A stretch of 64,000 nucleotides of DNA from Owenia fusiformis (taxonomy: Eukaryota; Annelida; Polychaeta; Sabellida; Oweniidae), in contig CAIIXF020000004.1 in NCBI GenBank assembly GCA_903813345.2, forward strand, positions 1,034,513-1,098,512. The letters run 5' to 3'. Shown piece by piece: positions 1 through 64,000 of the stretch (position 1 is its first letter; every line of letters begins with the position of its first letter). Position numbers and translations under genes: made by a program. The notes under the pieces are model-generated. The model made no database searches and had not been told where the DNA came from. It saw only the letters and a list, made by a program, of their open reading frames with translations.

Positions 1-540
1 TTTATTCCTTATTACTTTGTTTTTCAGTGTTGCCCCTTGTTCCTCCTCACTCTGATGTTAATTAATAAACTCAATATTCCTTTCTGACACAATTATCAAT
101 CTCAATGAAATATTGAAGATCAACATTCAATAGTTTGATATGTATTTTTGATTTTTTGACTTGTAATATTTTATTTGTTTTCAAATGTTGAGATGATGTA
201 AGATATTGCCAAGAAGATCAATTGTATTAATTGAACTGTTTGTTTTCAAGTTCATGTGTAATTTCAAGTTTATGTGTAGTATCCATTGAAAGTTGGCAGG
301 ACAGTGATAAAGGTTTTTGCTACTGACCCAACCAGAACAACGGCAACGCCAAAGCGTAGCGAATCCCATCGAACAGAAATGGCTGGCATTTTTACAAACG
401 AAGCGCAAATATCATAAAACAACACACCAGAAAGGCCACCATTTTCAAAATGGTTGCTCACTAGCCAAGTTGTCATCAGAAGAAATAATATGCTTTTAAG
501 TAGCCACCTCTAAAATTTTTGAAAAATCGCACATGTAATT
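1..540. other. No gene seen
   Basis: AT-rich sequence with only short chance reading frames. No splice-consistent exon, RNA gene or element end was recognised. Confidence 0.5.
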
Positions 541-1230
541 GTAAAATAACACACATAAAAATGGTGGCCATTTTTCAATATGGCCGACTACTCCCTAAAG
601 TTTTATTAGACAATGTGCCATGCTTCAAGTATTCGCACATATCAAATCTACCAAAAGAGTCATAGGACAGTGTGCCATACTTATAGTATTCACATACCAA
701 ATATGAACAAAATCGCTCCACTTCTTTTCAAGTTATAGTAAAATATGTTAAAATGGCAGCCATTTTTCAATTTTTTTTTCAAAATGGCCGCCTTCTACCA
801 AAAGTGTCATAGGACAGTGTGCCATGCTTATAGTATTCACATACCAAATATGAACAAAGTCGCTCCACTACTTTTCGAGTTATAGTAAAATACGTTAAAA
901 TTTTGAAAAATGGCCGCCTTCTACCAAAAGTGTCTTTAGACAGTGTGCAATGCTTATAGTATTCACATACCAAATATGAACAAAATCGCTCTACTACTTT
1001 TTGAGTTACAGCAAAAATCGTAAAATGACGAGTAAAGGCCGCCATTTTTCAAGATGGCTGCCATGTGCTTCTTTAATATCTACATTTGTAGCATTATTAA
1101 TGTCCTTTATAATTTTTTTACATTTAAAACATATTGCTATTACAGTTTTACATATTGCACCTAAATTACTGTAAAATCGTCACTAAAATGGCTGCCATTT
1201 TAAAAATGAGCGGCCATTTTGAAAATCGGC
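541..1230. repeat. Degenerate tandem repeat, ~125-150 bp unit
   Basis: Units beginning near 647, 795 and 920 share the order ACCAAAAGTGTC, GACAGTGTGCCATGCTTATA, GTATTCACATACCAAATATG, then a purine-rich stretch with AAAATGGCCGCC-type words. Copies differ by substitutions and small indels, so the array is old. The open frame on the - strand over it is a product of the repeat and is not a gene. Confidence 0.7.
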
Positions 1231-1459
1231 TTTCGAGCAGAATTCTATTCCCATAGGGTATATTTGAACCGGCGTAACTGGGATTTGAGGTGGCGTTTTC
1301 GCCGCTCGCGGGCGGTTATTGAAACGCCAGAGTTAGGAGAATTCGTACCTAGACTGCGAGATTTTTAAATATTTCAACTGAAGTGGGGCACCTGTGAATA
1401 TTATATTGGACTTACTTATACTATACTTTGACCTGGGCCTATGCTCATGCTGTACCTTA

Positions 1460-1620
1460 TCAGGCCCGTAGCAAGGCCCCTCTTTCAAAATTATGCAGTT
1501 TTCACCAGTTCGAGCACCTTTTGCATGAAATTTTGGCCAAAACTGTCAAAAAGCTCCCCCTTGGCAAAAGCTCCCCCTTGGTAAAACCCCTCCCATTGGT
1601 AAAAAGTGTCTACAGGCCTG
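1460..1620. repeat. Dispersed repeat, copy A (partner at 12897-13025)
   Basis: The words GCAGTTTTCACCA, GAGCAC, TTTTGGCCAAAACTGTCAAAA and CTCCCCCTTGGCAAA occur in the same order here and at 12897-13025 in an intron of the LicD-like gene. It is probably a short non-autonomous element. No clear terminal repeats were found. Confidence 0.6.
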
Positions 1621-3834
1621 CATATCCCGAACAATCAACTGTCAAGCTTACTTTTTATAACATGGGAAATCCTCACTTCAGCAAGTCCAGCTGTGCCATT
1701 TATTTATGGTGAGCGCTGCATGTGATGATAAGGTAACAGAATTACATGTATGTCTGACACAATTGGTGATGCTTGCTCTTGATGTTCCAACATGTTGTCA
1801 TCCCAAATGTCCGTTGACTTGTCCTCCATTCCTCTCAACTCAGCATAATTATAATTCTAAAAACACCTTCCGTCCGATTTGGAACTCTAAATTTTTAAAT
1901 CTTTCACTTTCAGCCTGCTAGTAGTCACATTGAAATGAACAAGACACTTCTATGTCTGTGATATGAAACTTAAGTCTCTACATATTTACTGATGTAGTAT
2001 ATACATCAAATATACGAGGTTTATTGAATCTAGATCTAAATCTAAAATATATTTTCTTTTTCCTTTCGAGATCCATTGGAACAAACAAAATTGCACTCAC
2101 GTTAGTTGCCCTTCCACTTCCGGGTAGGTACAGGGTAAGTCAATGAACCTGTCATTGATTATTTATATTCTAACGGCTCTCATGAGAATTAAAACCATTT
2201 TTCTTAAATTAAATAGTTTAACATTAAGAAAATTATTCAAATTGATACTGTTTAAATTGCAAAATAGACAAGTACTTTGACAGGGCTTTGTTTGTTTTGT
2301 ATAAAACGGCACAATATTGGTTTCTCACTCTGTATAGTTTAAGAGGTCAATATGTCATGGTCAATTGTTCTAAAAATACAGCATCAAACATCACAAAAGT
2401 AAATACTTTTCCAATTAAGAATATAATCTTCAGCTGTGAATACATTTAAGTCTACATTATTCAGTTTTATAATGAGAAACATATGTTGAAAGTGATGACA
2501 ACAAGTTTTACTTTAAATGACAAATCCGACGTCAAAACGAAATCAATATTTTTCACAAATTTTAAACATCATTTTCGAATAAAGTTTTATTATTTGTATT
2601 AACGTTTTATTTTAGAAAAAAATCGCTACAATATTTTGAAAAATATTGAATATACCACACGTAAAATTTGAGATTGATCTATAAAAAATTGACAAATTGT
2701 TACAGTTTTAAGCCAAAGAGGTACGCGACCAAAAATGGCGTAAAAATGAAAGCGAAACACGTCGTAGGGAATGCAGTCAATTTGCTTTCCTGATTTAAAT
2801 GATATCTTGGTATATCCTCATTACATTTATTTCTCAAAATTGCATAATTTGAAACCCAAGAATAAATACAACAAATTGTGAAAATTTAAGACTCATTGAG
2901 AACGCACTTGTAAAACAAAAGCAAATTATATTCCTTGTTCACGTTATCCGAGAACGTCTTTGATGACGCCATAGCTCAAAAATGGCCATTTTTAAAAAGT
3001 GACTCACCTAACTTTGAGATTTACGGAAACTACATTGAAATGATCATAAATTCCCAATTTTTTCACATAAATTAAACCACATAAGGGAGTCAATATTCAG
3101 AAAGTTTCAGGAAAAAATATCCAAAACTGTATGATCGTTACAGTTTTTGCTAAAATGTTGAAAAAATAAGATTTTTTTGTCCAAAAAAAGTTGATCGGCC
3201 GGCGCGATTTTTCTACCTCCAATTCTTTTCAATGTGTGATTTAATTTAATTCATTCTATAGATCTAGATATAATCTACCATCCAACCAAATATCATAAAG
3301 ATATGCAAGAATATGAATGCGCACGAGCCGCTCAACTTTTCATGTATACACTGAATTTTTTCTTGAGAATGCCGTCATAGAATATAGTCCCGCGGAAGAC
3401 CTATTAAAATGAAATAAAACGTCCAATTGCAACTGCCGCGGGAATTCATCCGCCCAGACACGTGGATTCACAAAGTGTTGTTCTCAATGTGAACCAAATG
3501 AAAATGAATGAAGAAAATGTATTGTGATTCACTGAAAAAATATAAATTCAAATTATAAAATTATGTAGTGTCCGAAACAGATCATTAGTCCCTCAAAGCC
3601 TACAGCCCTATCAAGAGTGTCGATAGCCTCTTTACCAAATTACAATAATTGACCGGACGTAACCTTGAATTTACAAGTGAACTGGAGGCCACTGGAGTGT
3701 GGAAATAAAAGAAGCTTATTTTTCAAACTTGTAAAGGAGCATTTTATCAAAATATGGGTTACATCAGCTAAAATTACATTTCAGCTATTTTAAACAGATT
3801 AAATTAATAAAAATTGTCACCTTTAATTTTACAG
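1621..3834. other. Probable intron or intergenic sequence upstream of the EF-hand exons
   Basis: The exon at 3835 starts in mid-codon inside an EF-hand loop, so an upstream exon ending in a first-position G must exist. I could not find it here. The rest is AT-rich unique-looking sequence. Confidence 0.4.
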
Positions 3835-3999
3835 GAAACGGCGATATTTCTGAAGAAGAATTTATTGGTTCGTGGAAGCGGGCGTTCGGTGGCAGCGACG
3901 ACCAAGCTTTGTTAGTATTTGGTCAAATAGATAAAGATGGAAGTAAAAGTATTACAATGGATGAGCTCAGTAACCTATACAAAAGCATGGATGTAGATG
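3835..3999 (+). CDS. EF-hand calcium-binding protein, internal exon
   Basis: This exon lies between a TTTACAG acceptor and a GTAAAC donor. Two bases complete a Gly codon from an unseen upstream exon, followed by 54 codons and one base. It encodes the end of one EF-hand loop (GNGDISEEEF), a linker (SWKRAFGGSDDQALLVFGQI), a complete loop DKDGSKSITMDE with Asp at positions 1 and 3 and Glu at 12, and the start of a third loop (DVD). The loops match the 12-residue calcium-coordinating consensus, so calcium binding is likely. The protein's cellular role cannot be told: it could be a small calmodulin-like or secreted EF-hand protein. Splicing to 4514 keeps frame and completes the third loop, which strongly supports this model. 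Confidence 0.85.
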
Positions 4000-4513
4000 G
4001 TAAACAGTTACACATATCATTTTCTCTATATACATTTTCACAAAATTGATAAAAAAGATGTCGCCAGTAATTTTGTCGGATATAACTTCACAATAGCCAA
4101 TATGGAGCATAGATGTCTCAATCTTATCCGTAAAATTGATAAAAAGCTATCCATAAAAAGAGGTCTCTCGCATTCTTACATGAGATCCTTTCAAAATATT
4201 TCCATATTATTTTTGAAATAAAACGAAAGAAAATTTAAAAGTCTCTTAAATCCTCAACTAACATGGAAACTTGGAATTGCATAAAATCAGAGACATATAA
4301 AATATATGTCTATGTGTAGATTACTAAGTAAGTATTTCTATTATGGGTATATCCGTAATATTATAGTATAGTAATAAGCAAATGTTTTAATCTATTAAAA
4401 ATGAGGGAGCTGTGAAATACGCTATGGTATTTTTGATCACGTGGTACTGAATCAGCCAATCAAATCACACGATTGCTAGCAATGATATAACTATCTTTAA
4501 TATTGTATTACAG

Positions 4514-4572
4514 GTGATGGAACTATTACAAAGAAGGAGTTTATTGGAAAATGGAAGGAATTGCTTCGTTAA
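4514..4572 (+). CDS. EF-hand calcium-binding protein, terminal coding exon
   Basis: After a TTACAG acceptor, this exon finishes the Gly codon begun at 3999 and encodes DGTITKKEFIGKWKELLR, then TAA at 4570-4572. Joined to the previous exon, the third EF-hand loop reads DVDGDGTITKKE, a canonical 12-residue loop. The short basic tail after the F helix is typical of small EF-hand proteins. The intron (4000-4513) is 514 bp. Five bases after the stop codon a 52-bp minisatellite begins, so any 3' UTR either contains repeat units or is spliced across them. Each unit holds a donor-like GGTAAG, and a TTTATTTCAG acceptor-like site ends at 6170. Confidence 0.85.
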
Positions 4573-4577
4573 AAAAG

Positions 4578-6053
4578 GATGTTTGGTGTGTGTACATAGA
4601 CTATGCAATTTATGATGGTAAGATGTAATGATGTTTGGTGTGTGTACATAGACTATGCAATTTATAATGGTAAGGTGTAATGATGTTTGGTGTGTGTACA
4701 TAGACTATGCAATTTATGATGGTAAGGTGTAATGATGTTTGGTGTGTGTACAGATACTATGCAATTTATGATGGTAAGGTGTAATGATATCTGATGTGTT
4801 TATATAGACTATGCAATTTATGATGGTAAGGTGTAATAATGTTTGGTGTGTGTACATAGACTATGCAATTTATGATGGTAAAGTGTAATGATGTTTGGTG
4901 TGTGTACATAGAATATGCAATTTATGATGGTAAGGTGTAATGATGTTTGGTGTGTGTACATAGACTATGCAATTTATGATGGTAAGGTGTAATGATGTTT
5001 GGTGTGTGTACATAGACTATGCAATTTATGATGGTAAGGTGTAATGATGTTTGGTGTGTGTACATAGACTATGCAATTTATGATGGTAAGATGTAATGAT
5101 GTTTGGTGTGTGTACATATACTATGCAATTTATGATGGTAAGGTGTAATGATGTTTGGTGTGTGTACATATACTATGCAATTTATGATGGTAAGGTGTAA
5201 TGATGTTTGGTGTGTGTACATATACTATGCAATTTATGATGGTAAGATGTAATGATGTTTGGTGTGTGTACATAGACTATGCAATTTATGATGGTAAGAT
5301 GACATGATGTTTGGTGTGTGTACATAGACTATGGAATTTATGATGGTAAGGTGTAACGATGTTTGGTGTGTGTACATATACTATGCAATTTATGATGGTA
5401 AGATGTAATGATGTTTGGTGTGTGTACATAGACTATGCAATTTATGATGGTAAGATGACATGATGTTTGGTGTGTGTACATAGACTATGCAATTTATGAT
5501 GGTAAGATGACATGATGTTTGGTGTGTGTACATAGACTATGCAATTTATGATGGTAAGGTGTAATGATGTTTGGTGTGTGTACATATACTATGCAATTTA
5601 TGATGGTAAGATGTAATGATGTTTGGTGTGTGTACACAGACCATGCAATTTATGATAGTAAGATGACATGATGTTTGGTGTGTGTAGATAGACTATTGAA
5701 TTTATGATGGTAAGGTGTAATGATGTTTGGTATGTGTACATAGACTATGGAATTTATGATGGTAAGGTGTAATGATGTTTGGTATGTGTACATAGACTAT
5801 GCAATTTATGATGGTAAGGTGTAATGATGTTTGGTATGTGTACATAGACTATGCAATTTATGATGGTAAGGTGTAATGATGTTTGGTGTGTGTACATAGA
5901 CTATGCAATTTATGATGGTAAGGTGTAATGATGTTTGGTATGTGTACATAGACTATGCAATTTATGATGGTAAGGTGTAATGATGTTTGGTATGTGTACA
6001 TAGACTATGCAATTTATGATGGTAAGGTGTAATGATGTTTGGTGTGTGTACAT
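4578..6053 (+). repeat. 52-bp minisatellite, 28 full units plus a partial 29th
   Basis: Units start with GATGTTTGGTGTGTGTACAT and end in GATGGTAAGGTGTAAT. Unit starts checked at 4578, 4630, 4682, 4734, 4786 and 6034 are in exact 52-bp register: 6034 minus 4578 equals 28 x 52, so net indel is zero. Variants cluster locally: a GATGACAT ending around 5300-5510 and 5660, and TATGTGTACAT at 5730-6000, as expected from homogenisation. The array starts just after the EF-hand stop codon. The last unit is cut off after TGTACAT. Confidence 0.95.
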
Positions 6054-6703
6054 TATACATTATATTGCGAATGTCCATTAACTTGAAAATGATATTGACG
6101 CCAAAGCACCATCTATATTTGTAAGATATCAATAGATTTTCACAAATATAAAATGTATTTATTTATTTCAGATTAGAGATTGACAATGACTATAAATAAT
6201 GTAAAGATACACGAACTAAGACGCTCAAAGGAATGCCAACAAATCCCGGACCTTCCAGGACAGTGATTAGATTTTGAATATACAAATGACTTGCCATGAT
6301 CAAATACACACTTTCAGAAAATGAAAGAGGATACATTAATATTTCTAAATAACGTGTTAAGATTAAGGATTCTACGAGTGACATTTTTCAACAAATAGGT
6401 CGAGTCTTTGAGCTTTGTGCAATCACTCGTGATTATGCGAGTAACATGTCGCAACTCGTAACTCGTAACTACGCAATTTACATTTCTAGGCTTAAGAAAT
6501 TACAATGTCTTAATGGTCTTCAAAATTGGATTTTATGTAGTCATTTTTAAGAAATAAATTAACTTAAAGTATAATATTTTAGTTTCTATATTTAAGCATG
6601 AAATAGTATATAATGAAATAAGAACGGGCTTATTCAAATAAAATGGTACCATCATAAAATTAGTACTTACCAAAAATTTGAAAAAGCCTTAGTTAAGTTT
6701 TAA
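6054..6703. other. Possible 3' UTR exon and flank of the EF-hand gene
   Basis: A pyrimidine-rich TTTATTTATTTCAG ends at 6170 and could be an acceptor for a non-coding terminal exon. An AATAAA lies near 6551. Nothing else was recognised. This reading is speculative. Confidence 0.25.
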
Positions 6704-7015
6704 TGTCCTGTTTAAGAACACCATTCATACATTTGAAAATGGATTCTAGTAATACTATCCCATATGTACTTGTTGAAATCTTCTGAGAAAATGAAGATTT
6801 GTATCTATTCCTATGGTGACACACATGATGGTATACCGATAGTAAGCCAATAGCCAGTAGTGTATATCCCAATGTTAAATCAATACACCATTGCTGAAAT
6901 CCACATTTTCTCAGAAAAACTTATGTTGATCGAGTTTCAACAAGTAGATTCATGTTGGATAGTATTGCTAAAATCAATTTTCAATAGTAAGAAAAGGGGT
7001 TCTTAAACAGGATAT
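6704..7015. mobile_element. Small fold-back element (palindromic MITE-like)
   Basis: The left arm (about 6704-6800; TGTCCTGTTTAAGAACA, then TACTTGTTGAAATC, then TTCTGAGAAAATG) recurs inverted at about 6895-7015 (CATTTTCTCAGAAAA, GTTTCAACAAGTA, TTCTTAAACAGGATA). Arms are about 100 bp with scattered mismatches around a short loop. No coding sequence. Confidence 0.7.
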
Positions 7016-7589
7016 TGGGCTCCTTTTTTAGAACTGTTTTTGTTGGCTCTAAATACCAAACATTAAACCACGGTTTAATGGCCATCCAAGGCCAAATCAA
7101 CATTATTGAACATGATGTGTGATGGACCCATCTTCCTGCCTAATTGGTATCCAAGAAAAACTCAAATATTTATTAAAAGTATGAGGTTTTTGGAAAATTT
7201 AGATGAGAAAAGAATGTTAGGATTCAATTACACATGTGCATCTTTTGCTTTTAAGATAATATCTCGCCTTCTGACAACAGGCGATATTACGCATTGGAAT
7301 CAATTCTATTGTTTGAATAACGTACGAACTATTTAACCTTCACAATCAGTAATTAAGTTGGCCTTCAAAATCCAAGGTGTGCTTCTAATTAATTAAAGGA
7401 GGGCCAATGGCGTTTTTCAATTGTAGGTCATTGTGTAAATGACGTTATACGAGTAATCTGTAAAAGCTTGAATTTTGGTACGTGGGAATATTGTAAAGGA
7501 AAGGTAGTTGGCATTTAAAATCGAAGATGTGTTCCTAATAATCCAAAGGCGTATGGGTGTCGTATCGTTTTAATATGTACATGTACATA
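7016..7589. other. No gene seen
   Basis: A 76-codon frame at 7106-7336 (+) has no recognisable domain or splice context, so I did not call it. The rest is AT-rich. Confidence 0.4.
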
Positions 7590-7591
7590 TA

Positions 7592-8580
7592 CAGGGTGTC
7601 TCAAAAAATGTACCCAAAAGTATATCAAGAGCACAGATAAACCAATCAATATTTTCAGACATTTTTTGCATGGTCATGTAGCCAAAACATGAAAGTTTTC
7701 TCCCCAATACACCATTTTTATTTCAGTCACGTCTTTTTGATGCTTTAACCCTTTACCTTTTACACTACATAATCGATGGAACCTCATATTTCAATGACAG
7801 CCTGTATCCTTACTGCTACATTGTTCATCACATTTGATGATAATTCAGGTGGAATGTTTTGGATTTCTCTTTGGATGTTGCCCTTAAGTTGTTCTAGGTC
7901 TTTTTGCTTGGAATGACCATTAAAACACTCCTTCAAATAGCCACAGAGAAAGATGTTTGAGGATGACACTGCCAGAACAAATACAGATAATCAGGTCAAT
8001 TATCGGCAAATGATTCAGGAGTTACCTTTCAGAGTTAGGCAGGCTAAGCTGGAGACCAAATGATATCCAAATGAAAACACAGTGGTCTCAAATTGATACA
8101 CACAACAAAAGCTACACTAGAATCCCAACCAATGCAGTTTCTTGAACCTCTGACCTCTCTGTATAAGGGGGCTATAAGACATTGTAAGGGTCTCCCTATT
8201 CACCATATTTGACGGTCCATACTTTTTCCTCTGAGGCTATTTGAAGGACCATTTTTATGCTAAACCCAAGCTAAGAGACCTAGAACAACTTAAGACCAGC
8301 ATCTGAACAGAAATCAAAACATTCCACCAGAAATATCAAATGTGATGAACAATGTAGTAGTAAGGATGCAGACTGTCATCGAAATATGAGGTTACATTGA
8401 ATATGCGGTGTAAACCGTAACGGGTTTAAGTATCAAAAAGGCAAGACTGAATTAAAAACTGTGTATGGGGGAAAAAACTTTCATCTTTTATCTACAAGAC
8501 CATGCAAAAAATGTCTGAAAATATTGATTGGTTTATCTGTGCTCTTGATATACTTTTGGGTACATTTTTTGAGACACCCT
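7592..8580. mobile_element. Mariner-derived palindromic element, two transposase 3' ends in inverted orientation
   Basis: The tips are CAGGGTGTCTCAAAAAATG on the left and the inverse (CATTTTTTGAGACACCC) on the right, each next to a TA dinucleotide as in Tc1/mariner insertions. Inverted similarity extends well over 100 bp inward. Both arms carry the transposase C-terminus: on the - strand at 7784-7969 (CGYLKECFNGHSK, DLEQLKGNIQREIQNIPPEL) and on the + strand near 8205-8400 as a more decayed version with stops (GYLKDHFYAK, LEQLK). No catalytic core was seen, so the element cannot be autonomous. It looks like a tail-to-tail inverted dimer of 3' ends. Confidence 0.8.
7784..7969 (-). pseudogene. 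Mariner transposase C-terminal fragment
   Basis: A 61-codon open stretch matches the end of mariner-family transposases: GYLK followed by a DLEQLK-NIQREI-NIPPE helix and an MNNVAVRIQAVIE tail. The N-terminal HTH domains and catalytic Asp residues are absent. It forms the left arm of the palindromic element at 7592-8580, and a mirrored, more damaged copy lies at about 8205-8400 on the + strand. Confidence 0.75.
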
Positions 8581-11500
8581 ATATACATGTAGGGTTGGCC
8601 AACATCTGTCGAGTTTATTTTCCTTCTGACTGTTATACTCTTAGATGTTTTCATGTTCTGTTCCTGTATGTTTGATCCTTTCCTTTTGGTTTTGAAAACA
8701 TTTTCGATGGAGATGCTCCAATCACTTTTGCAGATGTTCCTGAAATAAGATGAATTATATTAATTTCTAATTAAACAGTCTTCACCACAAACCACACAAC
8801 ATAATATCACATATATTATAGGATTAAATTCGAGCCAGCAGCCCGCGTTTATTGGAATAGCGTAAAGCACATCTGATACAAAGAATGAGTGAAAAAATGA
8901 AAAAATGTAGCCAGTTCGCGATGCAACCAGGTACCTATGACGGCCACGATGCCAATGTCATAGCGGCCACGATGCCGATGGCATTAATGCCAAAAACCTC
9001 TTAGGTTCAAATATACCCAACATCCGTCCATCGTCGCTTTCCACTGGGTCTAGAGGTCTGAGGTAGGAACAATCGAAACCTTGTGAATCAAGATGACATC
9101 CGTCCTCGGCTCCCAACCTCGCTGCTGATTTACGATGTTAACTGCCTTCAAGACATCAATAAGGCACCGTGTACCTAATTAAACATCTAAATCCAACAAC
9201 CCATATCCAATGATCAACTGTCATTAAAGCCATTGTGGCTACACGTTTGTTAACACGTCAAAGATCTCGAATAAATTCACAAATTTCGGAATAAACCAAA
9301 TTCTAAATTGTGACTGTATCTGTCAACTTACACTATAAAAAACTTGTATAAGGACCATACACGTAGTGCCTTCTAGCACTATGCAAAATCTGCGAGTAAT
9401 ATACCTCACTATCTAATACAGTAATCACACACTGTCATTAATACATAACAATAATCTAAATCACGGTCTACAGACTTGCACTGTAACCATAACATTGCCT
9501 TTTGGCAAAACACGTAACTCAGAAGGTTAATGAAACTTCCTTCCTTAATAGACTGTCGTAATATGCGACACTGTTGGTCACAAAATACAAAAATCCCGTG
9601 ATTATCACAGGAATACACGACCGGACTACAAAAATCATACGATCTTCTAAAACTATTGTGATGAACAATATAATATCTGGAAAGCACCATGCTTTGCAAA
9701 CCCTAATACAAACTGATCTCGTATTGCAACAAAAGCAAAAGTACAATTCTTCGAAACGTTGTAAATCTAAATACTATCTGTTTAATATAAAATGCAATTA
9801 GCTGACAAGCACTTCTCTCAATGCGTTTGTAACACTGATATAACACAACTACTGTAAATGTTGTTAAGGAACACAACTATCATCTTAAAATACCAAAATT
9901 GATGCCCTTCTGGAAATAGATATTACATATCTAAAAATATGAAGGACTTTCGGATATAATCAATATCTTTAAAAGCAAAACTTTGTGCCTTCCTTGAAAC
10001 AATATGACAGAGACGCACTTAAATACATATTTATTCACTTAGATTCAATGCGCTGTCAGTAAAAACCCATGCCTTGAGTTTCAGATTTACATGCACATTA
10101 CATAATTGCTTCTTAGAAACCTAATATCTAAATGTTTTAATTAACTTAATATCCTATGCTATGCAATGCTTTGTAATAATTGCAGAAAAATATACTTCCC
10201 AAAATAGCAATTATTTGGAACAGGTTACATCAACGTCAGAACACGTGTACTTCATTCAAAAACGTTGATTTGGTCAATAGCACTAAAGAAAGTGTTCGTT
10301 GACTTCAATATGAAAAACTTTAGTTTATCGACCTGACACCGTTAAAACCCAGATCAAAATCTTTGTGACTTTCGAAAGGGAAAAAGGTATGCCTCCTCGA
10401 ACAATAAAACTAAATTTTCGAATCCGTTGTATGACAACTTACAACATTAACTAAAACTGTGTATAAACTCTTCGGTTGCTACTCGCAGAATAACACGATC
10501 CCATCGTGCATCCACTCACATAATCTACTCATGATCACATCATGTTATCCAATCAGTTGAAATCGCGTTCGATTTCACTAACGCTAAGGCGTTATATCAA
10601 CCGGAAATAAAATAATTCAACTCTAATTTCAAACGTGTTGAATTTTAATTGAGTGGTGTCACGTAATCATGTTATTGTTTGTAATCCGGATGGATTGGCA
10701 AGTCATACTGAACCCTGATTGTGTACGGGGCCCGCCATATTAGAAATAAAGTTAATGCATGTATCCAGAATTATCTTATATTTATTGGATTGTATAAAGG
10801 TTTAAGACAAGGGGATTCTGAATAACAAAGATTAACGGACATTAGGTGTTTAAATGAAAATATACAATTCTCGGGACAATATTTGTAGAAACAATTTTCA
10901 ATGATATTAGTCAAAAGTACACACTACCAGAGAAACAGAGTGGCTTTTTGGATGCATTCTGAATTATTTCCAGGGGAAACGAAACATTAGAAATAAGAAG
11001 TAAGATCCGGATGAACTTTGCATGAACTTGGCAATTAATTGTTGCGTTCAAACATGTTATTCAATCTTTTAGCATCCTGGATGCTTAAGTTATAGCCTGT
11101 TTAAACTTGAATATGATTAATCAGATGAGTACAATTTGTTTAGGTATTAAAAAATTGCAAATTAGTAGGGTGCCCCGGACTTAAAATAACAGTCAAGTCT
11201 GTATATAAATTGAGATGGTAGAAAAACCCCTAAAATGCTCAAATCGAGAATTTGATGAATAAAACAAGTCAGCTACAGATCGGATTTTGAAGTGAGTACC
11301 ATTTTCCAGATCGAGGAATATGAAATAAACAAGAACTTTTATTTTTCTACTTTCAGGGTCTTCATTGCATCGCCTCGGCTCTAGTAGCATACAATGATTT
11401 CAAATGATAATGAACTGATTATGAAGAGGTGAAAATTCAAACAAACACGCAAATGATTACACAATAATCAAGTAGCGATGATTAAATTTTGCTTTTCAGG

Positions 11501-11786
11501 TTGTTTCATAATATAGAACGGGTATAGAACTGCAGTTATAAAAAACTTTTTGACCACATGGAAACATAACAACATTAGTTGAGGCGAGAATAGTAACTAC
11601 CTACACTAACGAAATAGTGAATATTTTTCACATTTCTTTGTCAATATTCACAAACTATGATTCAACACATATATTAAACTATCAAATTATTTCGATTTAA
11701 GTGTCGGAATAACGTTTCCCAAAAATTGAAGGTGACAGTACGGAACTGCCTTAATACTACGCATTTGCTAATATGGCCCTCCGAAT
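8581..11786. other. No gene recognised (3.2 kb)
   Basis: I found no exon with coherent coding sense plus splice sites, and no tRNA. A short imperfect duplication (GCGGCCACGATGCC-type words) lies near 8940-8985. Unrecognised 5' exons of the LicD-like gene could lie here. Confidence 0.4.
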
Positions 11787-12285
11787 AGTATAGTTTCCAT
11801 ATAGCTTTTGAAATCTCGCTAAATCTCGTTTTTCGTGAGATTTCAAGAGACTTGCATATTAGACCTCTAATGACTTACATTACCTTCTTTTAAATGGCAT
11901 ATTTGAATCCAGTGAAATGTTTTCTCCTATAATAGCTTTGATTTACACAGTTATGTAATTTGAATAATTTTCTATAACAATTTAAAAAAACTTGGGCCAA
12001 ATGTCCATAGATGCAATGCTAAAATTCTTTAAATCCGTGGATTATTTGTATGTCAATCAACATTTGCATGTTTAATCACAACATGTACATAAACAGGGTC
12101 ATCATGTGGTATATCATTCAAGTTTTATACAGATTCAACAAACACGCTTTGATAAATCATGAAATTAAGCAATTTTTTCAAGATTTTAGCATGTAAATGA
12201 ATGGAGCTCTAGCCCGAGTTAAAAGCTGAATAAAAGATGGCAGCACGAGATTTCATTGATTTTTCTGCAATTTAGAAACTATCCT
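11787..12285. mobile_element. 499-bp MITE, copy 1
   Basis: The ends AGTATAGTTTCC and GGAAACTATCCT-type (here GAAACTATCCT) are inverted, and AT flanks both sides (11785-11786 and 12286-12287). A near-identical copy of the same 499-bp length sits at 49849-50347, and an older interrupted copy at 21904-24752. No coding capacity. Its right end lies about 30 bp upstream of the first recognised segment of the LicD-like gene. Confidence 0.9.
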
Positions 12286-12314
12286 ATTATAAATAAGTAC
12301 CTTTTATGCCTCAG

Positions 12315-12450
12315 ACGACGACGAAATAAGGAACTCCTCACGACTTTTATGATAGCAACCATTATGCTATACCTCCAGTCGACGACGAAAATCACCTTGA
12401 TGAGGATCGGCGTTGAACCAGATATATCAAAAGACAACAGAGCTCTCGAG
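12315..12450 (+). CDS. LicD-like gene exon 1: signal-anchor region
   Basis: The donor is GAG|GTAGGA at 12451. Two acceptor-like sites are possible, GCCTCAG ending at 12314 and CCTCCAG ending at 12378, followed by similar words (ACGACGACGAAAT and TCGACGACGAAAAT). I prefer 12315 because the added residues give a basic RRRRNKE and a hydrophobic LLTTFMIATIMLYLQ, the expected type II anchor. The frame then continues STTKITLMRIGVEPDISKDN. The 499-bp MITE ends only about 30 bp upstream, and the open frame runs back into it, so the true 5' structure is unclear. Confidence 0.55.
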
Positions 12451-15400
12451 GTAGGATGAAGGAAAATATTTCATAACTATCACCGGACTCAATTTACATT
12501 ATGAGAATGATTGTCACTATATCCAAGCGTATTATTGAACATGTCAAACGTTTTGTACAAAACTGCTCTTAATTTTTTCAAAAAATATTCACATTTATAT
12601 ATTATTAAATTCAATGAGTATACAATTTTACTTGCAGATATCGCTTACAACAGAGTTGTACTCCGTTAACAAAACTACACAAGCTACACGCCTCACTCCC
12701 AGCGTACACGCCCAGCTACAACTTATTTCAATATGTGACAATAACAACATCTCTCTGGTCCTTCTTGACCCGAGACTTCTCAACAACAGCATGGAATCAA
12801 CTCATAACCTAAAGGAAGCGCTCATTAACAAACCCCTAGTCTCATATGGCATCAATCGTGAAGATTTGGCTGGACCCAAATTGGTAAATATATATGCCGG
12901 CCCGTAGCGGGGGGAGCTTGCCAGGAATTCTTTGAAAATCAAGCAGTTTTCACCATTCTGAGCACTTTTCGCATGATTTTTTAGCCAAAACTGTCAAAAC
13001 TCCCCCTTTGGCAAAGCCTCCCCCTAGATAAGGCTTGCTATGGACAAGGTACATATCATAATTTCTTCCCCGTAAAGTATGACAATGAGTGGATTCTCGA
13101 AGTGTCTTAAGCAGGTTGAAATTAGATTGAATATTTACCAAGAGTTTGATGTAACATAGTAACAATTTTTGAAAGTTATTTCATTTATTTTTTAATTTTT
13201 GAAACAAAATTGTATTTTAACTATTTCTCTTCCACGTCACTCAGTTCATCCAATTTGCGGTCGTGACTCAAGCAAACTTCATTCTAACAACGTAAAATTC
13301 TATTTTTTGTAGGAAAAATTCTACCACGCACTAGAGGGTAACAAATACCAAGTTTCCCTCTTAAAAGATGGAGACAAGCAAGTATATCATATATTCTTAA
13401 CAGTGCCATCTATGAGCCAGTGGATCCACTTAGCCATTATATATCACAGACACGGTAGCTTTTATTGGATGGGGCCTTTAAATGTTGAGACAACAGGCAA
13501 GAAACACCCACCAGTGAGGAGCATTAGTTTCCCAGCTGCATTTAAGAGGTAAGTGTGTAGTAGTATCACATAAGGTGTAAACGTCAATTCTCACACATAG
13601 CAACGTATATATAAAATATCGTAAAGACTGAAATTCAACCAGGTCAGCATTTTGATCTCCACAAGCACCCAATTAATTATTTCAATATTCATTGAGACTT
13701 AAAAGTAATTTGAAGTAATTCCCTTGAGCAAAGTCACAAAATGCTGCCTAAATACTAAATAATAAAGTAAATAGCATTCATATCTCTCGGATAATAACAA
13801 ACACTTATATCTAAAAAAAGAAATAGTAAAATGACTGAAAATGGCGTGGAGTAAATAATCATATGCGACAAGGAGCTCGGATTTCTATTGTTTTTCAGTC
13901 TTACTGTAACTAAGAGTGCCATCCCTGGATTGTATTTACCAGCATCTATCTCCAAATATCTCAGTCTCCAGTTAAGAACATTCCAAGTTAATCGATTGTT
14001 GTATTTCCAGTCTTACAGTAACTAAGAGTGCCATCCCTGGAGTGTATGTACCAGCATCAACCTCCATGTATCTCTAAAGCTTAGAACATTCCAAGTTTAT
14101 CGCTTGTAATATTTTCAGTCTAACAGTAACTAAGAGTGCCATCCCTGATTTGTATGTACCAGCATCAACCTCCATGTATCTTTACAGTTTAGAACATTCC
14201 AAGTTTATCGCTTGTGTAATATTTTCTGTCTTACAGTAACTAAGAGTGCCATGCCTGGATTGTATGTACCAGCATCAACCTCCATGTATCTCTAAAGCTT
14301 AGAACATTCCAAGTTTATCCCTTGTAATATTTTCAGTCTTACAGTAACTAAGAGTGCCATCCCTGGAGTGTATGTACCAGCATCTACCTCCATATATCTT
14401 TACAGTTAAGAACATTCCAAGTTTATCGCTTGTAATATTTTCAGTCTTACAGTAACTAAGAGTGCCATCCCTGGATTGTATGTACCAGCATCAACCTTCA
14501 AATATCTCAGTCTCCAGTTAAGAACATTCCAAGTTTATCGCTTGTAATATTTTCGGTCTTACTATAACTAAGAGTGTCATCCCTGGATTGTATGTACCAG
14601 CATCAACCTCCAAATATCTCAGTCTCCAGTTAAGAACATTCCAAGTTTATCCCTTGTAATATTTTCAGTCTTTCTGTAACTAAGAGTGTCATCCCTGGAT
14701 TGTATGTACCAGCATCAACCTCCAAATATCTCAGTCTCCAGTTAAGAACATTCCAAGTTTATCGCTTGAAATATTTTCAGTCTTACAGTAACTAAGAGTG
14801 CCATCCCTGGATTGTATGTACCAGCATCAACCTCCATGTATCTTTACAGTTTAGAACATTCCAAGTTTATCGCTTGTGTAATATTTTCTGTCTTACAGTA
14901 CCTAAGACTGCCATCCCTGGATTGTATGTACCAGCATCAACCTCCATGTATCTTTACAGTTTAGAACATCCAAGTTTATCGCTTGTGTAATATTTTCAGT
15001 CTTATAGTAACTAAGGGTGCCATGCCTGGATTGTATAGACCAGCATCTACCTCCAATTATCTCTCCAACGTAGAACATTCCAAGTTAATCGCTTGTAGTA
15101 TTTTCAGTCTTTCTATTACTATGAGTGCCATCCCTGGCTTGTTTGTACCAGCATCTACCTCCAAGTATCTCTCCAGTTTAGAACATTCCAAGTTAATCGC
15201 TTGTAATATTTTCAGTCTTATAGTAACTAAGAGTGCCATCCCTGGATTGTATGTACCAGCATCAACCTTCAAGTATCTCTCCAGTTTAGAACATTCCAAG
15301 TTTATCGCTTGAAATATTTTCAGTCTTACAGTAACTAAGAGTGCCATCCCTGGATTGTATGTAACAGCATCAACCTCCAAGTATCTCTCCAGTTAAGAAC

Positions 15401-17202
15401 ATTCCAAGTTTATCCCTTGTAATATTTTCAGTCTTGCTGTGACTAAGAGTGCCATCCCTGGATTGTATGTACCAGCATCAACCTCCAAGTATCTCTCCCG
15501 TTTAGAACATTCCAAGTTTATCCCTTTTTACCAAACCAGAGCTGCTGAGTTTAACACGGCCAATAAACTGTCCAAAGCGGCCCAAGTGAAAGCAAACAAA
15601 ACTGCTAATAAGGCGCGGGAGATATTGCGAGCCACAAAAGATGTGTTGGATAAAGTTGGCATGAAGTTTTGGTTGACTGATGGCACGCTGCTAGGTAAGT
15701 CTGTAAATAATACACATCGATTCTGAATGGTGCAGACATAACGCTTTATTTGTAGGTTGGTACAGAGAATGTTCCTAAATTTATTGAATAGTACAGATAA
15801 TATGGCTTTTTGATAGAATGGTGTAGACAGCGTGCCTTTATATCGCAAACAATGCGCCTTATTTTGTAGAACAGTGCAAAAAACGTGCCTTGATTTGTAC
15901 AGTGGTATAGACAATGTGACTCTATTGAAAGAGTTGTGCAAACAATGTGGCTTTATTGGTGGGATGGTGCAAAAATGGGCCTTTATTTGTAAATGGTACA
16001 TATGGTATAGAATGCCATGCTTATATAGTGGTACAAATGAAGTTGCTATATTTGCAGGATTGTAAAAATCTGTATATTTTTTGTAGGGTGGTACAGACAG
16101 TGTGATTTCATTGCACACACCAATGATGTCGATGTTGGGACCTGGATCACAGATTTTAATCCCGACTTAGAAAAACTTCTTAAACGCCGGGGACAACCAA
16201 TCAGGATTTTGTACCACTATGGCAAGGTCAGACTAACCAACCAGGTTCTTGTTATCACTATTGTTCCCCGTTATATTCTAACCAGTGATGGTCATATTTG
16301 CGATCTGGATGAATATATCATACTCACCTGTGGAATATAGCATATCGATCGGATGAGTTGGTATATTCCACAGTTAGTATGCTAAACATTGGTTTCAGTG
16401 AATACGCGATACTCGTGGTCGTGGAATATGTCGAACTCACTTGTGGATTATGCCATATAACGCAGGTGAGTATGACATATTCCGCAAGTGAAAGCATGAT
16501 ACAGATGGCCTCGATTGGTAGAGGGAATTTACATATATTAAATGCGATTCGAGCCCATAAATATGGATCCTTGAGTGATAAAGTTTATTACGTTTGATTG
16601 CTGAGTCATACTTCTGTGAGTATCTGTAAATCGTGATTGGCAATACCATCTATATATTCACCTGTAGAATATGACCTATATTTGGAGTTGTACCGTGTCC
16701 AACCGCCGCACAACTATATCATGGCTAGTTTTTGTCTGCTTCTTGTCTGTTGTTGTTTTTGTCGCATTTTATTACATTTTGGATAATTAGTAATTCTGTG
16801 TTCATTTAATATTGAGGCACTTTGCATTTCTTATTTCGGTTTATATTGTATTTTCAGCCGTCAGATGGATTCGAGTTAACAGTACAAGGATTCGACATGA
16901 AGTTGGATATACAATTCAACTACAAAGACGCGAATCACACATGGACTGGTGGACTTATTTCTACGTCATTACAAAAAGTGCGATGGATTTATCCTCTAGA
17001 TATTCCCCTTTGCTCAGCTGAGTTATTCGACGATCTCTACTTTGTGCCATGTGACACTGTAGCTATTATAGAGGCAAATTATGGGCCTACTTGGATGCTG
17101 CCTGACAAAAAGTGGATCTGGAACAAGTCTGCTCACAATCTGGTCGAAGCAGGGAAGTTTTCAGAATCAGACAGAAAAGAAGTCGTACAAATATTTTTGT
17201 AA
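12315..17202 (+). CDS. LicD/fukutin-like phosphotransferase gene, six exons recognised
   Basis: The gene-level model joins 12315-12450, 12638-12883, 13313-13548, 15432-15694, 16087-16226 and 16858-17202, all with GT/AG borders and matching phase. The product begins with a basic cluster (RRRRNKE) and a short hydrophobic segment (LLTTFMIATIMLYLQ), suggesting a type II Golgi/ER membrane protein. A lumenal stem follows, then the LicD nucleotidyltransferase-like core: FWLTDGTLLG, WYRQCDFIAHTNDVDVG with a DxD motif, and a C-terminal part ending near YGPTWMLPDKKWIWNKS. Family members such as fukutin move ribitol- or choline-phosphate onto glycans. Substrate cannot be told here, and orthology to fukutin itself is not claimed. 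The initiating Met is uncertain: an upstream exon may supply it, or ATG 12349 may serve. Introns 3 and 4 contain junction-anchored tandem arrays. An AATAAA at 17467-17472 is a candidate polyadenylation signal. Confidence 0.85.
12638..12883 (+). CDS. LicD-like gene exon 2: lumenal stem
   Basis: Acceptor CTTGCAG, donor TTG|GTAAAT; exactly 82 codons, phase 0 on both sides. It encodes a stem segment with possible N-glycosylation sites (NKT, NIS, NNS) and phrases such as ISLVLLDPRLLNNS and KPLVSYGINREDLAGPKL. This region precedes the catalytic domain. Animal LicD-like proteins have similar variable stems. Confidence 0.8.
12897..13025. repeat. Dispersed repeat, copy B (partner at 1460-1620)
   Basis: It begins 13 bp into intron 2 of the LicD-like gene and shares the ordered words GCAGTTTTCACCA, GAGCAC, GCCAAAACTGTCAAAA and TCCCCC with copy A. 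Confidence 0.6.
13313..13548 (+). CDS. LicD-like gene exon 3
   Basis: Acceptor TTTTTTGTAG, donor AAGAG|GTAAGT; 78 codons plus two bases (AG) that pair with the T opening exon 4 to make Ser. It encodes a segment rich in aromatic residues (EKFYHALEGNKYQVSLLKDG, SQWIHLAIIYHRHGSFYWMG, SISFPAAFK in the joined frame). The phase fit to 15432 is the main evidence that the last repeat unit, and not an earlier one, carries the productive acceptor. Confidence 0.85.
13899..15431 (+). repeat. Tandem array of exon-4 acceptor half-exons (14 units before the true exon)
   Basis: Units follow an acceptor-like TATTTTCAG and start at 13899, 14011, 14119, 14229, 14337, 14445, 14557, 14669, 14781, 14891, 15000, 15108, 15216 and 15324; the functional exon starts at 15432. 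Spacing is 108-112 bp, and the last four steps are exactly 108. Each unit repeats the first ~90 bases of exon 4 (S-L-x-V-T-K-S-A-I-P-G-L-Y) plus its acceptor. Eleven of the 14 upstream units keep the AG; those at 14229 and 14891 read CTG and 14557 reads CGG. The last four upstream units are close to a 36-codon periodic reading frame, but stops in units 15216 and 15324 block read-through into exon 4. Confidence 0.9.
15432..15694 (+). CDS. LicD-like gene exon 4: start of nucleotidyltransferase-like core
   Basis: Acceptor ATTTTCAG at 15431, donor CTAG|GTAAGT at 15695. One base completes Ser, then 87 codons, then one base. It encodes LAVTKSAIPGLYVPAS, a basic amphipathic stretch (AAQVKANKTANKAREILRAT) and the LicD hallmark FWLTDGTLLG, whose Gly-Thr corresponds to the turn before the active site in this superfamily. 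It is the fifteenth and only intact copy in a tandem series: only here does the frame run on into the conserved core. Confidence 0.88.
15720..16086 (+). repeat. Short tandem array (~31 bp) built on the exon-5 acceptor
   Basis: About a dozen degenerate units with consensus near TTTATTTGTAGGGTGGTACA then GACAATGTGCC run from 15720 to the true exon-5 acceptor (TTTTTTGTAG|GGTGGTACAGACAGTGTG at 16087). Units are clear near 15745, 15807, 15859, 15890, 15921 and 15952. The unit therefore joins the end of the intron to the first ~20 bases of exon 5. Confidence 0.75.
16087..16226 (+). CDS. LicD-like gene exon 5: DxD motif
   Basis: Acceptor TTTTGTAG, donor AAG|GTCAGA. Two bases complete Gly, then 46 codons. 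The product GWYRQCDFIAHTNDVDVGTW continues the LicD core, and DVD is the metal/nucleotide-binding DxD of the family. It ends RGQPIRILYHYGK. The intron before it carries the ~31-bp junction array. Confidence 0.9.
16858..17202 (+). CDS. LicD-like gene exon 6 (terminal)
   Basis: Acceptor TATTTTCAG, phase 0, 114 codons and a TAA at 17200-17202. It encodes PSDGFELTVQGFDMKLDIQF, a WTGGL motif, RWIYPL and the conserved tail segment NYGPTWMLPDKKWIWNKSAHN. These match the C-terminal half of fukutin/LicD-like proteins. The intron before it (16227-16857) contains short inverted words around GTGGAATAT but no further coding sense. Confidence 0.9.
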   Translation, partial: PSDGFELTVQGFDMKLDIQFNYKDANHTWTGGLISTSLQKVRWIYPLDIPLCSAELFDDLYFVPCDTVAIIEANYGPTWMLPDKKWIWNKSAHNLVEAGKFSESDRKEVVQIFL

Positions 17203-17436
17203 GAAAAGTCAAACAAGCAAACTAGTGGTAACGTGTAAGCTTAACGGCCATAAAACCGTGATGAATCGAATCTGAGTTCAGAAACTGACTAGAACATTAA
17301 ACTGGCTGTATAATGCTGCCCTCTTTAAGTAGCGATAAAAGCTTTAGACACTATAAGTTTCTGGTAATCCACTCAATTACGCTGGTTGATGCAGGAAAGC
17401 AAGCAAATTAGTGTTTGCGTGCCGAATGCCTATATT

Positions 17437-18562
17437 AGTCCATTGTATGAAATCTCTAGGACGTCTAATAAAGGACCTACATATGTTCGCTAATAATTTT
17501 TTTTATTACCGTTAAACATACTTCCGGCTTTTAGGCTGAATTGTGCCTGTCATTAACAGAGGTCAAAAAATTACCAAAGAATAAAATCCCAATGTTTCAC
17601 AATTTGGAGTACACAACGCAACAGAAAATAATACAAAATGATTTTACATATATGATTTAGTTTTGTAAGCTATAAGTTTGAGGTTATTTTGCTTATCAAT
17701 ACCAAAAAATTATGTAACCAGTGTATCGACCTTTTGTATTGTTTCTCAGGTATTAATTAAGATAGATGCTACAAATGAATCACTGTTATATTAGAATGAC
17801 AAATGCTTAAATTATGCTAGTTTTTCACAAAATGTGTCTCAATACGTTTTGAGATATGGACTCTTAATCCACGGTGTACATGATCAATAAAAGAGGGCCT
17901 ATTGCTCTTCCTTGACTAATTGGGACTACAGCTAAAATTCTATTTCTCGTGGTTAGATATAGCTCAGATGCTTATAAAACAACCAATAAGACTTGGTCGA
18001 ATTCATGAATATTTGAAAAAAAAATCGTTGTCATCATCGTCCTAAAATTTGATGATATCCAGCGGTAAGGTCAAAGAAGAAACAACCATAATAAAACTTG
18101 TTGATAGCCAGCAGTAACGTCGAAGAAGAATTGTAAGGCGTTGGATTGCATATGACTCTAATTGATTATTAGACATGCCCTTGGAATATATGGACATTCC
18201 AATACCTCTGTAACATTTAATTAGATATAAATTTTACATATTTGTAATTGTATTATGTTTTATTAAACATGAACAATAATTTGTTGTTTGACCCCTTCCA
18301 ATTTATGGAAAAATTCTGGTAATAAAATGTTTTAAATGGTAAGCAAACTTATATGTTCCCATGTATAAATTACCTAAATATTTTACACAATTTTGTTGAA
18401 TCTGCTTGGCTCATATTTGAAAAATTAAACAAAATCTGAAAAACACACTTGCGTAATTACACTAATTAAACACGGACATCTACAGTAAAATTATAGTATA
18501 TTTGCACATTATCATAATCTAATTTTTGTTCGTATGCTTAGAATAACGGTCTGTGTCTTATA
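17437..18562. repeat. 1.1-kb dispersed repeat, copy 1
   Basis: It shares extended similarity with 31925-33089 in the same orientation, from the ATGAAA..AGGACGTC..AATAAAGGA region to CGGTCTGTGTCTTATA. Landmarks in both are CTTCCGGCTTTT, CATTAACAGAGGTCAAAAA, AATTGGGACTACAGCTAAAA and TTGTAAGGCGTT. There is no open frame and no obvious terminal repeat. It starts in the presumed 3' UTR/downstream flank of the LicD-like gene. Confidence 0.8.
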
Positions 18563-20055
18563 AAACATATAAAAGTTCGAATCAAAATGTTTACGTTTTT
18601 TGACCCCTTGTGATGAAATACATTTTTCGACCTGAAAGCCGGAAGTTTTTTCAGCAAATGGTATTTTAAAAGAATCAAGACATGTACACTTTCATAAATA
18701 TTGCTTCAAATATTGCTGCACTATAGTGTGCTACGGATCCTTCATATTCAGAAGTCATACCATGGACTATATATGTTAAAGTAGTGAATCGAATCTAAGT
18801 AACACCCCAGTCACATTTCCTACGGCGACCTTGCGGTCTATCATTTCTGCGGCCAGTAACATTTCTACGCTCGCCGTGGAATTTCTGCGCTCTCATACTT
18901 TTGCAGTCACATTTCCCACGGCAGTCGCACGGTGAATTTTAAATTTCTGTTGATAAATAATACTTTTTTCATTTTATTTACATCGGGGACAATTTATAAA
19001 TGTTATTCATAGTGCTAGAAGGTAATACAGAGATTTCGCACATACGTGAAAGTCAACTTCACGGGGTACCATCGAATAATTTTGGCAACGTACCGGAGAA
19101 CGACATTTTACTAAGAAATGGCAATAATTTAGCACAATATATTTTTTAACTAGAGTTCTATTTTGATTTTGACAAAAGTAAGTATTCCATGCAATGACTA
19201 TTTCATTCATGAGTTTGTGAGAATTCTGTTGAAACCCAGTTCTGATCAAGTTATTGAAATCGGCGCAGACGGACTTTACTCCGAAAGATGGTTTTTCGAT
19301 TATAACTTTTCACAACATTAAAGTATAGACTTTTGAAAAAGTACAGAATAGTCCTTATACTTTTGAATAATTCTGTTATTTCTGATTCACACGACTCTGA
19401 TTTGTTTAATTAAAAAAAAGTTTTAAAAATATTACTTAGGAACGTAACCGGAGCTGGGAACGTAACCGGAGCAGATCAGTTGAATTATTTAATCAAAAAA
19501 TTAAAATATATTATGATTTAAAGCACATATACTAATTTAAAAACATACGGGATTGTTCGATGCGTATTTATTTATATATATGCTTTAAATCATATATTTT
19601 ATTTTTTTAAATTATATAATTCAACTGATCTGCTCCGGTTACGTTCCCAGCTCCGGTTACGTTCCTAAGTAATATTTTTAAAACTTTTTTTTTAATTAAA
19701 CAAATCAGAGTCGTGTGAATCAGAAATAACAGAATTATTCAATAGTATAAGGACTATTCTGTACTTTTTTCAAAAGTCTATCCTTAAATGTTGTAAAAAG
19801 TTATAATCGAAAAACCATCTTTCGGAGTAAAGTCCGACTGCGCCGATTTCCATAACTTCGTACTTGATCAGAACTGGGTTCCAACAGAATTCCTACAAAC
19901 TCATGAATGAAATAGCCATTGCATGGAATACTTACTTTTGTCAAAATCAGAGTAGAACTCTAGTTAAAAAATATATTATGCTAAATTATTGCCATTTCTT
20001 AGTAAAATGTCGTTCTCCGGTACGTTGCCAAAATTATTCGATGGTACCCCGTGAA

Positions 20056-20856
20056 CTTATAACGTATACTTATACTTATAGGTAAACGTACAAGGTGTTT
20101 CATAATGTGGGCTTTCCGTCAGGAAAGATCTTCTCGGACTATAATAAATAAAGGTCAAAGGGATGCCATTTGTACTTTCTTGAATTGTAGCATGTTTAGT
20201 TGATCCAAATGTGTTTGTCTAGAATAAAATAGGCTCATATATAGTACATATGTTATAGGCCCATCTCTTCTCAAATTGGCTTTTTGGAGATGTTCGTTAT
20301 GAAACACCCTGTATGTCATTTGTTGAGCTACTGAATGGATCGTTTCCAGTAATTGCTAGAACCTACTGGTTTGATTGGTGTTTCAAATTGATGGTTAAAG
20401 TATTTGATTGGATACTGTTCCTACTCAGCCAATTAATTTTAAAAAATGCTTGCGGTCAATTGTTCCACACACATGTAGGTTAAGCTCTATACGGAGATCC
20501 AACTGTATACGTTTATCATCTCGTATATATACCGTTTTGTAAGTTCTTTGAACTTATACTGATCATGAAAACTTTGAAATAATCAACTTGTTTATTTAAT
20601 GACTCACTCTAAAGGACTATGCGTCACTTTAAAGGATCTTGTTTATAATACACTACAACTACTAGGACACGGAAGCAAGCATTTAATTATAACTTTGCAT
20701 AATCTACATGTGCAGATGATAGTGCATTCACAGTCTCTAGTTGATGGAGCTTTTCTATATCGGGAATAGTTATGTTCCATTAAGTACAATTTAAAATTGA
20801 TTTTAGTAAATATAATAGTTCGACATGACCCTTTAAAGTATACGTATACGTATAAG
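20056..20856. mobile_element. ~800-bp element inserted in the right palindrome arm
   Basis: The left-arm sequence predicts the uninterrupted right arm CCGTGAAGTTGACTTTCAC. Instead CCGTGAA is followed by CTTATAACGTATACTTATA, and the arm resumes at GTTGTACTTTCAC after TATACGTATACGTATAAG. The inserted piece thus has inverted ends rich in GTATAC. It carries its own 221-bp insertion at 20091-20311. No coding sequence. Confidence 0.75.
20091..20311. mobile_element. 221-bp Tc1/mariner-type MITE
   Basis: The tips CAAGGTGTTTCATAA and TTATGAAACACCCTG are inverted and flanked by TA on both sides (20089-20090 and 20312-20313). It is the innermost of three nested insertions. Confidence 0.75.
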
Positions 20857-20993
20857 TTGTACTTTCACTTATGTGCGAAATCTCTCTATTATCACATGAA
20901 AAGAGTTTTCCTACGCTCGCCGCGGAAATACACTGATTTAATTGATCTGCGGTCGACGCACGCCCTCCGTACGACAAATGTGACTGGGGTGTT

Positions 20994-21903
20994 AATAACG
21001 TTCAGGTATGACTAGACAGAAAAATAAGTAATACAAAAAGTTGTAGTTATCATATATTGAATATATAAAAGAAAAGTTATCACAGAGCAAAAATAAATAA
21101 AGGAAGAAAAAGTAAACGTTCAGTCAGCCTAATAAGTCTTTTATTGAAGCTTCAATAAATTGACCCCAATTTCATTCCAAGTCCAGATCAAATCGTTCCC
21201 TTCATCTTAATGGGGACAAGGATTTCTAAACTTTTGAGGGGAATGTTTGTTCTATCTAAATATTTCAAAGCCTGTTCGAGTAAGATGCAGTCATATAGTT
21301 TTTACAACTTCCCTCTCACACCATACGGTTCAAGAATTTGTCCACAACCCTTTTCCTTCAGATTTAGATTATATTTAGATTTATTAACTTTACTTCACCT
21401 ATATATGTTTCTTGAAAATGGAAAAATAAGTGAATTATAGATAGTGGTTTAAAGACGTCATCATAGCGGTTCGGCATGTACCCTTGCGTCCAGCCGTTGA
21501 GAACCTGGCGAGAATGATAAGCTAGAACTCCAAGAGCACTGTAAGCACGGTACCAGGCCGGAGAGAGGCCGCCAATGGACACGGCATAGAACAGTTTAAT
21601 CCGGTCAAAAATACAAACAAAAACAATACAGCCGTCGCTGAATCATCACAGTGTTGGACTCTCCATAAACGGCATGGGCCCGTTCAGCCCAAACAACCTA
21701 GTTTGACAGTTCCATAACTAAAAACATACTGAGTATTTCCCATCACACATTTCGCTATAACGAAACAATATGCGGGAAATCAAAAAAATTGTCAATGAAA
21801 AAACAAAAGTCGTCACAATTAAAAGGTTTCGTAAATCTACAAGGAAACGGTTATGGATTGAGTACGAGATGGTTTCAAGTGATTTAATTACAGGTGCAAA
21901 ACT
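20994..21903. other. No gene seen
   Basis: Frames at 21210-21440 (+) and 21364-21582 (-) show no domain and no splice support. No repeat boundary was recognised. Confidence 0.4.
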
Positions 21904-24752
21904 AGTAGAGGAGTTTCCATATATCTTTAAATCTGACTTATTCTCGTTTTCCGATGAAATTTTAAGAGATTTGCATTTTTAACCTCTTACAACTAATTTT
22001 CTTTCGTTTTAAAGGCATATTTGAATTCAGTGAAAGGTTTTCCACAATTATGACTTTCATTTATACAGTGTCATTTCAATCATTTACCATGTCGTTTTAA
22101 AAAAACCTGGACCATCTCTCCATTGATGCAGTGCTATTATTAGCTCACATGGTGAGCTTTTGCAATCGCTCACTTGTCCGTCTGTCAGTCTGTCTGTCCG
22201 AAATTTTTCAAGATGGCCGCCGCTTTAAAAATAACGGGACTTTTTCGTAAAAATCATAAATGTTTCATTCTAAACCAAAATAATTAATATTATTGTTTGA
22301 AATTTTGGTGGTGTATTCGCAACATCTATCTATTTCACATATACTCCGTGTTTTTCATCCTGACCCCCAGGGGCCGTGTATGGGGGGTCAGGAAAACAGA
22401 AATTTTCGCTAATTTGTAGATCTTTCTGAAGTATAGCTTTATTATACTCAAATGAAAGGCAATTAAGAGTAGATTGCAAATATTGTATCTTTTTTCTGAT
22501 TCGAGCCTCGTAAAATTCAAAATGGCCGTCTAATGTACGATTTCGCAATAATTTTTCGATCCCTTCAAAGTATGGCTGTATAATACTCAAATTGAAGGAA
22601 TTTTGGAGTAGATCACAATTATGGTATTATTTGTCAGATTTGTACCTCAGAAAATTCAAAATGGATTTTTTCAAGATGGCCGCCGCTTTAAAAATGACGG
22701 GACTTTTTCGCAAAAATCATAAATTTTTCATTCTAAACCAAAGTAATTAATATTATTGTTTGAAATTTTGGTAGTATATTCGCAACATCTATCTATTTCA
22801 CAAATATTCTGTGTTTTTCATCCTGACCCCCAGGGGCCGTGTATAGGGGGTCAGGAAAACAAAAATTTTCGCTAATTTGTAGATCTTTCTGAAGTATAGC
22901 TTTATTATACTCAAATGAAAGGCAATTAAGAGTAGATTGCAAATGTTGTATCTTTTTTCTGATTCGAGCCTCGTAAAATTCAAAATGGCCGTCTAATGTA
23001 CGATTTCGCAATAATTTTTCGATCCCTTCAAAGTATGGCTGTATAATACTCAAATTGAAGGAATTTTGGAGTAGATCACAATTATGGTATTATTTGTCAG
23101 ATTTGTACCTCAGAAAATTCAAAATGGCTGCTTTGCAGGAATTCGCAATTGTAAAATCTAAATTTTTCAATTTTAACCAAAGTAATGAGTATAATTGATT
23201 GGAACTCGTTAATTGATTTGAACTCGTTAATTGATATTTTGTTCGTTGGGATTTGCTACTCCGCGGAGTTGCCATTATCTAGTTCACTTTTGACCCATTT
23301 CCTAGCTTTACAAATAATTTCAGGTGTCCTACATTGTAAAAATCTGTGTCAATGTAAAGAGTAGATATATGAAATAATTTTGTTACAAAAAATCAGCGAA
23401 AAATTATATCTATTTTTTTATTTTCAGCCATTTTAGTTAACATTGATTTGTCCATCTGACTTGTGAAATCCACTTTTCCGTCAACAACAGTGGCACGTTT
23501 TAAAACCTCTGTCGATAGGATTCCTGTTTTAAGTTATTTCTGTTCAACATCAATACCGAAAACTCCCCTATGACTCCTGGCTCAAAAGCTCGCCTATTTT
23601 CAAAATGGCCGCCATTTTTGTCTCGCGAAATTAACTTTTGACCTATTTCCTAGCTTTACAAATAATTTCAAGTGTCCTACATTGTAAAAATCCATGTCAA
23701 TGTAAAGAGTAGATGTATGAAATAATTTTGTTACGAAAAATCAGCAAAAAATTATATCCATTTTTTTTAATTTCAGCCATTTTAGTTAACATTGATTTGT
23801 CCATCTGTCTCGCAAAATCCACTTTTGGACCATTTGCCTTAAACCCTCTGTCGATAGGATTCCTGTTTTAAGTTAATTTTGTTCAACATCAATACAAAAA
23901 ACTCTCCTATGACTCTTGGTTCAAAAGCTCGCCTATTTTCAAAATGGTCACCATTCTTGTCTCGCGAAATTCACTTTTGGCCCATTTCCTAGCTTTACAA
24001 ATAATTTCAACTTTTCTGCATTGTAAAAAGCCATGTCACTGTAAAGAGTAGTTGTATGAAATAATTTTGTTACAAAAAATCGGCAAAATATTATATCAGT
24101 TTTTTCTATTTCATCTGTCTCTCAGTCAGTCCAAAAAAAGTGGCAAGTTTTAAACCTCTGTTTACACTTTTTAAATCCTCTGTAGATAGGATTCCCGATT
24201 TAAAATAATTTTGTTCTACATCAATAAAGAAAAAAAAACTGTGACTCCTGCTTCAAAATCTCGCCTAATTTCAAAATGGCCACCATTTTTGTCTCGGGAA
24301 ATTCACTTTTGGCCCATTTCCTAGCTTTACAAATTAGTTCAGGTGTCCTGCATTTTAAAATGCCATGTCTTTGTAAAGAGTAGATGTATGAAATAATTTT
24401 GTCACAAAAAATCTGCAAAAAATTATACCCGTCTTTTTTATTTTCACTTTTGAGCAACACCATGTGAGCCCAGTACCCACGGTACTAATTTTTCTTTAAA
24501 ACCTTGGTTTATTTGTCTGACGACCAAAAATTTCATGATTAATCACAACAGGTGCATTGACAGGGTCATCCAATAGTATGTCATTTGAGTTTTAGACAGA
24601 TTAAACCAACACGTTATCACAAATCATTAAATCAAGTGACCATTCCTAGTTTAAAACATGGACCGCTATGGCAGTCTGGCCCAAGGAAAATGAAGAATTA
24701 CAAGGGTGGCATCTATTATGTCAGCTTTATTCAGCTATTTAGAAACCATACT
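21904..24752. mobile_element. Diverged copy of the 499-bp MITE, split by a 2.3-kb insertion
   Basis: The left part, 21904-22140, aligns with the first half of the MITE (GAGTTTCCATAT, TTTTAAGAGATTTGCAT, GGCATATTTGAATTCAGTGAA). The right part, 24486-24752, aligns with the second half (TTAATCACAACA, CAGGGTCATC, TTCAGCTATTTAGAAACCAT). Many substitutions make it older than the copies at 11787 and 49849. Confidence 0.75.
22141..24485. mobile_element. Non-coding element with two internal tandem arrays
   Basis: It is bounded by GCTCACATGGTGAGC on the left and CACCATGTGAGCC on the right, with a GTCCGTCTGTC head. Inside are a 463-bp direct duplication (22205-22667 and 22668-23130, near-identical) and four copies of a 331-348-bp unit whose CCTAGCTTTACAAAT marker falls near 23301, 23649, 23989 and 24320. 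Words such as AAGATGGCCGCC recur. There is no protein. Confidence 0.8.
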
Positions 24753-27600
24753 ATTGCAAATGTCAAATTGCTGAATGCAAAGCTCAAGGGAATACTAACT
24801 AACTAAATGCTCTTCATGCATTTTTCCAATGGTTGCCCTTTCTTTGCATCTTTCAAACAATGAATTTTTGGGGTTCTTTGTACAGTCACCGTGTAGCGCA
24901 GACATCTTGTACAAAGTTGATCACGTACAGGGATTTATCCGAAGTTTATCCTGGGCATTTTTATGATTATTTCTAGGTGCAGACAAGCTCATCGACAACA
25001 ATGTACATGCATGCGTTCTCTTTTGTGTTCTATTAAATATGTATCCGAAACAATTTCATTGCTCTTAGTCTTTGCTATCTCCTTCCCAATATATATGTAT
25101 GTTTAATGTTATTAATTTTAACAAAATAGACGCTTGAATTTGAAGTTATGAAATTTAATGTTTTCAATAAGTATTAATAAACTAAAAAGTTATTACTTGT
25201 GATCAGTAAAACCATATTTACAGTTTTTTAGGTACTTGACGGCTGCTTAAAATTGCATTTTTATTTAGTAAATAAATATTGTAATATGATTTAGGGCTGT
25301 CGAAAGGAAACATTTACTATCACTGTGACTATTATGATCCAATTGAAGTTGTTTACATATTTTTATTGCAATAATCGAATATTGTTTTCTGATGTCACAG
25401 ATTAATATCATGCTCAAATCGAGGTACACTTTAGGGAGTTTACTCTGAAAAGTTACAATGGGCGATTCTATTTCTATCACGTTATACATACATAGAGGTT
25501 AATAGAGGGAAATATCGTATTGTCTCGAGGAATAAACCGGTTATATTGAATCCCGAAGAGTAAATAAGCTTTTTATCCCATGATCCTATGACTCTTTTCC
25601 CATAATCATAAATTCAATATCCATATCTGATTTTTGTATAAAACGAAACCAGACTATATTATTTAGTATCCAAAATTTGACTTTATGACATTTTGAAATA
25701 TAAAAATTTTATTGTATGACATAAACTTAAACACATCAATATAAAAAATCAACAATATCGTGTACTAGTTCACCAGGGCATTCGCTTATTGCTCTATTTC
25801 TATGACGTTGACTGTGTCAGAGCATGGTGATCCTATTACAATTCCCCTTCTATTCGTTTAATAGGCTTATATAGGTAGGTTCATTCTCCTTACGTTAAAA
25901 TCTCAATTTTGAGCGTTGTTTGGAAAATATGTTTCTCACATCAGAACATCATTATCACGCCCTCTAGACTACCATCAAGGCAAACATTAGTTTGAAGACT
26001 GTTTATGAACGAAGTAGCTAATTATTTTAGACATATATCCTGACCGCAGCCAGATTGAGCCCGTTTTACGACATTTTCGTAGGACTGGCAAGAACGGGTA
26101 AGAACTAGTTTGGTGTGATAGGGGGGTTAGTTTCAAAACGAAAATAAAACCAACCATCGAGTGGTCTTAAAAGTATAATTAACACTGAAACTGTTGTCAG
26201 AAGTTAGTTCATATGGGATAAACAAAACGAAGGGGTCGTGCGTTTAATTTTCTGATTAATATCGTTTAAACAGGACAACCTTTATTACTCTAAGATTATA
26301 GAGTACATCAGGTCTTGGAAAACATATGCTGATGATTTCGTACATTGCAGTATAGAAAAGTTTGCATAGACCGCACTATTAAACGTAAATAGCTAGTTAC
26401 GACATAGTTACGACAAGGTAAACAATTTTCTTCACAATTCAATGTCTTTGTAACATAGACGAATACAGTAACACGACTTTGGTCTCTGTGATGATTGCAT
26501 CATAATATATATTTTAGAAAAAAAAATATGTATTAAAATGTATACAACACATTTATGTGTGCATAGATGCATAGATGCATAAATGCATAGAATCTCAACA
26601 AAACATTAAACATATTTATGATATGATTTTTTGATAAATTGACTTAAATAATGGATTACCTTTTCATTTTCATTTAAACACTTTGAATAGATCTCTAAAT
26701 TACTCGCTATTTTTGATTTGAAACTGACATTTTCATATCTATGTGTACCTTCTGACAAGTTTACTCATCTAGAATATATAGTTTAATCTATAATAGTAGA
26801 TTTCAAAAAGTTATGGTGTCATTTTCCATGTAATTAAAACCTAATATAAAATGTTTCCAGCTTATTCTAAATTTCATATATAAGCATAAAAGCCAAAGGG
26901 AAGGGTGACTAAAAACTTTGAAGAAACCCAACAAGAAAAGCAAACTGTAAGTGTAAATCTGCCACACCCTATTTATCCCAAAACCATAATCTAACGTGAA
27001 AAGAAACAGTGTCTAACATCCCCTCCCCCCTCCAATCGAGAACAAATATCACAATCCAGGACCAGAACACCAAGGGACATTTCATTCATACTGAAGTCAT
27101 TACAATACATGTTGAAGAAAAATTGAAAAGATTGATAGCCAATTGATAGCCAATACTCATAACATCAAAAATAGTTGTAGATACTAGTACTCATAAAAGA
27201 TAGAGTATTCAGTCTCAAATGATGTGGGATAGATAAAATCCAGTCTCGAAGTCCATAGGCAATTCAAAGGGTCAACATCCGTTCGCAAAGCCGTCATCAT
27301 AATCCATAAAACACAACAATTCACAATGGTCATCAGGAGAAAACTATGGCTGGTTTCGATCCCTATTTCTCAACCATTAATGCCATAGCCGGGATCCACC
27401 TCAAAAGGTGCCAAGTGAAAAAGTGAAAAAAGTGAAAAAGTGAAAATTGTGAGTTCATTGCCAATTTAATTATACCATTCCTACATTCTTCAGCAACTCA
27501 AGTGGTAAAACTTGAAATTTCGAAATTAATGACTTGTACTTTTCAGCAAAGCCCAGAAAGTATTTCTTACGTTTTTTACAAGTATAACCTTGACCTAACA
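24753..27600. other. No gene recognised (2.8 kb)
   Basis: AT-rich, apparently unique sequence. It contains a tiny ATGCATAGATGCATA repeat near 26560 and purine-rich AGTGAAAAAGTGAAAA near 27415. No exon, RNA or element end was seen. Confidence 0.45.
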
Positions 27601-27639
27601 GCTTGATCACTATAATATGGTGTCTTGATTTGAAATCTA

Positions 27640-29500
27640 GATATTTTGAACACGCCCTGCTATATCTAATAAGCTGGGATACATAAACTTAAAGTCATCT
27701 CTTTTGTCATATAATTTACAATATATACTATTGTCTGGTTCAATGTTAATAAGAAGATCAAGATAAGGTGCACTCATATCAGATTCGTTAGTTTTTCACA
27801 ATTCAAGCTCAGTAGGGTATATCTCACCTACAAAGTCTTTAAATTTTGGGTTGTCTAAACTCAACAAGTCATCAATATATCGATCTGTCTTATTAAATAA
27901 CTTTGCAATATGAAATTTACTTTTATCTTTCATCGTCCTTTGTTAAAAGTTATACTCATACGAGAATAGAAAAAGATCTGCTAAAAGAGGAGCACAATCT
28001 GTACCCATTGGTATACCTACATTCTGACGTAAAACTGTACTTCCAAACTTAACAAATATATTATCAATAAGAAAGCCTAACACCTCACAGAATTGCAGTG
28101 AAAAAAATATATTTATCATATTGTTCACTAGAAAAGAAAGCCCTATTTGAGTTACAGTTAACATATTTAAATTTACAACTCATCATTGTCTTTTTAATGA
28201 TTCCAAATATTTCGTATTTTAACTTGTCATGAGGAATTGATGTGTAAAGTGTAGAAAAATCCCTCGTTTAAATACATTTAACTTTTGAATAAATCGGGTC
28301 ATTAAATTTTGATAAAAGATCTTTGGAATTTTTAAGGATCCACATATGGTTAACCCCAGAATTTCTAAAAATAGCCTTACAATAAGCCTTCCTATTATTT
28401 TTAACAGCTTGAAGACACCTTGTCAATAGTCCAGATTTTTTTTTAGTGGAACAGACTCTAGACCCAGCAATAGACCTAGCTTTATAAGGGACTTTATGTA
28501 ACTTTGGTGTCCAGTAAAATCTGGGCAAATGTTCCTGTTTCTCTGTTGGTTTAATCTTATAATTATTCAAAAAATTTAGATGGTTCTTGACTATTTCCCT
28601 TTCATTAGAATTAACCTTAACATATGTCTTATTTACAACATTGTGATTTGAAATACCTAATTCAGCCATGATTATAGACAAATATAACTTTTACAAATCA
28701 CTATTACATTATTAGCAGCTTTGTCTGCAGGGACCAATACAAACTTTTTATGGAATTCTTCCAAATACCCAATAACTTTTGGATTATCTTAAACTATGCT
28801 GGTACTTTCAATATTTTGACTTTTAAGTTTCATTATTCTTCTATTTACAATATCCTTGATTTTAAGTACCCATTCGTCGTTTTTTATCATAACGCAATAA
28901 AATTGGATAGGATTCACGAAATTTAGGGCCTTTCTTAATTAAATTCCTAAGTTTACTATCAGATATTATGTCTAAGTTACCTGTTAAGACATGTTTATGG
29001 GGCTTATACTTAAAATCGGAATCTTCACAATTACAAATCATTTCATCAAAGTCAGAGTGGTCAAAATCTGATTCAGTTTTGTTGTAATTAAAAAATTTCC
29101 TAGCGATTGTATCAGTGTATTTATATGATATTGATGGTACCTCTTGATATTCAAAATAAGCAGGTATCTTACTAGTTACATTCTTGTCGTGTAACACTCT
29201 TGATAAGTTAATATGTTCGATACCTATATTTTGAAAAAATATTTTAATAAACCTTTTAGGTTTAGTTTCTTTGGATGTAAAAGTTGTAAGATATAGCTTC
29301 CTAGTTCCCAGGAAAACAGTGATACAATGCAATTGCTGAGGAATTTTGTTTTCTGAAAAGGCTTTTTAGAATTTTCAAGTATTTCATGTAGTCTCGAATG
29401 GGGCAAGGAAAAAATCAAAGTCCTCAAATAGTGTAAGGACTTGTTTGGGTCATTAAAAACGTCAATTAGTCTGTCTATATCGACTTCAGTGTGCATATTA
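27640..29500 (-). pseudogene. Penelope-like (or related) reverse transcriptase, broken
   Basis: Reading on the - strand from 29496 to about 27640, pieces in different frames line up with one retroelement protein: an N-terminal part (SRLHEILENSKKPFQKTKFL, IFFQNIGIEHINLSRVLHDK, KGPKFRE), a PADKAANNV motif near 28730, then LPRFYWTPKLHK and NHMWILKNSKDLL at 28268-28681. The RT core GIPMGTDCAPLLADLF follows at 27943-28164 and YIDDLLSL near 27866-27880. Frameshifts and stops separate the pieces, so it is inactive. The ADKxxNNV and GIPMGTxCAPLLA signatures fit Penelope-like elements. No GIY-YIG endonuclease was seen downstream, so the assignment is tentative. Confidence 0.75.
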
Positions 29501-29640
29501 CGTCTACCGTTTCGATCTTTGATTCGCCGTTCGACATCGTTCCAAAATTTTTCTACGAGATTGCATTCAAAAGTTAAATGTTTTGCATTTAGAATTACAT
29601 TACATTTTGAACATTTTTAGTTAACATTTGTATTACATCT
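29500..29640 (-). pseudogene. LINE-like zinc-finger tail fused upstream of the RT frame
   Basis: In the same - strand frame that enters the RT pseudogene, about 40 codons read KCSKCNVILN..KHLTFEC..VEKFWNDV. A CxxC..H....C pattern followed by FW is typical of the C-terminal zinc finger of L1/Tx1-type LINE proteins. This may be a chance adjacency of two element fragments. Confidence 0.4.
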
Positions 29641-30570
29641 ACAGTAGTAACCAAAACCTCAGAAAATCCAGAAATAATGTATGTCCTGTTGAAGAACCCT
29701 AATTTTCATACTTGGAACCTTTAGTATCGATATCGCTCTACCTGTGATTGGGGCGCTTTACCTGCGATTGGGGCGATTTTCAATAGTTACTTGAAATTTT
29801 TTTTCAAAAGAAATTTCTACACAGGATAAATAATTATTTCACACAAGTTATATAATTTAAACTTTTACAATGTCAAAAAAGCTATGTTGTAGTTACCAGA
29901 TAAGACAGTAAACTTTATTTTTAGTTTTCTCTTTTTTCTATTATCTTCCTACTGGTCCACATCACATGTTTGGAGGGAGAAAGACAATTTTTTATCAGGA
30001 AGGTAGTAAATAAGACTCAATTTCGTCTTTTTAAGAACTTAATGATATTTACTTATTGTTAAAATTATTTGACCCCTGGATGTGAGAATTATCAAAGCGT
30101 TCAAAAATACATTATACAATTAGTTAGAAAACATGACGGTTACAAAATATTTTTAAGTAAATCCTAAACTCTCTTGATATGTCTAAACATTTTCCGTTAA
30201 TAGATTTGCATGCTACTATGTATATCTGAAAATTAAAAGTGAATCCCTTGAGCAAATTTTTATGAAACAAAATAAATATAAAACGTGTATATCAAATACT
30301 AAAATTAAAATAAAAAATAGGTCTTTGCTTACACCCTCAATACCTTTCAGATACTCAAATTGATTGACCTGATTATTATATTATGACCTGATTACCTGAT
30401 TGAAAACATTAATTGACCACATTATGTTTTTCAGTAAAAATGTGCCTAGTTAGTAGTTAAAGAAAGTATTATCTGACTGAACTTTTAAATTGTTTTTTTA
30501 ATTGAGTTTTGCTCATAAAAAGGACCCCTGATTAACTTCGACATAAATTACTAAAACTCCGGGGGATTTT
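29641..30570. other. No gene seen
   Basis: AT-rich. GGGGCG(C/A)TTTACCTG(T/C)GATT is duplicated near 29740-29770. Nothing else was recognised. Confidence 0.4.
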
Positions 30571-30574
30571 GCTA

Positions 30575-31890
30575 AAGATGAACCCACGATAAGGAGAGCT
30601 TTTTAGAAGGACACAACTATTTTATTCTGCAAGTGATCATCATGAAATTTTAACATACTTTTAGAAATGAGGTAAATTTATACATCCTGAAATATTTTCT
30701 GCGAATTTTTGAAACTTGCGTTTGTAGAACGGTTTTTGTGAAGCGATAAAATTCAATTTTCCATATTTAACCGTTACATTTTGCTTAAAGGGTGACGCAT
30801 ATCGTTTAGCAAATCGAACGCTCGTTTCTGGTGTTGCTCACCGTTTAGTATAAAAGGCCCGATCCCGGAATAATACTCAAGGGTTCACAGGTTCGAGTTC
30901 GTTGTGTCAACACCTCTAACTGTTATATAGCATAAGTATATTATAGATCGTCACACATTTATGAAAGGGTGATTTTTATTTTGACAAATCAATTCCACAT
31001 TTATGGGTGAAGTTTCAGGATCTTCTATTTGTGTATAATAAGGAAAAATTGGCATCTAAATTTCCCCATAACGTAATAGCACACAGCTTGGCATATGAAA
31101 TATCCTACAAATGAAACAAAGCAAGACAAACCGGTTTCTAATACAATGATTTATATTGGCTGTTGTACATGTATTCTTTGAACGCAATCACTCTTTGGAT
31201 AACGTTTTCAAAATCACTATAAACGGATTACTTTATCTCAAAGACAATTTCAATAAACTGGATTTTACAGAACTCCCCTTATTTCTTAAAAATGGACTGA
31301 TCCAGTTGATTCGCCTGGAGCCGCCATATTGTTTTTATACGGGATGCTAATCGGAACCCTTTAAAGTCAATAACTTTCCCATTACTGTACGAGCAAAATA
31401 GAATGTGGCTAAGTAACATAATGACGCAAAGTCTTAGTTTTTGTAAAGAAATCGATGGGCGCTCCACCAGAAATATATTTTAAGAATTTTTTACGAATTG
31501 GTTCCATTATTCCGTCATTCTCATGAGTGGAAAAGGTCTCAAAAACATATTTCTAGAAAAAAGGCCATTGATTTCTTTTTATTTTCTAAGAGTTCAGATA
31601 AATAGGTTTCTTACAACTGTGACACTTTGGTCTATACCATCAAGCCATGCACGGATTTTAACCACAAATAAAAAGTCTAACCTTAAAAAACGAGATCATT
31701 GCCTTGCAAAAAATGTTCTTAAAAAAGTAATTTTTATATCACACAAGTTGTTTTTGGGAATATCTAAGATCACCTAATATCTCAGATCATCTCTGATGTA
31801 GTATTACACTTCCATGATGATCACATCTGGAATAAAAAGCAATTGTCCTTCTAAAAAGCTCTCCTTATCGCCTTATCGGGGGTTCTTTTT
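30575..31890. mobile_element. Element with ~75-bp inverted ends
   Basis: GATAAGGAGAGCTTTTTAGA, then AGGACA, and GTGATCATCATG at 30590-30650 recur inverted at 31830-31880 (CATGATGATCAC, TGTCCTTCTAAAAAGCTCTC, CTTATCG). The interior, about 1.2 kb, has only short frames (31156-31350, 31523-31777) with no recognised domain. Confidence 0.6.
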
Positions 31891-31924
31891 TGTAAAAATA
31901 AGCGAGGACTGTTTATTTTATAGT

Positions 31925-33089
31925 TCATGGTATGAAACCATTAGGACGTCAAATAAAGGAGCTGGTAGCACACTATAGCGCAGCGATATCTGACCTTACA
32001 TAAACATACCTACATATGTTCCCTAATAATTTTTATTATAACCGTTTTATATACTTCCGGCTTTTGGGCTGAATTATGCCTGCCATTAACAGAGGTCAAA
32101 AAGCTACCAAAAAATAAAATTCCAATTTTTCCCAATTTGGAGTACACAATGCAAAAGAAAATGATACAAAATGATTTTAAATACATGCTTTTGGTTTCCA
32201 GGCTATAAATTTGAGGTTATTTTTCTTATCAATACCAAAAAATTATGTAATCACTGTATCAACGTTTTGTATTGTTTCTTAGGTATTAATAAGATAAATG
32301 TTACAAATGAATCATTTTTATATTAGAATGACAAATGCTTAAGTCAGCTAATTTTTCACAAAATGGGCTCTATACGTTTTGAGATATGGACTTTTATTCA
32401 GAGGTGAACATTTTCAATAAAGGAGGGCCTTTTGCTCTTCCTTGACTAATTGGGACTACAGCTAAAATTCTATTTCTCGTAGTTAGATATAGCTCAGTTG
32501 CTTATAAAACAACCATCACGACTTGATCGAATTCATGAATAATTGAGAAAAATCGTTATCATTTTCTTCCTAAAATCTGATTGTATCCAGCGGTAAGGTC
32601 AAAGAAGAAACAGCCATCAGAAAACTTGATGATAGCCACAAGTAACGTCGCGGAAGAATTGTAAGGCGTTCGATTGCATATGACTCTAATTGATTATTAC
32701 ACATGCCCTTAGAATATATGAACATTCCAATAAATTGTAACAGTTAATTAGATATAAATCTTACCTATTTTTTCATGGTATTATGTTTTATAAAACATGA
32801 ACAATTATTTGTTGTTAGCGATTATATGGAAAAAAATCTGGTAATGAAATGTTTTAAATGGTAAGAAAACTAATATGTTCCCGATCATAAATTACCTAAA
32901 TGTTGCATACAATTTTGTTGAATCTGCTTGGCTCATATTTGAAAAATCAAACAAAATCTGAAAATACCCTTGCGTAATTACACTAAATAATAAACACCGA
33001 CATCTACAGTAAAATCATAGTATATTTTAACATTATGGTTATCTATTTTTTTGTTCATATGCTTAGAATAACGGTCTGTGTCTTATAGT
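31925..33089. repeat. 1.1-kb dispersed repeat, copy 2
   Basis: Direct copy of 17437-18562 with scattered substitutions plus an extra ~50 bp near 31955-32005. Similarity ends at the same CGGTCTGTGTCTTATA. It follows the inverted-end element almost directly. Confidence 0.8.
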
Positions 33090-33199
33090 CTAGTGGTAGA
33101 CACAGTGGGGGTCGTTTTGTAGTAAAAAGTTTTTTTCTTTGCATTTTTGGATACCCTACTGTGTCTACATAAAATATTGGGAAGATGCAAAATTATGCA

Positions 33200-33960
33200 G
33201 GTTGAGCATTTTTTATAAAATGACATTGAAATTATGTAATCATTTCAGAGGTGGGCGTGGCACTTTACTTTACATATTATCATATAGAGGTTGTATCTTC
33301 ACCTCAATAGACTGATATCTTAAAGTCTAAGCATGCTAGTAATAACTACAGATAGCTAGAAATGATTTATGAGCATAATATAAAGCAATTAATTGAAATT
33401 ACGTAACAATTTCAGGTGGATGTGGCAATTTTGCTACTCTTTACTCATTTTCACTTTTTCAGCTGAGCTTATTTATTTAATATTTTTGTAACTATTCCAG
33501 GAATATCCAAGTGAACATGTTTATGAATTGCAGAAATATTAGCTTAATGCACAATTCTGGAATTTGAATATCTTTTTAAGTAGGCATTGACATTACGTAA
33601 TTATTTGAGAAGGGGGTGTGGCACTATTTACCTAACTATCATATGAAGGTTGTTCCTGTACATGGAATAACCGTTTTTCAAAGTTAATGCCTGCTTGTTG
33701 TAACTATAGATACCTAAAATGAAATATGTGCAAAAAGTTAATTAATTTCATAAGTTATTATGTCACAATTACAGGTGGGTGTGGCAATTTCTATTTCCTC
33801 ATTTCACGTTTTTTGCAGAGCTTCCGAAAATTTGTAACGTGTAGTTATGTAACTATGATATGATATTTGTGTAATTCTACTATTATAATTATTATGTGAG
33901 TACATTTCATAAAGAGCATTGGAATTATGTATAATTACTTCAAAAATGGGCATTGTATTG
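33200..33960. repeat. Degenerate ~180-bp tandem repeat, about five units
   Basis: The marker ATTACGTAA..TTTCAGGTGG.TGTGGCA returns near 33235, 33405, 33600, 33765 and 33930 with heavy divergence. Intervening words such as ATCATAT.GAGGTTGT also recur. Confidence 0.5.
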
Positions 33961-35274
33961 TTGTTAATATACCAACAGGTATAGGTTGGTTCGCACCTGG
34001 AATGAATTTTTTTTCTTTGTAAATGGTAACTGTATCCATTCTAGATAAATTACGATTCAAATAGATATGGCAAATTATGAAATACACTAGTAGACTCAAT
34101 ATTTAGATTTTATATTGCATAATGCGTATTGCTTGATATTTCGGGATATGATACAAATCTGATGTTTTTAAATTCACCTGTGCCTCCAAATATATAATCT
34201 ACCTAATATCCAAGAAATGAGTTTTAACAATACCATTACAAGATTCTAAAAGGGGCAATCTTTCAAAGAAGGTGTGTGGAATTGTTGACTCGGTTTATAG
34301 TAAAATTTCGACAATATCATCTCTTTCTTAATCGTATGCCAACTCATCAAGATCTCTTTCTCTGAACTCATATTAGGATCCGATAACGTTTAATGAATAC
34401 TGGGTTTGACCCCATAGCAGTATGCAAGTATGCGTTTTACAGTTTTTTGATATCCTGTTCTCCTAATTATAATTGTATGGTTAGCGTTTGCAGAGAAAGG
34501 GGGGTCGTTGGGATCAGGTTGTGGATTCTGTTTGCAGACACTTCTGTTGTCTGATGACTGTGCGCATCCCTTTGGTTGTCTTCATAGCAACTCTCAAATA
34601 AAAGGTTGACATCAAAATCACTTATTTTATCACAGATCACAGATTTATGGTTCCTGGTTTCAAAGTTATTGTAACGCTGCTACTTTGTCTACATCCACAC
34701 TTGATAACTTAAATCTCTGAGCTTCCATCAACAATGTCATTTTTGTTGTTAGTTTCATTGACTTCATAATGTGTTTGATATACAGCGATGTAGTAAGCCC
34801 CTTATCTCTTGCCCCCTTAATTAACGATGCGTGTTTAGAAAATGTTGGTTGACACTACTATATATTTAACTAACACATGCTAAAATGTTTGAAGCAATTA
34901 AAAGTCAAATTCAGCATATTTTTCGTATTTCATGTTCATTATTTTCAAACAATATATATTAACAAAAAAGGGTTTGGTATGAGGAATTTCAAAGGTCCCT
35001 CTCCAATATTTTTTAAAATATTTCAATCTTGTTTATTTTCTATCAATGTATCATATCAAAATGTTGTTGTTATATCTTCCAATTTAACCTCTGGCAATGT
35101 TATGTGTGTTTCCATGATACATGTATCAATTATAACACATGGTAACTTTTATTTAATATAAAAAGTTGAACCCGACCAATGTAATGTAAACAAAAGAGCG
35201 ACAAAAGTGCGGTTACATTTAGGCCATAATAACGTAGTAACTACGAAGTAAACAAGTTTACCGTGTCTTTTTAG
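33961..35274. other. No gene recognised upstream of the putative receptor exon
   Basis: AT-rich. Short frames (for example 34877-35161) lack any domain. The region may include the promoter or 5' UTR intron of the exon at 35275. Confidence 0.35.
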
Positions 35275-35482
35275 GATCCTGTTGCAATCCCTGGACTATG
35301 GACAATACAATGATGGAAAACACAACGTATATTTATGCTGATACAGACTACACAGTGGCATATTCTTTGAACAGCTTTGCTACCACAGATCTGAACACCG
35401 AAAACGACGTTAAAGCTAGAAACATCACCGTTCTTTCGACGGTGATACTTGCACTACTATTAGGACTATCTAGCACGGGTTT
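35275..35482 (+). CDS. Possible first coding exon of a 7TM receptor
   Basis: Acceptor GTCTTTTTAG at 35274, donor GGTTT|GTAAGT at 35483. ATG at 35298 opens 61 codons and two bases: an acidic, Tyr/Asn-rich N-terminus with N-glycosylation sequons (NTT, NIT) and no signal peptide, then a hydrophobic segment ITVLSTVILALLLGLSSTGL cut by the donor. An extracellular, glycosylated N-terminus leading straight into TM1 is the usual layout of rhodopsin-family GPCRs, and introns often fall in TM1. The conserved GN of TM1 would lie in the next exon, which I did not find; a gypsy element follows within 1 kb. It could equally be another membrane protein. Confidence 0.4.
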
Positions 35483-35527
35483 GTAAGTTCATTTTCTTGC
35501 AATATTCACCATTGCTAATATTATACA

Positions 35528-35660
35528 AATATTTAATCCTATTGATGTGAATACCTGTGCATCTTTCACAAGTGATATTCCAAGAAGTATGAAGGGCTAG
35601 TGGAATATCATCTGTGAAAGTATCACAGGTATTCACTGAAAGTAGAATTAAATATTTGTT
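35528..35660. mobile_element. Palindromic MITE, copy 1
   Basis: Arms of about 55 bp (AATATTTAATCC, GTGAATACCTGTG, ATCTTTCACA.GTGATATTCCA and the inverse) surround AGTATGAAGGGCTAG. A related, interrupted copy lies at 59790-59995. Confidence 0.75.
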
Positions 35661-35689
35661 TTATTATTCACAGTTATATTCCTCACTCA

Positions 35690-36360
35690 CATAATTGAAT
35701 AACAAACTGTTAAGGTCTAATAAATATGTGAACGTGGGGAAATCACAAAAACTAAGAATATGTATCGGCTTTAAATGTTTTTATTCTCCAACGTCACTAA
35801 GGACTAAAAACACTCCTGAAACACAGGAATACAAGATGTGTTAAACATCGAATGCCTTTTTATAGCAAACATACAAAAATTGTAATCTTAATTCCCAAAC
35901 TCTGATTCTGTAGATTACTGTAGGTCAAACTCATGTTTATACAATTATAGCAACATTACATGCATTATGTAAGAATTTCTAAATATACATTAGAAATGCC
36001 ATCTTACTGTATAACTATGACCAATCTTGTGTTAATCTCTCGGAATGAGGAGTAGAAATAGATTTTATGGAAACTTTGAAAATGCAAAATAATTCTGCAT
36101 ACTTATAAATGAAAATGTACATTGGTTACATCTTATAACAATGTCTCTTACAAAAGTAGCATAAAAATATAGCTCAAAACATAATGTTACATACCTTTAT
36201 CATAACATACATGTACAACCTCTGCTTATGCAGGTATCGTCTCAAAATCATTCAGAATTTGAAAATACATGTGATGCAAACTAAACATGGCCGCCCAACA
36301 CTGTACAAAAAGACCTTTACATGTGTGCTATTCCCGGGAAACATTTCCCACACTATCACA
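35690..36360 (-). repeat. Candidate 3' LTR region of the gypsy element
   Basis: On the - strand, a purine tract AAAAGGGGGGCAAA (36361-36374) looks like a polypurine primer site and is followed at 36360 by TGTGATAGTGTGGG, a plausible LTR start. The outer LTR end cannot be fixed because no second LTR copy is visible in this window. Confidence 0.35.
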
Positions 36361-39300
36361 TTTGCCCCCCTTTTACTTATGAATCGTCCCGATATCATTG
36401 ACTCAACTTTTACCAACTTGACTGATAGTGACTTAACATCTACCAAACTGAGTTCAGAACTAATTTTACACTACTACTTAAGTTTTACTTAAGTGTAACT
36501 TTACACTATTAACTATGTTAGTTTAGTAATTGCTGCGCAATAATTCTCAAAGATGTTGCATTGTCTAGTGAAACCATCTTTTAACACACTCAACTTATCT
36601 TGAGGCTCAAGTACTTGCAACTTATTGCAGCAGCTTCTTGGCAAGTTATGTGGATTTTTATGTCTCCCTTTATTTGGCCTCTTGCTTCGTCTAAGACTGA
36701 CTACTGATACATCTGAAGAAGAGGATGATGATGGATCATCTTCATCTTCTACATTAAGTGTTTTGTCAATAATTGGTCTGTGAATCCTTTGTTGTTCACT
36801 TTTGAAATCTTCACTTGTTCCTGCACTATCAGAATCCGTAATGGGCTGAATCCCAAATAATGAATCACTAGAAGTCTCATCTGACCCCACAGAGTCTACT
36901 TGTTCCTCATGTGAGTCTAGAGCATTATCAGACTTCACAGCGTCTACTGGTTCTTGCAAGTGCTGTTTGTATAACAGATTACTTCTGTTGACTGTTTGTG
37001 TTTTTCCACCATCGACTGGCGCTATTTCATAAACATTGCTATCAGGGTTAATCCTCCTAATAATCTTGTAAGGAAGGGGATTCCACATGTCTTTCACTTT
37101 GTGCCTCTCTCTAAATCTATTCTTGAGGAACACAGTACTCCCAACAGGTATATCTTCATCTGTGGCACATTTATTGAGTCGCTCCTGTCGTTTATGGGCT
37201 TCATTCTTCAGATTAAGATTAACCATCTTAAAGACAGTAAAGAGTTTCTCTTGCTGTTCACTGACCCATTCAGTCAAAGGCATAGTATCCTCCTGTTTTT
37301 GGAATAAAACAACATCTACAGGCAGATGGGGCTCCCGACCAAAAAAGAGGTAGTATGGAGACAAACCTGTAGCTGAATGTGGTGTGGCATTGTAGGCAAA
37401 TACTAACTCTGACAGATACAGGTGCCACTTGTTCTTTTTTTTCCTCTGCAAGAGTCTTAAGTCGGTCATGCATAGTTCGGTTAAAACGCTCACACTGTCC
37501 GTTTCCCTGAGGCCAATACGGTGTTGTACGTGTCTTCTTTATGTCATAGAGCTTGCATAACTCTGCTACAACATTACTCTCGAAGTTCCTTCCTCTATCT
37601 GAGTGTATCTTCTTAGGAACACCATAAACATTGAAGTAGTTTGACACCAAAGTCTTGGCAACAGTAACTGCACTCTGGTCCTTTGTTGGGAATGCCTGTG
37701 AAAATTTAGTAAATACATCTGTAAGCACCAGCACATCTTCTTTCCCACTGCTTGATTTGTCTAGCTTGTCAAAATCAATGGCTAAGATATCCAGTGGTCG
37801 GCTTGCCAACAAGGATGTGCGGTATGGTCGGACTATTGGTGGTTTTGATTTGGCCATTGTACATCGCTCGCACTTCTCACAATATTTTGCTATGTCTCTA
37901 TACATCGTGGGCCAATAACATCGTAACTGTACCAAAGCTAGTGTCCTATCCCTTCCTTGGTGTCCCGCACTGTCATGGAGAGATGCGAGTACTGTATCCC
38001 TAAGTGATGCAGGAAGTATAACTTGAGAAGCTTTCTCTGAGTTGTAGATAACATCTCGTTTCAATATGCCATTATCCATTGAAAGTCGTTCCCATCCACG
38101 AAGGATTTTCTTTACATCTTTTGACTCATCTTTGAATTGAGCATATGTTGGCTTCTCCTTCTGTTTATACATCCATTCCTTCACAACACGTATGTCTTTG
38201 TCCTTATCCTGATGTGTTCTCATGACATCCAATCCCATTTCAGGCAATGTTGAAATTACTTCCATCTCATCTTTCACTTGAGTCTTAGATGTAAAAGCTT
38301 CAGATTTTACAGTGTTACACTCAGCAATGGCTAACGGTATATTTGTACTTTCCGACATCTTGTCTAGAAATGGTTTGACATCTGTTTCTGATGGCACATC
38401 ATGCATTCTACTAAGGGCATCAGCTACTGTGTTTTTCTTTCCTGATTTATACTGGATGACAAAATTGAACTGTGATAATTCGGACACCCATCTGGTTTCA
38501 GTCGCCCCTAGCTTGGCAGTGGTTTTCAGATACACTAAAGGGTTATTGTCTGTTTCCACAATGAACTCATTAAACATCAAATATTCCCGAAACGCTTCTG
38601 TTATTGCCCATTTCAAAGCCAGTAACTCGAGCTTCATAGATGAGTATCGTTCCATGTTACGTTCATTGGGATGCAAACTTCTGCTAGCGTAGGCAATGAC
38701 GACTGTACGTCCCTCTTGTTTCTGACTCAGCACTGCCCCAAGTCCTTTGAAAGATGCATCTGTTTCCAGATAGAAGGATTTCTCAAAATCAGGAAAACCA
38801 AGGATTGGAGCCGTAATTAGCTTCTCTTTTAGTACAGTAAATGCTTCAGTACACTTGTGATCCCATTTGAAATTTTCTTCCTTTTTAGGTCCTGTCTTCT
38901 TTGTTGTCCCTAGCATTTTGTTCAGTGGATTTGCAATACGTGAATAGTTAGCGACAAATCGTCGATAAAAATTTGTTGTCCCAAGAAATGATCTTAACTC
39001 CTTCTGATTCTTTGGACTTTTCCACTCCAGTATGCACCTGACTTTCTCTGGATCTGTCTCAATACCCTTGGAAGAAATTATATGTCCTAAGAATTTTACC
39101 TTATCTTGGAAAAGAAAACACTTGGATGGCTTCACTTTAAGACCTTCCTTTTCCAGCCTTGAGAACACCAAACTCAGTCGATCCAGCATTTGATCAAAAT
39201 CAGCGGCATAAACCAAGATGTCGTCGAGATAAATAATCAAGGTTTCATAGGTTTGGTCACCAAATATTGCATCCATTAACCGTTGAAAACTTGCTGGTGA

Positions 39301-41700
39301 GTTGCAAAGACCAAACGGCATTCTCGTGAACTCATACAATCCTCCAGTCCCAACACAGAAAGCTGTCTTAAGTGCGTCTTTTTCATCCATAGCACACTGC
39401 ATATATCCTTGACAAAGATCCAAGCTACTGAAGTATTTTGCACCTGACATGCATTCTAAGGCTTCATTCATTCTTGGTAGAGGATATGAATCCTTCTGGG
39501 TTTTGTTGTTGAGCGCTCGATAGTCTATGCATATCCTCAGTCCTCCGCATTTCTTCCTCACTAGTACAGCCTGGGATGCATACGGACTTGAACTTTTCTT
39601 GATTATCCCTTTAAGTAACCAGTTCTGTAAATGTTCTTTCACTTCTGGTTGTAGTGAAGGTGGTACCCTTCTATGTGGGAGACGTATTGGTCTGTCATCA
39701 GTAGTTGGAATAGTATGGCGTACTCTGTCTGTATACCCAACATCATCGGAAGACTTGCTAAATATACTCCTATGTCTACTCAAAAGTGTCTTAAGTTTCA
39801 ACCGTTCACTTGAGCTCAAACTAATTGAAGGAGGTGGTAATCCCTCTGGCCAAAAATTATCAGCTTCTTCACCGACAACAATATCAGATTTTCCAACAAC
39901 TACACTCTGTTCTACAATTCCTATATGACACTCATTGAGCTTACTTTTGTCAATTTCATCAACATCTTCTACTCTACCTATTGGTACTTTAGGTTTTATC
40001 CAAACATCTTCATGATTTGAATTCATCAGAGGTATTGTCACAATACCATGTTCAACCTTTGTGAAAATGCGTAAGGCAGTAACACCGGATGGTATATTAC
40101 TCATGTTTGGCTCAACTAACACCTCGGAGGCATTTATTCTGTTACAAGTGGCCCTTACAAACTTCATTGACTTAGCTTTTAGAAGAACTGGCCTACCTCT
40201 AATTATCCTTGCACAACTTACTTTTTCAGCTGACTCTGACCCTAGGCTACTTTTCATTAGCTGATTAACTGTCTCAGATGGTAACATATTGATTACATTG
40301 GTACCTACAATACAATCCTGTACCCCCTGATTGTCATTTACTACTAAAACCCCCACTGGGAAGTCAAGACTATGACCTGCCACATTCAAGTTACTAATCT
40401 CTATATAACCCTTATAGGGGATCATGCTGCCATTTGCTGCTTGAATGGTAAGCAGCCCACTTATATCTGTTAACTCTCGTCCACTCAAACACTTACGATA
40501 AAGAGATTCAGAAATAGTTGTAACCTGTGACCCAGTGTCTAGTAATCCCTTTAGATTTACACTTCCAATCTTTAGATTTATTGTGGGGCAACTACTTACT
40601 AAATTTTCAGGAGCGCAAGTTACTGAGTTTGTTGCATTTACTTGGCTTTTCTCACTAGCTTTATCCTGTCTCTTCTTGCTGTAACAATCTCTCGAGATGT
40701 GCCCAAATTTCCCGCAATTATAGCACTTTCTACCTTTTGTCACCTCCACTTGTCTTAACTTTTCTTCCATTTGTTGTATTTGATCCTGTTGACTCTTCAT
40801 TAAATCTTCCTGGCTCTTCAATTTATTTTGTTGGGATTGTAATAATGACAGCATCTCCTTTTGAGACTTCAACAACTCTGACATTTGATCTTGTTCTTGA
40901 GGTTTCACTGTAGCAACTTCCACTTTAACTTGTTTGGACTGTACTGTAGATGTGTCATCACCATACCACACTATAGCTTTTTCCCTGAACTTGTAGAATG
41001 GTATTGCTCTGTCTTCTGAATTTATTTTTCTAAGTTCCCTTCTCAGACTAGGATCCTTTACTCCCTCTTGGAATTTTCCTTTCAGAGCTCGATCTATGGA
41101 TCTTCTATCCATATCTGGAGTTTTATGTTCAATCTTAGCATGTAATTTCATCAAGGCTAATGAATATTCATGTAAAGACTCATTCGCATCTTTTTGATTT
41201 CGACCGTAAAAAGCTTCTTGTAAGATAGCTAGATTGTGTTCTTCCCCAAAGACTTCCTCAAGGATGTTGAAAACTTTGTTGAGAGAATCTTTTTCCTCCT
41301 TCGGACGGTACCGCAACTCATCCCTTGCATCCCCCTTTAATTGATTTAACACGTACTCTACGGCATTTGTGTCTGAAAGGTTCCTCGCCTGGATCTGGTG
41401 GGTAATGTCTTCTATCCAGTCATAAATTTCAAGTTCTCCGGTTTGCTTTGGTTTCCCACCGAACTTTGGCACATTTGTTTTATCTTGGATATATATTATA
41501 TTTCCATGTTTCTGCCTCCCTCTAACATCAGGTTGTCTTTCTCTAACATCAGGTTGTCTTGCTCTCACATCTGCTTTCCTTTCGAATGGTATATGATCTT
41601 GGTTATTGTCTTGCATTGACATCTCGAACTGATCATCTTTTTCTCCTCCCTCGGCCATTTTAGCAGATAATTACTAGTATTTTATGAATATGACAACTGA
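36361..41700 (-). mobile_element. Ty3/gypsy LTR retrotransposon, nearly complete internal region
   Basis: The - strand carries gag-pol in one long frame followed, after a frameshift, by the end of integrase, and then a purine tract candidate at 36361-36374. The 5' leader would run from 41700 toward the gap at 42513. No matching LTR was found between 41660 and 42512 or after the gap, so the 5' LTR is probably missing from the assembly. Domain order PR-RT-RNaseH-IN is that of Ty3/gypsy (Metaviridae-type) elements. Confidence 0.9.
36513..41658 (-). pseudogene. Gypsy gag-pol polyprotein, interrupted by one frameshift
   Basis: ATG at 41658 opens about 1400 sensible codons. In order: a gag-like N-terminal region with a Gln/Lys-rich coiled coil (about residues 255-300), a CCHC knuckle (CYNCGKFGHISRDC, ~309), a protease with DTG (~374), RT with YLDD (~810), RNase H starting ETDAS (~963), integrase HHCC (HDSAGHQG..CEKCERC, ~1228), and the D,D,E core (~1295, ~1353, ~1388). 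At an 8-T run (37435-37442, + strand) the frame shifts. The continuation (AYNATPHSATGLSPYY and a GPY/F-like WNPLPYKIIRRI module) is in another frame down to 36513, where a stop ends an acidic tail. A single indel in a homopolymer may be real or a sequencing error; otherwise the coding region looks young. Confidence 0.92.
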
Positions 41701-42512
41701 GTTTAGTAACCACAAATAAGTAATTTCCTAACAATATATGCTTTATGGACAGTAGATGTACAACTTAGTACCTTTATCTGATATGTTGAATCAATTTTAT
41801 AGCAAGTGAACCATATGCGTGAATTGCCTTGGCCTTATCTCTCAATTTTGAAAGACCTTATCTAATGCAATACTAAACCTATCATTGGTTGTTAAACAAA
41901 CAAATATTTTGGCCTAGCCTGTTCAAATATGCACCTGGTTGACTCAAATATCAAGTCTAGCGACCAATTGCTTATGAAATACCAGGATTAATGTAATACC
42001 AAAATCTATAATTGCTTGTGAAACAAACCGATATTTGGATTAGCCTAACCTATCAATTAATACCAAATTAGTAACCAGTCAACATAAGACAGAAGCAAAA
42101 TGATCACTAAACAGTATCACCTCTAGGCTAAGTATTACACGTCTAGTAAACAAATTGTTATTTCTCTTGGCCTTAATTCTTAATTATGATTTACTTTCTT
42201 TCCTCACACAGTTATTGTCTAGGCTTCAACAATAACATACACGGAATGAACTATGAAGGAATATGCAGGTACTGTAAACCTATCTGAACAACCATGTATT
42301 TCTTTTGTAGTGGCCTATTTTGACCATATATCTAAATTTCCACACTCTCACTACCAATAGATCCAAGCAATTACCTAAGCTAATGCGAGAGGTCCCTGGT
42401 CTAATTGGTTTGACCTAAATGTACACTATACTAGCTAATCCAAGCATTTTGTACTACTTTATTTATTTGCTTTGGCCTTACATAGAGAAATCTTATCTAA
42501 TCTACTATATAG
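41701..42512. other. Probable gypsy 5' leader or flank, no gene
   Basis: AT-rich sequence with loosely repeated words (AATTGCTT(A/G)TGAAA, TAATACCAAA). No LTR or primer binding site was identified with confidence. Confidence 0.4.
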
Positions 42513-43012
42513 NNNNNNNNNNNNNNNNNNNNNNNNNNNNNNNNNNNNNNNNNNNNNNNNNNNNNNNNNNNNNNNNNNNNNNNNNNNNNNNNNNNNNNNN
42601 NNNNNNNNNNNNNNNNNNNNNNNNNNNNNNNNNNNNNNNNNNNNNNNNNNNNNNNNNNNNNNNNNNNNNNNNNNNNNNNNNNNNNNNNNNNNNNNNNNNN
42701 NNNNNNNNNNNNNNNNNNNNNNNNNNNNNNNNNNNNNNNNNNNNNNNNNNNNNNNNNNNNNNNNNNNNNNNNNNNNNNNNNNNNNNNNNNNNNNNNNNNN
42801 NNNNNNNNNNNNNNNNNNNNNNNNNNNNNNNNNNNNNNNNNNNNNNNNNNNNNNNNNNNNNNNNNNNNNNNNNNNNNNNNNNNNNNNNNNNNNNNNNNNN
42901 NNNNNNNNNNNNNNNNNNNNNNNNNNNNNNNNNNNNNNNNNNNNNNNNNNNNNNNNNNNNNNNNNNNNNNNNNNNNNNNNNNNNNNNNNNNNNNNNNNNN
43001 NNNNNNNNNNNN
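42513..43012. other. Assembly gap, 500 N
   Basis: Exactly 500 N, a conventional placeholder, so the true distance is unknown. Reading frames drawn across it are meaningless. Confidence 1.
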
Positions 43013-44585
43013 ATAATATTCTAATTAAAGTTGTATATCATTTTAAAGCTGTTTCGATGAAGTTTTTAGATCAACTACACTCCGTTCACAATTCTTGCGC
43101 GTTCTTTTTTAAAAAAGAGTTTTTTACCAAAACATCTGGCAAATATTCCCTGTTGACACGTTACATTTTGAATTATTTTTCATCTTTAAACGCTCATAAC
43201 TCAAACAATATATGACTATTATACTTATTTTTCGCCTTATAAAGGTAGATAGAAGTTTTATTTCAAAGGATGAATTTTAGTAAGCGTCCCATATTGTGAC
43301 GTCATAGAGTTTGAAAAATAGAATCTGTTGACAGCGGCCTTTTCTGCTCATTTTTTTGTTCCTTCAACTTTTCAGGTGTACATTAAACAAAAAATACGAG
43401 ATCAATTTTTAATAAATCATACATGATTATTTTGCTCCTAAACTCTAGTTTATTAATAAATAGTTGATTTTGTTCGCAAAAGTATGTGTTTTCTGTTGTA
43501 TGTGGAAAAGTGGAGGACGAAAGGTTTTCAAAATTCATCAAAATAGGGCTAATTTACGCCATTCGCCTATTTTCAAGCACAGCAACACGTATATTTATTT
43601 CACCTAAAATATCAATTGATTCGTGTTTTATGATGCTCCTAGCCCATTAACAATATATATATGATATCAGAGTTATTCGTCTAAAATGTTTTGAGATAGA
43701 GAGGTAAATGTGGAGGACGAAAGGATTTTCATTTGTGTACATTTTTCTCAAAAACGTCACATTCTACCATGTTAAAAGCGAGGATCCTCTGGATTACGCC
43801 ACAAAATGTGTAACAATGCGTGCGCGAGCTTTTCGCGATACATCCTATCTTTTTCATTTATTGGTGATAGAAAAACTACGGTTACTGTATGGCCTTATAA
43901 ATGATGACGGATGGCCACCGTAGGGCGTCCCTACAAAATATACAACCAACAAACCCCATGGTTTACTGGCTATGGACTTTATAAAAATAAAAAGATGTAT
44001 GTGAATACATCCTGAAACGCTTATTGATGATGTAAAATATTATTGTATGGTTCAAATTTTAACAGTGTTACTTTCGTTAACTTTCCTTATATGGAAAAGA
44101 GGCGGTCTTTTGAATCCGGTTAATATAGCATCTTTCCAGTATAGAATCCCTTTTCGGACATTTTTGGTTTAAGCAACATTAACTTCTTATTTAGATATAA
44201 ACTTCAAAACTATGTAACTTACTATCAAAATTCTAAATTATATTAAAACCTTCGGCATATCTAAGCTGAGATACAGGATGTAATCATTGTTATTATCATC
44301 GTTAGAATAGCATTGATCCTGAACATTATAAATAAACATGGAACACTATTTCATATTTTATGTTGAATTATATATACGGGATCAACATCCCGTAACGGAG
44401 TAACAACAGCTTAATATGACAATATTGAAAGTTATTAACCATTTTAATGTACCCTCAGTTTTGTGCCATATAAGGTATTGAGAGAAGAAAGTTTATCATT
44501 AGCTAGTGGTACAAATATAAAAGATATCATATTAAACTTACACATTATGTGAGAAATTACAAATTCAAAAATGCATGTCAAAAGA
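43013..44585. other. No gene recognised
   Basis: AT-rich. The words GTGGAGGACGAAAGG occur twice (about 43510 and 43710). The frame at 43708-43923 shows no recognised domain. Confidence 0.4.
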
Positions 44586-44839
44586 TCAAAGGTCAGGGCT
44601 GTGCAATGAGACCCTTATAGCGTTTGTGCCATCTGTCGGGTGATAGCATCTGTCAATCAGTTTTAGTCTCAAAAAAGCTATCAGTGTTTCAGATCTATCG
44701 ATTTGTTCATTGTTCTCTGTATACAAAATATGTTCTGTCCAAAACTTCAGTTTGGAAGTATTAACGATGCCTTTCATGTAAGCTATTAGGCTACTATTGA
44801 AAACTGTTTCAAGGTCAAAGGATGGGATGGAAGCCAAAT
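44586..44839 (-). CDS. Possible terminal exon of an unrecognised gene
   Basis: On the - strand, TTCCTTAAAG ending at 44840 could be an acceptor. The frame that follows stays open for about 84 codons (LASIPSFDLETVFNSSLIAY, KLKFWTEHILYTENNEQIDR, LIAFLRLKLIDRCYHPTDG) to TGA at 44586-44588. Residue composition looks coding and not like the surrounding AT-rich noise, but I recognise no family. The first ~24 bases of the exon and its acceptor are included in the 1129-bp tandem duplication, so an extra acceptor stub lies upstream in the transcription direction. Could also be an old element fragment. Confidence 0.35.
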
Positions 44840-47073
44840 CTTTAAGGAATTAAGGGCAAGAGTTGGTGTCATGTAACAGTAAATAAATGAACAAAAATTC
44901 ACAACATACTTTAAAGGACGGGATAATTATATCTTGGAAGGTGATATCATTGGAAAGAATACAGAAAGGCATTGCTGCTTAAAACGGCCTTTCAGACTGA
45001 AATAAGTGACTTTTCCGTTGACATGTTGGATGCTTTCCCGTGCTGTTTTTAATTTGGCAATACTCACATACTATATAACAACTGATCTTTTTTATATTTA
45101 TAGTTTTTAAATAACAATTCGATTGATCTATTGCTGAGAAAATATTTGTCAAATAGCGGCTCACTTTTTTGGGACACCCGGTATATATGAACTTCTCCCT
45201 TAACGCTTAAATAGTTTACTTTATCAAGGACATAGTGATGCAATACATGTGTATTGGATGTTACTTACTTGGCCTTGAAATTTCCACTCCATTTAGTAAA
45301 TTGTTGGCTTGGCCCGAACTTAGTATTGAATCATCACACTTGATATAATATCTGAATACACGTGCATTGCGGACGACGGGAAGCGGCAACTAACACATTC
45401 GACTTTATGTAAGTAAATTATAAAGAAATGAAATATTAAATATATATTAGAATTAACATTTTCTGAGGCAGATCAACCGGACAAATGTTTAGAAAATTAA
45501 CACTTTTTAATAACGATGACCAAGTATGCACCATTTGACGGGCCTCTATTGTATATTGCATTGTATATATGATTTTAGGCGGTACAAAAGGCAGAATAAG
45601 AGAATATTTGATCTTATTCTTAATTGCGTGAAAGTATGATTTGCCTATCAATGTATTCTTATAGAATATAGAATTGTCAAACAATGGCGTATTTCATAAA
45701 AAGATAATTTGTAACTGTGTTAAGTTACAAATAACAAGCGTGGCTCCACATCAGATTTATATAAAATTGAACACATAATTGATCTAGTTTTCATGGAAAA
45801 CAGATATCTCGTGGAATGACGATATGAGTCTTAAACTAAAATAAAACACATTTTAGAAAGTCGCTCGCCGTATACGATTCGATTTTTCAATTATGGAATG
45901 TCCCAATTGGTCGATCGAATCATTTTGCTTTGCAAATCAAATGTCAAAGGATGGGATGGAAGCCAAATCTTTAAGGAATTAAGGGCAAGAGTTGGTGTCA
46001 TGTAACAGTAAATAAATGAACAAAAATTCACAACATACTTTAAAGGACGGGATAATTATATCTTGGAAGGTGATATCATTGGAAAGAATACAGAAAGGCA
46101 TTGCTGCTTAAAACGGCCTTTCAGACTGAAATAAGTGACTTTTCCGTTGACATGTTGGATGCTTTCCCGTGCTGTTTTTAATTTGGCAATACTCACATAC
46201 TATATAACAACTGATCTTTTTTATATTTATAGTTTTTAAATAACAATTCGATTGATCTATTGCTGAGAAAATATTTGTCAAATAGCGGCTCACTTTTTTG
46301 GGACACCCGGTATATATGAACTTCTCCCTTAACGCTTAAATAGTTTACTTTATCAAGGACATAGTGATGCAATACATGTGTATTGGATGTTACTTACTTG
46401 GCCTTGAAATTTCCACTCCATTTAGTAAATTGTTGGCTTGGCCCGAACTTAGTATTGAATCATCACACTTGATATAATATCTGAATACACGTGCATTGCG
46501 GACGACGGGAAGCGGCAACTAACACATTCGACTTTATGTAAGTAAATTATAAAGAAATGAAATATTAAATATATATTAGAATTAACATTTTCTGAGGCAG
46601 ATCAACCGGACAAATGTTTAGAAAATTAACACTTTTTAATAACGATGACCAAGTATGCACCATTTGACGGGCCTCTATTGTATATTGCATTGTATATATG
46701 ATTTTAGGCGGTACAAAAGGCAGAATAAGAGAATATTTGATCTTATTCTTAATTGCGTGAAAGTATGATTTGCCTATCAATGTATTCTTATAGAATATAG
46801 AATTGTCAAACAATGGCGTATTTCATAAAAAGATAATTTGTAACTGTGTTAAGTTACAAATAACAAGCGTGGCTCCACATCAGATTTATATAAAATTGAA
46901 CACATAATTGATCTAGTTTTCATGGAAAACAGATATCTCGTGGAATGACGATATGAGTCTTAAACTAAAATAAAACACATTTTAGAAAGTCGCTCGCCGT
47001 ATACGATTCGATTTTTCAATTATGGAATGTCCCAATTGGTCGATCGAATCATTTTGCTTTGCAAATCAAATGT
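44816..47073. repeat. 1129-bp tandem duplication, two apparently identical copies
   Basis: Copy 1 is about 44816-45944 and copy 2 is 45945-47073. Corresponding landmarks are offset by exactly 1129 bp (frames at 44979/46108 and 45436/46565), and I found no differences on line-by-line reading. The junction reads AAATGT|CAAAGG, and the outer edges share GT. Each copy contains a solitary mariner-like tip (TTTTTTGGGACACCCGG). Confidence 0.95.
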
Positions 47074-47087
47074 AAATTCTCTGTGAA

Positions 47088-47990
47088 CATGTTATGTTAT
47101 GTTATATTTTATTTATGTCTCACGCCATTTAAAATACAATCAATTATAAAACAATAATATTAAAATCGTCTGGCCCGGCCGGTGTCAACCTATGAGAGAC
47201 TAGATTCAGTATGACTATATAAAAGGTTAAATTATCACAGCAGAGTACGTCTTTTTAAAATCATTTTTATAAGTGTTTTGGATAGTGTCCTTTGTAAGCT
47301 CTGTGTTGACATAATATTGCAAAATTGTTGAATATGGTTAAGCTGGTGAAAGTCAGGAATTTCTTTAACACAATCTAAAAACAATGGAGTTCTCAGTTCT
47401 TCATAACTATTGCACTGTAAAAGAAAATGAAACTCGTCCTCAACAGTTAAATTATCACAGTGACATCGGCGATCCTGGAGTGGGGTATTGTGAATAAGGC
47501 CTCTGGAGTTGGGTATTGTTATATCGTCCAGTTTCGATCTCCAATGGGAGTGTTCCACTTCTAAGTTGGGCAATAGCTCTGCGTTCACTCCTTGACATGT
47601 TGATACAAGTATAATGGGCGGGCTGCATGGAATGTGTTTTAAACAGTCTATATGTCCGTAATTTGTTGCCATTTGGGTTACGACTATCGTCCCAAAGACT
47701 GTTGTGCCATTGGACGTGATCTGCTCTGATACATGCTTCTTTGACCTCGTTAAGACCATGACATTTAACTCGAGATATAGTATCATTGTTGATAAGCTGA
47801 GTAATGTCCAGATCTTGTAACATTTTCCGGGTGAAATTTTCCCAAGATTTATGATGTCGAAAAGACCATTTTGATATATGTTTCGGGGTCCTATCTGTAG
47901 CCATGTTTTTTAAACGGCACCAAAGTCTAGTCACCTCGACTCGCTGTTGGTAAATACCGAAGTCAAACAAATATCTCCTTTGGTTGATCC
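47088..47990 (-). pseudogene. LINE ORF2 C-terminal fragment
   Basis: The - strand frame 47455-47970 (LWCRLKNMATDRTPKHISKW, GNKLRTYRLFKT, SERRAIAQLRSGTLPLEIE) and the shifted frame 47235-47786 (RRCHCDNLTVEDEFHFLLQC) give the C-terminal region of a non-LTR retrotransposon protein: a conserved LRTY..FK block, an AQLR-GxLPL-IE-GRY block and a CxC..EDEFHFLLxC zinc finger. A frameshift near 47460 breaks it. A simple ATAAC-type tail at 47088-47110 marks the 3' end. The N-terminal endonuclease and RT are missing, as in 5'-truncated LINE copies. Confidence 0.75.
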
Positions 47991-48075
47991 ATTTGGTGCT
48001 CTACGTCCAACACCCAGAAAATACCTCGCTGCTTTGAACTGTATTCATTTCTAAATATTGTCGAATACCCCAAAT

Positions 48076-48249
48076 GCCGGTGTAAAAGAAATTATGGTCC
48101 CCTGGGGATTGTGTTCCCCTTTCCTTACAGCCCTTACTGGCCCTGACTGTGTATAAATAATGAGGAAAATAATTGTAATTAGGTCACCATGTAAATCAAT
48201 AGAGAGTAGGACCAAAATTTGATAGGACCAAATACCCTTTCACACCGGC
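48076..48249. mobile_element. 174-bp MITE, copy 1 (inverted partner at 56533-56702)
   Basis: The ends GCCGGTGTAAAAG and CTTTCACACCGGC are inverted repeats with one mismatch. The interior (TTATGGTCCCCTGGGGATT, CCTTACAGCCCTTACTGGCC, TAGGTCACCATGTAAATCAA) recurs in reverse complement at 56533-56702. Confidence 0.85.
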
Positions 48250-48973
48250 ACCATATAACATAATAGGGGAAACAAGAGCGTGTAGCAAAACATGAATCAT
48301 GCGTTTTGAATACGTCCAAATTTCCACTGTTCGTAACCAGAAGTACAATTTGCATGTAAGCATCTGTTGCCTTTACATCACTCATACATCCTACATCACA
48401 AATTAATTACCGTCGCTATGGTAACCAAAATCAAGAACATGGTGGATATTTAGCAGCAAAACATCATAATAGTATTATCGATATATTTACCGCGTTTTTT
48501 ATCATGTAATATTGCTATTGGTCATTGGACAGAAATCGGACAAATTTTGCATAATTGCATTTTTTAATAATTTTCCTTGCTTTTTCAAAAAAAGTTGAAT
48601 CAAAAGGAAAATGTGACCTTTTTGGACACACTGTAGATATTTATTGCCCGTTATATAAAGGAAATACATATTATGTAAAGTTATTTGAAAGTATATATTG
48701 TTATTATTGGATAGAAATACAGTATACAGGTTATACCGGTTGTAGGTTGGTGGTATTGCCCAGTGGGCGTCCATTTTACGTTTTTTTACTATAACTCAAA
48801 AAGTTGTGGAGCACTTTTGTTGAAAAATTACAAAATGCATCTGACATAATGATAATGAGGCCTTAATTGAGGGGATTAAAAGCATATCTAGTAGATATTA
48901 TCTACTCTATAAACCTGTTATTGCTTTTCCAGATTTGTGATAAGTTATATATAGCTGAAAGATTGATCGAAAG

Positions 48974-49022
48974 ATGGCCCTCTTAAATCCAGTTGTAATG
49001 CTATTGGTGATATACGCTCCAG
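48974..49022 (+). CDS. Exon 1: signal peptide
   Basis: ATG at 48974 in AAGATGG context encodes [16 protein letters not shown] and a first G, then GTAATG. It is a compact hydrophobic signal peptide. The phase 1 donor matches exon 2, where GLIAVP follows, giving a plausible cleavage region. Confidence 0.7.
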
Positions 49023-52000
49023 GTAATGCTGTAACCAGAAATACAGACTTCAAGGTTGAATTGTAATTTGAAATATTATGCTATGGAATGTAAACGAATT
49101 GAGAACAAATCAAGTTGATTCAATGGGGATTACTAAAAAATAATAATCACGTCATCATCAGTTTGGAGAACAAATGTGTTTCACGAATAAAGATAATAAT
49201 ATTTTTTTAATAATTTTAGCGACTGCATTATTGGAGTTTGGTACTTAGGCTTCGTGAAGTTACAGGATGGACCATTGATACATTCTTATTTTTATTTTTA
49301 AAGGTTTAATTGCTGTACCAGTATTAACAACCACACCAATGTTTAATACAGCTACACCAACAGATATAGATTCTCCTTGCAATACTGGTATTTCCATCCC
49401 CTGGAACGGAGGTTACCAGTGCATTTGTCCACCCAACAAACGAGGCAAAAACTGCAGTGAAGGTAAGCAATTGAAAGAGTAGAAAACCCCATATCACATA
49501 TTTTAACACTTGGTATTTCCATCCCCTGGAACGGAGGTTACCAGTGCATTTGTCCGCCAAACAAACGAGGCAAAAACTGCAGTGAAGGTAAGCAATGAAA
49601 GAGTAGAAAACCCCAATATTTACATAGCTGAATACTGGTATTTCCAATACCCTGGAACGGTGGTCACCAGTGCATTTGTCCGCCCAACAAACGAGGCAAA
49701 AACTGCAGTGAAGGTAAGCAATTGAAAGAGTAGAAAACCCCAATATTTACATATTTGAATACTGGTATTTCCATTCCCTGGAACGGTGGTTACCAGTGCA
49801 TATGTCCGCCAAACAAACGAGGCAAAAACTGCGGTGAAGGTGAGCAATAGTATAGTTTCCATATAGCTTTTGAAATCTCGCTAAATCTCGTTTTTCGTGA
49901 GATTTTAAGAGACTTGCATATTAGACCTCTAATGACTTACATTACCTTCTTTTAAATGGCATATTTGAATTCAGTGAAATGTTTTCTCCTATAATAGCTT
50001 TGATTTACACAGTTATGTAATTTGAATAATTTTCTATAACAATTTAAAAAAACTTGGGCCAAATGTCCATAGATGCAATGCTAAAATCCTTTAAATCTGT
50101 GGATTATTTGTATGTCAATCAACATTTGCATGTTTAATCACAAAATGTACATAAACAGGGTCATCATGTGGTATATCATTCAAGTTTTATACAGATTCAA
50201 CAAACACACTTTGATAAATCATAAAATTAAGCCACTTTTCCAAGATTTTAGCATGTAAATGAATGGAGCTCTAGCCCGAGTTAAAAGCTGAATAAAAGAT
50301 GGCAGCACGAGATTTCATTGATTTTTCTGCTATTTAGAAACTATCCTATTGAAAGAGTAGAAAACCCCAATATTTACATATTATTTTAATTCTGGTATTT
50401 CCATCCCCTGAGACGGTGGTTACCAGTGCATTTGTCCGCCAAACAAACGAGGCAAAAACTGTAGTGAAGGTAAGCAATGAAAGAGTAGAAAACCCCAATA
50501 TTTACATAGCTGAATACTGGTATTTCCAATACCCTGGAACGGTGGTCACCAGTGCATTTGTCCGCCCAACAAACGAGGCAAAAACTGCAGTGAAGGTAAG
50601 CAATTGAAAGAGTAGAAAACCCCAATATTTACATATTTGAATACTGGTATTTCCATTCCCTGGAACGGTGGTTACCAGTGCATATGTCCGCCAAACAAAC
50701 GAGGCAAAAACTGCGGTGAAGGTGAGCAATTGAAAGAGTAGAAAACCCCAATATTTACATATTATTTTAATTCTGGTATTTCCATCCCCTGAGACGGTGG
50801 TTACCAGTGCATTTGTCCGCCAAACAAACGAGGCAAAAACTGCGGTGAAGGTAAGCAATGAAAGAGTATACATAGAAATCCCAATACTAACACAGCTGAA
50901 TACTGGTATGTCCATCCCCTGGGACGGTGGTTACCAGTGCATTTGTCCACCCAACAAACGAGACAAAAACTGCAGTAAAACCCTTATGTGTACACATATT
51001 TTCCATAACACTGGTGGATAAGGGAGGGGGTCCTAGATGACCCTCCCACTGAAAGTTAAAGAGGTACAGTAAAAATTAAACTCTCGATGGAGGTCTCATT
51101 AAAGTCAAAAAAGTAGGTCAAATGAGGTCAAAAGTAGGCCAAGGTAACACAGGTTGTTTCATGGAGTGGGCTTTTTGCGTATCTTTTACTTTTACAATTG
51201 AAACAGCATATAATGTTTTTTTTGCCAGAAAAGGGGTTCTAAATGCTATAAATGTATATAGTATCTATCTTTTAAGGACACAAGATGTTGGTAAGTATAT
51301 ATCTTTCCAAAATCCAGAGATGGGTAAATTGGTCGAAAACATGAAGAAATGAAATTTCAAATAATGGGGAGAGGGGAGACCAAGCAGTCCTTGACATAAA
51401 ATAGTGAATAGATATTATTTTTTCAAAATAAACATCCTTGGAAACACCCCTTGCTATAACATAGTTTACAAATTTTGGATATTGTTTGAGTATTGGCTGA
51501 AAAAAGGTTTTAGTGCATCTCGGCAAGTATGAACGCAATCTCGCAACGTGACGTTTTCAAGCAATTTCTGAAAAAAAACCAAAGTTCCCGACTCAGCCAC
51601 TCCGATTACCTCGATTTTTGCACCAAAATGGGTATTTTATCTGTAGCTAGAGCTACTACGATTACAATTTTGTCATTGCGAGAAGTAACAGGGAAAAATC
51701 CTGAGGGGTGGGGTTATCCCCCGTGTACACATTGGGCTAAGGCATTTAAAACCTTTAAAGTCCCCCAATAAAGTTTAAACCACATTGGCTTATATTGTAG
51801 TCTTACCCAATGTTATCAGAATCTGATATGTGAAACTTTTTATTTTAATTTTAAAAAGTGTTTTTTGAAGAAACTTTTGTTCGGAAAATCATGAATTTCT
51901 TTAAAACTAACTTTTAGGGGTTACACATATCTTTTAATAACCAATAATGGATACCAAAGAACAGCATTCATCTTCACGTGCTTTTTGCCGAAAAAATTAA

Positions 52001-55000
52001 GAAAATCGGTTCATAAATAAGCGAGAAATGAACTCATCAATCCATGAAAATCTAAAACAAATACATTCTTCCTTTTAACCTGGTAAAACAATCACCATTG
52101 ATTTAATTTTGAAGTGTAGCATATTTAGAATGTTTTTTGCCACCTGGTTGAGTCATCGATTACATCACTCAGTTTGATATTTTTGATATGCTAAAACATT
52201 GAAGTGGGACATTAGATGGGGCATTTTAGTGGGGCATTTTATTATTGAAATAGTGTGTCCTTCGTTCAATCTTTGCATAGGTGTTAAAAATATTATCTTT
52301 TTGAAATGTATGGTGGAATATTTGATGATTAAAAAATTACAACTTTTTTTGAAAAATGGCGGGAAATTTGAATATTTCAGAAATGAAAAGCTAATTTTTA
52401 TTCAAAAAATCTCTAAAATGACTTTTAAAGTCATATAACAAAAAGTAAATTAATGATAAAAACATATTTTTGTAACATAACACGGGGACTTTAATATTTT
52501 ATATATCGGAAACCCATAAACATTCCATTGAGTACAGATTTAGTCAAATGCTACATTTATTTTCAGATTTTCCTAATGCTGATAGCTGTACATGGCCAGG
52601 GAATGGTAAGTCATAACAAAAATAAAAAATCATGTATAATAGTAACAAGACAATGTAGATTATTAAGTAGTATCTATGGGAAATCTCCATCTTGTGTTTT
52701 ATTCATATTGCATGTTAACAAGATCAGATATATTTCAAGAATAAATCGACGTCTACATACAGGGTGTCTAAAAAACAGGACCGTAAGAAAGTTGAATAAT
52801 TCGGTCAATTTTGCATATTTTGCCTTGGAATTTTTGAATTATTAAGTTCATTCAATGTGAATTTTGTTGTGAAAGTTTGATATTGATCTGCAAGTTGAGT
52901 CGAAAACTACAGTTCCTTACAAAACATGGCCCAAATGTACGTGCACCTCTCCTCTCTATGGACAATTAAATCCGGCGAACAAAGATGTTAATGATCCTCC
53001 TACACACATTTCTTTTTGAATTGACAAGTTTGTTCCAAGAACAATTACTACTAGGGCTAACATCCTCCTGATGAAGTGTCGCAGCGATCATTGCATTCTG
53101 AACAATGCAATGCCTGGGTGGCAATGAGCAAACATGGAATCATCAGTCCTTTATGGTTTAAAGATGAATGGGGACGTGCTATCCCATGAACAAGGACCAG
53201 TATGTTCAAGTTCTTACTAAGTTTTGGAGGTCACTAAGCACCATAAGTGGCGTCTAAGGAGATAGGCAGTGGTTTCAACAAGCCAATACCACCCAAACAC
53301 TGCAAATGATATGGTAAAATTGTTTAGGCAATGCCTAGGTGGTCAGCTCATCAGTCGCCGAACTCAAAACATATGGGCAGCTTATTCGCCAGATCCAAAT
53401 CTCTCAGATTTTTATCTTTGGGGATTTCTCTAAGCCAATGTGTATATTGAGAGGCCCCTAACAATTTTAAGAGTGAAATAACTACCCCAATTCGTACCAT
53501 CCACATTGATGTGTATAGGTCAGGGTCATCAACTTTGGTCGCAGGATTCATTTGTGCATAGAGAGAAGAAGTGACCATTTTGAGCATGTTTTGTAAGATA
53601 CTGTAGTTTTTGACACAATGAACAGATTATCATAAAAATTTCATAACAAAATTCACATTGAATGAACTGAATAATTCTAAAATTTCAAGGCAAAATATGG
53701 AAAATTGAGCTAATTGTATGTTTGAATGTGTGTATAAAGGTTACCTCTGGTGTGTTTGACACCTGTTCCCCTATGAGCTTTTTTCATTCAGTCTCTGAGC
53801 ACGATAAGCTAAGCGCTGTCGCCGTAACCACGAGGTCAGGAGTTCGAGATGCGTGAGCTGCTTGCGTTTATGCATATATGATCAAATACATTTTTACATC
53901 ACTACCTGAAATGCTACTGTAGTGTCACTTTTTGTGACTTGCGTTGGTCGTCGGCGCTTGTATGAATTGTAAAACGTAGAATTGTAGATAGCAGAATTCT
54001 GTCTGTAATTACATTTACTGGGTAGTTTCCTTCTCAGTTTTAGATCTGTGTTTACTTTCCGTATTTAGTTACACCATCGAATCGCAAGTAATGTTTCTGC
54101 GAGAAATCCAAACAGTTGAAAATTTACGTTCAGCACGTAATGAGGATACCGTTGCCTTCTTAAAGTTTTAACTTAAATAATATTAAATAGTCTATTTAAT
54201 TAGTTAACACATGTGTACAGTGTCAATAACAATGAAATGTTTCTTGTTTTTGTAGAGAACGCCTGTTCCTCAGCTCCTTGTCATGGAGAGGGCGCCGTGT
54301 GTATAAACACATTTGGCGGCAATTATAAATGCTTATGCCCACCCGGGACAAGTGGTGATCGCTGTGGTCAAGGTAAGAAAAAACTATGAAGTCATATCTA
54401 CGATCCTTGTATTAGTTAAAATAAGCAATATTAAACGTCTGAATTACATTTTGTATTTCATTGTATATTCATATTCTATACATATACACGCGTGATAATC
54501 TGTTGTAAAATTCTAACTCGATATTTTGCAATATATGCAGCCATGTAGTGATTACAAAATTCAAAAATCGTCATTTTGTCACATTTGGATCGCAAGGTAA
54601 TAGCCGAACTCTTTTGGATCACTGATTATGAATTCATGGTCAATTATAGATAGTCAGAAAATAACAATTTCAATGTTGTCGATATCGGTCAAGGTACTTA
54701 TAGGATATCCTATGATTTTGAGGAATATCATTTTTATCTACGAGGTGATATTGATATCTGCACGAGAGAGCAAAGCGAACGAGTGCATATATCAATATCA
54801 CCGAGTAGATTAAAATGATATTCTGAAAAAAATCATAGGATGTTATCCTACACTTACAAGGAGTGTACTAAATGTATAATATCATTGCAAAATGAATTTC
54901 ATGCCAAATAGAGTCAGTCTGGAGGAAAATCAACAAGCGGAGTATATCGTCACAATATCCTCCGCATATTGGGTTTTCCGGAGTAAATCGTTACGATATC

Positions 55001-58000
55001 CTCCGGTTATTCATTTTGCCAATAAATATCAAATTTATTTTTTAATGTTATTATACATTTAGTACATTAAGTGTAGGATAACTGGGAATATCAGCCTTGC
55101 GGTTGTTTCGTGCCATTCACTTTCTCATTGGTTCTTCTAGTAATAAACTATAATTCATATTTCATTACTAGGTAATTACTGCTTTCTCTGCTCAAGTAAA
55201 AGATGGAGGAACGTCACGTGTCCTGTGTTCGACAAAAAGCCATTCTTGGCATCGATGTCTGTACAAGACGTAACACTCAAGACTCAAGTATCGAGGTAGG
55301 ATCAAATGTTTATAATAAGATCTGTTAATATATAGGTTAAGGTAGAACTTCACAGAAGATCAGCTTTTTCTCCAATTCAGATTTTCTTGAAAAGAATCAT
55401 GGTAAAAGATATACTGATGTATAACATAATATGTGAAAATGAGAAAAATTGACAGTCTGGTTTTTTCAAGAAAAATATTTTATCCACATTGCATGCGGTG
55501 AAAAGTCACAGTCCGGATCCGAAAAAATTTTTTTAATAAAAATAATAAATTAAGTATTTAGAAATATCAAGAAAATACTAAGTGGTTCCAAAAAGGATAA
55601 AAAAAAAATAAATAAATAAAATACACCCCGGGACTCAAACCCGCATCCTCCCGCCTGTTAGCGCCTGTTACTTGTTACCCCTATAAGATATCCCGGCAAC
55701 GTTGAAAGGGAGATAATTTTGGGGTAAATATATATACAATATTGATTCTCGTCCACCGGGAACCTTTGCGAGAGTAGGATTTATGATGCGCGAACTGACT
55801 GCGCAATGGTTATTTAACTTTTACCTAAAGTTATACGTGACGTTATTAGACTCCAGATATTGTTTTTGCCATTATTTTATTAGACTCCATATGATAATCT
55901 GGAGTCTATTGTTTTTGCATCTTTTCTTTATTATTAGACTCCAGATGATAATCTGGAGTATATTGTGTTATATCTTTGTCTTTCTCTTGTAGTTCTCTAA
56001 AACCTTCTTTTGTTATGCTGTAGAAGTGTTGTTTCAGCTGGTGTGATTTCTGCTTCTATGGACATCAAATTTGAATGGGTCTGTTTCAACTCACAAGGTA
56101 GATCAGGGATTTGTGTAGTGAAATGAAATGTCCAATGACATAGCGCTCACTTCAAATTGTTCTTCTTTATTGTCTTCTTCCTCTTCTGTAAGTAGAAAGA
56201 AAGAAAGTAGGTCAAAACATAAAGTTCTCCATATACGTGTAAGTTATTAAATAAGGGTAGACTTTTCTCAGGAAGCCGAATCTGGAAACCAAATTTCGAT
56301 TGGTCTGACCAGTTTGTCTGTAAGGCCTATCTGGTCTGTCTGTCCAGTCTGTCTATCTGGTTTGTCTGTCTGGTTTGTCCGTCTGTCTGTCAACCAAAAA
56401 AAACATGTCTAGTTACAATTATTGTCTAAGAGAGAGCGGGTAAAAATTTGATTGAGAGAAAAAAAGTGTGTGATAGAGAGATATAGGAAGAGAGAGGGGG
56501 AGGGGAGAGAAGAAGTCAGGGAGAGAGAATTACAGGTGTAAAAGGGTAGGTGGTCCTATCAAATTTTGGGTCCTACTCTCTATTGATTTATATGGTGACC
56601 TAATAACAATTATTTTCCTTATTATTTATACACAGTCAGGGCCAGTAAGGGCTGTAAGGAAAGGGGACTATAATCCCAGGGGACCATAATTTATTTTACA
56701 CGAGAGAGAGGGAGAAAAGGCGAGAGACAGAAAGTAAGAGAGACAGATAACGATACATGGAAGATATACATTGTTCGCTGTGTATTTCAGGACAAGATGC
56801 ACGGTGAACGACAAATGGGACTTCGATTACAACACAGGGACCATGTGGGTAGCTAAAGGTTGCAGGGGCGAGTTTTGTGTAAACTTTCAAGAATCTATTG
56901 AGGCTACAACAACAGTGACTGATGCTACAACAACAGTGACTGATGCTACAACAACAATGACTGATGCTACAACAACAGTAACCGATGCTACAACAACAGT
57001 GACTGATGCTACAACAACAGTGACTGATGCTACAACAACATCGACTGATGCTACAACAACAGTGACTGATGCTACAACAACATCGACTGATGCTACAACA
57101 ACAGTGACTGATGCTACAACAACAGTGACTGATGCTACAACAACCATGACTGATGCTACAACAACAGTGACTGATGCTACAACAACAGTGACTGATGCTA
57201 CAACAACATCGACTGATGCTACAACAACAGTGACTGATGCTACAACAACAGTGACTGATGCTACAACAACAGTGACTGATGCTACAACAACAATGACTGA
57301 TGCTACAACAACAGTGACTAATGCTACAACAACAATGACTGATGCTACAACAACTATGACTGATGCTACAACAACAATGACTGATGCTACAACAACAGTG
57401 ACTGATGCCACAACAGCAATGACCGATGCTACTTCCACTGCCTCGCTGCCAACAACAACCCTTCTACCAACCCTTTCAAAAGGTATGTCAGCTAATTCTT
57501 TTATAATAAATCTAGATCAAAATTTTTGTTTTCCTTATTTTTGCGACCCTGACACAACTATTCAATAGTTTTCTTTGAAGATATATACAGCAAAGAATAT
57601 GCTAATAGGGTAAGAATTACGTTTAGCACTCAGAAGGTATTTTGACCTAGTTTTGAGAGGTCAGTGTCAATAAGATAGGTCAACAAAAAAAGTCCTCCAA
57701 ATTCTGATATTTTGTGAACGTTTACCTGGGCAATATAATTACCTATGAATTCGTGAAGAAAGCAAAAAAAAATAGCAAGGCTTCATAGGTGAAAATAGTC
57801 GAACATGGACTTTTCACTACAGAATACGCTTCAATTGCAATAATTCTTTTATATTACCGTAAACATATCTTATTCCGTGCAATTTATAAAGTACATGCAT
57901 TAATGCGTGCGCCTGTTAAATAGATATAACGTATTACATCACAAAAGTACATGAAAATGTGGTTTTAAACTCGAATAGAAGGATCTGACACATCTAGATA

Positions 58001-59228
58001 TTGGCTACTCAAAGTGGATTTAGAGATCATACTCCACCATTATTTAAAGAATTAGGAATTCTCACCATTTCTGATATAGTTAAAGTCAATGTGGCAGAAG
58101 TCTTCTTTAAGTGGCAAAATAATGAAAATAACCTTCATGATATATTTCCCAACTTAATTATTTAAAAGACATATTGAACTACATAAGTATGATACAAGAG
58201 GTAAATATAACTATGCCTTGCCTAAATTTAAAACAGGAACCTTTGGCAAAAAGATGCTTTCATTTTCTGGACCATCAATTTGGAATGGCCTCCCATCAGA
58301 AATAAAAAAAATCAAGGTCAAGTAAATGTCTTAAGTCTAAATATAAGAAACATATTCTGGCGTTGTATGCATGATCTTCTTCTTTTTTATATTTATGTAC
58401 TGCAGCCTCCTTATCCATGTTCTATCTCCTTTATAGAAATATATACAGATATAACTCCAAGCCTGGGAACTGGACACTAAACTAGTTAGCTTTTTATCTA
58501 TGATGCACCTCTCCCTCCCTCTTCGAATTTCACTTAGACAAAACACAACCTTGACATGTTTGATTCATTGACCTTACCTTGCTCTTAATATTTGTAATAT
58601 TATAGTTCTACATGTACGGGTATAAACATCGGGAATGATGTCACCTGTTAATTATTTTATATGTAACATGTATTATTGTATTATTAAGGAATAAATTGAA
58701 TTGAATTGATTTGAATAAATACACCTATTGAAATCCTCAGAAAATAGCCAAAATGTAACATACGAGAGTCCGAAATATGTTGCGATACTTTCCCTCCTCA
58801 TTTTAACTTCTTTGTCATAATAAGACTCTATAATGATAATCAGATTACTCATAAAGTAGCATGTCCCAAACATAATCGAAATGTATGAGCAATTGCATAC
58901 GTATAGTTTTGTAAACGATCAACAAATATTTGTTTATTGTACATATATGAACACATTTTCAAATAATCTCTTAAGATAAATAAGAATGCAGTTATACTTG
59001 CATTGCTAAGTTCCAATAAATTTAATTATACTAACAAGATAAACGAGATTAAAAAACAAGAGACTTGGATGCAATCACGTTGTTATGTATAAGTCTATTT
59101 TGTTTCAGCTGAATTGGAAGCTGTCTATGCTGGTTGTAGGAGGCCATTTCCGAACGACAGTCTAAATGGCCATACAGTTTATGAAGACCTAACGATAGAG
59201 CTGTGCATTCATGATTGCAGACAAAAAG
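48974..59228 (+). CDS. Secreted EGF / GCRxF-domain / mucin-repeat / WSC protein gene, 3' end not found
   Basis: The gene-level model joins 48974-49022, 49304-49462, 52567-52605, 54256-54372, 55172-55295, 56791-57482 and 59109-59228, all GT/AG with matching phase; all but one junction are phase 1. The product order is signal peptide, EGF-like region, short linker, complete EGF domain, a Cys-rich module ending [11 protein letters not shown] (like DUF3011-type domains), 25 heptads ATTT[VMS]TD, then the start of a WSC domain. This is an extracellular, probably heavily O-glycosylated protein; WSC domains bind glycans in other proteins. The chain continues past the last exon found, so a transmembrane anchor is possible. 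A TATATATA at 48949-48956 lies about 20 bp before the ATG. Confidence 0.8.
49304..49462 (+). CDS. Exon 2: Thr-rich linker and EGF-like half domain
   Basis: Acceptor TTTTAAAG, donor GAAG|GTAAGC, phase 1-1. It encodes [20 protein letters not shown] then [18 protein letters not shown] and NKRGKNCSE, with C..C.C........C spacing like the second half of an EGF domain. The expected first two cysteines are absent, so it may be a partial or atypical EGF. The 3' part of this exon with its donor is repeated eight more times downstream. Confidence 0.8.
49387..50990 (+). repeat. Tandem array of exon-2 donor half-exons (9 units, ~125-131 bp)
   Basis: The word GGTATTTCC marks units at 49387 (true exon), 49512, 49637, 49764, 50394, 50519, 50646, 50774 and 50905. 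Correcting for the 501 bp added by the MITE and its target duplication, steps are 125-131 bp. Each unit repeats the last ~75 bases of exon 2 (GGTTACCAGTGCAT, AACAAACGAGGCAAAAACTG) plus the GTAAGC/GTGAGC donor and some intron. The first Cys codon is lost in the copies. Units 3-4 and 6-7 are almost identical, showing a later block duplication. The last unit has lost its donor. Confidence 0.9.
49849..50347. mobile_element. 499-bp MITE, copy 2, inserted in the EGF half-exon array
   Basis: The ends AGTATAGTTTCC and GAAACTATCCT are inverted. The flanks GAGCAAT and ATTGAAAGAG fit the uninterrupted unit GAGCAATTGAAAGAG (50720-50740) if AT was duplicated. It has the same length as the copy at 11787 and few differences from it. 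Confidence 0.92.
51000..52566. other. Intron sequence, no exon recognised
   Basis: It lies between exons 2 and 3 of the EGF/WSC gene. A frame at 51529-51771 is open for 80 codons but has no recognisable domain and no phase-1 exon borders. The rest is AT-rich. Confidence 0.45.
52567..52605 (+). CDS. Exon 3 (mini-exon), probable
   Basis: Acceptor TTATTTTCAG, donor AATG|GTAAGT, 39 bp, phase 1-1. It encodes [13 protein letters not shown] between exon 2 and the complete EGF domain. Strong splice sites and a perfect phase fit support it, but a 39-bp exon could be chance, and exons 2 and 4 also join in frame without it. Confidence 0.5.
52760..53765 (+). mobile_element. Mariner transposon, decayed
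   Basis: The left tip TACAGGGTGTCT follows a TA. Long inverted ends continue inward (left 52797-52890: GCATATTTTGCCTTGGAATT, GTTCATTCAATGTGAATTTT; inverted near 53625-53720), and the right tip is degenerate (TTTGACACCTG). The interior retains transposase words on the + strand: [19 protein letters not shown] with a stop, then [20 protein letters not shown] and FYLWGF, the C-terminal catalytic region of mariner transposases. Stops and frameshifts make it inactive. It lies in an intron of the EGF/WSC gene. Confidence 0.85.
53795..53890 (+). repeat. Possible tRNA-derived SINE head
   Basis: GCACGATAAGCTAAGCGCTG and GGTCAGGAGTTCGAGATGC resemble pol III box A and box B in the right order, about 35 bp apart. 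No cloverleaf can be drawn with confidence, so it is not a tRNA gene. Confidence 0.3.
54256..54372 (+). CDS. Exon 4: complete EGF-like domain
   Basis: Acceptor TTTTTGTAG, donor CAAG|GTAAGA, 117 bp, phase 1-1, the classic shuffled EGF exon. It encodes [18 protein letters not shown] then [20 protein letters not shown]: six cysteines with spacing C-4-C-5-C-8-C-1-C-8-C, and the usual aromatic and Gly residues. No calcium-binding EGF signature (D-x-D/N) is present at the start. Confidence 0.92.
54691..55082. mobile_element. Two adjacent fold-back elements
   Basis: First hairpin, 54691-54860: CTATGATTTT.AGGAATATCA and GGTGATATTGATAT are inverted around GAGAGAGCAAAGCGAAC. Second, 54843-55082: GTTATCCTACACTTA and GTACTAAATGTATAATA and GCAAAATGAAT are inverted at 55010-55082. 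They share the GTTATCCTACACTT word at their border, so one may have inserted into the end of the other. They lie in intron 4 of the EGF/WSC gene. Confidence 0.7.
55172..55295 (+). CDS. Exon 5: first part of a Cys-rich GCRxF-type module
   Basis: Acceptor CATTACTAG, donor TCGAG|GTAGGA, phase 1 to 2. It encodes [19 protein letters not shown] then [20 protein letters not shown]. Joined to exon 6 the module reads ..[30 protein letters not shown]. The pattern of a late Cys, a WGFDY-like segment and a (I/M)WV-x-GCR-x-F ending resembles DUF3011-type domains found in bacteria and in invertebrate secreted proteins. Function is unknown; carbohydrate binding has been suggested only by analogy. Confidence 0.75.
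55620..55705 (-). repeat. tRNA-derived SINE-like fragment
   Basis: On the - strand, GATGCGGGTTTGAGTCCCGG matches the pol III box B consensus and is followed by an AT-rich tail built of TTTATTTA words. Upstream GCGCTAACAGGCGGGAG fills the anticodon-arm region, but a full tRNA fold is not evident. It is most likely a SINE in an intron. Confidence 0.45.
55846..55965. repeat. Short palindromic repeats
   Basis: TTAGACTCCA.ATGATAATCT followed by GGAGTCTATTG occurs twice (near 55877 and 55933), each a small hairpin. A partial copy lies near 55847. Confidence 0.6.
56533..56702. mobile_element. MITE, copy 2 (inverted relative to 48076-48249)
   Basis: Reverse complement of copy 1 over almost its whole length, with eroded tips (GGTGTAAAAG and TTTTACAC). 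It lies in intron 5, just before GAGAGA-rich simple sequence and exon 6. Confidence 0.8.
56791..57482 (+). CDS. Exon 6: GCRxF module end and 25 Thr-rich heptads
   Basis: Acceptor TGTATTTCAG, donor AAAAG|GTATGT, phase 2 to 1. It begins with [20 protein letters not shown] and [17 protein letters not shown], closing the module begun in exon 5. Then 25 heptads ATTT[VMS]TD (56903-57427) and a short [16 protein letters not shown] tail. Dense Thr makes a mucin-type O-glycosylated, extended spacer. The same DNA is also open on the - strand because of the repeat; that frame is not a gene. Confidence 0.88.
56903..57427 (+). repeat. 21-bp coding minisatellite, 25 units
   Basis: The unit is GCTACAACAACAGTGACTGAT. 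It holds a perfect 21-bp period over 525 bp with no frameshift. Changes concentrate in the fifth codon (GTG, ATG, TCG), with a single Asp-to-Asn and one Thr-to-Ala near the end. Confidence 0.97.
57483..58009. other. Intron sequence, nothing recognised
   Basis: AT-rich first part of intron 6 of the EGF/WSC gene. No exon-like stretch with matching phase. Confidence 0.45.
58010..58715 (+). pseudogene. LINE 3' end (ORF2 C-terminus), decayed
   Basis: The + strand words [34 protein letters not shown], then shifted [20 protein letters not shown] and [17 protein letters not shown] match the conserved C-terminal tail of CR1/Jockey-type LINEs (the HxYxTR...SGPxxWNxLP block). A stop and frameshift near 58165 break it. 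It ends in a GAATTGAATTGA-like tail near 58700. Only the 3' end is present, as usual for 5'-truncated LINEs. It lies in intron 6 of the EGF/WSC gene. Confidence 0.75.
59109..59228 (+). CDS. Exon 7: start of a WSC domain
   Basis: Acceptor TTTTGTTTCAG, donor AAAAG|GTAATA, 120 bp, phase 1-1. It encodes [20 protein letters not shown] then [20 protein letters not shown]: a Y.GC opening, a ..Y.DLTIE.C...C helix, as in the N-terminal half of WSC domains. The second half, with FKYAGV-like sequence and further cysteines, must be in a later exon that I did not find. The 3' part of this exon plus donor is repeated four more times downstream. Confidence 0.85.
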
Positions 59229-59700
59229 GTAATACCACAATTATACTTGTAATTGATCAATAATGTGTCTCGTTAATATGCGAGTTTGAATACACCTTAT
59301 GATAACCTAACGCTGCAGGTGTACATTGATGATTCCAGACAAAAAGGTAATACCACATTTCTACTTGAAATTGATTAATATGTCTAATTAATATGCTAAT
59401 TGGAATACACCTTATGATAACCTAACGCTGCAGGTGTACATGAATGATTGCAGACAAAAAGGTAATACCACATTTCTACTTGAAATTGATTAATATGTCT
59501 AATTAATATGCTATTTGGAATACACCTTTTGATAACCTAACGCTGCAGGTGTACATTGATGATTGCAGACAAAAAGGTAATACCACATTTCTACTTGCAA
59601 TTGATTAATATGTCTAATTAATATGCTAATTGGAATACACCTTATGATAACCTAACGCTGCAGGTGTACATTGATGATTGCAGACAAAAAGGAAATACCA
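59229..59700 (+). repeat. Tandem array of WSC half-exons with donor (4 extra units, 115-118 bp)
   Basis: After the true donor (exon end 59228), copies end at 59346, 59461, 59576 and 59691. Each repeats GATAACCTAACGCTGCAGGT, then GTACATTGATGATTGCAGAC and AAAAAG|GTAATACC. The last copy has a changed donor (GGAAATACC). The copies resemble each other more than the true exon does, so they arose by later amplification of one copy. Confidence 0.9.
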
Positions 59701-59789
59701 TAATTCTTGCAATTGATTAATGTGTATAGAAATTAATGAATAATTTGAAAGATGGATCTCTAGATATTGTAGAATCATACTGCAAGACT

Positions 59790-59995
59790 AATGCTAAAAT
59801 ACGATGAATGACTGTACATCTTTCGCAAATGGTATTCCACGAAGCCTGGAGGGCTAGTGTATGTATGTATGTATATCTTTATTGCCCTTTATGAAAAGGA
59901 GATACATGTATACAGTGTACAATGAAAATAAAGTGGAATAGCAGTGTGGAGTAGCAACTTGGAAAAGTGTCACATGTATTCAACTAAAGTAGCAT
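59790..59995. mobile_element. Palindromic MITE, copy 2, interrupted
   Basis: It shares CATCTTTCGCAAATGGTATTCC, AAGCCTGGAGGGCTAGTG and TGTCACATGTATTCA-type words with 35528-35660. An unrelated ~75-bp piece (TATGTATGTATGTATATC to ATGAAAATAAAG) sits in its centre. Confidence 0.55.
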
Positions 59996-60039
59996 AAACT
60001 ATTTGTTCCAATAGGAGTTACACGTTTTAACCTCTACGG

Positions 60040-61060
60040 GAAAGAAGTATAATTCAACTCATCTCTGTCCTCTACTTCATCTACTTCATTTAATTCATAC
60101 ATTGTTTCATTTTGATCGTTTTCAAGAAAGAAGTATAATTCAACTCATCTATGTCCTCTACTTCATCTTTTTCATTTAATTCATACATTGTTTCAATTTG
60201 ATTATTTCAAGAAAGAAATAAAATTCAACTCATCTCTGTCCTCTACTTCAGTTAATCCATACATTGTTTCATTTTGATCGTTTTCAGGAAAGACGTATAA
60301 TTCAACTCATCTCTGTCCTCTACTTCATCTTTTTCATTTAATTCATACATTGTTTCATTTTGATTATTTCAAGAAAGAAGTATAATTCAACTCATCTCTG
60401 TCCTCTACTTCATCTTTTTCATTTAATTCATACATTGTTTCATTTTGATTATTTCAAGAAAGAAGTATAATTCAACTCATCTCTGTCCTCTACTTCATCT
60501 TTTTCATTTAATTCATACATTGTTTCATTTTGATTATTTCAAGAAAGAAGTATAATTCAACTCATCTCTGTCCTCTACTTCATCTTTTTCATTTAATTCA
60601 TACATTGTTTCATTTTGATTATTTCAAGAAAGAAGTATAATTCAACTCATCTCTGTCCTCTAATTCATCTACTTCAGTTAATTCATACATTTTTCCATTT
60701 TGATCATTTTCTGGAAAGAAGTAAAATTTAACTCATCTCTGTCCTCTACTTCATCTTCTTCATTTAATTATTTCATTTTGATCATTTCAAGAAAGAAGTA
60801 TAATTCAACTTGATTATGTTCAGTAAAGAAGTATATTTCAACTCATCTCTGTCCTCTACTACATTAAATTAATACATTGTTTCATTTTGATTATTTTCAG
60901 GAAAGAATAATAATTTAATACATCCCTGTCCTCTGATTCATTTTCTTAATTTAATTTATATATTGTTTCATTTTGACTATTTCAGGAAAGAAGTATAACT
61001 TAACCCATCTCTGTTCTCTATTTCATCTACTTTATCAATACATTGTTTCATTCTGATCAT
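60040..61060 (+). repeat. ~85-bp tandem array, about 12 units
   Basis: The unit is AAGAAGTATAATTCAACTCA then TCTCTGTCCTCTACTTCATC and TTCATACATTGTTTCATTTT. Central units (60372, 60457, 60542, 60627) are nearly identical; outer units are diverged and shortened. Several unit borders read TTTTCAGGAAAG, an acceptor-like site. No coding sense was recognised. Confidence 0.9.
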
Positions 61061-61888
61061 TTTCATATTTCTCAAAATTCACTGTTAAGAATAAAAGAGA
61101 GCCTTACTCTTAGGCTTATTTTAGAAATTTGGAGATTGACCAAATGTGGATCCTTCTCTTTCCTCTATGTCATCTTACTCTTCTAAGTCATACTTTGCTT
61201 TATTTGGATCATGTGCAGCTCCTTTTCCCAGCATGTAGCAAAAGGAGCTAGTAAATGTTAAAGAGAGAATCAGAGATAGCGAACAGCCTAACAAAAAATT
61301 GTTCAAATTTTAAAATAATTCGGGCTTATGTCATTCCTTTTTATGTCTCTTTTCTAAAAATCCCCAAAGCGCACACTTTATTTCAGGAAAACTAAAGATT
61401 TTTACAATGATGCGTTATTTATTTTCTATAAGAATGGTTACCAGGGAGAATTTAAACATTTTTCACCCATTTTTGCATATTGAATCCATGATAATTTCAC
61501 TAATTTATTATATGTCGAAGATCTTTTAGGAGATATTGTATTTGAGATTTTAAGGAACAGATTGGTAGGTCAATTGAACATGTTGCTTGCAATTTTGTCA
61601 CGCCCATAGATCTGATTCTGCCTTTAACTAGTACACGAGAGAGCTGCTTACAAGAGTGCTACTAGCTCGATAAGTGGCCTGTGCTGGCTTAAACTGTCTA
61701 TAATTCTTGCCAAGATAAAGATACCAGTTCCAGTCTGATTAATACCACGCCCTTTGATCGTTAAAATGGGATGGAGGGGGGGGGGCAAGACAAAATTTAA
61801 AATTGAATTTCTGAATGAATAGGCGTAGGGTATGGTAGAATATTTTTTGCGATTTTTTAACCCATACGCTTCTAAGATATGATATTAA
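61061..61888. other. No exon recognised
   Basis: Probably still intron of the EGF/WSC gene, or its downstream flank. It holds a G-run at 61776-61785. Confidence 0.35.
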
Positions 61889-63980
61889 AAAGGCGCAAGG
61901 CCACCAACGGACACAAGTCTACGTTTTTGCTATAAATCAAGCAGCAATAGTCTACATGACCTATTATAAATACTTGTAAGTGACGTTATTATAACTAAAT
62001 TAATGCCTTGCTGACTTTATTAAATAAATTTCCAAACGTTACATAAAAAATAATCGAAAATAATTAATTTGGGACGGAGGAGGGCGGAGAAAGGGGGAGC
62101 AATATGTACTATATTAGACATGATACGAGAGGTATTAGTCCTATGACTCGAAATCTCCCCATTTTCTCATTCTTCAGAGGTGTAACATCCAGTTTCTTAC
62201 GAAGTTAATGATTTCATTTTCCAAATACACGCGTTCCTAAAAAGTTGTTTCACTTTATAGATATATTGCTCCCCCTCCGCCCCCCCCCCCTCCGCCCCAT
62301 TTTATTTTTATGTCCCCACCACATAGTGTGGGGCCATATTGTCGGCCTAGGCGCGTCCGTCTGTCGGTCCGTCTGTCCGTCTGTCTGTCCGTACGTCCGG
62401 CAGTTTTCTCCAAAACCGCTACAGATATCACCTTCAAATTTTCAGGGATAACTTATGAGTGCATACAGATGTGGATGTAAAAAAATTAACTCGATACCTA
62501 CTTCCTGTCGGCCATTTTGAAGTCAAATGCTAAAATCCTTGTCTGCAAACTTTAAGAAAAACTGCTTCACAGTTGCTTTTAAAACTTTAACATCTTGTTC
62601 AGCTCACTTCATTCTAGATCTGATTAGGTTTTGGACCTGCTAGCTCAGTCATGTCAGCCATTTTGAATGTCTTAAGAAAAGTTAGCGCGCGATAATACTT
62701 TGTATCATATTGAATGGTGTTTTTGAGTTTTCATACTTTAACTATTTAGTAGCTTTATAAATAATTTCAGATGTACTTTGCTGTAAAAGCCTACTTTGTT
62801 GTTAACAGTAGTTATATGTGATAATTTTGTAAAAAGAAATCAGCAAAAACTTATAAGGACTTTTTTATTGTCGGCCATTTTGGATTTTTCGGTCCTAAAA
62901 TCTTGTCTGGGAAGTCTTGTCTGCGCGTTTTCAGGTGAACCGTTTGGTGGATCAATTTCAAATTTTCAGGGATGATTCTTAGTATAAAAATCTAGATCTC
63001 ATTAGTTTTTTGGCATTCTGGGTAAATGTCAAGGCAGCCATTTTGGATTTTCCGTCCTAAAATCTTGTCTGTAAAGTCTTGTCTACTCGTTTTCAGGTGA
63101 ATCGTTTCGTAGATCAATTTCAAATTTTCAGGAATGATTCTTAGTATGAAAATCTAGAACTGATTAGTTTTTTTGCATTCTGGGTAAATGTCAAGGCAGC
63201 CATTTTGGATTTTCCGTCTTAAAATCTTGCCTGTAAAGTCTTGTCTCCGCGTTTTTAGGAGAACAGTTTGATAGATCAATTTCAAATTTTCAGGGATGAT
63301 TCTTTGTATGAAAATCTACATCTGATTACTTTTTTTGCATTCTGCGTAAATGTTAAGGCAGCCATTTTGGATTTTCTGTCCTAAAATCTTGTCTGTAAAG
63401 TCTTGTCTACCCGTTTTCAGGTGAACCGTTTGGTAGATCAATTTCATATTTTCAGGGATGATTCTTAGTATGAAAATCTACAAACAGATTAGTTTTTTGA
63501 CATTCTGGGTAAATGTCAAGGCAGCCATTTTGGATTTTCCATCCTGAAATCTTGTCTGTAAAGTCTTGCTTACATGTTTTCTGGTTAACTGTGTGACGGA
63601 TCAATTTCCAATTTTCAGGGGTGGTTCTTAGTATGAAAATCTAGAACTGACTAAATTTTTGGCATTCTGGGTAAATTTTAAGGTGGCCACTTTGGATTTT
63701 CCGTCCTCAAATTGTGTTGGTAAAGTCTTGTCTACTCATTTTCAGGATAACCATTTCACGGGATCACCACTTGGTGGGGACATTTTGTACACATTTGTGT
63801 TCTTGTTTCATTTTTATACAACGTATTAAAACTTATTTTATAAAGCCAGCAATGGCATTAATTTAGTTTGATAACGTCACTTACAAGTATCTATAATAGT
63901 TCATGTAGACTATTGCTGCTTGATTTATAGCAAAAACGTTGACTTGTGCACGTTGGTGGCCCTGCGCCTTTTTTAATAGA
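61889..63980. mobile_element. Large fold-back element, right arm split by an insertion
   Basis: Left arm 61889-62110 (AAAAGGCGCAAGGCCACCAA, TTTTTGCTATAAATCAAGCA, AGTGACGTTAT, then GGAGGAGGGCGGAGAAAGGG, GAGCAATAT) is inverted in two pieces: 62262-62310 (ATATTGCTCCCCCTCCGCCC) and 63783-63980 (ATAACGTCACTTACAAGTAT, TTGATTTATAGCAAAAACGT, TGGTGGCCCTGCGCC). Between them lies the element at 62311-63782. The loop is about 150 bp. No protein. Confidence 0.8.
62311..63782. mobile_element. Nested non-coding element with internal ~160-bp tandem repeat
   Basis: The ends are TGTCCCCACCA and TTGGTGGGGACA (inverted). A head of GTCCGTCTGTC words leads to about five units (starting near 62931, 63090, 63250, 63414 and 63575) of TTTTCAGGTGAACCGTTTG, CAATTTCAAATTTTCAGGGA, GGGTAAATGTCAAGGCAGCC, ATTTTGGATTTTCCGTCC. 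The architecture parallels the element at 22141-24485. Confidence 0.8.
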
Positions 63981-64000
63981 TCTAAAGGATGTAGGAATGG

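Follow-up and report, generated by a model that had tools for sequence, protein, structure and literature searches.

Tandem arrays that span exon–intron junctions in the annelid Owenia fusiformis resemble the mirage minisatellites of amphioxus

Tandem repeats that cross exon–intron boundaries have been described in amphioxus as "mirages" in the genes Adh3, BflGb6, and BflGb9, covering acceptors in BflGb6 and donors in BflGb9 (PMC3087553, with reference to Canestro et al. 2002). According to that report, the authentic copy lies at the exon and AG or GT is kept in many, not all, units; units measure 10–72 bp in Adh3 and 150–160 bp in the globin genes, with 6 units in BflGb6. Concerted evolution is reported inside the cluster, with the boundaries excluded, as are length and somatic instability, and RT-PCR suggests regular splicing (PMC3087553). 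Intron 7 of human F7 carries 37-bp repeats of which the first holds the donor, and normally only the most upstream 5′ site is used, with cryptic sites farther downstream becoming active when it is weakened (PMC6627357). For the potato RdRp gene, a tandem duplication across an intron–exon boundary is described as supplying splice signals, with a new intron arising (PMC4974935); intron gain by tandem duplication has been reviewed (PMC3443670, citing Gao and Lynch 2009). Here, we describe arrays in O. fusiformis that we read, with a probability of about 0.78, as mirage minisatellites produced by ordinary tandem duplication tolerated at junctions and subsequent minisatellite growth.

The O. fusiformis genome has been reported at 505.8 Mb in 12 chromosome-scale scaffolds, with 43% repeats and 26,966 genes (PMC9977687). 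The assembly that contains our window, the whole 64,000-nt stretch analyzed here (C4:1034513-1098512), amounts to 498 Mb. Arrays with a period of at least 25 make up 14.4% of the window and 8.7% of its flanks (80 kb); their share is 16.4% in 12 random 10-kb regions and falls to 5.2% without two regions, L043 and L045 (C11, ~100 kb apart), both filled for the most part by a 145-bp satellite. With these two regions left out, the coverage was 6.8% of the 180 kb outside the window; it was 11% of 143.5 kb. A dispersed repeat with at least 40 further genome matches makes up much of the first 330 bases of the window (window 1-400), a 1466-aa ORF on the minus strand (37270-41670) was recognized by eye as resembling a Ty3/Gypsy-type retroelement polyprotein, and there is a run of N near 42513-43016.

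Junctions in the window were scored with probes of 20 nt of intron plus 30 nt of exon, each compared with up to 1.5 kb of the adjoining intron and with 200 dinucleotide shuffles. Four of the 23 probes beat every shuffle: the EGF exon 2 donor (score 100, best shuffle 28), the LicD exon 4 acceptor (85 versus 28), the WSC exon 7 donor (75 versus 26), and the LicD exon 5 acceptor (34 versus 25, reached by 0 of 200 shuffles). The remaining 19 did not, two of them having been placed 1–2 nt off exon ends that were later corrected. The initial annotation had counted these as four clear junction arrays, and for three of them TRF, the probes, and a 30-mer criterion agree. The LicD exon 5 array is a weaker case: it was seen with the junction probe, went unreported by TRF at score 50, was missed by the 30-mer criterion (which recovers 3 of the 4 window arrays), and was not singled out by an exon-only probe (27, best shuffle 27). 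Its units are spaced at 30, 31, 30, 53, 31, 31, 95, and 60 nt, that is, at 30–31 nt or rough multiples thereof.

Table 1. Coordinates of genes, exons, arrays, and the inserted element; positions are those of the window unless a locus is given
Feature	Position	Strand	Remarks
Fukutin/LicD-like gene	12349..17202	+	six-exon 443-aa frame, Pfam, annotated protein, paralogue
LicD-like exons	12349-12450, 12638-12883, 13313-13548, 15432-15694, 16087-16226, 16858-17202	+	
LicD exon 4 acceptor array	13892..15526	+	TRF; 108-112-bp units x15
LicD-like exon 4	15432..15694	+	frame kept by own acceptor only (translation)
LicD exon 5 acceptor array, decayed	15715..16101 (limits approximate)	+	~31 bp; ends at 16086/16087
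EGF-DUF3011-WSC gene	48974..59228	+	488-aa single frame ending in stop codon
EGF-WSC exons	48974-49022, 49304-49462, 52567-52605, 54256-54372, 55172-55295, 56791-57482, 59109-59228	+	
EGF exon 2 donor array	49381..50976	+	TRF 49381-49848 and 50348-50976; 126 bp x9
505-bp element in EGF array	49846..50350	+	terminal inverted repeats by eye
WSC exon 7 donor array	59172..59725	+	TRF; 115 bp x5
Forkhead-exon acceptor duplication	L038:5081-5194 (C6)	-	perfect 55-bp x2
L033 collagen-like array	L033:7906-9146, ~40 kb upstream of window	-	~113-bp unit, uncounted

In the fukutin/LicD-like frame, Pfam finds FKTN_N above its cut-off (E 9e-7) and LicD below its cut-off. The annotated O. fusiformis protein P0001 (100% match) maps to exons 4–6 plus a further exon at 18803-18856; it is marked partial, and its start is the exon 4 junction, at the array. 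The paralogue P0002, itself full length, aligns with the entire query (100% coverage, 55% identity), and the alignment crosses the exon 4 join. Each unit of the exon 4 array consists of ~15 nt of intron end with the acceptor and ~93 nt of exon start, and the last of these units, nominally 108 bp, is the genuine start of exon 4. Intronic units are 83–94% identical to the exon copy, and 11 of the 14 retain AG. Translation from every one of the 14 upstream unit starts meets a premature stop, and the proximal acceptor yields the 443 aa. As for homogenization, the far-end unit u01 stands apart from the rest (mean 0.83), unlike the exon copy (0.90).

The second gene encodes EGF, DUF3011, and WSC domains, all found by Pfam, the WSC domain (E 2.7e-14) once the frame was joined across the window end; the final coding exon, which carries the second half of this domain, falls beyond that end, in L034 from 866. 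The paralogue P0014 (69% identity over 65% of the query) exposed the 39-nt third exon. A 21-bp x25 coding repeat (TTVTDAT) occupies 56899-57432 inside one exon of the gene. The EGF exon 2 array consists of the exon copy and eight intronic units, each made of exon end plus donor, with GT retained in 7/8; all eight decoy ends lead to a stop at codon 76. The exon unit is 72–94% like the other units over 111 nt. Units e2 and e5 are identical, which probably reflects block duplication of several units. The array is divided in two by the 505-bp element, whose insertion is later than the array. A second copy of this element, 97.8% identical, lies at 11784-12288, and diverged relatives occur at 21912 and 24494 in the window and in L004 and L041. 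At WSC exon 7, the exon copy is followed by four intronic units, again of exon end plus donor, three of which retain GT, and premature stops follow from all four decoy donors. Here the first three intronic units are 95% alike, with the far-end unit 86–88% and the exon copy 80–82% like them.

The three strong arrays bear out much of what had first been noticed: the units straddle exon–intron borders, extend the intron, and leave rows of decoy sites, and early stops in 14/14, 8/8, and 4/4 of the other units leave one productive copy by frame. By reading frame, the exon-nearest site is the productive one, and the decoy sites may still see some use in splicing. The intact copy does face the exon, as had been stated; it does so because, wherever a tandem duplication crosses a junction, the productive site stays beside the exon body and the other copies end up in the intron; the rule is therefore the geometry of tandem duplication, not separate evidence for a mechanism. 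The units had also been called unrelated, and BLAST of the units of the three strong arrays, the 52-bp array described below, and the L033 array returned matches at their own locus only among the sequences compared, which rules out a dispersed-element origin within that set.

Across the LicD, EGF, and WSC arrays, 21 of 26 decoy units keep AG or GT (11/14 acceptors, 7/8 and 3/4 donors), as would be expected if selection maintained the arrays for a role of the decoy splice sites in regulating splicing or expression. We consider such selection very unlikely, as this degree of preservation is about equal to what young, homogenized arrays give anyway, stops and frameshifts are freely present in the units, and copy numbers and units are unrelated from gene to gene. 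Tandem exon duplication for protein diversity, with the intronic units serving as alternative exons, would account for the protein-like sequence retained in the WSC and EGF units and for the collagen-like units of L033, which have both AG and GT. By eye, however, the LicD, EGF, and WSC units each hold one of the exon's two splice sites, and all extended exons that we translated run into a stop, so that hardly any weight can be given to this alternative.

Two further candidates had been proposed tentatively as junction cases, and we dropped both. The EF-hand minisatellite, a 52-bp x28 array (4578..6053, plus strand), begins 6 nt past the stop codon (TAA, 4570-4572), and exon sequence was absent from its unit on inspection by eye. 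The 1129-bp tandem duplication (44811..47068), suggested to lie at a minus-strand acceptor, yielded no gene evidence when this was searched for; its two copies are 100% identical over the 300 nt compared, and it is either a recent duplication or an assembly duplicate. That identity and the run of N would suit an explanation of the arrays as assembly artefacts. The units of the junction arrays, on the other hand, are diverged and one array is interrupted by an insertion, which makes an artefact exceedingly improbable.

We then turn to the proposal that the arrays are repeatedly seeded on junctions. In this alternative, splice junctions or transcription trigger the duplications, through R-loops, a change in base composition, or AG/GT-rich microhomology as candidate triggers, and introns grow preferentially from their ends. 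With each array counted as one seed unit, a seeding simulation gave 0.69–0.72 junction-spanning arrays expected in the window versus 4 observed, in a window preselected for the feature (P(>=4) = 0.003; P(>=3) = 0.02–0.03). For this same preselected window, a Poisson estimate gave P(>=4) = 0.006, and the array rate measured outside gave P = 0.0003. This excess is a point against random seeding.

A sample chosen independently of the feature was assembled outside the window. Of 140 stretches drawn at random (70 sites), 12 served as the random regions, and the edge sample comprised 22 exons or ORFs, hence 44 edges, of which 18 members came from five random regions and 4 from the flanks. The satellite loci L043 and L045 were left out, and no case was scored for the L033 array, which lies in the flanks. 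Edges were the approximate exon or ORF ends, taken as putative junctions and scanned over ±120 nt. ORFs were mostly chosen by eye from the best 9 or fewer per locus of 378, ranked with a codon model that was too weak to find exons and served for ranking only. Eleven of the 22 members are individually supported by a Pfam hit; the others, taken by eye, are two exons of the forkhead gene, an ORF in L044, and eight in L040, and 8 of these 11 (one L044, seven L040) were run against Pfam with no hit. In all, 30 outside ORFs were run against Pfam; 19 had no hit, and 11 of these 19 were excluded from the edge sample.

In this sample the 30-mer scan matched 1 of 44 edges versus 0.55 expected from array density (P(>=1) 0.42), and the 95% interval of the rate, 0.06–12%, leaves room for several-fold enrichment. 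The match is a perfect 55-bp duplication at the acceptor of a forkhead exon, with a 4-bp microhomology (GAGT) at its ends by our own reading; translation from the distal acceptor meets a stop at the ninth codon. It was noticed on reading L038 and then recovered by the uniform 30-mer scan. A hit at the other end of the forkhead ORF was an intronic similarity 1.3 kb away. In an exon-against-flank test (32 exons, 60 shuffles per flank), the forkhead acceptor was not singled out (26, best shuffle 26). Two other scores in this test are uncounted: an L029 EF-hand exon (35, best shuffle 28), probably matching a neighboring EF-hand exon, and the downstream flank of LicD exon 5 (28 versus 25).

Of 38 outside arrays inspected with edge ORFs, only the one in L033 looked exon-bearing, the forkhead case being overlooked at that stage. 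The L033 array has 11 unit starts, ten of them complete; in each of the ten, an exon-like stretch, 87 nt long in six units, is joined to a 20–26-nt GT...AG spacer. In-frame stops interrupt five of the ten complete units, and a sixth has a frameshift. The parent gene of these collagen-like units was not found within the sequences compared. Other coding arrays recognized by eye are an ankyrin-like 99-bp array in L035 and a zinc-finger-like 84-bp array in L038.

Because the forkhead case lies in random DNA, in one of the 12 random regions, the process recurs, in a third gene, as the initial annotation had anticipated. This recurrence is established; enrichment at junctions is not established by the 44-edge sample. 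Seeding anchored on junctions draws support from the window excess, the extra forkhead case, and the exon-like array ~40 kb upstream, and is opposed by the selection of the window for the feature, by the unchosen sample, and by unit ends whose offset from the junction, on our own reading, varies from case to case (~15 nt intron + 93 exon; ~82 exon + 44 intron; ~57 + 58; 44 intron + 11 exon). We regard it as unlikely. The related and wider claim of focused tandem duplication, in which thousands of introns across the lineage would extend from their ends outward and so form rows of decoys, appears doubtful; if true, such junction-focused growth would make exon definition testable in nature. Even unfocused, the expected per-junction rates of 0.7–3%, calculated from array density, would imply thousands of such junctions if the genome has a few hundred thousand in all, a rough figure that we derived from its 26,966 genes.

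Ordinary tandem duplication tolerated at junctions builds on what was observed directly, namely, the anatomy of the arrays, their reading frames, the relations among copies, and one pristine duplication with microhomology. In this reading, short tandem duplications, probably microhomology mediated, would occur throughout a minisatellite-rich genome. When a duplicated piece happens to lie across a junction, the copy beside the exon body would stay correct, and splicing would choose the exon-nearest site because exons are presumably recognized as units (exon definition). The remaining copies would land in the intron and be nearly neutral, with purifying selection keeping one copy only. The array may then expand and homogenize like any minisatellite, through block duplication and perhaps unequal exchange, and so lengthen the intron. 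Junctions would be involved in proportion to unit length, with no preference required.

Junction-spanning arrays constitute a natural competition among near-identical splice sites, in which the productivity of the exon-nearest site alone can be examined within a single genome for donors as well as acceptors. They also illustrate a way in which minisatellites may lengthen introns while leaving the protein unharmed, and the duplicated AG/GT segments that they provide are the raw material assumed in models of intron gain by tandem duplication. Gene annotation may be misled by such arrays: the LicD-like P0001 was deposited as a partial protein beginning at the array.

Such arrays are already known from amphioxus, and Owenia adds annelid cases, though earlier annelid reports may exist. 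With intron gain by tandem duplication, as described for potato and in the review cited, Owenia shares the duplicated splice signals; what the Owenia arrays represent seems to be the lengthening of existing introns, no new intron having been seen. Like intron 7 of human F7 as reported, the Owenia donor arrays are a row of repeats starting at the 5′ splice site, with the exon-nearest copy productive (here by frame); F7 differs in being one vertebrate gene with a donor only and a 37-bp unit, studied experimentally. The published accounts of amphioxus mirages are backed by haplotype, somatic-instability, and RT-PCR data, whereas the Owenia arrays are known from the sequence of one assembly; they also belong to another phylum and reach up to 15 units, compared with the 6 given for BflGb6. 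As to the homogenization pattern reported for amphioxus, the WSC array fits, the LicD array half fits, and the EGF array shows no clear pattern. Like the mirages described there, the Owenia arrays span acceptors or donors, hold the authentic copy at the exon end, and keep AG or GT in most units. Their occurrence in an annelid and in amphioxus suggests that such arrays are a general by-product of minisatellite-rich genomes rather than a cephalochordate oddity.
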